A program made the position numbers and the translations under genes. 64,000 nt of DNA from Spironucleus salmonicida (taxonomy: Eukaryota; Fornicata; Diplomonadida; Hexamitidae): NCBI GenBank assembly GCA_000497125.2, contig CM035316.1:70001-134000 (forward strand), in the 5' to 3' direction. The first letter of the stretch is position 1; every line of letters starts with the position of its first letter. Under the pieces are notes generated by a model. It saw only the letters and a list, made by a program, of their open reading frames with translations. It was not told where the DNA came from and did not search any database. Shown piece by piece: positions 1 through 64,000 of the stretch.

Positions 1-667
1 ATAAATTTTATAATCCTTATTTTACCTTGATGGTACTGCTTTAGTTCTAACTTTAAGTAACCAAAGAATTAATGACTTCATCTTTCTCATAAACTTCTTT
101 TTTTAATTCCTAAACAAGAGTCTTCATCTAAAATAAAATTTTCTCATTTTTCTTCTATTGCTCTCTATATAAGGCCAGTTTTTAATTTTTCGGCTTTTTT
201 TAAAGCAAATATTATTTAACTTCTAACGTTTGGGCCTTTTGTATTTCAACCTGATTTTAAGCTGCTAAAATTTCAAAATATCCTTGATTCTTTTAGGTTG
301 ATTATTATATTACCATAGACTATAATAATGCACTGGAATTTAAATTAGATTCGCAAAATTTATTATTTTCATCAGATAATATTTCATTTGAAATTTATAG
401 TGAATCTATTTAATCTTGCATGATCTAAATAATCGCTTCTTTTTCTAAAAAATCAGCTTATAATTAAAAATTAAACTTATTAGGTTAGAAATTAGATGTT
501 GACTTTTCTAGATTTTCTATTTTTCTGATAATTTCAATATGATTTTACAATAAATCGATTTTAACTGACTTCAACTCCTATTTTATAGATGTTAATTATA
601 TGCTGGTAATATTGCTTTTATATAAAGGTCTATATGAGTTTTTTAGATCAGAGACAAAAAGGTTCAT
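1..667 (-). CDS. coiled-coil protein, 3' end beyond window
   Basis: Read with TAA/TAG as Gln, the frame is open from an ATG at 667 to the left edge (about 222 residues) with no TGA, so the C-terminus lies outside. The start MNLFVSDLKNSYRPLYKSN is followed by heptad-like segments rich in Lys, Glu, Gln, Leu and Ile, for example SLQISNEILSDENNKF and KKNEKILFQMKTLVQELKKE. There is no recognisable domain or membrane segment. The next gene's stop is 43 bp upstream. A cytoskeletal coiled coil is plausible from composition only; no family is recognised. Confidence 0.75.
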
Positions 668-710
668 TAATCCAAGCGCAATAATATATATAAATAAATA
701 TACAATATAG

Positions 711-1550
711 TCACTTATTTATAATTAACAATAGTAGTTATAAATCTTTTTTAATATTAGGATTATTAAGAATAATTTGGTCAATTATTTTAGTAAGTTA
801 AATCTGCTTTAACTAGTATTAGTTAAGTAAAACTTAAGTTGACTATAATTGCTAAGTAGTCCTTTGTTATAACTATTATTAACTAATTGCGGATGTAGTA
901 ATAAACTTAATACCTTCATCAACTTATGTTGACTTTTTCTTTAAAGGATATTTATCTTATCTAGTCTTTATATTTGTCATATCTTCTAAATAATACCCAC
1001 CTTATAGACAATAAAATCCATCTGTATTTGTAGGATTTCTGGTCATTTTATATTATTCTATATCTTCCTTAATTACAACAGTAATCTATCGAAAATCTAA
1101 TTCATCCCCTGATAGTTTGGAATCAGCTATCATGTTTTTCGGATTGAACTTATGTCGCTTATTATCTTATTAAATCTATATCCCATTATCTTATGAGGTT
1201 GTTATATGTTAAATGAGCTTAGATAAAGTACTCTTTTCTTCAACTAAAAGAGCTTAGTTTAATTTAAGCTCTTAGCACTCTATTAATAACGATTCATATT
1301 ATTCTTTTAACTAAATAAATGACACTTACTCTTGAAAATTATTTTTAGCTTCATACTATTCTTAGCTTAATATAAGAACAAGTTATTATTAGTACTGTCT
1401 TTAAATGTCAGAAATCGTTAATTATACTTTTTTTCTATAGCTTTGAAACTAATTCAAAAAAGATTACTTCTCTTATTTAAATTTTTGTTATTGCATATGT
1501 AGTAAATTATACAGTAGTTGAATCTGATAACCGGAATCAAACTTTTGCAT
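711..1550 (-). CDS. Gln-rich coiled-coil protein
   Basis: Frame of 279 residues from MQKFDSGYQIQ to INK and an AAG-TGA stop. It is helical and Gln-rich (QQQKFKQEKQSFLNQFQSYR near the start, QQQLQQRTTQQLQSTQVLL near the end). A less repetitive middle contains NPTNTDGFYCLQGGYYLEDM. The chosen ATG follows AAAAAGAAA, the A-rich context usual here, and lies 55 bp after the stop of the upstream gene. The same frame is open back to an ATG at 1691, which would add a hydrophobic Ile/Tyr stretch encoded by a TTA microsatellite and overlap the upstream gene by 86 bp. I judge that extension to be spacer. Function unknown. Confidence 0.7.
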
Positions 1551-1605
1551 TTTCTTTTTATAATAATAAAATATAATAATAATAATAACTAGAAAATAGA
1601 AAATA

Positions 1606-1908
1606 TCACTTACATTTAATTTTTCTATCAAGTAAGCTAACATGTGTATGTTTCCTTTAGTTAATATCGAGTAACCATCTTGGTACATCACTATTGTATA
1701 ATTAAAGATTTCTATTTAACGGTTCGGACATGGTTATTGAGTTAAAGTCCTCATCCATTTCTTTGTATAACCTTTACTTTATTCTCGCTGAAAATTTAGT
1801 TGCAAACTCAGTTTTCAAATCACCAGTCGAATTATATGGTAAAAACTTTCCTTACAATCCCTAAATAAGTCGTATATTTACTACCTCATCACACTTTTTG
1901 AAGTCCAT
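1606..1908 (-). CDS. small unknown protein, 100 aa
   Basis: Frame of 100 residues, MDFKKCDEVVNIRLIQGLQG to DRKIKCK, ending in AAG-TGA, the commonest stop context in this window. It starts 31 bp after the upstream stop, behind an A-run. The protein is mixed and soluble with no recognised domain. The sequence at the stop (1589-1613) resembles a 25-nt GTAAGT...CTAG intron whose removal would fuse this frame to the next gene. Two separate genes with an ordinary AT-rich spacer explain the region more simply. Confidence 0.6.
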
Positions 1909-1939
1909 TTTTATAAAATTAATTAGTATATATTTGTAT

Positions 1940-2674
1940 TCACTTTTTATTCCCTTCAATAATTTTTAATTTATCGTCGTACTTCAGGCACCTCTTAACT
2001 AATATTTTTAAATCTTCATTTTATAACTAAATCTGTTGCTATAAATGTAAATTTTCTTTTTTCAAATCATTTTCTTTTTGAACGCCTAATCTTCTATCCA
2101 AAACGTTGTTTTCCAGTTTCTCAAGTCTCTGAACAACCAATCCCTCTTAAATTTCACGCTAAGCGCTTGATAACTCACATTTAAGCCCAGAAATGATGTT
2201 GTTAAGCTGCAAAATTGCACTACTTTCGTATTCATCATTTTGAACTTTTACGGCACCAATTACGTCATTTAACGATTTTTCGTGTTACAATTTCAATTCA
2301 AAATTATCTTTTCGCTCCTTTTTCAATAACTGGAGTAAATTTTTACTCACAGTTTCTGTTTTTTCGAGCAGGTTTTTGCAGTTTTGATACTCCAATCTAA
2401 CTTTTTCAGAGGCTTATTAGTCACTCAAAAGCTTCAAAATTTAATCCTGAGAATCGATCAGCTTTTGGAGGTTTTGAGCGCAAAATTCACAGTTTGTTGG
2501 CTTTTTGTTTTGGATTTGATCAAATTGGAATGGCAAAGAGGGTTTTAAAATGCCCGATTTTGCCTTTTCATGATCGTACGACTTCATCACGTAAGGAATA
2601 TAGTACTGCGCGTTCTGCTGGCTGCGTTTATAGTCTATGGCATTCAATTTGATGGTTGCTTCTGCTAATTCCAT
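1940..2674 (-). CDS. coiled-coil protein, 244 aa
   Basis: Starts MELAEATIKLNAIDYKRSQQ and ends DDKLKIIEGNKK-TGA. After an N-terminal part with a CEFC pair (around residue 67) the rest is near-continuous coiled coil (LQLLKKERKDNFELKLQHEK; GLVVQRLEKLENNVLDRRL). The start follows TTTGTAAAA. The first third is less AT-rich than its neighbours and carries no in-frame TAR codon; TAR Gln codons appear further on. No family recognised; a structural or cytoskeletal role is a guess from composition. Confidence 0.8.
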
Positions 2675-3936
2675 TTTTACAAATATATTATTATATATAA
2701 ATCTATATGGAAACTGTACTTTAAATAGTTCATTTTACGGTTAAATTATATAGTTGGCAAGCTGTGAATTCAGCATAACAATTTCTATAATAAAATGATG
2801 GGTTTTGGGGAGAATCTTGATAAAATTGGAACATAAAATTATGAGAAAGTCACACCATTTAGTTCTATTAACTTTGAATTAAACTTGGTAGAAATACTCT
2901 AAATATACGTTATATATTAAAGCGTTCCAAATATAGATAACATCATCGTCTTAATCTGAATGCATATAATTTCATAATTTTTTTATTATAAATAAAAATA
3001 AAGCAAACTGGTAATGAGTACTTTAATTCACCTGATGTTATATAATTTGTTAAATCTTATTTTAAGTATTATGTAGATTTTTATGTAATTGTAATTAGAA
3101 TAATTTTTAATATTATTTTCTGAGAAATTAAACATATTGTATTAATATAAGATTTTATTATTCATTATCAATATTAAAAAAATAATACACTAGGACAAAA
3201 TTCCAATTTAGCTGCGTTTTGTATCAGTAATTATCTAAATAACGTTAATATCAAATAGATTATAATATTTCCAATTAAATCAAATATATTTGACACAGAT
3301 TTAGTAATAGTGGTAATTATATCAATATTTAATTTATTTCATACTGATTAATTGCTAGTTTACTGTTTAACTATGATTAATATTGTATTCTTTAGTAATG
3401 ATATTAGAGACATCTAAATATATATAAATTAATTCTTATAAAGAAAGCGTTGATATATAAATTACAATATAATGCATAAAATTATAATATTTTGTAAATA
3501 ACCTTAATTAGTGTAATTTGCTAAAGAATAACATATTAAATTATACTTTTTATTAAATTATATACTAATTTATATGATATAAAGTAATGATGAATAAATA
3601 CTATTTAGTTGCTTTATAAAATACATATTTTAAATAAAAATATGTTATTTATTATTAATTATGTCTAGTAAATAAGCGGTAATAATTGCTAATTTGTAGA
3701 TTTTCGTAATAAACACATAATATTAGGATATAAATTAATCATGGCAGTTTAATATAAGTTATTAAAATAAAAATACTTTATATTTGAATATATTTAATCT
3801 TATGCACATAGTTAGCTCTTAATATTTGTATGCTAAGGTAATGCAAGTAAAAATTATATCATATAAAAGTCTAAATTATCATTTAAGTGAATAATTTTGA
3901 TAGTAAATAATGCATACATACACAGATATAAATATA
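2675..3936. other. AT-rich gene desert, 1.26 kb
   Basis: No frame with protein-like composition was found on either strand. The best plus-strand frame is 54 codons (2795-2959) and looks random. The sequence is nearly all A and T, with no tRNA-like fold and no tandem repeat visible by eye. It stands out because most other spacers are under 75 bp. It separates two minus-strand genes, so it may hold the TLDc gene's 3' flank, an origin, a non-coding RNA or nothing. Confidence 0.6.
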
Positions 3937-5619
3937 TCACAACACAAATCGCCAAACTTCAATTTCATCTAACTCAATAGTCTCATAACCGCCGATACTT
4001 TCCCCTTAGAACAAAGGTGGTGACGAGAATGTATCACAATATGCAGATTATACTTCTCTTAATTATTTAACAACATGAATAGCAGGCCCTTTCCCTCCTA
4101 TTGTGAGTGAATGCGGTGAACTATGTGCAAATATTTTTGCGTCCTATGTAGATTCAAAAAAATTAAGCTCTCCGTTAATATTCGAGAAGCATATCAGTTA
4201 TTTCTAAGAAAATTAAGTATTTAATTTAAATTCAGAGAAAAAACATCCAAACTTCTGCAACTTTGATCTAAATATTAGCATCCAGTTAGGAGCTAAGTGG
4301 TCTGGTAAAATTTAAAGTCTTTCTTAAAATTAGTCAACTACCCACGATAAAATACCGACTTCAGATTTTTTAAAAGATTCATATATATTTTGCAAGTATC
4401 TACCATCTTAAGAACATTAATATTGAATAAATATTTTCATTTAACTAAATTCAGACGGAATATTATTAAAAATTACCTCTAGCTCATCTTAAGCAAAAAT
4501 TTTTGACTCACGATCTACAAAATAATTAATCTAGTTACTATACTCAGAACAATCTATATCAAATCCTTATGTAGCATTTAAAAGATTGTAAATTGACCCA
4601 ACAACCAAATCTTGACTATTTTCATGACCATTTGATGAAGCTTAACACATATCAAACGATAAGTTAATTTAATCAGACTTTGGTATAAATTATTTTACTG
4701 AAAATTAAATATCATCATCTGATACAATTTCATATAAATATTCAGATAAGATATCCGCTGGTAACTTTTAACCTGATAAATTACCTGTTCTATTGAAACT
4801 TTCTAGATATTCATATTTATTAGTAAAATTACATGCACTTTTTTTATCGTATTTTTTGGAATTTGTTTTTCTTTTAATTTATCTAGTATTGTGTTATGAT
4901 AGTAGCATTATCTATTCTGATGCAGATAGTTTTGATACATTTTTAATATGAGCCTTTTTATTTAACTTATAAGATTGTCTTTTAAATAACAGCTATGGCT
5001 AAGTATTGGTTTATGTTAATTACTAAACAGTTTTATCAATGTTATAAGGTTTGCTAAAGACATGATACTCGAAATCTTCAGTCCCAGACGTTTCTATGAT
5101 TAAATTATCTTTATCAATTTCGTTATATTTCACAATGAAAAGAATTATCTCTTGATAGATAGTAACTATATTTTAACATGTACTAGAAAAAATAAATTTT
5201 TCACCATTGTAAGTAATAATATCTATGGTATTCTCATAGAACAAACCTTATAACTCTTTCATTACCTATATGGGATCTTATAAAAATTCTTTAAATATGG
5301 ATGGGTCATAGTATTTTGTTTTTTAACCAGCACCTCTCAGTATAAAATATTCTTTATTTTCATCAATTTAATATCTAACTGTTGCTCTACGAAGTAATAA
5401 TAAATGGTCTATTTATATCTTTCTAAAAGCGATTTTTTCGATACTTTCGAGAGGCAGTAATACCTATAAGTTAACCTAACTTTACAAACTAGAAAAAACT
5501 AAAACACTGCCTCCTACTCTTAGTTTTCCAAATGCAATAGATTTATTTACAAGTCTTATTGCCGGTATAGATAAATTGCTAATGCCAGGTAAAATAGTTT
5601 TGATTTCTTATTTCTTCAT
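3937..5619 (-). CDS. TLDc-domain protein, 560 aa
   Basis: An uninterrupted 560-residue frame. The last 200 or so residues look like a TLDc domain: FGCFFSEFK, then NFFESTQDAKIFAHSSPHSL, TIGGKGPAIHV, YCDTFSSPPLF and the terminal GYETIELDEIEVWRFVL. This matches the family's pattern of an F...S strand, a TF-N/S-P-P-L motif and a closing I-E-V-W-x-F strand. TLDc proteins (OXR1, NCOA7, TLDC types) act in oxidative-stress protection and several bind the V-ATPase. The N-terminal 200 residues (FGKLRVGGSVLVFSSLQSQV...) may be a GRAM/PH-like beta domain, but this is uncertain. It starts 71 bp downstream of the DBF4-type gene's stop. Confidence 0.85.
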
Positions 5620-5690
5620 TAATATAGAACTGCGTATAACATATTATAATTAATATATTATTTGAAATAAATCAATTTAATAATAACAAT

Positions 5691-8600
5691 TCATTAAAAT
5701 AACCCTGATCCTAATATACGTCTTTATACTGTTCTAGAGTTCACAGTAGCTTCAGTATAATCTGTTTGTTAAGCAATACGTGCTGCTCCTGCCGCATAAA
5801 TCACACTTAGCTATTCTGGATCAACGCCATTTTCAGTGCTAGCAGTAATACCTGCAGAAATAGCATCAAACGCAAAAGCTGATGATCCAGACAAAGCTGT
5901 GGGACCAGTTTATGTTAAAATCAGCGCACATGCAGCTTATAAAGCAGTAAGAGAGGTATTTTCGAAAGTAGGATACTCACCAGAAAAATCAAAATTTTAC
6001 ACTAGTTCGTTCCAAGGTGAAGAATTAGCTAGAGATGGTTAAACAGCAGGTTATAATGTAGGCTATTATGTAAATGTTTATGAAAAATCTTGATCATCTG
6101 ATGTGTTTGGTGCCTATTGTAACAATCTTGAAGGATTATCCTTAGGAAGTTAAGAAATTAGTACTGAGTTAAACACATCTGATGATCCTAAAACCGGGGT
6201 TAACTGATATTTAAACAGCATAATTGGACCAGGTATCGTATTACATCTAGTTAAATGTTTTACTCTATTAAATATAAGATCATCATTAAAATTATTACTA
6301 TCATTACTAGGGATATACTTTATCTTTATATCATCCTAGATAATATAATCAAGTTAAAATGTATCTATTTCTGTGTCAAAAAAGTCGTTAATTATCTACA
6401 AATCAGAATAATGATCTATACATAGCTGAGTTAATTTCTTAAAATTTGTTTTCTTTGGAAGCTTGAATTATTATTTTTTCGAGGTTTAAATATCAAGTTT
6501 TTATACTTAACTCACCATTTCATCTATAGAACTGCCAATTTTATTATTTTAAACAAAAATTGGAGGTAATACCAAACTAGACGGTGTGAGTGACTTCTTA
6601 ATATCTTCTGGAATCAAGTCTTTAAGAATATTTTCTTTTTATAATCCAATTTACTAATCTACTTAAGTAAATGAATTAGCCTTGATATTCTAATTAATTT
6701 CGTATTTATCTATAGCATCTTTGATTTCATCAATTCCTATACTATCTTAGGTATTACGACCTGAGTCTGTATCTAAATTTTGAGTAAACTCAAAATAAAG
6801 ATCTTCAAATTTTAATTCGGATTTTGGTGATAAAATCAACTACAGTTATTATTTTGTATAATCCTAGAATATAAGAAATTCATCTTTGGTCATACTAGCC
6901 ATTGAATCATTATTAACTTCTGGAATATTTTAATCTTACGTAAATTCCTCTTTAAATTATGAGGTAATTTTTATCAACTCAGCATATAATTCATTGTGAT
7001 CTATTATTTCATTTAATCCAGTAAATGTTTTATCATATATGATTTTTTATTTCTCTGCTATTGGTAGTTGAAATTTTGTTGGTTCAGCATTTAATAATTT
7101 AACATTAGCTATCTCCTAATCTGTACCGTATTCCTCTATAATATTATAAAGTGCATCTTTTATGTTTTATTAAATAGTCGCATCTTCGTATATTTGCCAA
7201 GCACATGCGATAGTTGTTGTATCTAATTCGATTAAAGGACTATCTTGTTAAAGACTTAGTTTTTCTTCAAATTAATTATATCTTTATTTAAGAACTTATT
7301 CTCTCCATTTACCAAATTGCTCTGTTCGACATGTTGGAGAATTTGTTCTTGGAACGTCATCTATATCGATTAAGAGATCTGTCCCTCCAATATTTTATAA
7401 AACTTTATTAAGCTGCTAAGCAGTATAACTAAAATCACAATTTGTCCTCTGGGAAAGTAATTAACAAATAGTAGACATTTGATTTTTAACTAAACTTTTA
7501 GTTTCAAATTGTTTTGAAATCTGTATAAGTGGTTCATACAAATTTTCATGTTTTAAAGCTTATAAATATTTATCTTTATGTGCTTTAGATTAAATATGTT
7601 CTTTATAATTATTATACAGTGTTGAACATATAACACATTTCCCATTACTAATATCTTCTGCAATTCGTTATTACTATATTTAGTCTTTAATGGTCATGGT
7701 TCCTTCATCATCAGAATCTGTTTCATCATTTAAAACATAATATTAATTGAATTATTGTTTACTATGTGGAATAGCTTACTACTTATCTCTAATTTTTTTA
7801 TTAATTCGTAATAATTGAGTGAAAATTGATATAATATCAAATGATGTAAAATGAACAGCATTTTTTTAAATTAGAAATACAGAATCTTTGAGTTCTGGTT
7901 AGTTCACCGGTCTGATTGCAATTGGATCCTCTAATACCCAAAAAACATATAATATAGATTTAAGACTAATATCAAATTTTTATGTATTGTCTTGATAGTT
8001 TTATTCGACAAATTGCTAATATTTACGTTAATAGTGATATTTGAATTCACGAGAATCTATTCGGTATCTATCCAACGGGCTCATATATTTAATCTAGACT
8101 TTAATATAATTATATAGCTATATATTTGGTTCTAAATTTGTATTGAAATATCCACTTAAAAATTACTTATATAAAATAAGGCGCAAATTTGAGGCCAAAA
8201 CTGAACCCATTTCATCAAAGTCCATAATAAACCGAGAATCAGTTGACGAATTATCAAGTATTCTTTTGATAAAACTGAATACAGTGAACTCAACCTCTGC
8301 TACATTTATCTCTAATGATTTTTATAAATAATTTATATCGGATTAAATTAACTGAGGAGATAATTTATCTGGATCATATCTTAAATCAGGCAAATATCCT
8401 AAAGTTATAGCTTCAACTGAGGATTAGTAACAAATTACTGTTTATTAAACAAATGTTTATATACTTCCTAAATTACCTTCAGATATCTAAATCAAATCAA
8501 AATTCGGTTCTTCGAATGAATCTAAATTTTAAACTTATGTATATTTCCCTTACTGTGGATTGAAAAAAAAGTCAAATGATTAAAAATCTATTTTAGTTAC

Positions 8601-9533
8601 ATTACCAGATTTTAATGCTTAAATCTACTCTTAAATTAATTTTGAAACATATTAAACATGGATAATACCATTACTAAGTATTTAACTTAATGCATGAACT
8701 GCAACAAATAATGTATTCTCAATCTGTGTATATACCCACGCTAGATCAGAAGCAGTTTTGGTTAGTTCTTCATTTTTCTTAATTATATTTTCTGAAAATG
8801 GCAATAATTGAAAACCATTAATTAAAAGACGTGGAACAGGCAGTTAAACTACTTATTCTTTATAGTTATAAGCATACCTACAGTCATTAATATAAAAATA
8901 TGGGTTGGTTGGATCATCACAAGGTTATGGTAAAAGCTAAATTGGTGAATAATAGTTAGTCCCTTTATGAAATGTAGCTGGTACAATCATATTAAGTTAT
9001 ATTGGTTTATCTGATTTTAATTGATCGCTAAATTTTGGAGCATACCTATGATTTGCATCCTAAATTGACATTAAAAATATTTATATAGAAGCTGTAGATT
9101 TATTTTCTAATGGAAGAGCATGGCCATTTGTTAAAATTTGCCTCACATTATTTTCAATTTACTTACCATCTAAACCCTATACAATGGCTGATTATTCAAA
9201 GTACTAAAAATTAACTCTTTATGCATCATCTAGTAATCTATCAAAAGCTAATTCTGAAATAACTAAGTATGGAAATCCTCTTTTTTAAACCATTTAAAAA
9301 GCAGTATTATATAAAGCTTATACAGTGACTAAAGCATGAGGTTTAATAAATAAAACACATCTTGGTGGAAGCTTTTTAATTTAAGATAGTTATTAAATTA
9401 ATTCTGTTAAATCAATTTTAGGAACTAGAAGCTCTTTTAGCTTCTTATCAAACTTTGACGATATTTTTTAATCAAACGGTACAACAATAAAATCTAACTA
9501 GAGTTCAAGCAATGATGTAGGAACAACAGACAT
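5691..9533 (-). CDS. DBF4-type zinc-finger protein, 1280 aa
   Basis: One frame of 1280 residues with no TGA. At residues 631-652 it has GKCVIC, then YKEHIQSKAH, giving C633-x2-C636-x9-H646-x5-H652, the exact spacing of the DBF4/ASK zinc finger (motif C). DBF4 proteins activate the Cdc7 kinase at replication origins. The finger lies mid-protein, followed by an acidic, Asn/Gln-rich region and an unusual Ala/Thr-rich C-terminus (AFAFDAISAGITAS). The N-terminus (LPPRCVLFIKPHALVTVQAL) is not a clear BRCT/motif N. The length exceeds yeast Dbf4 (about 700). Assignment as the Cdc7 regulator rests on the finger alone; another protein carrying this finger is possible. Confidence 0.75.
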
Positions 9534-9582
9534 ATTGAAATGGCAATACTATTAATTATTATATATAGTAAAATTGGCAATA

Positions 9583-10146
9583 TCACTTTTCAAAAATATT
9601 ATTTAGCCTTTTTACTGCTATATTTATTTTGTTTATTTAGCATTTTAACTAACCTATTTATTTTTAAACTATTAAATTTTACACAAGCAGAGGATTAAAT
9701 ATCAGTCTTTAAAGTTTCATATTATTAACTATATCATCAATGTCATGTCTTACAAATTTATTTTTAAGTTCTTATAGTCTACGAGTTGTTATTGAAAATT
9801 CTTAGTCTTATCTAAGTGAATAAAAATATTTTGAATATATTCCATTATTATACAAATTACCTATTGGAATTATCTTTGTATTTATAGTTTAGTCATACCT
9901 AAAATAATCTAATATGTAAGATTCTGAATTATCATAAATTATAAGACAGTAATTAATATCTATAAATAACAGCAAAGGATACTAACATGTTTCTTCATTT
10001 TAAGAATTATACTTTTTTCTAAACTAAATTTTCATATAAATCTACTAATCTATATGAATTTCAATATTATCTTTATTAAGTAGTAAATCGTTTTGTTTAA
10101 ATAGCTGTTATTCGTTGAGTATTCTAAAATCTTTTAAATGATTCAT
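9583..10146 (-). CDS. unknown protein, 187 aa
   Basis: MNHLKDFRILNEQQLFKQND to VKRLNNIFEK, ending in AAG-TGA. The first part is mixed alpha/beta (PLLLFIDINYCLIIYDNSES; YILDYFRYDQ). The C-terminal third is a helical, Gln/Lys-rich segment. There is no motif I recognise. It lies 49 bp before the DBF4-type gene and 33 bp after Pus3 on the same strand, so it is one of a minus-strand run without evident functional linkage. Confidence 0.7.
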
Positions 10147-10179
10147 TATGTAAATAAAGTATACAATATAATTGTAGAA

Positions 10180-11268
10180 TCACTATAGTTACTCTATTTT
10201 TGTATATTTCTTTGAAAGCCCTCTTACAAAGCTTAATACAGTACAACAACTAGGACTACTAATCTAATTATAGAAAAATTATTTAAAGTAGCTAACTTCT
10301 AAGTCATATTCAAATAATTTTATAGATTTGCTTATTTTATCATTTGATTGCCAATTTAAATTTTCAAAAAATGCATCCTCAAAGATCAAAAACTCAGCTG
10401 GAGCTATATTATATTTTGGTCTCTTTGGACATCTCGCTACATCTAATAAGTAATCTATAACATTTATATCTTCATATCCTGCACCGATTAGTAACAAAAT
10501 TGCTACTGTGCATCTAACTTAATGATATACAAATGCCTTTCCTTTAATTACTATGTGAATATCATTTCCATGTTTCTCGACGCTAACATAATCAATTCTT
10601 CTGATAAAATGTTTAATGTCTTATCGTTCAAATGCAAAATTTCTGAAATCTTTTTCCCCAATTAATTTTTATCCACCTTAAATCATTTTTAAAGTATCTA
10701 ATTCACATCCACCCGGAACAATATACCGATATTATCTGCCTATAGCATCAAACCTAGCACTCATTTTTTCATTAACAATTGCCCAGTTCCTAACCCGCAC
10801 CTCTTTAGGCAGTTTTGTATTAATTGCACTTAAATAATCAATTCCACAAATATGTTTTTTAAAACCTTCTAAGTTATCGAAAGTTGCACCTGTTTCACCA
10901 CTACTTCGTATCCATAATGAAAATACTTATCCTGTTGCAGAAACTCCGGCATCTGTTCTTCCACATACAGTATAATTTTTAAAATTAAAAGAGTCTGGAA
11001 CAAGTTAAGCAGAATGTAGTGCATCGCGAAGTATTCGACCAACAGTAAATGATGAATCCGATTCAGTTACTCCAGATAAATTTCTACCGTCATATGAGAC
11101 TTTAAGAAATATTGGTTAGCATGGAATGTTTTCAAAAATAGATTTCGGAGCTTTAAAAATATTATTCCTGACTTCAGACTTTTTCTTATCATCTAAAGCG
11201 TTATATACCTCAAGAAATATACCTGCGAGTTCTATCTTAGATTTTTATAATATTTAGTTTACTTTCAT
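10180..11268 (-). CDS. tRNA pseudouridine synthase (Pus3/TruA family)
   Basis: 362 residues. The family hallmarks are in order: VSYDGRNLSGVTESDSSFTV (residues 58-77), the catalytic loop VCGRTDAGVSATGQV with the nucleophile at D106, the RQYRYIVPGG strand, FRNFAF, and the KGKAFVYHQVRCTVAILLLI motif. The enlarged N-terminal helix and the extra segment within the YDG-G loop point to the eukaryotic Pus3/Deg1 branch, which makes pseudouridine 38/39 in the tRNA anticodon arm. The start follows TTTTAAACAA. The frame is open upstream to an ATG at 11454, but that stretch overlaps the divergent neighbour's start region and is hydrophobic nonsense, so 11268 is preferred. Confidence 0.9.
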
Positions 11269-11321
11269 TTGTTTAAAATAAAAACAATAATATGTATTTA
11301 TATAAATAATATTTTTATAAA

Positions 11322-11867
11322 ATGCCTGTAAAAGAGATGGAAATGCCAATAGTACCTCTTTAATATTAAGATATTGATATCGAATAATTAATATATAAAT
11401 TACATTAGAAAGCAACTCCGCCAAAAAAGGCATAATAATCTTAGCGTAAACCATTTGTAGTTAAAGAATCTATTTCTCCCACGCGCTATATGTCTAAATC
11501 ATTAATTGATATTTAAAAGTATAGTTAATTTGGAGGGAAATAGTCAGGTTCAAAAAGAATTACTATTTTTGATAGGTTAAGTTTGTCCACACCTACTCCT
11601 GGTCCAGGGGATTATTTTATTGAAAGTGGCGAAACATCATAGATTGTTAAAAAATCAATGGTTGAGAGATGGAAAAAAGAATAAGATAGTAACTTACAGA
11701 AATAATAATTTCTACCTGGACTACTAATTCAAAAGTGGAAATAGAAATCAGTGAAAATTAATGAATCAAACAGAGGGCTTATTTTGCCATAAAAATAATT
11801 ATAGTCCGGGCGATCAGTATCATAAAAATTACGATCTCTAGGTTTTACTGGTTGTTTTTAGTGGTGA
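11322..11867 (+). CDS. SHIPPO-like protein with a PGPGDY motif, 181 aa
   Basis: MPVKEMEMPIVPLQYQDIDI to LRSLGFTGCFQW. A basic protein with one clear SHIPPO/ODF3-type motif, LSTPTPGPGDYFIE, around residue 95, resembling the repeated PGPG-x-Y motif of the 31101 gene. Such proteins are usually microtubule or axoneme associated in ciliated cells. A later ATG at 11490 is in frame, but the region between is protein-like (TPPKKAQQSQRKPF). The start is 53 bp from Pus3 (divergent) and the stop 11 bp from the next gene (convergent). Confidence 0.7.
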
Positions 11868-11878
11868 GTTCATTGATT

Positions 11879-13471
11879 TCACTTCAAAAAATTTTCTGTA
11901 ACATCTTCGCCTAAGAATATAGAAATTGTTATGCCATTTTTCACAATCTTAGGAGAGTCTTGGACTTCAGCTACTAATTCAACACAAGTTTAATTTTCTT
12001 CCTTAGGCCATAAAAATAACCATTCTGAATCCTTAGACGCTTAAATTCTCTCATGAAAGCTAACACCAGATACTAAATAACTTTTAACACTGAGTTTACC
12101 TAACATGAATTCTTTTAGTTCTTTATCCTTAAGAAATTTGTCCACTTATGGAGGAAGAACAATTTTTATTTCACAATTTAACTAAATAAGTAATACACCA
12201 AACGAAAGAATTGAATAAACATCATCAAGTGTAGTAGCTGGCCTCTAATTTACTGCCAAGTCGCTGATAATAATTTTTCTAGAAATTAATAAGCGTTATC
12301 TAGCATTTCTACGACAAACTTCAGTTAATGAATAATTTTCAAAATATTATTCTATATATTGCGGAAGCTGCGAATCAATTTAAATAATTTCTTCTTATTT
12401 TGGTTCAAATAAATAATTTTTTGCTTGTTTTAAATGGGAGCCTTACTTAATATAACTAGCTGAGATATCTATAAATTCACCAGAAATAATTGGAATACCA
12501 CATGTTAATGCTAAAAGAAAACGAGAAGTTGATCTAAGTCTATTAGTAAATAAGAAATTTATCTTCAAAGGATTCAAGTTATCCTATAATTATGAATACT
12601 GATTTAATATATGGCTTTATTATTCAGATATAGAAGTAGACCATACATATTAATCTGTTACAAGTATATCAGATAGTAATTCATTATAACTGAAATTAGA
12701 ATTCTCTAAAGGCTTTGGAATGATTATTTTAGGATTTTATTTTCTAAATTCTTCTATATCTAAGGCATCAGAAAACGATTCCTACTCTGCAAAAGAAACT
12801 GATTTCGAACAATTTTATTCATCTAAAATAGATGAAGGTTCAATACCATCGGAAACTAACATATTTTAAATTACAGAATCTTCTGAATTTTGTGTTTCTT
12901 TCACTAAATTTCCTTCACCATCACCATCAAATTTTTTGATTTTTTAAACTTTAACCTTCTTATCTTTAATTTATTACTTTTTTGCAGATTCTTTTGCTAC
13001 ATTAGCTTTCTTTTATGACTTTAAATTTATTTCAACTTTTTAAGAAGGTTCATTTATAGTTGTTGCCACTAATGTAACACTAAGATCTTATGTATTGTCA
13101 TCTTATGTAATATTTTAATACAATAACCTAATCTTATATATTATTTCTTTTGCTTTGATAATTATTATTAAGAATTTTCCTTACATATTTTCAAAAGTTT
13201 TTGATGACTATTGAAGTTAAAATATTTCCCCATCATGTTCAACAATACATCCATTTCTGGAAGTATCTGAGATAATAATGTTATTCCCTTCTAATTTAAT
13301 ATTTGCATGAGACGATGAGATTGATTGAGATTCTAAATAGATTAAAGAAGTATTATCTACAATCTTATGACTAAGAGTCGTATCTTTCGGTCTTCTCCCT
13401 ATTTTTATCTCAGGTTTAAGGCTATCTACCGTGTCAACTACAATATCATTTGAATATATTTTGCACTGCAT
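11879..13471 (-). CDS. FHA-domain protein with probable BRCT (nibrin-like)
   Basis: 530 residues. An N-terminal FHA domain covers about residues 20-85: EIKIGRRPKD (phosphopeptide loop), SISSSHANI (S-x-x-H), and ISDTSRNGCIVE (the D-x-S-x-N-G loop). After a Lys- and Ser-rich linker, residues near 310-340 read STSRFLLALTCGIPIISGEF, which fits the LA-x-G-x-P-I-V/I-S strand/helix of a BRCT domain. FHA followed by BRCT is the NBS1/nibrin layout, the Mre11-Rad50 partner in double-strand-break sensing. No C-terminal Mre11- or ATM-binding motif was identified, so nibrin is an inference. Ends in AAG-TGA. Confidence 0.7.
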
Positions 13472-13521
13472 TCAATATTAATAAAAATTATATTAAAATA
13501 TATAATATTTAAAATATTTAA

Positions 13522-15567
13522 ATGATTAAAAAATTATCAGAGATTTTGTTCGGTTAAAAAGTATATAAACAAAAATAGCTGGCTTATTTGGTCAAGTCAA
13601 ACATATCTATAATACCACAAATACCACCTATATTTTAAGAAATTGATCTAACATTTATAGCTAAACACTCCTTACGTATTATTCGAGCCCCAAGTGAGTT
13701 AGATCAAACAGTCTGTGATGTATTTAATGTTTAATAATTTAATATAGGATCATACTATGTAAATGGTCTCATATTCCTTGAACTTTTAAGAACACACGAA
13801 AAATTTAACATTAAGTAATTCAAATATTCGATAGGGTTACCTTATATTGATGAGCAGGTTATTGAACAAGTAAGTTCAGAATCAGAATTTGCAGAAATAT
13901 AAAATATAAAAGATATTCAAGAGCCAATGAAATGTACAGTTATTAACAATGATTTATCATAGATATATACTTAAGAAAGCTAACTAGCGAATTTAATAGA
14001 ACCTGGCACCAATATATTTGGAGAATATCATGTTTTTTAATTGCAAAAATGCTTAAATATATTAAAACTAAAAGACTGTTCAATTTGCTATTTAGTAGAT
14101 ATTTTAGACACACATGAACATTTATATACTACAAAGTTGTAAAATACTACTACTATTAAGCCCTTTGAGTATACTATACAAAATGAGAATTTATTATTAA
14201 AGATAAGATAGTTATTGTATCATGATGTTTAATAAAAATCATTCACGTAAAATGATACCGACATGGATACGATAATTAACACAATAATAAGTATACGCAC
14301 GTTATTAGAGTCAAATTCTAATATTTGGCCTGGTTAAAAATCATTATTATAATTGTCAGAAAAATATTCGGTTACATACGTTGATCAAAACATAATTTTT
14401 TATATCAATCATACTTTTAAAAATATATTTCCTATTTTATTGCCAATAAATTTTTAAATCTACTCATTCAGTAAATTTTTGTAGCTTTTATAGACTAATG
14501 GATAAAAAATATCGTAATTTGGTGTATAATAATTTCTTAAAGTATCAATTCCAACTTCATTAACAAAAGATCATTCAATAAGAAATGAATTTCACCAATT
14601 ACTAGATATGAATAACTTAGCCATTACAAAGCATCACATTTAAAAATTTAACGAAATTTTATAGAAGTTATTTAATATAGACATAATACCATACCCATTA
14701 ACATATTTCTATACATTTTCTTAATTTTACACTTAAAATTTATCAAAAATATAATAAATGAAAGCAATAGAATAAAATTCAGTATCTAGAACTGGCTAAT
14801 GTAAAAAGTTAACTAATTAATCTAGATACGATTTACAATTCGATAGACTATTATATTATTTAAATAATTTTTATAATCTTGAATTCAATAAATAAAATAA
14901 ACATATTAGTTCTATAACTTAGTTTGCTAGATTATTAGATGACTAATTTGGGAATACTTAAGGAAATATAGCTTTGGAGAATTAGGGAATAAATATAGCA
15001 TAAGTATTAAAGCGAGCAGAAACTATATATTATAATGAATATAAAATTAAAGGCCATTATTAACCATTAATCACTAGTATGATTAGTAAAATTTTTACAG
15101 ATTTCACATTTGTTGGTAGCTAAAGGTCGGCAAACCTTTTATTGTAGATTTAGAATATTTTTCAATCCAATAAAATTATCTACCAGTTATTCAACGATAG
15201 CCTTTTTAAATGGTTTAAAGTTAAAGAAACTATTTTCCCCCTTTTCTTTTTATATTCTTTATTTTTAGAATTAAAACAAAACTCTTTAATTTTAAAGGAT
15301 ATTATCGAATCATAACAGTAAATAGATGAGTTTAATTTAGTTTTATAGGAATAATTAGACGATGAAACTATTGTTTTAAAAAATGTAGACGATTTAGTTA
15401 ATTTTTACAAAACAGGAAAAGCAAGATATATGCAATTGTAAGGTGGTATTAGATATAATTTAATAATGAATAAAAATCTGTTACAGGATGAGGTATTCGA
15501 ATTTTTTTGTTAATAAGAATATGACTGGAAAACATTTATAGGTAAAAAATGTGATAAAAACTACTGA
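13522..15567 (+). CDS. large unknown protein, 681 aa
   Basis: MIKKLSEILFGQKVYKQKQL to WKTFIGKKCDKNY. Mostly helical with many aromatic residues and long Leu/Ile/Phe stretches (ETIFPLFFLYSLFLELKQ), suggesting a helical-repeat or vesicle-tethering fold. I considered a gamma-tubulin-complex (Spc97/98) or COG-type subunit but saw no diagnostic motif. Divergent from the FHA gene (50 bp) and 44 bp before the repeat gene. Very rich in TAR Gln codons. Confidence 0.7.
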
Positions 15568-15611
15568 GTATATTATTTGATTATTAATATATATTTTTAA
15601 TAAATTAATAA

Positions 15612-18600
15612 ATGTTTGATGATCCTGAGATACATTATTTACTCTAAAAAGCTAAATAAATTCGACAGCCTTCAAATTTTCACAGCAATTTATCATTAAA
15701 AGTATAGGAATAAGCTTATAAATAAAACTAGGTGCTTAAATCTAATCAAGATAAATTTGATGAGCTTTAGAAAGTTAATAATTATCAATAATAATAAATT
15801 TAGCAATAAAATTAAACTTTATAGTAGCAAAAAATAAGTATTTAAAATTTAACTGAATCAGTTGTGGATATTAAATCAAAATATTAGTTAATTTTATCAG
15901 AGAATGATTAAAAATCTTAGGTGTATACAGAGTGCGTGCAGTCATTGATGATTCTATAAGTAGAATATTAAAATTATTAGTAATCCATAGTTAATCTTGA
16001 AGAACAAAGGAAATAGATTTAATCCTAGTTTTCAATTATGTATTAGAATTTAAAGTCATAGTTTTATAAACTATAAAAAAATTATATTACTAATAAGTCA
16101 TAAAATAATACTATTAGTGAATAATTATAGGATTAGATATTTAGAAACGATTTGTTAGAAAAAAATAACGATATTCTAAAAGATGAAAATTAATAATTAC
16201 ATAATTCATATATTTAGGTGTAATATTAATTAAAAGAGACATATTAAAAAATTGATACTCCTTTATAGCTAGAAGACGAAACCTCTTAAATAAAGAATTT
16301 AAATAATTAGATAATATTTTTAAAACAATAAGTTGAAGACTAAGATATTTTGCGATAATAAAGTATGCACGAATAAAATAATTTATTATAATCTTAAGTT
16401 ATAGATTATTTATAAGAACTTCGTTTATAATAAATTCAGATAATCGAATATACAAAAAGACATGAAAATTTATGTCTATTTGAAGAAGATTATTAACTTT
16501 TATAAGAATAATACTAACAACTTATCATTCAGCGAGACGAACTTTAAAAGCAGCTAGAGGTAAGGGGCAGCGCTAGCCAGGAATATTCGGAAGGCGGGAG
16601 AGGCAGCGAGAAAGATTCCATTATCGCCGGGCTCCAGGCAGATGTGGAACTGATAAGTGCAGAAGCAGGTAGAATGGAGCAGCAGCTCCTTGAATAGACT
16701 CAGACTCTAGACTAAGTACAGATAGCCCTCTAGACTGCCCAGCAGGACAATTCTCAGCTGGCCGAGATGCTATAGGCCTCCCAAGAATAGGCGAAGACGG
16801 CTGAAGAGTATAAGGCAAGATGCATAGTTTTGCCGGCAGAAGCTAGAGATTTATACTTATTCTAGTAGAGTACCAGCAACGGGGAAGTCAGCCTAGTCAA
16901 ACTTACCCAACTCAGCGAGAGAGTCAGCCATCAGGAACAACTTCAGTAAGAACTAGCACTAGTGCAGCTGGATAAGCATACCCTGGAAGTAGAGCTAGCC
17001 AAAACTATTGCCGAGCATAATTAACTTTAAAAGCAGCTAGAGGTAAGGGGCAGCGCTAGCCAGGAATATTCGGAAGGCGGGAGAGGCAGCGAGAAAGATT
17101 CCATTATCGCCGGGCTCCAGGCAGATGTGGAACTGATAAGTGCCGAAGCAGGTAGAATGGAGCAGCAGCTCCTTGAATAGACTCAGACTCTAGACTAAGT
17201 ACAGATAGCCCTCTAGACTGCCCAGCAGGACAATTCTCAGCTGGCCGAGATGCTATAGGCCTCCCAAGAATAGGCGAAGACGGCTGAAGAGTATAAGGCA
17301 AGATGCATAGTTTTGCCGGCAGAAGCTAGAGATTTATACTTATTCTAGTAGAGTACCAGCAACGGGGAAGTCAGCCTAGTCAAACTTACCCAACTCAGCG
17401 AGAGAGTCAGCCATCAGGAACAACTTCAGTAAGAACTAGCACTAGTGCAGCTGGATAAGCATACCCTGGAAGTAGAGCTAGCCAAAACTATTGCCGAGCA
17501 TAATTAACTTTAAAAGCAGCTAGAGGTAAGGGGCAGCGCTAGCCAGGAATATTCGGAAGGCGGGAGAGGCAGCGAGAAAGATTCCATTATCGCCGGGCTC
17601 CAGGCAGATGTGGAACTGATAAGTGCAGAAGCAGGTAGAATGGAGCAGCAGCTCCTTGAATAGACTCAGACTCTAGACTAAGTACAGATAGCCCTCTAGA
17701 CTGCCCAGCAGGACAATTCTCAGCTGGCCGAGATGCTATAGGCCTCCCAAGAATAGGCGAAGACGGCTGAAGAGTATAAGGCAAGATGCATAGTTTTGCC
17801 GGCAGAAGCTAGAGATTTATACTTATTCTAGTAGAGTACCAGCAACGGGGAAGTCAGCCTAGTCAAACTTACCCAACTCAGCGAGAGAGTCAGCCATCAG
17901 GAACAACTTCAGTAAGAACTAGCACTAGTGCAGCTGGATAAGCATACCCTGGAAGTAGAGCTAGCCAAAACTATTGCCGAGCATAATTAACTTTAAAAGC
18001 AGCTAGAGGTAAGGGGCAGCGCTAGCCAGGAATATTCGGAAGGCGGGAGAGGCAGCGAGAAAGATTCCATTATCGCCGGGCTCCAGGCAGATGTGGAACT
18101 GATAAGTGCAGAAGCAGGTAGAATGGAGCAGCAGCTCCTTGAATAGACTCAGACTCTAGACTAAGTACAGATAGCCCTCTAGACTGCCCAGCAGGACAAT
18201 TCTCAGCTGGCCGAGATGCTATAGGCCTCCCAAGAATAGGCGAAGACGGCTGAAGAGTATAAGGCAAGATGCATAGTTTTGCCGGCAGAAGCTAGAGATG
18301 TATACTTATTCTAGTAGAGTACCAGCAACGGGGAAGTCAGCCTAGTCAAACTTACCCAACTCAGCGAGAGAGTCAGCCATCAGGAACAACTTCAGTAAGA
18401 ACTAGCACTAGTGCAGCTGGATAAGCATACCCTGGAAGTAGAGCTAGCCAAAACTATTGCCGAGCATAATTAACTTTAAAAGCAGCTAGAGGTAAGGGGC
18501 AGCGCTAGCCAGGAATATTCGGAAGGCGGGAGAGGCAGCGAGAAAGATTCCATTATCGCCGGGCTCCAGGCAGATGTGGAACTGATAAGTGCCGAAGCAG

Positions 18601-19292
18601 GTAGAATGGAGCAGCAGCTCCTTGAATAGACTCAGACTCTAGACTAAGTACAGATAGCCCTCTAGACTGCCCAGCAGGACAATTCTCAGCTGGCCGAGAT
18701 GCTATAGGCCTCCCAAGAATAGGCGAAGACAAATGGTTTGAAATAGTGTGTTACATGTAAAATCAATCTTGATAAAATCTAGAAACTAAAAATAGATAGA
18801 AAAGAATTAACTAAAATAATATAACAATTTTAAATTCTATTGAAGGAGAATACTATTATTAAAAATGAACAATTATTAGATGATGTTTATAAACCAGGGT
18901 TTGATGTCAATTAAAAATTTTCTATTGATTAATTTACGAAATTTTTATATTACTCCAAAGACTAAGAGAAATAATAAATAAACTATTTATCAAGTAGTAT
19001 TCATTCTTCTCATTAAAAATATTAAGAACAAAAGCAACTCAATATAAAGCTTAGAACATACATTGATTTGTAAAAACAGCAAATACAAAATTAAGATTCT
19101 TAGTTAGAATAATATAACAGTACTGCGAGTTTAAAAGTTTCTTTTATTGAAAAGCCAGAGATTATTAATAGTAGCTAAAATATTAATTTGTAGAGTTAGT
19201 AAAGCGATTTGAATAATAATTTTAAAGAGTATAATGGTAGTTAAATTATATCCAGTCCTATATTACAAGAAATTTAAAAAGAAATACAATGA
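15612..19292 (+). CDS. giant coiled-coil protein with 161-residue tandem repeats
   Basis: 1226 residues in one frame. Residues 1-310 are an AT-rich, Gln-rich coiled coil. About residues 311-1040 are 4.5 copies of a 161-residue unit (LQADVELISAEAGRMEQQLL ... LAKTIAEHNQLQKQLEVRG) with classic heptads. The C-terminal 185 residues return to AT-rich, Asn/Gln-rich coiled coil containing a VTCK segment. The 483-bp period is a multiple of three, so copy-number change keeps the frame. Likely a fibrous cytoskeletal or basal-body-linked protein by structure. Q is encoded by both TAR and CAR codons within the repeats, so they are native to this code. Confidence 0.85.
16540..18730 (+). repeat. 483-bp GC-rich tandem repeat, 4.5 copies
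   Basis: Unit starts at 16540, 17023, 17506, 17989 and 18472; the last copy stops after 259 bp. Copies are nearly identical. The differences seen are a silent A/C change (A at 16661, 17627 and 18110; C at 17144 and 18593) and T to G at 18300 (Leu to Val, copy 4). A sampled 60-nt stretch is 53% G+C, against strongly AT-rich flanks. The array is wholly coding and in frame. Near-identity implies recent amplification or ongoing homogenisation. Confidence 0.97.
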
Positions 19293-19987
19293 ATTAAATA
19301 TTTGATTAATAGGTTATAATAAAATACATGTTTTAATAATATTTATTTAACATAATTAATAATATAATTATTCTTTATACAGATTCGTTAATAAACTGTA
19401 TTATATCATTTAATTTTAAGCAGAAATAACATATCTGTATGGGTTTTCTGATTATACTATTAATTTTTAGATATATATTTATATTGTGATGATAATTTTT
19501 TTAATAATGATTAAACTAGAGATAATTGTATTATACTATAGGTGAGAATGTAATCAATAAATGTTAATAAGAGTAACTTAAATTTTAATTAATACTTTAA
19601 ATAAGCATGGTGTAAGATTTTTTATTGATTAATTTTTATATTATTTTAATTAATACTTATTTAGACTATATAGTAAATATAATATACTAAAGCTGATACT
19701 GCAATCTATTATTTTTAGTTTAAAATTAAGAGCTAGCAAATATATGAACATTTTAATACTATACCCAAAGATAATTGTTGATTGTTACTATTTTAATTTT
19801 TATATAAATTAAAGTTGTACCATATAAATAATAATCACAAACCTTTATTAAAATATGAAAAACTATTTAACAGCACACCAAATTTATCAGCATACTATTT
19901 AATTGCAATTCATTTTAAGCAAACAAACTATATTATGAATATTATATAATATTATAAGTATTAATATTATTTGAATTTTCGATCTTA
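19293..19987. other. AT-rich gene desert, 0.7 kb
   Basis: No protein-like frame on either strand, no tRNA fold and no obvious tandem repeat. It lies between two plus-strand genes and is more than ten times the usual tandem spacer. It immediately follows the repeat-bearing gene. Content unknown. Confidence 0.6.
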
Positions 19988-22852
19988 ATGAAAAATCCTG
20001 AGTCTTATCTAAAGTTGCATCCTGAGATCAAAACGTTAATTACAATCTTTACATAAGAATGTATATATTTTTAACCTCAATCAATACAAGAATTTGGCAA
20101 GTAATTTTTTAAAAATCAAGAAATATAAAGTTTTGTAGCTTAAAATTTTGGATTTTAAACTTCAGATGCCCATGTTTCTTCTTAAATGAATTTGTAATTA
20201 AAATAAACACTTGAATCATAACGTTTAAAAACAAAAAATATTGAAGCTAGTCATATGAATGAAATGATTGAAGAATTTGCAAATGTAAGTAGTAATAGTG
20301 TAAAAACTGATAGTTTTAGAAATACAAGAGTTAGTGCTTAAATTTAGATATAGCCTATTAGATGTAATTCAGTGAAAAATGTCCCTAATTAGGAAAAAAT
20401 TACTGGAAATTCTAGCTAATAGATTATGAAAAACATTTATAAACATTCTTAAAATAGAAATCCGCAATGTCAAAGTGAAATTGCATAGAATATAATTCAA
20501 TTTTAAGACGATATTTAGATTGACTAAGTAAATACTGACGAATACAATCATAACTCACTAGAGTATGGTAATAACCAAAATTAACAATATAATGACATTA
20601 ATACATAGGTATATGACGAATAACATTCGAATAACTAAAAGATAAAAGAATTAAATAATACAGTTATAGACGAAGATGAGCACCCTTAAGTGGATATCCA
20701 TGAATCCTTCAGCAATGATTAGGTTTTACCTGAAGATATTGCTCCAATTGTATCAATTACACAACAAATGAGAATGACTGATGCTAAAGTAAAAATGAAT
20801 TAATTGTCAGAATTCGCGCATAAAGCTTTCTCATTTGCACGATTGAAAGATTTAGGAAATGTATTTTTGATCTAAAGCCCTCTAAAAGACTAATTTATGA
20901 ATTTCACATAGCTTGCAAGTATGGCAACATTTTCTACAGCATTTCCTAGAGCTTTACGAATTGCACCAGGGAATAATTTGGATTATCGACAATATAATGA
21001 ATTCACTTTTTTGTTTTCGCCACATATTCATGGTGTAAGTTATTTGGAATTATTAAGTGGTGTTGAGAAATTATAAAGTTATATTTCCACTATTTTTGTT
21101 TGTACTAATATATAAGAATCGTTAAATTTGAATACTAGCGTTGAAATGCGTTACTTTGAAGGATTGGGAAAGAATATTCGTTATTTATCATCTAAGTATA
21201 ATATGTTCAATAAACATTTTTATAAATATTTACCTGTTTTAGTTAAAGGAAATTATAAATCATAATAAGTTGAGGATTTTTGTGTTATTTTTGTAAGTTT
21301 TGTTCCACCAGTTTATTATGAGAGAGAAATAATTTTATCAGATAATTTATAAGAAATGGAAGGAGATGAAGAATAATTACGTAAAGTAAATAAATTATAA
21401 ATCTTTGAGGAAAAGCAATCTGTAGATATATTACCACTCAACTGTAAATTTTATGAAAGCATATTTATCGAAACATAAGAGATGCTTAGAGAGTTGGGAA
21501 TTAAAATGGACAAGAATATTAAATTTGTATATTTAACTAGTTAAAGGTTAACTAATTTTGATTAAAAATCTTATAGAATATAAAAAGAATTTTTTGATAT
21601 GAATATGAAATATGATAATCCTAATACTGAATTTTACTTTGATAATATTATAAATTCGATGGATAATCGAGAATCTTAAAATTACGAAGAGAGCAAAATT
21701 TAATAATTATAATTACATAATATAAGGAATTTTAAAAACTAAATGATATAGATGATTAGTTTCAAAAATATGGTTATTGCTGATGAATCATTGCTTACAA
21801 ATTCCATTAATTAAATTGATGTTAAAGATGTTAAATATATGGAACCATTAATGATTTTTATAGACTAATGTTTAAAATTAAGTAGTGGGTGTGGTATGGT
21901 TTAAGATTAAATTTAAATAACATCATTTAAGCTATTTAATTCACATTTTATACGTAGATTAAATTTAAATATTATACACGACGCTTCATTAGTATATATT
22001 ACAAATGTATTGAAAAATTAAATAATATCTAGATATAAATCATAGCTTGTACCTTTAAATAGAATAGTAAACAAAATATCTTAATTATGTTTTTGTTTTT
22101 CCCATAAAACATTAGTTGGACATGGTCCATTATTCGACTGTGTGGATATTTAGCATGGATTAGATTGCAAAGTTAAATGTTAATGTACTAGAAAGGATAT
22201 TAATAGTTCTATTATTTATGTAGATTAAATCTCAGAAGAAAATATAAAATAATTTTTACCTGGATGCGCTGATGAAAAACTTGGAAAATTATTTATGTGC
22301 TAAATTCCTCTTCGAGTATTATTAAAGTCATTCATTTATCATTATACGAATAATGTATTTGGAAGTATTTTTAACCATACAGGGCCGTCTTTTATATATT
22401 ATACTGGTATTGGTTTAAATTATAACTCGGAATAACCAGAAAAATCATATCTATTTGACTAATATGCTTATAAAGCAGATATTTTACGTTAGTTTCAATA
22501 TCAAAATATAGATGGAAACCTTTTGTCAAATATATTTTTACATAAAGAGAAGTACTCAACTCCCTCGAATAAATCTGCAGAATTAGCTCGATTAACTACT
22601 GAATAACTTGATGAACATATATTCCTTATATTAGATAATGGGTGCTTCGAACCTTGTGGGATAGTATAAACAATTAAAAGGTATACTACTGTCGTCTTTG
22701 ATCGGCTGGGGCATCTTAGCGAAGTATTAAAAGAACAAATATCAGATGGTGTTAGTGCTTAAATAGACCTAGACTAGTGTTTCCCTGCATGCCTAGTTAG
22801 CGACTTTAATAGTGTTTAGCATTTACTTTTACAATAAAGATTAGATAAGTGA
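19988..22852 (+). CDS. large unknown protein, 954 aa
   Basis: MKNPESYLKLHPEIKTLITI to HLLLQQRLDK, ending in AAG-TGA. The first 260 residues are low-complexity, rich in Asn, Gln, Glu and Asp. From about residue 265 it becomes globular, with alternating hydrophobic strands and helices (SEFAHKAFSFARLKDLGNVF; YNEFTFLFSPHIHGVSYLEL; DFCVIFVSFVPPVYYEREI). A Cys-rich patch near residue 720 (LCFCFSHK ... DCVDIQHGLDCKVKCQCT) could bind metal. The C-terminus holds ILDNGCFEPCGIVQTIKRYT. I cannot place it in a family; DENN/longin-like folds were considered without support. Confidence 0.7.
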
Positions 22853-22890
22853 GATTTTATATAATACTATAGCCATTATGTTTCAACAAA

Positions 22891-23520
22891 ATGACTTCAT
22901 CTTCAGAACTAGAAATTAATTTGACTCACTTAAAGGATCTATTTACAAAAATCACAGATAATTATTAGAAATATACAACAATTGATTAATTTAACCATAC
23001 ACAATCTTGGTTTTACTCACCAGAGCTTTCAATCCCACCTTCAGAGAATGAGAAATCATAAAACTTCAGAACTAGCTTCGATCTTTAAAATCGAATAGAT
23101 GCCGCAGAAACTAAATTTTCTCAGAACACTAACGGGTCATAAAAAGAAGTTATTGAAAGAGAGCTCAGCTCAATTAGACGTGACGTAGATCCGTAATAGG
23201 CAGAATAAGAGCTAGTTATTTAAAAAGAATGGGAAGAACTGGTGAAAATACGCACATAGCAATACTAAGATTTCATACAGATTTGCAACATAACAAGAAT
23301 TCCTCTAGAAGGCGCTGAAACGGCACAAACACAACAAGGTGTCAGAAAATATCGATAGGACGTTGTGGATTTCGTTAAAAAGCTTGAATTCAACAAAATT
23401 GATAATAACGTAGGAAAGCTCTAAATTACCGAATCGCCGGTCCCTCCTTTCATTAATAAGACTTTTAGACCACAGATACATGCAATTGAGCCAATCGACG
23501 TGGCGGGTTACTTCAAGTGA
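22891..23520 (+). CDS. unknown helical protein, 209 aa
   Basis: MTSSSELEINLTHLKDLFTK to IEPIDVAGYFK, ending AAG-TGA. Mostly helical with a charged central region (KEVIERELSSIRRDVDPQQA; QKEWEELVKIRTQQYQDFIQ) and a Pro-containing tail. Start after CAACAAA. No recognised domain. Convergent with the Sec20-like gene, with 10 bp between stops. Confidence 0.75.
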
Positions 23521-23530
23521 CAAATTCAAC

Positions 23531-24016
23531 TCATTTTATCCACCTGAAAACGCGCCTGAAAACGATCCAGAAGCTGCTCGCCACAAAGACGCAGAAAAGA
23601 CCTGTGGTCAGCATCCGGTCTCGCTATTCGATGAAGCGAACACCCTTCGTCACTTGCTTGCCCTGGTCTGCGAAAGCCGAAATTCTGTCTGCAGACACTC
23701 CAATTGCCTGCAAATTAGACGTTTGAGATGCGATTTCGGTGAGTGCGAGCTCTGCGCGAGCGTTTTCCTAGCGCAAATTCTACTGGATATCCTTCAGAAC
23801 ATCGATAATGTCCAAATTTGAGGTTATCTAGAACTGTTTAAACTTGATCTGCTGGGCTTGCTTGAAACGTGCCTAGAGAACCTTAAAAAGGGCAGGGGAG
23901 ATGTTGTGCAGGCGCTGAGACTGGGATTCAATTTAACTGGATGCGGCAATGAGTTCACTTTCAGTGTTAAATTGAGAAGTTTCGAACTTGGCGATTAGAG
24001 TTTCGAAGGCCTGCAT
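23531..24016 (-). CDS. tail-anchored SNARE-like protein (Sec20/BNIP1 type)
   Basis: 161 residues: helical cytosolic part, a SNARE-like helix at about residues 72-132 (ENARAELALTEIASQTSNLQ; SADRISAFADQGKQVTKGVR), then a single C-terminal membrane segment (residues 137-153, TTGLFCVFVASSFWIVF) and a short basic tail. Size, layout and the S-x-x-I-x-x-F-x-D-Q-G pattern fit Sec20/BNIP1 Qb-SNAREs of Golgi-to-ER traffic, but the similarity is weak and another tail-anchored SNARE is possible. The gene is clearly more GC-rich than its neighbours and encodes Gln mostly with CAR (about 13 CAR, 6 TAR). Confidence 0.55.
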
Positions 24017-24057
24017 TTTATTTAAATATATATCATAATATAATATACAAAATATCC

Positions 24058-24684
24058 TCAGCAGCATCCTTGCTTTTTGGTAGCAGCACTATCAACTTCG
24101 CTATCCGCTTTGACTTCCACTTTCTAGATTGGGCTAGCCGATTGAATTTAAAAGTCACCCTTCTTCGCATCCTGGACCTGCGAACCTTCGCAGAGAATGG
24201 CTATCATTTTCTCAAAAGCGGCCTTTATACCTTCGTTATTTTTAGCGGACACCTCTAAAAAGAGCATCTAATTTGAATCAGCATATGATTAGGCCTCTTC
24301 TGTTGGGACCTACTTCTCCAAATCAGCTTTATTTCCTATTAAAATCAAGTTTGCAGAATCTGCTGCAGATTTCGCCTACTTGATCCATTTTTAAACATTA
24401 TCAAAAGATTGTTTGGATGAAACGTCATACACTATAAAAACAGCATGCGCGCCTCTAAAATACGTAGTTGATACTGATTGATATTTTTCTTCGCCAGCAG
24501 TATCCCATAATTACAATGTTACTGTTAAATTATCATATTTTGATTGGTGAGTGTAAAAATCAACACCAATTGTGGCAGTATGGTCATTGGTGAATTCTTC
24601 ACCGCGATATACCTTTAAAATGGCAGATTTTCCCACCGAACAATCACCGATAACTACAAATTTAAAAAGTTTTCGTTAAGACAT
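24058..24684 (-). CDS. Rab-family small GTPase
   Basis: 208 residues. P-loop GDCSVGKS (13-20), switch I TNDHTATIGVDFY (T38 and T40 available for Mg), WDTAGEE (60-66), GNKADL (118-122), EVSAKNNEG, and a C-terminal GCC prenylation motif directly before TGA. Rab family is certain from the Rab-type FVVIGDCSVGKS / IGVDFY / YYRGAH-like segments; the subfamily is not assigned. The residue after DTAG, normally the catalytic Gln, is Glu (E65, codon GAA), which should slow intrinsic GTP hydrolysis. It functions in vesicle traffic on membranes. The complete, intron-free frame ending GCC is strong evidence for UAR=Gln and TGA=stop. Confidence 0.97.
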
Positions 24685-24755
24685 ATTTCAAATATAAACT
24701 TATTTCGAGTATATAATATCCATGTATAATAATTAATATATAAATCACAAGTAAA

Positions 24756-27518
24756 TCACAAGTCAATTAAAAACGATTGTATTGTTTCTTTAATGAGATC
24801 TTCAATGAGTGCTTCTGATACTTATTCCAGCACACCAAATTAAACTTTCTAGCCTACAGTAACTGATTTTTCAATATTTTTCAAAGGTGATTCCATAGCT
24901 GTGTATAGCCATTATCTTTTTGCAGAGAATGATATAATATTAGTAATAAGCATCTATTAAAACGGAGCATAGTCTTAATTCCAAGATATTTAGTTTTCGT
25001 TACCATAATCAATAGTATCTTTTAATTGAGCAACTGAATTAATTTATAAATCATTCTATTAAATGATTAAACCTAGATCTTATGCTTAAGAAATCACTAT
25101 ATCAATTAAAAACTATTTATCTGTAAAATAAACATATGAAAACTAGCTTTCCTTTGGGTTGTGAATATAATTAAGAAATTAAGGAACTATTTTATGTATT
25201 TTTTCTTGTGTAAATATTCTATCAGGGACAAAAAAAATTAAACTATCATCATCTTTGTTGAAATTAATGTCAAGATTTATTTCATTAATATCAATTACTT
25301 TTTAAAGTATCTCTTAGTCATTCTCAGATAATGAAAGGTTTGATTTATTCTATGATGTTTATGATGTAACACTGTTTGACATTTCAATTTATTATAAATT
25401 TATCATTGGTCCAGATGATGTCATAAGATTTAACTCATTGTCAATTTCTGCATCGTCAAATATATAGTCAGGAGAAGTAATAACTTTAGATTTTATTTCG
25501 TCCATTAATTAATCATGATCAAGTTTTTCTAATTTCTAATCAATGATTGTATTAACTTCAAAGTTACTAAATAAGTCCTTATCATTGCGTTCCAGTATAT
25601 CATTAATTGAATTTAGTCCTTATGAAAAAGCATCAAGTAATTATTGTGGAATGGAATCAATAATTTAATTATCATCGGAATCATTATACTCTTCAAATTA
25701 GGACTTATCTTCTTATAGTTATTAATCCTAGTTTTATTCCTTAGTTTACTCAGAATATATTTCCTTATTAAAATTTGTGTCATCTGAAACTTCTGTTTTT
25801 GTACTTTCTTTTAATAACACTTCTTCTTACTGAGAAAGCAATGATAAAACATGTGAATGTTTTACTGTATCAGAATTTGTAGCATTAATACCATCTAATA
25901 CCGAGTCCACTTATTATTATTTCATATTTTTTAAAACTTAGTCAGTATTACTCTCATCCTTTAATGAGTCTAAGCTATGCGATTTTGTAGCTTAATCTTC
26001 TTCTTCAAGTACAGAATTCACAATTTATTAATCATCTTCAGTTACAAAGCTATTATATTCAGACTAACTTTCTTCTTCGTTTTATTTGTTTATAGTCATT
26101 GAATTCTAACTACTAGAAACTTCTTTCACCCCTTATTTCTCGATTTCCTACATCACACTGTTTATTTGTGTATCTGTAACAGAGTTCCCTAAAGGTTTTT
26201 CTAAAGTACTCATATTAGGCTAAGATATATTCATCTCAATTGTAGAAATAGTTACTACAATTGTTCCTGAGCTTTCATCGTCTTATTTAGACTCTTAAAC
26301 TGCCTAACTAACGCGAATTTCATTGGTAGGTGAGTATTTTCCTTCTTGAAGTTATTATAACTTAGCATAATCTAACTTAGCAGAAGAATTAACTTAATAT
26401 TCTTTTTTAAATATATTATAGATTGGAATTTGCACATGGTTAGTCTCAATTTAAAAACTTCCTTAAGTATCTGCTAATTTAATATCAATCGCCTCTACTT
26501 CATGTGATTTATTTGATCTAGAACTTAATATTAAATATTCATCTTTTTCTTACTATTCCTAGAATTACTGTAAAGGAAATTAATCTAAAATAACTTTTTA
26601 TGTGACTTATTCAATAATTTCCCTTCTATTATCTAATTTTTATGAATCAGATAAAGAGATTTCATTTAGTGCTTCTAAAATAATACTTTTAACTAAAGAT
26701 TTTATTTAAATTTCTATAGTTTCCTATGAAAATCCTAAAGATTTATAAGGTATTTGAGCTTCTTCGGCTTGTATGGATTGTGAATCATGTTAATTAGATA
26801 TGATCGTAGAAATAACTGAGTCTTATTCATTTTCAACATTAGAAATATTAACTTATGTAGTATCTTCACCATTTGAAATAATAGAAATATGGTTTTATAA
26901 TTTTAACCTAACAATATCTTAAATATATCTTACATCATCATTTAGAATATCTAACAACACTTATCCTTTTTTAGAAAATTATCCTTATTATAATTGTTTT
27001 TATAGCTTTTTAACGTCACTAATTTTATCATTAAGCTAGTTTGCATCATTTGTATTAATAGAAGAGTTAGAATTAATAGAAGAGTTTTTAGAATTTTAAA
27101 TTTTCATATGCTACTTCTTTGGCTTACTACTAGATAGTTTTTAAGATGATTTAGTTGATTTTTATTTAGGTATATGGCAATCAAAATTCAAAGATTGTTT
27201 CGTACCAATCTAAAGGTTTGATTTTTATATATTTCGAGATTTTTTCAATTATGATTATAGAAGTACTTCAGTATTATCGGCAACCAATTTTATTGGCTTC
27301 ACTTTTTTTGGTTTTTACTGCAATGTATGTTTTGGAGATTTACTTTATAGTAATAGTTAAAGTTAATGATAAATAGACCCTTAATCTGCAGTCTCATAAG
27401 TTTTATAATCAAAAGTAGTGGATTAAATTTAATTCTTATCTTGAGATGTGTGATGAAACTTTGGTACATTTTTAAGCAATATCTTGGAATTACTCGTTTT
27501 TACTGCTTTGACTTTCAT
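24756..27518 (-). CDS. large acidic Ser/Gln-rich protein, 920 aa
   Basis: MKVKAVKTSNSKILLKNVPK to IKETIQSFLIDL. The N-terminus is basic and Ser/Lys-rich, with a tandem SSINSNSSINTN stretch. The middle is strongly acidic and low complexity (EQDSVISTIISN; DESSGTIVVTIS). The last 300 residues contain amphipathic helices and the end VLEQVSEALIEDLIKETIQS. That modular pattern, with conserved short helices near the C-terminus, recalls centrosomal CAP350/DUF4378-like proteins, but I could not confirm it. Start after TTTTTACAA. Confidence 0.65.
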
Positions 27519-27641
27519 TTGTAAAAATAGCGGAAAATGGAATCTCTATTAATAATAAATTAATGTATATTTAAATTAATTTTCATATATCATATTATAC
27601 TATATATACATATTTTAATTTCAAAATTTCCCTTTCACTAA

Positions 27642-30600
27642 ATGACTTCAATTAACTCACCTGCTATTAAAAAAGTCCAAAATGCCCCTCTTTAATAAAT
27701 TATTGTAGGACAGACTCTTGTAATTATGTCCACTGATTCTGTTGTTGGGTACTAATATTCCACACATTCATAAAATCCTATTCAATAATAATCTTTTAGT
27801 ATATCAGATCCTACTACATCCTTCTTATCATTATCTAAGCGGGATAGCTAATAATTTTTAGTTTTAGTAGTAAGCAGAATGAAATATTATTATAGAGTCT
27901 ATAATTTGCAGGGTGTTGTTATTTTAGAAATAGAGGCAACAAAGAAGCCTTATTCAGCTCATGCTGTAGAAGGTACTCCTCTTATAGCAGTTCATTATGA
28001 ATAAAATAATAAGAAGACATTTACTTTTGAAACCTTATATAAGTCTCTTAAGCCAGTTCGAATGGCTAGATCTGGATCAAACAATTTCTTTTCCACTACT
28101 AGTTTTTTCAATTGTATTAGAATTTCTAAGAAGGCCGAGTCTGCAGTTGCTGCTCCTTCTATTTCTGACTCCGATATGATGCGCTTACTTATTGAATCAG
28201 ATTCTAACGAAAAACGCTGTTATGCTGTTTATGCCGTACATTAAGGGGATCTGCAAACAACATATAGAGAATATTAATTTAAAATATCTAAATAATTTAA
28301 ATAAAATGATTCAAATTTAGATAAGTATTTTGAATTATCTGCGGAAGTAGTAAAGGAACTTTAAGTACCAGTGCACTGTGTTAAGTAGATTCCAATTTAA
28401 TGCAATGCATCTCCAAATTCTATGTTTTATAATTCCTTCGCATTATTCACATAAAACGAGATGTAAATATATAAACATTCCAAGAATAACGCTGTTCCAA
28501 CTGCTAGAGTACGATCTCCCTTCTAGAATGGAGCTGTTTGTTTTTCTGGTAACATTATAGCATCTTTTTCATAATCTATTTAAATTATGGGCGTTGATTC
28601 ATAGTGGAATGACGATAAACAGCTTGATAAAATGAAAAATAATATTATGAACATATTTTCTTCACATTTTTGCGAAAATTTCAATCTGGACGATTAATCT
28701 GCTAAATAATACATGTTAAGTCAATTTTTACCTTAATACCATAATGTTTAGCAAGAAAAGTTATCTATTTTAAATGATATTCCTTTATAAGGCGAAGCTA
28801 TTAGTGGAGTTACTGATGGTAAATTTCTAATTTTAGGCTTGGATGATGGGACTATTAATGTTTACAGTGTTTAAGGTATTAAAAATAATCTTTTGCTCAA
28901 ACATTATTAAGAAAAAGTAGGTGATGTTATTAATACATTAATGGAATAATTGACATCAGAATAACGTGAAGCAGCATAATAGCAATTAAATCATACCTTA
29001 AATGATTATCAAATCTAATAAGTTAATGTTTTTACTGGAGCCCAACTTGCTTTTACACCTAGTAGAGCAAATAGAGCAAGATCAACATCCAAGTTATCAA
29101 AAGGATTAGACCAATAAAAAATCAGTAAGCACAGTAATAGAGCTCAGTCAACAGAAACCCCTCGAATTTAGAAGGAAACAGATCTCTCAATATTAAGAAA
29201 CTCATAATTACATAATTTATTAGACGACGACGATAACCAAATACCATCGGATACATTAATGCTTTAAAATACTACAAAGATAATTGAAATGGGTAGATAA
29301 CTTGCGTCTTCTGAATTTAAATAACCAAAAGAAATTACTTAAGACTACGAAGTTAGTTAACATGAATTCTAGGAAAATATAAACGATCTTTAAGAATAAT
29401 TGGATACAGTTTAAAGCGAGCTTGTGTAGTCTTAAAAGTAATAGATTTAGGCAAAAGAAGCAGCAAATCAACTTTTTGAGGAATTAGCGCCAAAAACGTA
29501 CTAGTAAAATTATCCCAAAATTGAATAAATCTAAGAACAAGGAATTTAAGATGCAATGCTGAAAGAGATTCTTAACAAATATGCAGCATATTATATTTCT
29601 TCAACTTAACGTCACTAAAAATTTATTCCAACTTCTCCTAATCTTTTAGAATAAAATTTGTTATCGTATGGTCAAACTTCTGATCTTTTTGCTATTTAGT
29701 GCTTTTAGGTAGTTTTACTAGAATGTGGACATGTTATAAAACTGGATTCTTATAAACTAGCTTTAGAATTATCTGGTTAGGAAGAAGGAGTTTAGATTAA
29801 TAAGTAAATAAATTCATATATGCAAGGAGAACTAGAAAAATATATTTCATAAATTGAAAAATGTCCACATTGTAAATCATATATCACTACTGATTAAATC
29901 TAGTAAGTTGAAAAAGTGGTTATTCTTCCTAAATTTTTGATGTTTTCAAATAATGGAATTGCCAATAATTTAATTGTTATCTAGAATAATGGATAGAATT
30001 CTTATAAATTAGAAGGAATTCTCTCTCCGGATGGTTAATCCTACGTTTTAGATAGTTTTGGGCGCTGGATTCTGAATGGAGAAGCTATTGATGCACTTCC
30101 ATATGAAGGAATTCGTGTCTATTCATCTAAATCAGTCGATGAAACTGAATTTTTGATTTCAGCTAAATTGATTACTGGGTTGTTAGACTAATAAAACGAC
30201 TAAGAAACAGTAGCACGTCCAACTAGTTTGAGAGAGATTTCTAATGGTGACTTAGAAGAATAATATGCTGAATATAGAGAAAATGTTGATAATTAGATTA
30301 ATTTATTAAATTAGAATAACCAGCAATATTATTAATAAATTGAAAAGTAAAACCAAGACTATTTAGAGCTATAAGCAGAATATGAGGAACTTAAATACTA
30401 ACTTAATGATTAAAACAGAAGCAATAAAAGTAATTCAGAACTTTCCCATAGCCATACAGAAATAACTACTTTAAGGACTATGTTGGAAGAAGCTAATTAA
30501 GAAAAATTGGATGCTATTAACCAGTTAGAGTCTCTTCGATTTGAAATTTAAAATAATGTCTCATAATAAAAGGCTGATTAAATTGTTAAACGTTGTTTAT

Positions 30601-30887
30601 AAACTCTAGGTGTTGACTAATGTCCTAAATATACAGAAGAACTGTATAGACAACTTGAAGCATAATGTATTGCCTTATAAAGTGATAGAGCCTTATTAAG
30701 AAATAGCCTGTTATTGAACTAAAACAATAGTAATTAAAAAAGCTTGCTTAGCAGCTCAATCTATTCTTCAAATGAAAAACCACGCAAAAGTATTGGAATA
30801 ATTATCATGGGAGTTATTTTTGGAGTCATTCTTATTGTTATGATGGTAATGATTTTCCTCGAAACAAATGAAATGTATTACATTTGA
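27642..30887 (+). CDS. C-terminally membrane-anchored protein with CGH/CPHC region, 1081 aa
   Basis: MTSINSPAIKKVQNAPLQQI to LETNEMYYI. The N-terminal 400 residues look like beta-propeller strands (KFLILGLDDGTINVYSV near 400). Residues 420-600 are Gln/Arg/Ser-rich and coiled coil. Around 690-745, LLECGHVIKL and EKCPHCKSYI form a possible zinc site, followed by a compact beta region (VVILPKFLMFSNNG; LDSFGRWILNGEAI). Residues 830-1040 are coiled coil. A membrane helix at about 1051-1073 (IGIIIMGVIFGVILIVMMVM) leaves a short tail, implying an anchored cytosolic protein. RING- or UCH-like activity was considered; too few ligands are visible to claim it. Confidence 0.75.
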
Positions 30888-31100
30888 GTGACTTGCGCTT
30901 ATAATATAACTTATTCTCTTAAATATTATTTTTAAATTATTTCATAATCAAATATTCTATAAGTTATATTATTTAATATTCTTTTCTGTGGTATATAAAT
31001 TTATTTTAATATAAATTAGGCTGAATATATAGTTTTTTCAATTAATATTTATCGATTTAAATAGTATAAAATTAATCTAGAATATTCCTCTTCCGCACAA
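30888..31100. other. spacer, 213 bp
   Basis: AT-rich with no frame. An AGTGA motif occurs immediately after the upstream stop (TGAGTGA, 30885-30891). It holds the start region of the SHIPPO gene; nothing else seen. Confidence 0.5.
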
Positions 31101-31766
31101 ATGGACTTTGATTTTCCTGACAATCCAGGCCCCGGAACTTATGCTCCAGAGAATGTTAAATTTATTTATCATAAGGCTGCTGAGTTTTCGATCTCTAGCC
31201 GTCATAGTATAACTGATAAAGTTTAAAATCCAGGACCTGGAGCTTATTCTCCATCTACAGAAAATACTGCCAAAAGATCTCCTTCCTTCTCCCTTTCTGA
31301 TAGACATTAATAAATTACGTCAATGAATAATCCTGGACCCGGAACCTACAAACCATCTGTTGATTTTACAACTACTAAATAAGGTTCATTCAGCATGTCC
31401 GGTAGACATTCTCTTGAAGATAAAGATTAAAAACCAGGACCAGGTTCATATAATACTGAGAAATATTTAGCAACAGGTACCTCTTCTCCAGCCTCAACAA
31501 TGTCAGGTAGGAATTCTGATGTCTTACTTCCAAAAGGTACTGTTAACAATCCAGGACCTGGAGCATATTCTGCAGATGGAAAGATGTTAAAATCTAAATC
31601 TCCTAGTTTTTCTTTGTCTGGTAGACATTATCTTGATGAAAAAGAATCTAGATCTAAACCTGGACCCGGAACTTATAATACTACCGGTAAATCTAAAATG
31701 GGTGTATAGCCAGGAATGACTATGAGCGGAAGACATAAAGCAGGTATTTTCAGAGATAAAGAATGA
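31101..31766 (+). CDS. SHIPPO/ODF3-repeat protein
   Basis: 221 residues made of about six SHIPPO repeats: NPGPGTYAPE, NPGPGAYSPS, NPGPGTYKPS, KPGPGSYNTE, NPGPGAYSAD, KPGPGTYNTT. Each is followed some 20 residues later by a S/F-x-(M/L)-S-G/D-R-H element (FSISSRHS, FSLSDRHQ, FSMSGRHS, STMSGRNS, FSLSGRHY, MTMSGRHK). SHIPPO/STPG/ODF3 proteins are repeat proteins of ciliary and sperm-tail microtubules, some of them inner-lumen proteins. The start codon follows CCGCACAA. Intron-free and complete; TAR codons occur at variable positions. Confidence 0.93.
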
Positions 31767-31778
31767 CAAATTAAGCTT

Positions 31779-32504
31779 TCACATCATATTATCTACTATT
31801 GATTACTTTTATTCTCCAGATATTCTGTCAAAATTAATATCTAAAATTTCATAAAGCATACTAAGATGAATTCTAAAATCTGTCAGGAAATCTCTAAGCG
31901 CTCTACATAATTTTCTTTCCATAGTAAGAAGAACAATATAGTAGTCTGTGATTTTATGTTTCTAAATAGAGTAAACTATATCAGATCTTGTATCATGATA
32001 GCTAACAAATAATGCGGAAACTTATTAAAGATTTGACTCGCTAACTTTCAATTACTAAATAATAAGAGCTTATGTTTCCTATTATATAACCGATTTTTTC
32101 TTCCATTAGAGTGTCTCAACTGACCTTCGTATAATACCAATTAATTAATATAAATCATTGACTTTATTTCCAAACGCTTCTTCTGCTTGCAAAAATTCTA
32201 GTGATGGGAAAAGTAATAATGGAGACTATAACGTCTTATCATTGATCTATGGTGAGTCTAGAGGTTATAGGTCAGTTAATTATTTGAGATAACTAGTTTC
32301 AAAAGACGGTTAGATATAAGGTAAACTTTAAAGTTCTTAAAGATTCTATATCTCTAAAGGAATTGTAAGATAAACTGCTCTTTCAGCTTCTTTCTAAAAA
32401 AGTTAAATTGTATGTGATACAGATTTTTACAACTACTAAGCCTCTTTCGACTTTTTAATCCTTTTCTAGACTTAAGATTTATTTTGTGGCTAAGTCTTAT
32501 TCAT
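31779..32504 (-). CDS. helical protein, possible proteasome activator PA28
   Basis: 241 residues. A Gln/Lys-rich N-terminal helix, a variable linker (SLPYIQPSFETSYLKQLTDL), then a four-helix-like C-terminal half: EAFGNKVNDLYQLIGIIRRS, VSALFVSYHDTRSDIVYSIQ, KHKITDYYIVLLTMERKLCR, LRDFLTDFRIHLSMLYEILD. The order of helices, the K-H-x-x-x-x-D-Y motif and the final L-x-x-Y-L/M-x-E/D-x-I-x-x-N pattern resemble the PA28/REG fold that caps the 20S proteasome. The terminal activating residues are not obvious. Low-to-moderate certainty; a plus-strand frame also covers part of it but lacks a start. Confidence 0.5.
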
Positions 32505-32551
32505 TTAAAATAATATTAATAATTTTATATCTAATATGATTTAACATAAAT

Positions 32552-32917
32552 ATGAAAATAACTATTCTGAACCTAACTAATTCGGAATACCAAATTATGG
32601 AATAAATTGACAGTGATAACCGTATTGGTGATTACTTTTATCGTGGGAAAAATATATTTGTATAACCTACATTTACCTCAGAATTCTAGATTCCTAGTTT
32701 AACTCACTCGGCAACAAAAATAATAGTTATATTAGATCCATCAAATATCAACAGTCAAGTATTAAATTAAATATATGCTTTTTCGCACATCAATACAATT
32801 GTTACTCACTTTTTCAAACCCCCAAAACTTGATCTTGTATAATCTTTAAAAGCATCTTATCCTAAAATGTAATTTAGCATCATTCCTAATTCTCTATTTG
32901 CTAAAATTAGTGAGTGA
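32552..32917 (+). CDS. small unknown protein, 121 aa; 3' overlap with next gene
   Basis: MKITILNLTNSEYQIMEQID to IPNSLFAKISE, ending GAG-TGA. Mixed alpha/beta with hydrophobic strands (ATKIIVILDPSNI; HINTIVTHFF). The start is 47 bp from the divergent neighbour, a normal spacing. Its last 38 bp overlap the 3' end of the convergent 32880-35480 gene; both frames look genuine. No family recognised. Confidence 0.6.
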
Positions 32918-35480
32918 TTATGATTTTTTTAACATTTTAAAAAATAGTGATTATAATTTACCAAAAGATCGAAATTAAAATACTACTTATAACTAATATT
33001 ATTAATCCACTAAATAAACTGATTTTACATTGTTAAAAATCTCCATCAAGATAGCTATAGAATGGGCAATAACTTTCAGGAGAAATTGTTTTGAATTTTG
33101 AGTTACCATTTTAAGGAACTTCATCAAAGCCCACAATTTTCCCTGCACTTCCTGCTCCACACGGGCTATCACCGCCATCTGCGTTCACTGAGTATCCTTT
33201 AGCATCACCTTATATACTAATATACCCTCCAGCTCCACCTCCTGCACAGTAATTAGTTGATTCACCGGATACTATTAATTCTTAAAAATAAACTTTTATA
33301 GCCTTAAGTAATATTACACCACCGCCATTTCCCCCTCTAAATTTATTACACGAATCACCTGAATACCCTTAAATTGGCGAAAATAAAGTTTTATTGTTAA
33401 TTAGCTGTTTGGCTTGGCCATAAGAACATCCTCCAAAATTTACATGTGACCCACCACAACAATCTAAACCTTTAGAATAAGATTTGTTATTTGACGCTTA
33501 TATTATATTTAAATTTATTAAATTTGCATTTATGTCGATTGATGGATTAAAAACGTCTTAAGTCATCGAGAAAACTTAACCTAATAAAGTGACATTCAAG
33601 TCTGGTCTATTAATAATTATTTTTTAAACATGAATAATACCATATTTTCCTTATTATATTTTATGTTCATATAATATAAGTGGACCTTGTACTAAATATA
33701 ATTATAGAAACTAGATACTAGAACAGGTGAATGAAATATCACCGATAATTTTTGAATCTTCATATACTAGTAACTATATAAATACTGTTAATCCAAATGT
33801 TTCTAAAAAATTTAACGACATTTAATTTTAATTAATATATAATGTTGTGCCTTTAACTGTTAACTTCATTAATAATAAGGATTTTGGTATTCTAATAAAC
33901 GCCACACTATTCGGTTCGCTGTTAACCACCTCTAAATGGCTAAATATATGATTCTTAGTAGTTAATTAACAAAATAAATAAAAAATAGACAACGTAAGAG
34001 AACTTTAATACCCGGGATTTGATTTTTAGTCGAGTAATTTGCCATAAGATATTATAGCAGAGGCTTGAATAAATTCCGAAAAAAGATAAACATTATCAGA
34101 GATAAATATTGTTCCATTTTATTCTAAAATTTCTTCAATTCCCTATTTAAATTATGGAGATAATAAGTTTTCTTTAGCTATACTATGGATAATAGTTTCA
34201 TAATACTAAGATAATTATATATTTGGTAAAATGATAGATGGAATATATAACTTTGTTTCTTAATTTTTTGATTAGATTATTAATATAGATGTAGTAAATT
34301 AACTGTCTTTTGAAAAATATGCATTCCGTAAATTAGAAGTATGTTCGACTAAAATTTATGAATATTACTTTACTTCAATATTTTCCTAAATATTCATATA
34401 TTTAACTGATATTGAACTATTTTAGCAGTATAAAAAATCTGTGTATATTTGATTAGCATAAATACTTGAATTAATAACAGTGTAATTACTATATGCTTAC
34501 TAAATTGTTGTAATATTAACATCTGAATTTATAGTGGTAAAATTATAAATAAATTAATGTTTAATTGAGCCATTAATAACATCAGATAAATATAAATCGT
34601 TTGATATTACTACTCCTGTTGACTAGACAAAATATTTGATAAAAATTAGATCGCAATTTACTAGATTATTGTACTAGCTAATAAAATTTGAGAAAACACC
34701 TTTAGTGCAGTCAATTTTAGCTAAATCTAATAATTATATCTTTGAATTTATTGTAATAAAAATAGATGATAGTGAACTGTTGTTATTCATGAAAAGTTCA
34801 TGAATAATAATATTAGATGATACAATTTATCCATTATAAGAAATATTAACTTAGTTGGAGTAAATAGAGCTACTAATAAATCCGTGTAGTAATATAGATC
34901 TAGTGTTAATCATTGTACTATATACTTTTGATTCATCATCGATAATGAGATGGTCTGCATATATTGATGAAATATTAACTTCCGTAGATACAAAGTATCC
35001 TTCATATGTGTATAGTTCTTTTACTATTAAACATGTATTGACCACCCTAATTAATTTTGTACTGATATTTTAGATATTATTTGATTTTGTAGAAGAAAAC
35101 AAAATATTTTAAGCTCTTAGAAATACTAAATCTGATGTTGTAATATTCATAATTAAGTTATTCAAAATATGAAATTAAATACTCCCTTGTTTGATGTAAA
35201 TTCCAAACTTATGGTAAAAATTCAAAATTGTTATAGATCCTTGAATTTCAAACTGCTAAACATATTAAAAATCTTAGACGCACATTATTTTTACATCACC
35301 ATAGACAAAAACTTTATTATAATATTTCAATGGACAACTATAGCATCCTTTATCCAGTAATATTTACTGAAATGGTATTAGTGAACATTATAGTATTTAA
35401 ATCATTTCTAAGGGGAATAATAATATATAATATTTATCATATTAATAAATTCCTTCCCGCGTTTAATAGATACTTTTCAT
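32880..35480 (-). CDS. large surface/lumenal protein with Gly-rich domain and C-terminal TM
   Basis: 866 residues. An N-terminal hydrophobic segment (YYILLFPLEMIQILQCSLIP) may act as a signal. The body is a long run of short beta strands rich in Ile, Ser, Asn and Thr with many N-x-S/T sites (NIT, NIS, NSS, NFT, NGT, NVT), as in beta-helix proteins. Near 680-790 is a Cys/Gly-rich domain (DCCGGSHVNFGGCSYGQ; RGGNGGGVIL; YCAGGGAGGYISIQG; DGGDSPCGAGSAG). A membrane helix at about 813-836 (LFSGLIILVISSILISIF) is followed by a short tail. Probably a type I membrane protein of the cell surface or secretory system. The start is only 21 bp from the divergent 35502 gene. Confidence 0.75.
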
Positions 35481-35501
35481 TCATTATTAACATTTCCAAA
35501 A
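35481..35501. promoter_or_regulatory. 21-bp divergent intergenic spacer
   Basis: Only 21 bp lie between the two outward-facing start codons of the 32880-35480 and 35502-35759 genes. Any two promoters or 5' UTRs must fit here or overlap the coding sequences. It is A/T-rich, with A-runs before the plus-strand ATG. Confidence 0.6.
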
Positions 35502-35759
35502 ATGGAATACTCCCAATATTTAAAAAATTTCATAAACAACCAGTTACCAGGTTTAATACATAACTACGAGCCTATTAGTAAATTTTCTTTCAATTTATCT
35601 CTTCCAGTTTCAAATCCAGAGACCCCAAATCCTTTGCATAGACGCCGTCAGCTATTTTCAGCTTCCAGAAAAGGATATTATACAGTATAAGATAATAAAA
35701 ACCGAGCTTTCCGTATCTAGGATATTGATAGCGACCGACTAGAGATTGATTTTGATTGA
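35502..35759 (+). CDS. small unknown protein, 85 aa
   Basis: MEYSQYLKNFINNQLPGLIH to IDSDRLEIDFD. Start after CATTTCCAAAA. Contains a basic stretch (HRRRQLFSASRK) and an acidic tail. Composition and start context suggest a real gene; no domain recognised. Only 7 bp separate its TGA from that of the convergent carboxypeptidase gene. Confidence 0.65.
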
Positions 35760-35766
35760 ATGAAAC

Positions 35767-38232
35767 TCACTTTTTAATTACTTTTTCTAGATCTGGCTTC
35801 AACTCCTTCGCACGCTGTTCAATCTACTCTATACCGTATGACCGTAACGCCGAAAATGAAGACAACCTTCCGCTTTCCTTTGGTGCGAATGTTTGCGCTG
35901 TAAAAGTTGTAGGAACTTTTGGGCGGTAAAACTGTTTTTCAAATGCCAATTTCTCCTTCTACAGATCAATATTTTTATTGTAAATAATACGAACTGACGC
36001 TTATGATTGCGGCCGAGGAGGTAGTGATTTTCTATATACAAGGCCGTTTAATGCTTACTACTGTTACTCTGCTGTTCGCTTTGGTTTAATTTCCTATTTT
36101 ACAGTGTTACTGGCTATAACTGATTAATTTACACGTTAGAATTAGCTTTATTTCACTTAAGTTACCTCACGTGGCCTCAGAATTGCTGTGCTTTTAACTA
36201 TGCTATCTTTTTTGGTTTTTGCAAGTGGCTTTTAATTCTTTACCGATATAATTCCTAATTATTTTTTCATTAATTATGAGAATAACTTGGAATCAACTGT
36301 TTTCTTCTTTGATTTAAATTGTTTAAAAACATCTATATCCTCATCGGAGTCATCTGAATCAGAAAACCCTGGCTCCTGAATATTTAAACTATCAATATCA
36401 TAAATTTCGTCTTTATAACCTTCAACAAAATAAACTAAGTGTTCAGCAAGGTTTTCACCCCCCTCTCTTAGAATATTTTGTGTGAGAATTCTCTGTGTTT
36501 TATAATTTTAATTTGGGCTTACATCCTAAGTTTTGATCTGTTATACATCAAAATCATCTTGAAAACTAGAATTAGAATCTGAACATACATTATTTATGAT
36601 ATCACATTAAATATTAGATTTTAAAGCTCTATGAAATGAACACTCTATACAAAATGAATACGGTATTAAGTATTTTTTTTATGTTACTACTCTACCTGTA
36701 TTTTCTTTTCCCTTACTCACACCAAAATTACAGTCACTATAATTAAAAATAGGGCTCTTCTTCATTAAACCAGCAAAATATCCACAAACAGAAGTGGAAT
36801 ATGCGAACATATTGTTCTTTTTAAAATGACCATGAATATCAATATACAACTAAATTATACCACCTTAATCTATTATTTCTTATAGCACCTAATGAACGGC
36901 AAAAATACATGGTGTCATTGCCTATGTTGAACTGTTCCATTTTCTATTAAGGTCAAAGCCTGCATAATTACATCTATAATTACCTAGAATAACACCGTCT
37001 GGGTTGAGCATTGGAATAATTTTAATAATATAATTTTACCTTATTAAAATAGCTTTGGAAGATTGAGATAAAATATAATTTAAAAACCCTTCCATGATAT
37101 AAGATGATTAAGTTTCACCAGGATGAATTCTAGCGGTTACAAAAATAATTTTTCGTTATTTTATTGGGACTGAATCTTCAGACTCTTTTGCAGTTATGGT
37201 TAATAAATCTATATCATTTTGTAGAATTGATTTTTAAATAATTTTATGCATGAAAAGATAATTTGGTTGCTATACTGAATAATTTTATATAATTGAGTTA
37301 ATTTTTAGTTATTATTACATATAATTATAGGGAAAATGCTATGCTACTATGTATTTTCCTTAATTTTTTGGGGTAAACTAAAAGAACAATGAAGAATACT
37401 TATACATTAGATTTGTCTTATCCTCTATATATTAACTATTTGGGCCGTATGTTATATTCTACCCAACAGTCTCCCATCCTTTTCCATCAGAAAATAAAAT
37501 TTGCATACCATTATTATAACTAGATCTTCGCTTTACAAAATTAGCAATTATAAAGCTATATTATACCCCGGGCATAACATTATCCATTTAAAAATAAAAC
37601 CACTAACTATGACTTGTACTATTGCTATCACTTTATATAAGAAGATAATAAACTTAATCCCAAGGATAAAACTCAGTAATACTTCGATTTACACCGTCCA
37701 ATGTTACTGAATCTGTCTTTGTCTCAACAACATAATTCTCATGATCTGGTAATAATTTTTGTGCTATATTTGTTGAGCAGATCTTGACTCTTGATGCAGA
37801 AAATAGATTTCCACTCTCAAATCTTGATTCAAACTGTAAATTTGTTGAGTGACGGTTATAATTCCCAGTATCATTCATGTATACAATAAATTATTATTTT
37901 GTGTTAAGAATCGTTTTAATAAGAGTAGATGGTTAGAAAAATTAGCATGAGCACTAACATATACAAGTAGGCTTTGACTAAAAGTTAGATTTCATTTGTA
38001 CCCCTTCTGTATGAGGAACATATATATTAAAATTATTTGACGTCTTAATATCTTTCTACTATGGACCTAAACCATAGTATAGTGGCGGAGGTTCTGGCAT
38101 CTTAATTTTACTTTTATGCATAGCAACTACCTCATCAAATTTATTAATATTGGCCAGTGTAACTTATCGAAGAAGTTCAGAGCCGTCTATAGAATCGGTA
38201 CCTTCTGATATAGATGTTGAAAATCCATACAT
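35767..38232 (-). CDS. cytosolic carboxypeptidase (M14, CCP/AGBL family)
   Basis: 821 residues. The CCP N-domain ([26 protein letters not shown]) precedes the zinc peptidase: [20 protein letters not shown] (zinc ligands H370 and E373), [30 protein letters not shown] (third ligand H467) and CIECSFHR (general-base E530). These are the M14D/Nna1 signatures. CCPs remove glutamate from tubulin tails, fitting a flagellated cell. The C-terminal 250 residues are a charged, low-complexity extension ([12 protein letters not shown]) and a basic coil. Complete and intron-free; the strongest large enzyme call in the window. Ends AAG-TGA. Confidence 0.93.
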
Positions 38233-38333
38233 TTTTTAACAAACTATGAGATTTATATATTCAAAATATTGTAGTCTAAAGAAAAATTTGATAAAGTAAA
38301 TTAATATATTATAATAGATTGCATTTAAACTAA

Positions 38334-38801
38334 ATGCGTAACTGGAGATAAAGAACATAATTCTCAACACCAGTAGACTGCGATGTCGCTAGAGAACTAG
38401 GCACTATCAATACCTTTCATAGAAGATAATAATTTAAAAATATGATAAGTTCACGTTAGCAAGAAATTGATATTGAATACTTAAACGATTATAATCATCA
38501 TATTGACCAGTATCACGTTACAGTGCTTCAACGCTATAATGAAAAACTTATGATGCAAATCAAAGATGCCTACACCCAAAATTAGGCATTATTTTTAACT
38601 GAAATAGATTACAACCCTTGTCACACTATTCCATAGCAAATATAGAAATAACCAGATAGCGATTTTTTTGCCAAAATCCCAGAAACCTTGGGCAGAATCT
38701 ATTTTAGCGCCAAAAAATAAAGAGTATCTCAGAAAACGATCAGGAAAATCATTCCTATCCGCTACTGCAAGCTAGAGCCTACGGTTCTGTTTAGAAAGTG
38801 A
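38334..38801 (+). CDS. unknown protein, 155 aa
   Basis: MRNWRQRTQFSTPVDCDVAR to CKLEPTVLFRK, ending AAG-TGA. The central helix ISSRQQEIDIEYLNDYNHHI is followed by helical and basic segments. No recognised motif. Convergent with the next gene (11 bp between stops). Confidence 0.7.
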
Positions 38802-38812
38802 ATATTAGCATC

Positions 38813-39361
38813 TCACTACAAGAATTAATCTAGTAAATCCAGGCTTCCTACGATAGCATCCAAGTTTATCTTGCTAGCGCGAACCGTGTCCTCCTTGCTC
38901 TTCGTGGAATAAGACTTTTTGACAACAATGCTCTTCCTGCAGTTCTTATCAACGAATTTCTCAAGTACTTTTTGCATTTTGAAGTAGCAGGATGCCCAAA
39001 ATTTTTGGTCGTGTAGTGAAAACTCCTGTTTGAGCTCTTTGATGACGTCTTGGAACTCGAGGTACACAGCTGACTGCGGCGAGCCCGTCACGAAGCGCTT
39101 CTGGAGCCTGGCCTCTGTCTCTATGCACAACTCTTCCTGGATTTAAATGTTTGGATCCACCTTGACAACGTGCTTTTGGAGAATGTTGTTGATGTATTTT
39201 CTAGTGTAAATGGGCGTTTGGTGGGTCGCAGTTGCGCTGAGCTTCACGTACTTCTTCATATCTTTTTCGTCTGGAAGGCTAATATCCTCCAGATTCTTGA
39301 TATTTTTTTCAAATAGTGTGTTGTAGATCGTTAGCAATATTTAATTGTTATCTTTGGACAT
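38813..39361 (-). CDS. unknown helical protein, 182 aa
   Basis: MSKDNNQILLTIYNTLFEKN to SLDLLDQFLQ. All-helical composition with a Lys/Ser-rich segment (KSIVVKKSYSTKSKEDTVR). It is among the GC-richest genes here and uses few TAR codons (only near the start, middle and last two Gln), as does the Sec20-like gene. Function unknown. Its start ATG is adjacent to a plus-strand ATG at 39363, one reason the latter is not taken as a start. Confidence 0.75.
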
Positions 39362-39407
39362 TATGGCTGAAATAAAATTATTATATATAAATATTAATCC
39401 GCTCAAA

Positions 39408-39983
39408 ATGTCATTCACATCTTCAGAAAGTTCTTCTCCATTTTCATCTAAAAAAGACTACTCAACAATTGAAAATGACCTTTCTTCATTGTCTAAGAAA
39501 GTATCATCAATAAATTCTTCATTTTTGACAGACTCTACGTTGCCACTTAATGTATCAATTACTTAATCTAGCCGGACATAGCCTGAAAAATATCAGTATA
39601 AGCAAATGCAATAAGAAATGCGAAATAAGTTCTAAAATTAAGGATAATTAAGCAATTCTGAGTAAATATAACATTTCGCTGTCCCGTAATATTATTAATA
39701 AAAATATGCAACCCCATAATCAATAGCCTCTCAGCAACAAAATGAACATAATTACTAAAGACAGTAACCATAACAATAATTACGTTAGCAGTAAACACAA
39801 CCGCCTAATTAGTTTTCTCAATAATAATATACGCCTGAATTTGAGAGAATTAGAATATTAATGAATTAACTAAGAAAAGCAAATTAATAAGGTCTTATCG
39901 AGGCAGGAATTTTTAATGTCCAGTATAAAGAGCTGAAATAGTTATACTATGAAGCTTTATAGGACGTTATTGGCCAACAGTGA
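39408..39983 (+). CDS. Gln-rich unknown protein, 191 aa
   Basis: MSFTSSESSSPFSSKKDYST to EALQDVIGQQ. Ser-rich N-terminus, then a Gln-rich middle (YQRQQPQQQLRQQQTQPPNQ) and a short helical C-terminus (FERIRILMNQLRKANQQGLI; NVQYKELKQLYYEALQ). The start follows CTCAAA and gives a normal 46-bp divergent spacer. An in-frame ATG at 39363 would abut the opposite gene's start. No family recognised; disordered. Confidence 0.65.
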
Positions 39984-39996
39984 AAAATAACTTATG

Positions 39997-40449
39997 TCAC
40001 ACATCCCAGAAACCGCTCTTGTCTAAATTTCCCTTTAAATGCACCTAAACTTGATCAAATCCAAATGAGTTAATATATTTAGTTAAAACTTCCACAATGT
40101 CATCATTTTGATCTTGTATATCTAAGCATAAACTAACAATTCCATTATTATTAAACATAGCGGCGAAGCCAACGATCTCGAACGTAATTTTATTGATCAC
40201 TGTAAGCAATATAAATGGGGCTGTTGATTTATAGGAATTTAAAATCTGTATAAATGCAGCTCTTTTGTCTTCGGGGGGTTAAATAAATTTTTAAAAGACT
40301 TCAGAGTCTACAAAATCGTCAAATTTAAGATAATCAAGTTAAATAACTGGTCTTAAGAAGTAATTACAAGTATGTAAAATAGAAGGTAGCTAAATATGAA
40401 TCTCCTCATGATCTGGGGGAAGCTAGAACATTTTTTCGATTAAGTACAT
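39997..40449 (-). CDS. possible GNAT-like acetyltransferase, 150 aa
   Basis: The order of elements resembles a GNAT fold: NYFLRPVIQLDYLKFDDFVD (beta1/alpha1), KITFEIVGFAAMFNNNGIVS (beta2-beta4), DDIVEVLTKYINSFGFDQVQ (alpha3), VHLKGNLDKSGFWDV (beta5 N-x-x-S-x-F-like). The classical acetyl-CoA pyrophosphate loop Q/R-x-x-G-x-G/A is not evident, so it may be degenerate or a different fold. 150 residues is near the minimum for GNATs. 13 bp from the convergent 39408 gene. Confidence 0.4.
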
Positions 40450-40480
40450 ATATTATATAATAATTATAGTAGATAAACTT

Positions 40481-41860
40481 TCACTTTTTCGTTAAATCAA
40501 TATTCCATAGTGTTTTCCATTTACCAATAGCAAATTTTCTAATCTCCGTTTATTTCCTTTTTCCGCACTTAAATCCCTCCCCGTACGTCTTTATATCCTT
40601 ATATAAATAATACCAACAGCCTGGACAATAAAATTTTAAATCATCGCCAATTTAATCTGCTTTCAATCCTAAACAATTAGGGTGGAACCATCCATCACTA
40701 GCAAACATACACTTTTCACCATTTTCACATTATACCATCGTCTCATCGTCCGTATTATTCTTACAATAACAGTATACATCATGCTGTGGAATTTCTTATA
40801 GATCTGGTTACTTAGCCTCACTAGGTTCTAAAGTACCAAAAACTTCATCCTCAATATGTGCCTATTCTGCAACATTTGGTGTACTGATAGTTGAGCTTAA
40901 CATTGACAGGTCGCTCTCTTCGTCATAGTTCTCTTAGAAGCATGGGAATGTAGCATATTGTAAGAATTCTCCAATAAATGCTTAAATTTCATTAGTTTTG
41001 TGTTCTTTTTCTAAAATTTCTTGTGCCCTTTTTGCAGCTATTTCTAACTGTTATTGCATTTCGTTTAGGGCTTGACGATGATCGCAATTTTATAAATTTT
41101 TGGGCTTAAAGGGTGGAAACCTGTTGAGTTCGTCTTTGAGTTCTGATGTTATTTCTGCGAATGCAGACAGAACTGTTTCAACTTGATCGTAGTTAAATTC
41201 TTAGCTAGGTTATGATGTTAAAATTGCATTTCGCTAATCTTTGAACTTTTAAAAATTTATGCCCTCAACGAGAAGCGTCATTGTACCTGCTGGAGCAGAT
41301 TAAGATAAAAGTTAAGCAACTTAACTAGCGTATGTTGTATCTACTGGTAGTACCGAACGATTCCCATGAACCCCACTGCATGATGCATATCGAGCATTAA
41401 GAAGTAGATCTGAGCGTTCAAAAGGCAACTCGTTCGAGTCGTCTTCTCCGACTTAAAATAATTGTGAGGAAACCATTCTATTAACTGGTTATTATTCTAG
41501 AAGAAGTCTCATCCCTAGGGCGTTTCTTTACCACCGTAATTCTTAAAGGGCAGCAAATGCATGATTTATTTTCTCTTATTATGTTGAAAGTAAAAAAGAA
41601 AGTCTTTGCTTAATTAAGGTAGGCTGCAATTGTGTATTCTATTTCTATGCTTATTTAATCATTCCGTCAATTTCATTTTCAAGGCGTTTTGTTGTGTTTG
41701 AAAGATGATTAATATGATGAAAATGTTTGAGTGTATAAGGGAATATTAATGCTGAATTTTTACCAAATATTTCAGTAAACGAATTATATTAAATAAGTGA
41801 TAGACTATTTTAAATATATTTTAAAGTCGATACCTTTTGTTGAGGTTAACGACGTGACAT
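40481..41860 (-). CDS. ING-type PHD-finger protein, 459 aa
   Basis: N-terminal helical region with coiled-coil potential (LKHFHHINHLSNTTKRLENE), a variable centre, a helical EMQQQLEIAAKRAQEILEKE segment, an acidic stretch, then a PHD finger at about 361-413: VYCYCKNNTDDETMVQCENG, KCMFASDGWFHPNCLGL, FYCPGCWYY. The C-Y-C, M-V-x-C-E-N, G-W-F-H-x-x-C-x-G-L and Y-C-P-x-C elements match the ING-family finger, which reads H3K4 methylation in acetyltransferase complexes. A 50-residue basic tail follows. The start follows TAAGT. The general PHD call is firm; ING orthology is inferred. Confidence 0.85.
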
Positions 41861-41922
41861 ACTTATTGAATGGAAAGAAAAATATATAATCAATTATATA
41901 AAATTATACCATTCTCACTATT

Positions 41923-42465
41923 TCAAAATAATTACGGTTATCCGAATGTTATATTATCTAGCGTTATAATACTTACCTACACATTTTTCTATATTTATTA
42001 TCTAATAAATTTTGGTTGGATGCATTTTTACTTTTAATAAACTTTGACATCAGCATTTAAGTAAATATTTTATTTAATGCAATTATATTTAGCGACTTAG
42101 TTTAGGTTTACTTTTGCATAGTTTTACTACTTCAGCATACAAAATTAGGGTAAAACTGTTAAATTTTAGGGTTATTATTTTTAGGGTTTAATTTTACTTT
42201 TTTTACTTTATAAAATATTTATATTTGGGAGTTGCTATCTTAGTTCTTTTATTTATTAATAATTTTATGTGACAACCGCTGAATCTTCAATAGTGCTTGT
42301 AGTTAAATTATTATTTATCTTTTATTTAATATTATCTTCTATAAAAATATCATTCTATAATTCAAATTATTATGGCTAAGACCAATCAATCTTTTTATGT
42401 GCGGCTTTGCCTAAATCTTTTAAAAAGAATTCCTCAACATAAACGGAGTTAGATTAGGCTTTCAT
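41923..42465 (-). CDS. unknown Gln-rich protein, 180 aa
   Basis: MKAQSNSVYVEEFFLKDLGK to LDNITFGQPQLF. The N-terminal third is helical and acidic/basic mixed (KAAHKKIDWSQPQQFELQND). The rest is Gln/Lys-rich with KIKPQKQQPQNLTVLPQF. The CCCTAA words at 42140-42195 that look telomeric are Pro-Gln codons in this frame. No domain recognised. Confidence 0.65.
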
Positions 42466-42666
42466 TTTAAATTCTGAGAACAATTTAATAGTAACAAATA
42501 ATATATTCTTATTTTTATTCAATTTTATTATTAAAATTTATATATCAAATTTATAAATACATTTGCCAAGCAAACCCAACTTATAACTATTAAATAGCTT
42601 AAAATATTGAAGAATAGATAAACCATTTTATAAATATAAATAATCTTTTAATATTCTTACTAATAT
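42466..42666. other. spacer between minus-strand gene and tRNA
   Basis: 201 bp, AT-rich, with no frame that does not run through the tRNA. It carries the upstream flank of the tRNA-Trp gene; no element is certain. Confidence 0.5.
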
Positions 42667-42739
42667 GGGGCCATAGCTCAGTTGGCAGAGCATTCGACTC
42701 CAGATCGAACGGTCATGGGTTCGACTCCTGTTGGCCTCA
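42667..42739 (+). tRNA. tRNA-Trp (CCA anticodon)
   Basis: A 73-nt cloverleaf: acceptor GGGGCCA pairing with TGGCCTC (one G-T wobble), discriminator A, D-arm GCTC/GAGC, anticodon stem TTCGA/TCGAA around loop CTCCAGA (anticodon CCA, 42701-42703), T-loop TTCGACT. No CCA end is encoded, as expected for a nuclear gene. Internal A box at 42674-42685 and B box at 42718-42728. It reads UGG only, consistent with UGA remaining a stop. No intron. The next gene's start is 28 bp downstream. Confidence 0.95.
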
Positions 42740-42745
42740 TTTTTT
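42740..42745 (+). terminator. RNA polymerase III T6 terminator
   Basis: Six consecutive T residues directly after the tRNA discriminator base, the usual Pol III stop. It lies within the 28-bp spacer to the nucleoporin gene. Confidence 0.85.
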
Positions 42746-42767
42746 GAGTAACTCCCACTTTACCAAA

Positions 42768-43772
42768 ATGATCAATGAAGGACAGTATAATGAACCAGTC
42801 TAAAAATAAAATTAGCAAACTATTTTCTAATCATTTTTCTCAAAAAATAAGTCATCACCAATGCAATAATAACTAACCCGAGTTAATGTTTAGCAAACAT
42901 CGATTAAACCTGAATATGTAGTTTTGCCATAGAAGTTAATAGCAGCATATTCAAATGATTTCTAGCTTAATATATCTCCAAATCCGGAAAATATAAGCTA
43001 GTCACCTCACTTGATTGCAATGGAAATGGAAAATTTACGAAAACAAAGAGCTGAGTCATAAAGCATCGCCTCTGTAGCTATTATTAATACCAGATTAAGA
43101 GAGTAGGATACGAAGCTAGATGATTTAAAGAAACTTATTTAGGATATGTCTAAATAAATTAAAGAATTGAAAAGTGAACTTTCAGAAGTAAGAAATATTA
43201 AGTAATAGCAATCAATAATTAAATCTGAACCTATTAAACCTGCATTTGGTGAGGCACCTCCGCAAATTCAGCAAACTAAAACTTAATTGGTAGTAAAGGA
43301 TGATCCTACATAATAGGCAAACTAATAATAAGTATCTAATCCATTTTAAACAGATAAATAATAAGATGTCACCTAAAAAGTAAACTTTGGATAACTATAA
43401 CCTGCTACAGAATCTTAATCGTCATTTAAATTTAGAAACTAATCTTAAGATTCTATTTAACAATAAGCAGTTTCTGCACCTATTGTTTAGGCAGCTCCTT
43501 AATTTGGCTAGTAACAAGTATCATAACCTTAGTTTGAATAGGCGGTTTCTAAATTTAGTTTCTAAACAAATGAAAAACCTAAAGAAGAAAAACCTACATT
43601 TACTTTCGGGGCTAACGAAATATCTAAACCCTAATCAACTGCTGGATTTTAACCTTTTGGTGCACCTGCTGCTGGTTTTGGGTAGTCAACTGCATAACCT
43701 CTTTAGTTTGGTTAAACAACTGGTACAAATCCATTTGATTAGTTATTCTCAGGAAATAAAAATAAGTAATGA
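42768..43772 (+). CDS. FG-repeat nucleoporin
   Basis: 334 residues. Residues 85-150 form a coiled coil (EMENLRKQRAESQSIASVAI; DTKLDDLKKLIQDMSKQIKE). From about 160 on are scattered FG motifs: AFGEAP, NFGQLQ, QFGQQQ, KFSF, FTFGAN, PFGAPAAGFGQ, LQFGQTTG, ending in NPFDQLFSGNKNKQ. The coiled coil plus GLFG/FxFG-type repeats in a Gln-rich matrix indicate a nuclear-pore channel protein (Nup58/Nup42-like size). Which nucleoporin is unclear. The start follows TTTACCAAA. Confidence 0.8.
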
Positions 43773-43822
43773 AAAAATATTAATTATATATATTGATTAA
43801 ATGTATATTTTTTAATTATCAA

Positions 43823-44344
43823 ATGGCTGATCTTTTTATTATTGGGTAAATTATAAAAGGAGTATAATTTACTGAATAAAAATTAAGTTGTTAATGGTCT
43901 ATTTCCACAGGAATTGGATGGTCACATTGCAATGGTGATCGAGAAGGATAATCTAGCTTTGATTAACCAGCTGATAAATACTATGATGGATTTATATTCT
44001 CTCTTCCAATGGAAGTTCATTTTCAAACAATAACTATGTCATAATGGCCTGAAATTCAGCTTTAATTATTCACATAGGATAAGAAGAAATAAAAATAATT
44101 AATTGCACAAGGATCTTGTTTTGTACCATTTTAAAAAGGCAACCATGAACTAAAAGTCCAATGTTGGAAACATTGTAAAGATAAAGCATATATTGAAGGA
44201 TCTTTAGGTACTCCATAAGATGGGTCAATTACTGGAGGCCCTGCTCCAAATTAAATTACTGAACCAAGTGGTTATGTATTGATAGAGTTAAATGTTTGCA
44301 CCAATGGATTTGCTGAGCGCGGTATTGGTGCATCAAATGAGTGA
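43823..44344 (+). CDS. B9 domain protein, B9D2-like
   Basis: 173 residues, the normal length of B9D2. The entire protein is one B9 (C2-like) domain: MADLFIIGQIIKGVQF, KLSCQWSISTGIGWSHCNGD, GQSSFDQ, FIFSLPMEVHFQTITMSQWP, EIQLQLFTQD, FVPFQKGNHELKVQCWKH, and the closing SGYVLIELNVCTNGFAERGI. B9D1, B9D2 and MKS1 form the ciliary transition-zone gate at the base of cilia. TAR encodes about 14 of 18 Gln, in a protein whose ends match the family exactly. Start after ATTATCAA; stop GAG-TGA followed by AGTGA. Confidence 0.93.
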
Positions 44345-44551
44345 GAAATACTTTTTACGCAAAAAATTAATTAAAATTAACTAATAATTATTTATACTTG
44401 TATAAGAAGAAAGAATAATAACAAAGAAGTGGAAAAATTTAAATTTCACGATAGGACGGTTTAATTATAATTACTATTTAGTTAAGTGATAAAACATATA
44501 AAATTACGCTAATTTTTGGATTGGCTGACAACCCTTTTCCGCTCCGCAAAA
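44345..44551. other. spacer, 207 bp
   Basis: AT-rich with no convincing frame. The last 20 bp, before the zinc-finger gene, are the most GC-rich part. Nothing else seen. Confidence 0.4.
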
Positions 44552-45322
44552 ATGGAGAATGATTATAATAATGAGCATAATTGGGAGAATCATGATAATG
44601 ATGAAAACTACGAGCCCTAATAACATGATTAAAATAGCTAAGAAAGTGTACATGATAGTTCTTCATCATATTCTGAGGAAAACTCGCAAAATGATTCAAC
44701 AAGATACTAATGTGAGTATTGTGGCCGAGGTTTTTCTAGAAGCAATCATTACTAGAAACATTTGGATCGCCATAAGTAAATGAATTCAGCATACACTTCA
44801 ACTTCGTAGCCTCCAAATGTTATTCATTCTATACCTGATCCAAGATATTCTACCTAGCATGAATAAACTTAATAAAAATAGATAACAATTCCTAACTAGT
44901 CATTTTCTTGTAACCAATGTAGATAGTGTTTCTAAACTCCTGATTAATTAATGTAGCATGTCAGATACTAACATTCCAATATTTATACTTGTCCTATTTG
45001 CTAGAAACAATTTAAGCAGAAATATCATCTGTAATCACATATGGCACAGCACACTGGATAAAAGAACTTTGCTTGCCCAATTTGTGAAAAAGGATTTGCA
45101 AGAAAAGATACTCTAGAAGTTCATCTGAGAGTTCATTCTGATGATCGTCATTTTGAATGTGAGGTGTGTGGAAGTAAATTTAAGTAAAAGGGCCACCTTA
45201 CTAGACATATGAATGTACACCTTGAAAGAATTAATGTTTAATGTGAGTTATGTGGGAAATAATTTTTTAGAATGGACTAATATAATAATCATATGAAGAG
45301 ATAACATCTTAATTAAGAGTGA
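44552..45322 (+). CDS. C2H2 zinc-finger protein, six fingers
   Basis: 256 residues. An acidic Asn/Asp/Glu-rich N-terminus (50 residues) precedes six C2H2 fingers at about 53, 120, 146, 174, 203 and 230: CEYCGRGFSRSNHYQKHLDR-H, CNQCRQCFQTPDQLMQHVRY-QH, CPICQKQFKQKYHLQSHMAQ-H, CPICEKGFARKDTLEVHLRV-H, CEVCGSKFKQKGHLTRHMNV-H, CELCGKQFFRMDQYNNHMKR-QH. Fingers 3 to 6 are linked in TFIIIA/Kruppel style. It probably binds DNA, or 5S RNA if TFIIIA-like (TFIIIA has nine fingers), so a general transcription-factor call is safer. Confidence 0.9.
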
Positions 45323-45431
45323 AGTAATACCAACTTTATATTAATGATTAGATGTAATGAATTTCTTAATGCTTTACCTCAATATCAATTATAATTATAT
45401 AATAATATAGAAGTAATGAACTCATTCCTTA

Positions 45432-45740
45432 ATGCCTACAACAAAATTAAAACAAGATTTAGCCTATAAAAATTTAAAGGTTTCTCCAGATTATATATCT
45501 AAAATTAATCACTTACACTGTATAGCTATTAACTGTAAAACTTATTCATCGCAATATAATTATGAGCTTAAATAATTTGCTTTAAGCTGTTAAACTAAAC
45601 TTCATCCATCTATAAAGCATTTAATATGTAAAAATTGCTACTTTTCCTTATTTGATTGTAAGAGGCGTGTAGAGGATAATAAAATAGTTTGTGTATGTGA
45701 AAAATGTTAGTATAGAATGACGATTTGTACCGTATAGTGA
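45432..45740 (+). CDS. RNase P/MRP subunit, Rpp21/Rpr2/Snm1 family
   Basis: 102 residues. The helix YISKINHLHCIA is followed by the signature LHPSIKHLICKNC (the 'R/K-x-x-P-x-x-K-x-x-x-C-K-x-C' element) and a second knuckle CVCEKC. A zinc ribbon with C66/C69 and C89/C92 results. Rpp21/Rpr2 proteins bind RNase P RNA and assist tRNA 5'-end maturation. Short length is typical. The stop is TAG-TGA, with AGTAAA just downstream. The start at 45432 is preferred over an out-of-frame ATG at 45418. Confidence 0.75.
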
Positions 45741-45789
45741 GTAAATAAAAAATTTATATATAATATAAATAATATAATACGTTTTTCAA

Positions 45790-47583
45790 ATGATTAAAGT
45801 TAAAGTAATTTCTGTAGTCTCAATTTTCGCATTACTTGGATTGATTTTATTACAGTAACTTTTACTTAACTACGATATTTATAATTCTATTACTGAGGTA
45901 TTTGTTATTATTGATAAAGTTTAATTAATTAAAATTTTTGTTCTTGCTACTGGGTTTGCAATTCTTATGCTTATATTTTGCACATATATGCTTTTACAGT
46001 TTCCATAACTTAGTATTACAGTACTTAAGAGGTCATTCTCTAAAAATGTTAATAGTTTAATATCAAATATATTTAAGATTTATTAGTCAATTGGAGCAAC
46101 GGATATGGGAGATTCTGCCTTTACTTAAACAATTGCACTTGGCGTATCAATCACAGCTATTAATATCATTCATATTATTATTTAATATTTTTTGGACTAG
46201 CTTAAAGAAGATATTTAACTTATCGCAATCCAGTAAGATAAAGAATCTTTTGTATTAAAAAAGCAAGTTAAAGTAAATTTTTACTTACTTGCTAAGTCTA
46301 TCATTGCTTCCTTTATAATGTAATTCTTTATAATAAAATAATTTGAACTTAGCCTTAATATGTTAAGCAACTTTGATGCCACACAAATTTATTTAAGAGG
46401 ATCTACTTTTGTTTTTTGGGACTTAATTTTTAACTTATTTATACTTATTATTAAGTATTTGAATAGTTTATCTTATTATACCAATACTGCAAAATTATAA
46501 GAGAAATAATTTATAGGATTACTAATTATATTTGTATGCTAGTTATCTCAACTTATTTATTACATGTTAATTTTTATTAATACATTATCGTAGATTTATC
46601 GATCTAAAGATATAATCGGCAATTCTATATAAATTGACATGAAGACAAAAAAACTACTTTAAGCTCTATTATTTTCTGAGATATTAGATTTTATATAAAA
46701 TATAAGAGAACTGAATAAATCATTTTAATAGTTGGTACTCAATTATAAAACTATTAGGAACTTAGATGACTTTCCGATTCCTACTTACGAATAGTTATAT
46801 GATTGTTCAGAATAAGAAGTTAACGCAAATGTAGAATATTATGTCGGTGAGGCAATATGTACCATTTGTATGGATACGATGAACTTAATTGTTGAACCAT
46901 AATCAGTACGAATACTATAATGTGAACATTGTTATCACACTAGTTGCATTAGAAAATGGCTAGTGTAAGGAAATAGCACTTGTCCTGTCTGTAACAAAGA
47001 AGTATTTGCAAATATAGAGGAAAATTAAAAGTTAGCAGAATAGTAAGAAGAAGAATTAAATATGCGAATTAATGAGATATAGTCTTTTGGGGAAAATGAA
47101 GAGTAATCTTCAGAAAGCTTAGAATAATAAAGCTCATATTCTAGTGCTTCGCATTTAACAAATGATTATAATATCTCACCTATATTACTTCATGATTAAG
47201 AGTTAAATATTTAGTAAGAGATAGTGTAATAACCTATTCGGAAAAAGTAAAGGAGTAAACTTAGTTAAAAAATCAAGCAGGACATCACAATAAACCGATA
47301 ATTATTTTAACTATTAATAGATAATCCTGATCTGGAGTTAAATTTCTAGGACCCATAATTAAACTTACAACCAGAATAGAAGTAATAAAAATAAATATGC
47401 AGCATACCTATTATCATTGACGAAAATTAGTAGGATTTAAATTTAGAATAGTTTTTGTAGGCAATCGATGTCTCTGTAAATTAATATAAAACTGATCTCA
47501 CTTGTAAACAGTATTTATATGACAATCCTGATATCGAATTAGAACTTCTTTAACTGAAACGGATAAATAAAACATATGAATGA
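45790..47583 (+). CDS. multi-pass RING-H2 ubiquitin ligase-like protein
   Basis: 597 residues. The first 310 hold about six membrane segments (VISVVSIFALLGLILLQQLL; IFVLATGFAILMLIFCTYML; VFWDLILNLFILIIKYL-like). A RING-H2 finger at about 356-399 follows: CTIC, CEH-CYH-TSC, CPVC (C3H2C3 pattern with W in IRKWL). This layout (membrane bundle then RING-H2) is that of ER/endosomal E3 ligases such as Hrd1/gp78 and RNF types. The C-terminal 200 residues are Gln/Asn/Glu-rich and contain a repeated NPDLELN / NPDIELE phrase. Start after TTTTTCAA. Confidence 0.85.
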
Positions 47584-47631
47584 TATTATTATACTATTTT
47601 AAATTAAATTTATATTATAAAGATATACAAA

Positions 47632-49341
47632 ATGACTTTAATAACTATTTAAAAAAATAAGACAGAAGTGTTTAATGATTCGTTATTCTCTGCATCAGGG
47701 TGTATATTATACAAAGAAAATCAAGATTGTATTTAGTTCAATGAAAATATACGTCATATTCAATCATTCGAATAATTTCTTACTATTACTTTAGAGACAT
47801 AAGTTACTGTGTATAATATGGCATTGGAATAAATATTAAATGTATAATATAAATCACGCCTTTCTTTATATAATGGTAGCCAATTACTTTTAGCCTCATT
47901 TAAGTTAGTTGTTTATCAAAAAAATGAATTTAAAATTATCTCTAATGATTTTGTTACATCTATAGCAGCATCTCCAAATTATTTTTATGTTTCTATTGCT
48001 AATTTTATTCTTCCGGTAACATTCATAGATTGCTAAATATTGGATAAAAAATTATTATCATAGTAATAAATTAAATAAATCATATTTAAAAACAGTCATT
48101 TATATGCTATTACCCCGGATTATTTATTTATTGATGGGATAAAATAGCCGTTTAAATTATAAACTGCATCTTCTCTTGCTGTTGATACTAATTTTATTTA
48201 TATCTCCGGTGGAGATAACGTTATAACTATTATATAAAACCAGCAGATTGTTTATACATTAGGTAATAAATTTGAATTAGGAAGAGGAGTGGAATAAATT
48301 ATATCAGTTAGTGATAACAAAATTTTAATAACTTTAGAAGGAGGTTTTTCAACACTTCTCGAATTAGAGAAATAAATTTGGAAAAGAAAATAATCATTCT
48401 TACCTGCTAAACCAATTGTGTAAATAATAAATATAGAAGGCTTTATTCTTATTTTCAATGATTTATAAGGTTTTATTTTTAAAGACTAGGTTCCACATTC
48501 ATTGTGTTTAAGATCTGGTTGTGAAATTGCTACGGTTATACCACTTAGGCATTCATTTTTGATGCTAAGTGATGAATCATCAGTAAGAGGATATTAAATG
48601 CCTGGTTGGATTATGAATGATGATGAAACCTAATTTTTTACAGGGAAATCAACTCCACTTAGCTTGACAGTTTAGCCTGTTAACAAAAAAAATTCTAGGA
48701 TACCAGAACTATCAGAATCGTTTTAATGCTTTGCTATGTGTAACGACACACTTTGGCCAGAAAAATTTGAAGGGGCTGCCCTCAGTGGAGCAAAGGCACT
48801 TCAAGCAGTACATGAAAATTAACTGTTTGTTATTTGTGAGCCTGGACGTTAAGATGAAAATTCAATTGAAATTTATGATATAAGCGATAAAATTAAATTT
48901 ATAAGAGGAATATAACCATATCAGGGTAGTAAATTTATGAGAATTTGTTCTAACTAAGATTTAGTATTCGCAATTACAAAAGCTGGCGATGTGTTCCAAA
49001 TCGGAGTAGAAAAACAATAGTTCTTGTATCAAGTGGAAGGGTCCCGTGGACTTCTAGCTAACTTAAAAAATTGTGTTTATATAGTTCTTAAAACTGGAAT
49101 AATATAAATTTTTTAAGGATAAAGAAAGTAAATGTTTGAGGATCATATATTTGATTTTATCTTTACTTTTGAGGAGCTTTTATTTTTAGGTGACTCTAGC
49201 GGTTAAATTTACTAGGTTTTGGAGCAATCCTTGATTTCAAAGTGGAAAATGAGTGGTACTATCACTGCACTTAATATTTTCGGGAACTTAGTAGTTTGCG
49301 GTGACAAATTTGGTATTGTAAGGTATCTGTAACTCGAATGA
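47632..49341 (+). CDS. beta-propeller-like protein, 569 aa
   Basis: MTLITIQKNKTEVFNDSLFS to GIVRYLQLE. Repeating strand blocks with small-residue turns fit a WD40-like propeller: FLTITLETQVTVYN, LLASFKLVVYQKN, FYVSIANFILPV, FIYISGGDNVITIIQNQQIV, ILITLEGGFSTLLELEKQIW, LVFAITKAGDVFQIGVEK, LLFLGDSSGQIYQVLEQ, LVVCGDKFGIVRYL. No canonical WD dipeptides, so a divergent propeller. WDR6/Trm734-like or BBS-type scaffolds are possible but unsupported. Start after ATATACAAA. Confidence 0.65.
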
Positions 49342-49394
49342 AAAATAATTACTGTTATATAGTATGTGATATATTGCTAAAACACTCCATTAAA

Positions 49395-50117
49395 ATGGGA
49401 TCTACTCCATCTTAGATAAATGATTAGTCATAGCTCCCTTCAAGTAATGCACCGAGTCAGTTAGTTGAATTTTCATGGGGAGAAGGTGGATCTAGTGTCT
49501 TCTTTTGTGGAAGTTTTAACCACTGGCGTGAACGAATTCCTATGCAGCAAGTGCAGCCAGGAGTATGGGTAGGTACAAGAGAGTTGTAGCCTGGCACTTA
49601 CTAATTTAAATTTGTTGTTGATGGGCAATGGAGATGTTCTAGTGGTTACTAAAATGTAAGAGATCCAAATGGTAATATGAATAATTAGATTGTTGTTTCA
49701 GAGAAAGATTAGGCTCTTGTTCCTAAGAATTAAGAAAATGATCCTCAACGTTAGCAAATGTAGTAAATTGAGTAAATGTTTACTACCATGATTCCAGAAA
49801 ATCCATTCACAATATGGACTTCATTTCCGACAGAATTACCAAGATAGCTTGTTAAAACTCCATTAAATACAAATATTACTAATGATGCTTACCAACCTAG
49901 CATATTACTACCTTTACCCGATCATGTTGTTTTAACTCATTTCTTTAAACAGAAAAAAAGAAAAAATTTTGTTGTCACTGCATCAACAGCTAGATACAGA
50001 TCAAAATATGTTACTATTGTCCTTTATATTAGCACGGAAGTAGAATCAAGCAATCATATTGATGAATTAGCTGATATTTATCATACAACATTGAATTAAC
50101 TACAAGAAATATAATGA
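49395..50117 (+). CDS. AMPK/SNF1 beta subunit
   Basis: 240 residues. A CBM48 glycogen-binding domain (residues 23-98) shows VEFSWGEGGSSVFFCGSFNH-W44, VWVGTRELQPGTYQFKFVVD and QW79R, placing the two carbohydrate-contacting Trp. The C-terminal ASC domain reads SILLPLPDHVVLTHFFKQKK, then NFVVTASTARYRSKYVTIVL, matching the beta-subunit strand that binds the alpha and gamma subunits. It scaffolds the energy-sensing kinase. No myristoylation site beyond MGSTPSQ, which is itself a good N-myristoylation start (G2, S6). Convergent with the next gene, 9 bp apart. Confidence 0.93.
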
Positions 50118-50126
50118 GTTATTTTA

Positions 50127-50609
50127 TCACTTGAATAATTTAGACTTAAACTATTATATTGTGTTCGCTACCTAATTATTATACATTTAAATTACTTTGT
50201 CTAAAACCGCAGCAGCAGATTTATATGACCCCAACTCAAAATGGATTGATTCTAACTGAAATTGATTAGCAAACTAAATATAATCTTCTTACCTAGTATT
50301 TTATGTTTCCATAAACAGTTACACAGCTTTAAATTTACTCATTAGTGCTTAGATATTGCCTACAAGTTTCGTTGCATTATCTATATCTACTGAATAAATA
50401 ATAATATTCATATGGTGCAAAAGATGTTAGATTGTATTGAAATCTTCAAAGTCCTTTGCTACATGCCAAATGTTAAATCTTACATCATTATGAATTAGAG
50501 TATTAAAAGAAATGCCCTCTGAGATAAAATGAGACTATAAAACAGTACATAAGAAGTTTTCCATCTCTATCTATGCATTTCCAATAATAATAAGTTATGT
50601 TGACTTCAT
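50127..50609 (-). CDS. degenerate Ras-like GTPase-fold protein, 160 aa
   Basis: The order of strands resembles a small GTPase: KSTQLIIIGNAQIEMENFL where the P-loop should be (no GKS/T), DVRFNIWHVAKDFEDF at the W-D-x-A-G position, HHMNIIIYSVDIDNATKLVG at the switch II/beta4 position, QLFMETQNTRQEDYIQFANQ, and FELGSYKSAAAVLDKVI at the SAK/C-terminal helix position. The nucleotide motifs are lost, so it is probably a pseudo-GTPase (as in IFT22/RABL-type or light-intermediate-chain proteins). The fold assignment is tentative. Ends AAG-TGA. Confidence 0.5.
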
Positions 50610-50655
50610 TATGTAGTTTATTATATTGGATATATAAAAGTGATTATAGATTGAC

Positions 50656-51675
50656 ATGAATGAATATGTTAGTAGTTATTTAAAAATGAAATAGCTAAAG
50701 TAAATACCAGCAGAATTAGTAACATTTAAACAATTAATTAATCAATAATAAGAACTTTTATTATAAGATATGATAGATAAGCATTCAATTATTTTTAAAA
50801 CATTAACATAAACGAAAGCTTATTTATACTAGTCATAACTACATTAGGGACAAATTGATAATTACATTGCATAATTATAATAATGTATTTAACTAGACTA
50901 GCCACAACAGATTGTTTAAGTATGTTAAGAAAGCTACTTATAAACTTTTAAGATACACTCATTTCAATTGCCATTGGAATGCCAACTTTTAATATCATTA
51001 ATATTTAATTTGCCTATTTCTGACGATAAATCTGATTACGATGCACATATTTTAGAAACTTACTTTCATAATCATGGACTTAATCCTTTTGCAATCCATA
51101 AAGCAGCTCAATTAACAAAATTTACTAATAATATCATTGTATAAGATATTTAATATCATATACTAGATTCTATTATAGTATTAATTAAGCTAAATCATCA
51201 TATTCCAGAATTTTACTAATAACATTTAAGAAATTTTTTGTTCATTTAATTGAAAGTAACAGAGTTCAAGCATGAATATATCAACTTATTTACAGCATGT
51301 GTATAACTTGAAAACATACATCCTTCTAAATTTGTGGTATCATAAGTGTGTCATACTTAAATTCAACAAGCTTAATAATTGTAAGTAAAACTTCTTGCCC
51401 TTAAAAATTTTATTTCAAAAGTCTTAAATTTTTAAGAATTAGTAAGAATTTGCATCTTTTTAGATTAATATAGCATTAAGAGTTATATTTAAGAAATTTT
51501 AATAGGAAATTTTAATGAAATAAATTCTGCGTAAATAATATTATAACTAAAATAAATATTAATAGATGACGATTATAAATAATTATTTAAGATATTATAT
51601 ACATCTCCAGTGTTGCATTAATTATGTAACCTATCCTAGAAGGGTTAAAAAAGTTAATTTTTACTAAAAGAGTGA
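50656..51675 (+). CDS. unknown helical protein, 339 aa
   Basis: MNEYVSSYLKMKQLKQIPAE to QFLLKE. All-helical, very Gln-rich from TAR codons, with repeating amphipathic helices (PLECQLLISLIFNLPIS; LKVTEFKHEYINLFTACVQL). It could be a helical-repeat or tetratricopeptide-like protein, but no repeat consensus is visible. Divergent from the GTPase-like gene (46 bp). Confidence 0.65.
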
Positions 51676-52034
51676 ACATTAAATAAATTTAAACTTATAC
51701 ATATTTAAATTTGTATATTGTTTTAATATATTATGTTAAACTAAAAATGCATGATACAAATGTCAAGTAATCATCTTTTTATACAAAGTTCATTTTAGCT
51801 GAATTAGAATTAATCACGATTACAAATGTAATGTAAATATTTAATTAACATTAAAAGTAAAATTTATTGTTATAATCACTATTAGTTGCAAAACTTGTTA
51901 TTCAAATGTATTTAGTACTATAATTCAATAATATATCAACATTAGAAAATTAATTATAACATAGGTAAAAGTTTACGCATATATAGCTAATGTTTTAAAT
52001 TATAAATATATTTTACTAATAAAAAGATTTTATT
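51676..52034. other. AT-rich non-coding stretch, 0.36 kb
   Basis: No gene-like frame except an open extension of the following gene (ATG at 51990, in frame). Very AT-rich with no tRNA or repeat. It may contain the start region of the cyclase-like gene. Confidence 0.5.
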
Positions 52035-55000
52035 ATGTTTATGTTTACCTAATTTTAAACTGGTCTTACATTTCTGGTATATAGCCATGTTCCATATTGC
52101 TCAATGGAGATGTATGCATTTTCGTTGGTATAATCTATATTAATATTCTTTTAATATTATAGTTACTTCTAAAGTTATAGTATTGGAAGTATTCAGATGC
52201 TGCTATCAGGAATACTAATTATTAAAGATCATTTAATATTTAAAAATATTAATCGTATAAATATTGTCGCTGACACTGATTAGTAAACGGATTCTATGAA
52301 AGATTTATTTTCAAGCCTTTTAAATAAGTCTATGTGTTCAAGAATTTTTAAAACAATTTAACATAACTAGGTACCTATATCATAAACTTGCCCTAATTCA
52401 GTCCTAATATATATAAGTTTTATTAAAAACTAATAATCTTAGTTAATTTATGCTGCCAAAGCTCATGAATTTACTGTTATTTTAGACATGTTGGTCGATG
52501 CGGTTGGCGTACTTAAAATTAAATCAAATTTTGATGAGTATGTTATTATAACAGATTAAGATATTGCTTATGGGGGTATGTTAGATAGTTAAAATAATAA
52601 TATATCCGTTTTTAATTAAGCCTTAATATTTTCATAATTCGTTTAGGAAGCATCAAAAGCATTAGATTTTGACATTAAATCAATAATTACTGTAGGTGAA
52701 ATTAGATTAACTGTTAATGGGTTTTAGAAAAATTATATATGGTCTGATTTGATTGGTCCAACGTATTCATTAGCGAAACATATTACCAGTAATCTAAATA
52801 AAGGTATTTATCTTGATAATACTTCAGTTACAATTTATTGCTAGTAATAATCCAAATCAAGAAATGATGCTTAAAAATTTAATTAATATTATACTTAAGA
52901 CTAATCTGATTTTGCTATAATGATGAGCTTTATACGAAAATTTTAGCAAGTTCCAAAGTTATTTTTAGCTACAATTATTAAATATGATGATAGATAATTT
53001 GAAGTGTTTAAAATAGACTCAACATTGGAGAGTAAAACACTAATATTAAAAGTTTTAGAATTAGTTTACTCACAAAAAACTTAATAATCTGTATTTACTG
53101 ATAGTTAATAAGATTTTGATTAAAATATAAAGGAGCTTAAGATGTTAATAGACTAAATTGATTATGGACGCAAATCATCATCTGGATTTGGACAATCATC
53201 ATATTCTATAGATAATTCAGATTGTAATAGTGTTAAGTTAGCATTTGATCTTTAATCATCAGAAGAATCTGACTCATAATATAAAGATATATTACCATCT
53301 TTTGTTAAAAATCCATCGACCAAAGATATTATTATGAGGGAACCAATTTTAGAAACTGTAGAAGAAGATGTAATAGATACATCCATGCTAGCATACCTGG
53401 CTAAATATAGAAAATATATGCAGTCTTTATCTGGTAGAAGAAAGGCATCGCTTTAACCTTTAAAAAATGACTTGGAAGAATCTGAAAATGAAGATTTTGG
53501 AGTATAATTTGTTATATAAAGTTCAGTCAGCTCAATGAACTGTTTATAATTGGAAGAAGAAAGTAAAAATTGTAGTTTTTACTAGTCTCTAAAGAAATAT
53601 GTATATAAAGTTTACTAGTAAATATGTTAAAAATTTAATTGGCTTATGTAAATTATACATTAATCATAATAAATGATGAATATCCAATCATAAATTTCAG
53701 GTATAGTAGAATAAAGATCTTCAGAAAGTAAATTTTTTTTACAAGCAATTACTAGTTAGTATAATATTTTATTTTTAAATAAGGTTCCAGCTTCTATAGT
53801 GTTTACTTCAATATGTATATATTTGTATAAACAATCTGTAGACGATTTTATCATTATTTTAGGGCATTATTTTAATTTTAAGTAAGGATTTTATTATATA
53901 CTAGTAGTTTAAGTTTTTACAATAATAGGAGATGCACTATTATCATTTAAAATTCTACAGCAAAAGGTAACAGAAAAGAAAGGAAAATAATACGATGATA
54001 AATAATTTTTGTTTAAGTCTAGCGTATAAGAAGATTGCATTGAAACAATAGATTATCTCACTATTTATAACTATCTTTGGCGAATATTATAATTAATTAC
54101 GCATATTACATACCATACAATCTATTTTGTGTTCATGTTATCTACCTAATAAAGCATTAAATCCTCATAAAAAGCTATATCAGAATATGTTATGCTTTAG
54201 CTTATGTTATTTATCCATGACTAATGCAATTCCTTATTGTCTCCGTATCATTAATCTGTATTTGATATATCAATAATTTTTGTTTTCACTTCTCTTATAG
54301 ATATTATTTTTTTAATATTAGGAAGTCAATTCAATTTTTATCTTTCTATAATGCCTTTAGTATCCAAATTACCTCATTTAATATATAATACTTACATAAC
54401 TAAATAATTTTATAAATATGCTGAAAATAAAACTAAGCTACTAGAACGATCGAAAAGAAATGCACGTAAATTATAATCTTTTTCTTTACCTATTACTACT
54501 AGCACACTTCTATCTCACTAGTAAGAGCTATTATAATTATAAGATGAATTATTTTAAGATTAATATATTAAAAAATATAATATCCTTACCGTATATTCAT
54601 AGATTCTAGGTGAAAAATAACGATATATTTAGAAGAAACGGGAAACCCTCTTAAAACTTATTAATTAAGCATCACAAGATGACTATTAGTAAGATCTTAT
54701 ATAATTGTAAATTACATAAATATATCTTGATTATTAAAAGTTGAGCTTCTAAGATATTTCATCTTAGCGTGTTGTTTTACATTTTAATAATTGTATTATA
54801 TTGTCTTTACGATTAGAAAATATTGAATTGTTATAAGAATTTAGTGACTAAACAACATTTATTGATGAATTCTATGAAATAGTTAATGACTCAATACAAG
54901 ATGTATCAACTGCACTTATTTTAAAAATTGAGGGATCAATTATATAAATTCTTTTATTTTAAGAATCGTAAGCAGACTTTGAATAATATAACTCATTATA

Positions 55001-55415
55001 AGTTGGTGTTGCTTTGGGCCTTGGTATATTGAAAAAATGTAGAGAATTTATTTCTGAATTTTGTGAAGATATCGTTAATCCACCAAATATTTATTCTACT
55101 GGTGGTATATCAATTGGTGAAGGTTATGGCATGGTATTAGGTGACAAAATATTTAGGTTTGACATGGTAGGAGAAGTTTAGGAATAAAGTTTATTAAATC
55201 TTTAAAATTCAATTTAAAATGCAATAACGATGGATAGACTTCTATGGAAGATATATCTAAAAGAAAATGACAGATTTCTCATTGAAATAAGAACTCTTAT
55301 TGAGTTATAAAATCTTAAATCTGGTAATAAGACAGAAAATGAAGTAAATTATAATGTTTGGTTGTAAACTAAAATAGATGTATTTGATTATATTTATGTT
55401 ACTGGGCTAAAGTGA
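52035..55415 (+). CDS. transmembrane protein with two divergent class III cyclase-like domains
   Basis: 1126 residues from the chosen ATG; an in-frame ATG at 51990 would add 15. The N-terminus has a hydrophobic region (LTFLVYSHVPYCSMEMYAFS). A first cyclase-like block at about 150-265 reads LDMLVDAVGVLKIKSNFDEY, ITVGEIRLTVNG and DLIGPTYSLAKHI, echoing the KxxGD and G-x-V-G-x-R-x-D-Y-x-V-I-G-x-V-N-x-A-x-R motifs. Residues 555-790 carry several membrane spans. A second block at about 908-1065 (FIDEFYEIVNDSIQDVSTAL; GGISIGEGYGMVLGDKIFRF; DMVGEV) is similar. Catalytic metal Asp are not obvious. Ends AAG-TGA. Confidence 0.55.
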
Positions 55416-55418
55416 AAT

Positions 55419-55919
55419 TCATTCAACCATACTTTCATATAAAATTTATGATTTTTTCTTTTATATATGGGGTTTTTAAATATCCTAAACCCATTTGACC
55501 AAAGGGTTAGAATAAAATCTATCAGAAGCATGCAACCTTGAAGCTATCTTATTAAATGTATTATTATTAACATAAATATTCCGTCTATCTGGTTTAAGGG
55601 CAATACTATTTGATCTATTAAAAATATAACCTGGTTTATTAACATCTAGTTATAAATGATAGTCAGATGGGCCTGGTGAGATTGAATTCTTAACATCAAT
55701 CTTAGATTTTATTTTAACTATTTTTTAAGGGTTGTTGATGTATCGAAATGCCTATGAGATATCAGATAACTAGTTGTTCGTTTTTTCTTATTTTTTACAT
55801 AAAGTTTGCTTATTAGGGTATAATGAATTATTCATAAGCTATTAATTTGAATTAAATAATACTTTAACTTCTTGTCTAGGCTACAATGCTTAAATAAATC
55901 GTTTTTATGATTCACTCAT
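55419..55919 (-). CDS. SHIPPO-like protein with SPGPSDY motif, 166 aa
   Basis: MSESQKRFIQALQPRQEVKV to LYESMVE. A single SPGPSDYHLQ motif at about residue 89 resembles the PGPG-x-Y SHIPPO repeat; it is followed by IFNRSNSIALKPDRRN, like the R-H element of such repeats. Basic and probably microtubule-associated, by analogy only. Its TGA is just 3 bp from the stop of the convergent cyclase-like gene. Confidence 0.6.
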
Positions 55920-55986
55920 ATTATACCAAATCTAATTATAATTTAATAGATATATAATGAAATATGTCAATTTTGTTATGTATCAT

Positions 55987-58236
55987 TCAATCTCCTGTAT
56001 ATCCTATCATCATAACAGGTTTTGATATACTAATCTAAATTCCTTTTGATTATTAGTTTTATATCTACATGTGAGATCTTCTAAATGTACCGCTTCCTTA
56101 TATATTGCCAGTCTTAATTAATTTTTTAAGCCGTTCCTCAACGTTAACAATTTCTTGACTTTAAGCATCCATAAGGCCATCTATTCTTTAAATTTCTTTC
56201 ATAAATTTAGTATAAACTATTTCATTTTCAATTTGGAGGTTTTTAAGTAATTCAAATCTTAACTCTTAATATATTTTTGATTACTAAAAGTTTTTACTTA
56301 AAACATTTGATTTGTTTTAATCTATTTTTATAATATCATGCTTTATGTTAACATTACGTTCATTCTATTTGATTTCATGATCTGTAGAAAAAGATAATGA
56401 ATTATTTTATCCCATTTAAATTGTGCTACTATAAAATACATTGTTTTACATGTTATTTTCGCTAATTAATTTTGGAAAATTCTTTTCTTAATCTTCCCCT
56501 AAGTGCAGCTATTACTTAACTTCTTGTAATTCTCCTTAAAGCTCCATTTATTTTAAATCTAGTTATAAAAAATCTCCTAATCCACATTCATTAAGTTGTT
56601 TCAAAATTAATGCTTAAATTCGATACTCAACAAAAGTTTTAAGGTCAGTAATATCATTTAACTATTATTATTTTTATTACTCAAGACATTTCATAATATC
56701 CTGTATTTAACTATTGATATTCTTTTATAACGATTATTATGCAAATTAGAAGTTAGATCCTTAATCCGCTCTTGGTGTTCCAGGATTTAGTTACATTTAA
56801 TAAATTTCGCTTTTATTTCTAGGAATAATACTTCTTTTTGAAGATGGTTCAGAATCAGTGATATCTTATGTTACACTATTCTCGTAATCAATTTATAAAT
56901 CTGTACATTAGGATCCAAATTTTTATCTTAACTTTTCATATCTAGATTTAACTTTGGATTCAGTTTGCTAATTAATTTACTAAAGTTACTCTTTTTACTA
57001 ATTTAATATTTACAATGAATTTTCATCTGCAAACTCAGTAAAGCTAAGTATGTTAGAACTGGACCTTTATTTATTTTATGATAATAACTATACTTGCTAT
57101 TAATTATTAAAATCAATTTTCAGCATTTCGTCTACTAATTAATCGTTTAATAATTTGCTTTCTAAGATTTGATTCATTAATTACTCTTTATACTTTTCAT
57201 TCTCTTTATTATCTCCAGAATTAAACTTTTTTTGCTTTTAGTACACTTTTATTTGCTTGAGTATTTCTTATTCAATTAACGTACTTGACGTATTATTTTA
57301 AAGTTTTTAGCTTAATTTATTAATTATTAAATCAGAATCATCATTTACTATATGTTATTAGGTGTGATTATTCAAAAATACACCATTTTCTACTACGTCT
57401 ATAAGTTATTCTTAAACTTTATCTAAATCTGTAATAACCTTCTTAAAACCATTATCTAATTGCGATACCTCTTTTTGAATGTTATTGATTTATTTTAACC
57501 TTTCAGAATTCTCTGATTTACCGTGCTAAATTTGATTTTATAACTAAGTATATTCAATTTATATCTTCTATGAAATTTGCTTTTAATCACCAAATTAACC
57601 AACTAGTTATTAAACACCAATATCTTAAATTCTATTTTTTTCATTTAAACTAACTAATCGCTCCTCAGTTTGTCCTTCAAATCTACCTAGTTACTATTAT
57701 AATACTAACTAACTTTAGAAAAGTGAATCCTTTGTTTCTACTGTAAATTTTTTCATTTCCTTCATTTTCTCTTCTACATCCTTTTTGAATAAACTCATAC
57801 CTTATGCTTATTTTTATAGTTCAGTTTATACAGCTGCCTATCTTATTTCTATTAGCTTCATCATATCTGCTGTTCTAGTACTTAATATATCAAATAGATC
57901 ATTAGTAAGTTCTGTAAGTTTGTTCTCGATTCTTGCTTCTGATTTTGCCATTCGATCTTCCAAATGATTACAAATTGAGTATATATGCTAAATTTTGGAA
58001 GCGTTTGATTATGTAAGTTCATGAATTTATCCATGCTCAGTGATGATTTTAAGTAGTTAGTTTTAGACCATATCCCGGTCCGATATGAAAGAGTTGTTAA
58101 GTTCCGTTTAATGTTGTTTTATTTTTACACTATCTTTGATTATTCCATCTGACATATGTAATAGATATCTTATCGTATCTGTAACAATAGGAGTTATCAT
58201 GATCCATTATCTTTCGTCAAATTCCGGTTTTTGCAT
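55987..58236 (-). CDS. long coiled-coil protein, 749 aa
   Basis: MQKPEFDERQWIMITPIVTD to KPVMMIGYTGD. After an N-terminal globular-looking 60 residues the protein is nearly continuous coiled coil (ARIENKLTELTNDLFDILST; VEEKMKEMKKFTVETKDSLF; RLKQINNIQKEVSQLDNGFK; FELLKNLQIENEIVYTKFM). There is a mid-protein break containing SEPSSKRSIIPRNKSE. A scaffold, ciliary or centrosomal coiled coil is likely; no orthologue recognised. Start after TTTGTAAAA; divergent from DUF1764 (64 bp). Confidence 0.8.
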
Positions 58237-58300
58237 TTTTACAAATATATCATATTAGAAATATTATATAATATGAAATATTTTAGCTTTATAAAGTTAT

Positions 58301-58627
58301 ATGAAAGATAAAAAATTGATTATCTCGAAGCCATTAAAACGAGAAGATATAATTAAGAGCCAAGTATAAGAAGAAAATAAACTTAATATAAGTGTATGTA
58401 CTGATTTTGATGATGTTGATTAAGATATTATAAACGGAGTAATTGAATAACTTAAAAAGAAGAAAAAATCAATCCAGCCTAAGGCAGAACTTAAAAGGAA
58501 GAAAGACCATAAAAGAAAATATACAGATGATGGCTTTCCAATATATACTTCTTCTGAATTGAAAATAGGATTACCTGGTTCCGGAAATACTCATGAATGT
58601 CCATTTGATTGTGATTGCTGTTTTTGA
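58301..58627 (+). CDS. DUF1764 family protein
   Basis: 108 residues. Acidic FDDVDQDIINGVIEQLKKKK, a Lys-rich linker, then KYTDDGFPIYTSSELKIGLP and the terminal CPFDCDCCF (residues 100-108) immediately before TGA. That R/K-x-T-x-D-G-x-P-I-Y-x-x-x-E-L-x-I-G ... C-P-F-D-C-D-C-C-F signature defines DUF1764 (human C6orf226-like), a small conserved eukaryotic protein of unknown function. The exact family terminus next to TGA is further proof of the code. Confidence 0.9.
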
Positions 58628-58660
58628 TAGTTTCAACCTTATAATAATTCTTGTAAATAT

Positions 58661-59215
58661 ATGTCTTCAACTGACAATTATAGATTATTTTCTTTTAATA
58701 AGCATAAAAATTATTATATTGCAGAGGTAATATTTATCTACTATTAATCAATAAAAAATACGATATCATCATAGTTAATTACTTTTAGTCTCAGAAGTTA
58801 TGAATTAGATACACTCCCTAATATCAATAAATAATTTACTTCTGGACTATTTTCCTACGATATGCTCTTAATGAATATTGGTGGTAATTCGAACTATACT
58901 GAAATAGGAGGTAATGCAATTAGTTTTGACAATTGTAGAGCCAATTAATCTTTGTAGGCATACATATTGTTCCTAAATAGTAGCTTTAATTATGATTTTA
59001 AATCCATTTAAATATTTATAATAAATCTCGATTAAAAACGACTTTCACAAAACTATTAAACAGTTAAAACATCTTTAAATTATAAAAATTTAATAATTGG
59101 GACAAACATTATATCAATTTCTTAAATTTCTATGATAATTTATGATGTAAATAGCCAATTAGCTGAATCAAAATATGTCAGAAGCTTTTACGAAAAAATT
59201 ACAATTAATAAATGA
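58661..59215 (+). CDS. unknown protein, 184 aa
   Basis: MSSTDNYRLFSFNKHKNYYI to YEKITINK. Beta-rich composition with hydrophobic strands (YYIAEVIFIYY; SIQIFIINLDQ; SISQISMIIYDVNSQ), perhaps an immunoglobulin- or C2-like fold. No diagnostic motif. Start 33 bp after DUF1764. Confidence 0.65.
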
Positions 59216-59355
59216 TACTATTTCTTCGATATTGATTGTTTTATTAAATTATCCACATAATCTTCATCAACACCTTTTAATATTATTTCATATATTTCTT
59301 ACATAATTATTTTAAACTTATTATATATTATATATTCATTAATACTTCCGCATTA

Positions 59356-60171
59356 ATGTTTCAAATAAATTAAACCTAGCCTATTTAACCACCCCAGGGA
59401 TTTGTTCCTAGATTTTCAGTATAAAATCCTTATTCAGGAGGTGGGCCCAATCCCTACACAATGGATAATCTTACTAAAAAATTATTCTTTGCCAAGCTTA
59501 AAAAATCAAAACCAGCCCCAGAAAATAGAATTAACTTCATCAAAAGAAATAAAGAGCGAATTATGCAATTATAAACTCTGATTAAGTCATAAGATTTAAT
59601 ACGGGTAAAATCTAAAAAAATAGAAAGACTTAGTTCTCCTCCGTAACCTCTTTCTAGTATTTTTTAGGAATCTGATTAAGAAGAAGTTTAAGAATTAATA
59701 AAATTTGGATTAGGTGAATAAAAAAATGAGTAAGTTAACTCTATAGAATCTAGCTATTACTAAGAAAATGGATAAGTAGAAGTTAACTCAGAATTAGATA
59801 ATTTTTAATAAGAATTAATTAATGAGCTTAGAACTGAAAGATAAAAGACGGATGAAAAATTGCATTAAAATGAACAACTAAAAAATGAATATATAGATAA
59901 ACAAAAGATATTTACTATGGAATAAGCTGAAGCTTAATAATAAAATATATAGTCTAATGTTACACTATCTAATTAAAATAATCTTTTTAATATTTTAGAA
60001 TTTACAAATTCCATGGCAAAGACGAAATAAGTGTTAAACCAAGAATATGTTAATTTGGATTAAATTGAGGATATTCCTAAAAAAATATTATAAGCAGTAA
60101 AGGATAGGTAATTATAATTTAAGAAAGATTCGCCATTTCTATAACCATATTTATTTAGAGGAAGGTTTTGA
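59356..60171 (+). CDS. Gln/Glu-rich coiled-coil protein, 271 aa
   Basis: MFQINQTQPIQPPQGFVPRF to PYLFRGRF. Pro/Gln-rich N-terminus (YSGGGPNPYT), a basic region (KKSKPAPENRINFIKRNKER), a coiled-coil centre (ELRTERQKTDEKLHQNEQLK) and a short C-terminal helix with YLFRGRF. No family recognised. It is 140 bp after the previous stop and precedes the large desert. Confidence 0.7.
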
Positions 60172-60928
60172 TTATTTTCATTATTACTTGATATAACATA
60201 TTAATAAAATCTATAATTATTAAAATTATTATCTATAAAACTAAAGTATATATAGTAATGTTACTAAATATAATATAGTGATACTCAGAATTTTAATTAC
60301 TATTAAAATTTACAGTGTTTAATTTAGTTAAGTTTCATTGTTAGGAAAATTAACAATATATTTTACTCTACAGAATAAAACTGGGGATTTTACTCTTCAA
60401 TTACACATAATTTTATTTTATATTCAGTTAATGCTTATATATTGATATACTGGTTGTAAATAACCTAAAGTTAATATAACAGTGTAAAAAGTTATGATAC
60501 TTACTTAATAACTTAGATAACAATGTGATTAGTTTATTTATGTTTTATTATTAATTTTATAAAAATAAATATTTCATACCAATCATATGGCCGAAAATAC
60601 TATTAATTATATAGCTCTATTATGTATTTATTACATTATACTATCTATACTGTTATTATCTTTAAAGTACAATAGTTATTAGATAGAGAGTTACATAATA
60701 TTTTGGTCAGTATAATATATTATTAACTTTATGTATACCTTATATTTATGTGAGTTTATTATTGTAAAGTAATTATTGAGTTAAAAAATAATAATATATC
60801 AAAAAGTAATCAGTTATCGTAGTAAGAATCTAAATTTAAAGATGTTCAAATTTATTAGAACCAAATTAAGATAAATACAATTATGATATTTATATATATT
60901 TATTTGAATGATTTTTTAAATAATTTAA
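60172..60928. other. AT-rich gene desert, 0.76 kb
   Basis: No protein-like frame, no tRNA fold. Extremely A/T-rich with irregular TAA/TTA runs. It separates two plus-strand genes. Content unknown, possibly the promoter of the Q/N-rich gene or an origin. Confidence 0.55.
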
Positions 60929-63900
60929 ATGTCAAAATTACCATAAGTTTAATAACTAGATTAATCATTGGAAATTTAAATACCAATGAAAGAATTTATT
61001 CCGCCATAGTTAAAATTTTAACAAGTATAAGAATAAATAATTTTATCACCTAAAATAGTACAAAGTTTTGATCCTTTACCTAGAATGCGATTGCCTATTA
61101 ATTAACAATTTGTATTGCCTGATTTACCACCTATTATTTAATCATAGTTATAATTTGATCCATCATAAATAGCATAGGTTCCATAAATGTAACTATAGAT
61201 ACCAATTAATTAGTATTAGAATATTAACTTTGATAATCATCATGCAAATTAATAAAATTAGAATGACAAAGACTCTAACTAGCATAAAAATACTAGTCTG
61301 CCAGATCCCATTTATCCTTCTAAGAGAATTATTAATATTGTGAATTATGATCCAATGATATAAGTCGAATAGAAAGAATAGTAGATTTAGAGCGACTAAC
61401 AAACAGTTTTGCCGAAGTCTTAAAAAAAGATTTAGTTAAAGTCTGAAATTATTTAAAATATAGATTCTAACATAGAGGACGAAAATAGTCTTAATTATAT
61501 GATTATGGATGCATAGAAGTAAGATTTTGAGTAGTTAGGATATAAAGAAAATTTTATCGATTCCATTAATATTTATAAATAGCCTTTAATATCATAAAAT
61601 ATGGTTAGTGTACCCTAAATTAATAGTAACTCTTTAATTTTGCCAAACGAACGTAACGCTATTATTTAAAAAAAACCAGAAGAAAAAATAAATAATCCTA
61701 AAAGTTTCTCACCTAGTAGAAATATCTATTCAAAGAGAAATGATAAGTTATAACTTGATGATAATATTATAGTTGATGTATAAAAATCATCAAATGATAA
61801 TTCTATGTCGTAAAACTTATATAGAGAACTTCCTCTAAATATTATGCAACATGCTGCTTAGAGTTATGAACACGATAATAATATTTCTAATTATCAACAA
61901 TAAATCTAAAAGAATTAAGTAAATGATGCATAAATTTTAATAGTTAATTAAGAGATAAAAAGTTTAGGTAATTAATATGTTTAATAAAATTTAATTTAAT
62001 AGGCTAAGTAACAATATCCGTAAGAACAAATTAATGAAACTAGTACGAATAAATATTTTTTATAAAATGAGTAACTTAAATATTAAGAATAGGTCATCCA
62101 CCCCAAAAAATCAGTTGAAGTTTAATAAATTTTTAAATAATAATATCCTTGTGAATCTGATCATAATATTATCAATTAAAAATTTATGGAAAATATGCCA
62201 ATTATGTAATAATAAATTTAATTAAATGATTATAATCCATAATTTTCATCAACTTAATTAAGTATTAATTAGATACCTCATAATTTTTAATAAATAGGAG
62301 ATACATAAGTATAAAATTAGTTGTTATAATAGTAGCAGTAATCAGAATCATCAATAACTTAGTCTTTATAATATAGTGAATAATAATAAACTAAACAATA
62401 ATTAAGTTAACAATAGTAGTAAATATTGTAATAAAATTAGTAAAAGTAACAATATTATCATTAATAATCGTAGTAGTAACAACCTTCATAGTAATTATAG
62501 TAATAATTAATATAACAATAATAAATTGCCCAAGTATATAGAAATTAATAAGATTAGCAGAATCAATAATTTTCAAATAATTAGTAATAAGATGATGGTG
62601 TTATTATAGATGATAATTACTAGTTATTATACCCACTAAATCAATAGTAAGATATAAATTAATTGTAAGAAGCTTAATTTTTAAACTTGTAGGCAGTTAA
62701 TGTATATTAACTTAAGAATGATGAGAATATAATTAATACTGTTCTTAGTACGAAAAAACAGTATAAAGATGATAAAGTTTAAATAAGTTCACCATCCCTA
62801 ACTAATAAGCATGACTAATTATAATCATCAGTATAAAATTTAATTGCTGAATATATTTTTAAAGATTCTTCCAATTAATAAATTAATGACTTATCAATAA
62901 AATAAAATAAATAGTATTAAATAGAAGAGTAATATTCTGTAAGCAATGTTACAAAGGAAGTACGATAGAACTAGTAGGAAATTGATACTTTTAAAATGTA
63001 TCAAGGGCAACCTTACGCAAATCAAGATTCAAATTACTTGACTTAGTCTCCATCTTATAAGCATCTAGAAGCAGATGTCTAAAATTATAGTAAGTTAGAA
63101 AAGAAATTATTATCTATTGATGATAATACTACTTAAATGAATAATTTTAAATAGGATATTCAACATTAGTCTATCTAATTGTAACATTAAAATGCATAAA
63201 TAGTAAAAGATAATGAGTTAAAATGCTATAATTATATTAACTTGAATAAAATTATTTAATAATCAGATTGTATACATAATAATATAACGTCCACTATTTC
63301 TAGACAAGTAGATAAAGCAACAAAGTATGAAAATGGTATCCCTAATTTTTAAATCAGTAATTTAGTTTAAAGAGTTTAGAATAATTAAGATTAAAAATAA
63401 GAATATTAAAGCTTTGATATTGTTAATGCAGATATGAAGCTATAATATTAAAAAGATAGAGATGTAGAATAATCTAGTTATCTTTCAGCAAATTAAATAG
63501 ATATAGTAAAAAATACTAATTAGTATCAACCAAATGATACGATTTCTTTCAATTATGACGAGTTTATAATAATTAAGGATGGTAAAATAAATTCTGAGCA
63601 TAATAAAAATGATTAGCAGCTTCCAACATTTGATAAATAAAATTAAAATTAGAAATTAGAAAATTAACAGTAATTTATATCTACAGAGATTACCTAATAA
63701 TAAGAGCACTAAAGTTAATATTTAGATTAGTTATCCTCGTCTGATATTAATGTTAAGAACGATGATCCTAAGTAAAATCTTAAAAATGATAAATATTTTA
63801 TTTAAAAAGAAAATTATGAAATCTAGGATACAATAAGTAAGAAGAAGTCATTTGCTGTCCAGTATGGAGATAATTAAGCTTTGAAAATACATTGTGATTT

Positions 63901-64000
63901 TAATTAATAGTAAGATATAGTTCACAGTCCTACGATTAAAAAGAACTTAAAAGTCTAGTAGACTAATTCTTAGGTTAAAAATGTATAGTAATAGAAAAAT
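60929..64000 (+). CDS. giant Gln/Asn-rich protein, 3' end beyond window
   Basis: Open from ATG at 60929 to the window edge, at least 1023 residues, with no TGA in frame. It starts MSKLPQVQQLDQSLEIQIPM and stays low complexity: Gln and Asn dominate, with Ser, Lys, Asp and Ile. The densest part (62300-62530) is almost pure Gln/Asn encoded by TAA, TAG, CAA and AAT. Under the standard code it would be riddled with stops, so it is open only because UAR is Gln. The composition is prion-like or disordered; a scaffold of RNP granules is one possibility. No domain was found. Confidence 0.75.

Follow-up and report, generated by a model that had tools for sequence, protein, structure and literature searches.

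The window, the whole 64,000-nucleotide stretch of Spironucleus salmonicida DNA analysed here, carries many genes that end in AGTGA, made by the last two bases of the final sense codon and the stop TGA. The final codon is most often AAG. On the minus strand AAG|TGA closes the ORFs 711-1550 (AGTGA at 711..715), 1940-2776 (1940..1944) and 9583-10146 (9583..9587), the FHA-domain gene 11879-13471 (11879..11883), the M14 carboxypeptidase-like gene 35767-38232 (35767..35771) and the ORF 40481-41860 (40481..40485), which has a weak PHD-finger match below the cut-off. On the plus strand it closes 19988-22852 (22848..22852), 22891-23520 (23516..23520) and 51747-55415 (55411..55415). The minus-strand pseudouridine synthase-like gene 10180-11268 ends in TAG, here a glutamine codon, before TGA (10180..10184). 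CAG|TGA ends the plus-strand ORF 39363-39983 (39979..39983), and GAG|TGA ends 43823-44344 (44340..44344) and 45041-45322 (45318..45322), both also on the plus strand, the latter with a weak coding score of 6.2.

In the plus-strand gene 27642-30887 the motif lies 4 nt downstream of its usual place: the final A of the stop and the four bases behind it, GTGA, form an AGTGA at 30887..30891, exactly as had been predicted. Several genes converge on a neighbour across a very short gap. The FHA-domain gene is 11 nt from 11292-11867, 22891-23520 is 10 nt from the Sec20-like gene 23531-24016, 39363-39983 is 13 nt from 39997-40449, and 51747-55415 is 3 nt from 55419-55919. A 12-nt gap (31767..31778) separates the SHIPPO-repeat gene 31101-31766 on the plus strand from the PA28 C-terminal-domain gene 31779-32504 on the minus strand; both are Pfam-supported, and both lack an AG in front of the stop. 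When the protein of the window's RING-finger gene was used as a query, none of the 7993 candidates scored matched it at E 0.001 or better.

No ORF of at least 150 amino acids exists in the standard code, and many appear with translation table 6, under which 6 of 20 window proteins matched a Pfam family above its cut-off. UGA is thus the sole stop in the DNA analysed, and UAA and UAG are sense codons. An in-frame UGA in the selenoprotein W-like locus L029, preceded by UCC, was considered as a selenocysteine codon; a single case proves nothing. Genes were called with our own coding-score caller, with TGA as the only stop, and not from the official annotation. As plain codon-usage scoring and a first periodic Markov caller missed or mis-started genes, both were dropped, and the final caller chose starts by the best suffix score. 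Neither the stop nor the five sense codons in front of it entered the coding score. This gave 133 counted genes: 34 in the window, 79 in a first sample outside it and 20 from loci fetched later. A second, mechanical list for the window held 49 long, largely non-overlapping TGA-stop ORFs. L015 (all N) and 8000 N of L009 were not counted, and the tubulin loci L001-L008, of which L008 overlaps the counted L010, were used for stop contexts only.

The assembly comprises 37 contigs and 14,471,397 bases, of which contigs C1-C9 hold 14,014,076 (96.8%). Arrays of TAGG sit at the right end of C3, the only contig in which a 100-base telomere pattern was found. The first 8000 bases of C1 and all of C2 300001-310000 are runs of N, which may be assembly gaps. 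The published 2022 assembly of S. salmonicida has about 14.7 Mbp, with 96.5% in nine chromosomes, (TAGG)n telomeres, 42 scaffolds, 284 kb of gaps and a telomere-complete chromosome 1 (PMC9509377). Judged by this layout, on which the identification is based, the genome analysed is very probably the same one, which agrees with the diplomonad origin proposed from the stop context. As chromosome 1 is described as telomere-complete and C1 starts in N, contig numbers need not equal chromosome numbers.

The preference for AG before TGA is strong. It was found in 45 of the 133 genes, against 9.99 expected from the codon use of those genes (p ~2e-18). In the 34 window genes, 13 end in NAG|TGA (9 AAG, 2 GAG, 1 TAG and 1 CAG), where 2.2 are expected (binomial p 8e-8), and one ends in AAA; the mechanical list has 15 NAG (10 AAG, 2 TAG, 2 CAG and 1 GAG) among its 49 and again one AAA. 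The original prediction, 20 NAG and 2 AAA among 44 stops, was therefore right in direction and strength and not in its exact counts. It was also right that AAA is the commoner lysine codon, occurring 925 times within the 34 genes against 309 for AAG, and its expectation of a genome-wide enrichment was borne out. Outside the window NAG|TGA ends 32 of 99 genes, 26 of 79 in the first sample (6.1 expected) and 6 of 20 in the later loci (2.05 expected, p 0.013), so the bias is genome-wide rather than local. It persists when paralogues are removed (44 of 128, 9.6 expected). In control positions AG precedes only 78 of 2893 out-of-frame TGAs within the same genes and 224 of 4093 intergenic TGAs.

Before stops AAG and AAA occur 23 and 6 times, compared with 1153 and 2710 internally (p 6e-8), which rules out a mere preference for C-terminal lysine. 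GAG/GAA is likewise shifted (11/10 at stops, 914/2160 internally, p 0.03); shifts in TAG/TAA (6/5, p 0.09) and CAG/CAA (3/2, p 1.0) were not significant. Among the first 113 genes position -2 is A in 68% and T in 26%, and -1 is G in 47%. Before TGA, then, position -2 favours A or T and position -1 favours G, which yields AGTGA.

AG before TGA is a preference, not a rule. The stop lacks it in 88 of the 133 genes, and eight tubulin-family loci end in ATG|TGA or TAC|TGA, so AG cannot be essential. As only about a third of genes have AG|TGA, it is best seen as the strong form of a looser signal. In 4 of the 88 genes without AG, an AGTGA starts 2-6 nt downstream, counted from the first base of the stop, where about 0.5 would be expected at the intergenic rate. 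Beyond 6 nt, among the 74 such genes of the first 113, AGTGA occurred only at offsets 35 and 44, which is not above chance.

The sequence downstream of the stops is also distinctive. G makes up 6.2% of bases at +9 to +15 and 11.5% at +20 to +45 (p 1.5e-6, 133 genes). The difference holds for the 92 genes whose first 45 nt downstream are free of called genes (6.7% against 10.7%, p 0.002), and it did not reach significance when the 34 window genes were taken by themselves (p 0.17). This G-poor zone is in line with the U-rich region described near the poly(A) tail (PMC1805757). Of 25 convergent neighbours, 13 lie 0-13 nt apart, while none of 84 tandem or divergent neighbours falls in that range, six of them overlapping. 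The G-poor zone and these short gaps lend indirect support to a poly(A) tail 9-14 nt beyond the stop. Of 18 further members tested from close convergent pairs, 4 had a Pfam match above the cut-off, so that only one close pair, the SHIPPO-repeat and PA28 genes, is supported on both sides.

If AGTGA is read in the RNA, it should be under-used within genes. We counted 78 internal AGTGAs across the 133 genes, compared with 114.5 expected when synonymous codons are shuffled (z -4.0, rank 7 of the 1024 5-mers), while the antisense TCACT occurred 99 times (110.5 expected, z -1.1). The depletion is modest, six 5-mers being more depleted by z. Its strand specificity comes from the window, where AGTGA occurs 25 times (40.7 expected) and TCACT 33 (27.6 expected); in the 99 genes outside, AGTGA is reduced (53, 72.5 expected, z -2.7, rank 35 of 1024), as is TCACT (66, 83.8 expected, z -2.5). 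In the two non-stop frames AGTGA was counted 53 and 22 times, with 70.2 and 35.4 expected (113 genes). A more G-rich context downstream that might spare the remaining internal AGTGAs was not significant (p 0.25). In contrast, AGTAA is not depleted within genes (374, 361.4 expected; window 142 against 141.6, outside 232 against 219.3), nor is AGTAAA (150, 139.3 expected). This suggests that the Giardia-type AGTAAA signal is not read in S. salmonicida. We found no depletion test of this kind for Spironucleus in the literature, searched mainly as open-access text and abstract openings.

An AGTGA poly(A) signal overlapping the stop is already known for S. salmonicida: the 2014 paper describes it, with UGA as the sole stop (PMC3916229), so the original proposal of a signal fused to the stop is supported and was already in print. 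The signal seen here does not differ from the published one, with the same glutamine UAA and UAG, UGA stop, -2 and -1 preferences and AGTGA (PMC3916229, PMC1805757). In 122 of 134 cases the EST tails lie 9-14 nt beyond the stop (PMC1805757), and for S. salmonicida as well as S. barkhanus the distance is about 13 nt (PMC1805757, PMC2874811). According to the 2007 EST paper, expressed genes share no strong consensus apart from TGA (PMC1805757), an observation that counts against the AGUGA explanation. What we add are the counts against codon use, the comparison of AGTGA with AGTAA within genes, the G-poor zone and the measurement of convergent gaps.

It is very likely that the last sense codon and the sole stop, TGA, together supply AGUGA as the preferred core of the cleavage and polyadenylation signal. 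The two codons would build the core jointly, and the transcript would be cut about 9-14 nt after the stop, within a G-poor, U-rich stretch; the poly(A) positions in this scheme come from the published ESTs. Selection on the RNA signal would then favour codons ending in AG before the stop, most of all AAG in place of the synonymous AAA. Cleavage factors may bind AGUGA itself.

Stop efficiency in other eukaryotes is affected by the last codon, and UGA is generally the leakiest stop. AG might therefore simply improve termination at UGA or limit readthrough, with no role in forming the mRNA 3' end. The enrichment of G at -1 after T as well (NTG/NTA 12/7 at stops, 2309/4868 internally, p 0.006) would fit such a role, and outside the window, where the depletion of AGTGA is not strand-specific, that depletion speaks only weakly for an RNA signal. 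A termination context would leave unexplained the depletion in the two non-stop frames, the G-poor zone, the 0-13 nt convergent gaps, the off-frame AGTGA in three of the four genes that have it just after the stop, and the published tail position (PMC1805757). We therefore regard this explanation as unlikely.

A cause in the proteins, in local base composition or in wrong gene models is much less probable still. A KKXKK-type motif does lie near the C-terminus of the S. salmonicida CRMP-1 proteins (PMC3916229), but for lysine codons the contrast between AAG and AAA refutes a protein-level or compositional effect, and GAG/GAA shifts in the same direction, the two glutamine pairs not significantly. 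Random ORFs are common with a single stop codon, and ORFs rejected by the coding score show a weaker excess (17 of 99, 5.6 expected); the excess is nevertheless kept when gene models are filtered more strictly (28 of 85, 6.3 expected), and the score was blind to the positions concerned. That A is avoided before TGA, where it would make an out-of-frame ATG, rather than G preferred, is scarcely credible: AAA is indeed not enriched at stops (6, 5.84 expected) despite the favoured A at -2, but NAA as a whole (AAA, GAA, TAA and CAA) is not depleted (23, 17.8 expected), and the most depleted base at -1 is T (18, 40.3 expected), not A (32, 40.1 expected).

Trichomonas vaginalis uses the standard code. 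There a UAAA poly(A) signal overlaps the UAA stop, the same principle as the AGUGA signal with a different sequence (cited in PMC3916229). Spironucleus barkhanus shares 3' UTRs of about 13 nt and an A at -2 before UGA in 134 ESTs, but conservation outside UGA is weak, and the passages of that paper available to us report no AG consensus (PMC2874811). Giardia lamblia, with its AGURAA signal, resembles S. salmonicida in its AG ahead of the stop, its short 3' UTRs and an overlap of stop and signal in about 15% of genes; it differs in preferring AGUAAA, a signal that its ORFs strongly avoid (PMC9014877), whereas in S. salmonicida AGTAA and AGTAAA are not depleted and UAA encodes glutamine. The likeness to Giardia's AGTRAA that the original prediction drew therefore holds for a signal at the stop and not for AGTRAA unchanged. 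In the available text of the Hexamita inflata paper the stop codon is mentioned in one passage, and 'polyadenyl', 'TGA' and 'UTR' do not occur.

In S. salmonicida one codon would both end translation and help to mark where the mRNA is cut, an overlap that provides a mechanism by which a genetic code could change. It was argued in 2014 that if no more than one stop can double as a poly(A) signal, the remaining two are set free (PMC3916229). That AGTGA is under-used within genes while AGTAA is tolerated is a prediction of this idea. It is possible, if rather doubtful, that 3'-end processing came to read AGUGA and lost its reading of AGUAA(A), and that this narrowing confined stops to UGA and freed UAA and UAG for glutamine. 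If the narrowing is true, the comparison of AGTGA with AGTAA would directly test, at the level of sequence, the proposal that the overlap of signal and stop drove the change of code.

In the standard code the window, with a G+C content of 27.4%, holds no ORF of at least 150 aa, and under table 6, which has UGA as its sole stop and reads UAA and UAG as glutamine, it holds many. It lies at C1:70001-134000 in an assembly of 14.47 Mb and 37 contigs; nine large contigs, between 0.62 and 1.92 Mb long, account for 96.8% of the assembly. Chromosome 1 of S. salmonicida is described in print as telomere-complete; the first 8000 bases of contig C1 are N, and TAGG arrays were found at the right end of contig C3 (1,815,816 long), from 1,813,364.

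Genes were called with a purpose-written 3-periodic Markov score that takes no account of the stop or of the five sense codons before it, which kept stop context from influencing the choice of ORF. Run on the window and 182 kb elsewhere (246 kb in total, N stretches removed), the caller found 34 genes in the window and 79 outside it, 113 altogether, and a later sample of 50 kb added 20, giving 133 overall. These models are the caller's, not the published annotation, and some short ones may be wrong. The caller skipped frames without a stop before the window's end and lists no gene at 60908-64000. This open table-6 frame, in which 187 of 1031 codons have another meaning than in table 11, sits in the window's most AT-rich 4-kb bin. 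A tRNA-Trp (CCA) occupies 42666-42740, shortly upstream of the start chosen for ORF 42768-43772.

The preference for a last sense codon ending in AG before TGA is real. It was seen at 13 of the 34 window stops, where internal codon use predicts 2.2, at 26/79 in the first sample outside the window (6.1 expected) and at 6/20 in the later loci (2.05 expected); overall the count was 45/133 against 9.99 (p ~2e-18). The original prediction thus identified a true pattern, but its figure of 20/44 exceeds both window lists (15/49 mechanical ORFs, 13/34 scored genes). Keeping one gene per BLAST cluster gave 44/128, and a strict gene subset 28/85. AAG outnumbers AAA 23 to 6 as the last codon, against 1153 to 2710 within genes (p 6e-8). 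AG precedes 33.8% of TGAs at gene stops, 5.5% of intergenic TGAs (224/4093) and 2.7% of out-of-frame TGAs within called genes (78/2893). Two thirds of genes lack it, as do the tubulin-family loci, whose last two codons are ATG|TGA or TAC|TGA.

The pattern is best explained as a predicted RNA 3'-end signal that shares bases with the stop codon. G makes up 6.2% of positions +9 to +15 after the stop, compared with 11.5% further on. This G-poor zone is strongest in genes with AG (3.5%) and persists among genes that have no neighbour close downstream; within the 34 window genes alone it was not significant (p 0.17). Among 88 genes lacking AG, four have AGTGA 2-6 nt past the stop's first base, three of them off frame. 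The window gene at 27642-30887, singled out beforehand for an AGTGA just after its stop, is one of the four.

A stop-overlapping AGTGA signal in this organism is already in print. PMC1805757 reports 134 ESTs with tails a mean of 13.2 bases past the stop (9-14 in 122) and a U-rich region close to the tail, and the G-poor zone coincides with the start of these tails. PMC2874811 gives about 13 bp from stop to tail in S. barkhanus, and PMC9014877 cites the Spironucleus overlap. In Giardia the stop overlap is reported for about 15% of genes (PMC9014877), and in G. muris for most (PMC7641422).

Gene spacing and the counts of AGTGA within genes also bear on the explanation by a 3'-end signal. Convergent neighbours lie 0-13 nt apart in 13/25 pairs, compared with 0/84 tandem or divergent neighbours; where both genes score strongly as coding, the figure is 7/11 convergent pairs. 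Such gaps leave no space for an ordinary 3' UTR unless the UTRs overlap. Within the window the close pairs meet at 11867/11879, 23520/23531, 31766/31779, 39983/39997 and 55415/55419, and others occur at the sampled loci L018, L021, L022, L025, L030 and L031. Pair 31101-31766 / 31779-32504 has Pfam matches on both sides (SHIPPO repeat, PA28); in a further test 14 of 18 close-pair members had no Pfam match above cut-off. The packing limit of convergent pairs is about the published 3' UTR length.

Under synonymous shuffling, internal, non-stop AGTGA is depleted (78 seen, 114.5 expected, z -4.0), ranking 7 of 1024 5-mers, and several other 5-mers are equally depleted. AGTAA (374 vs 361.4 expected) and AGTAAA (150 vs 139.3) are not avoided within genes of the sample. 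The strand control of the AGTGA depletion was mixed. In the window AGTGA was low (25 vs 40.7) and antisense TCACT was not (33 vs 27.6), but in 99 genes outside it both were low (53 vs 72.5 and 66 vs 83.8). The tolerance of AGTAA is firm in this sample, the avoidance of AGTGA as an RNA signal less so.

UGA is probably also the poly(A)-signal core and a selenocysteine codon, besides a stop, a triple role proposed earlier in PMC2874811. A selenoprotein W-like gene of the Rdx family (minus strand, 1486-1713 of sampled locus L029) carries an in-frame UGA within a CxxU-like motif, preceded by UCC and not AG. At 16540-18771 of the window a 483-bp (161-codon) unit is present in five tandem copies spaced by exactly 483, within a 1226-aa ORF (15612-19292); over the 300 nt compared four copies are identical and the fifth 89%.

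In Giardia ORFs AGUAAA is reported as strongly and AGUGAA as modestly depleted (PMC9014877). Here the reverse is seen, with AGTGA low and AGTAA(A) not. The signal might have narrowed to AGUGA in the lineage where UAA and UAG became glutamine codons, a tentative and rather doubtful reading because the strand control is mixed, about 2% of the genome was covered and the analysis took in a single lineage. If the contrast between AGTGA and AGTAA holds over all annotated genes, such narrowing would be what the 2014 idea needs, in which overlap of signal and stop freed UAA and UAG as glutamine codons (PMC3916229).
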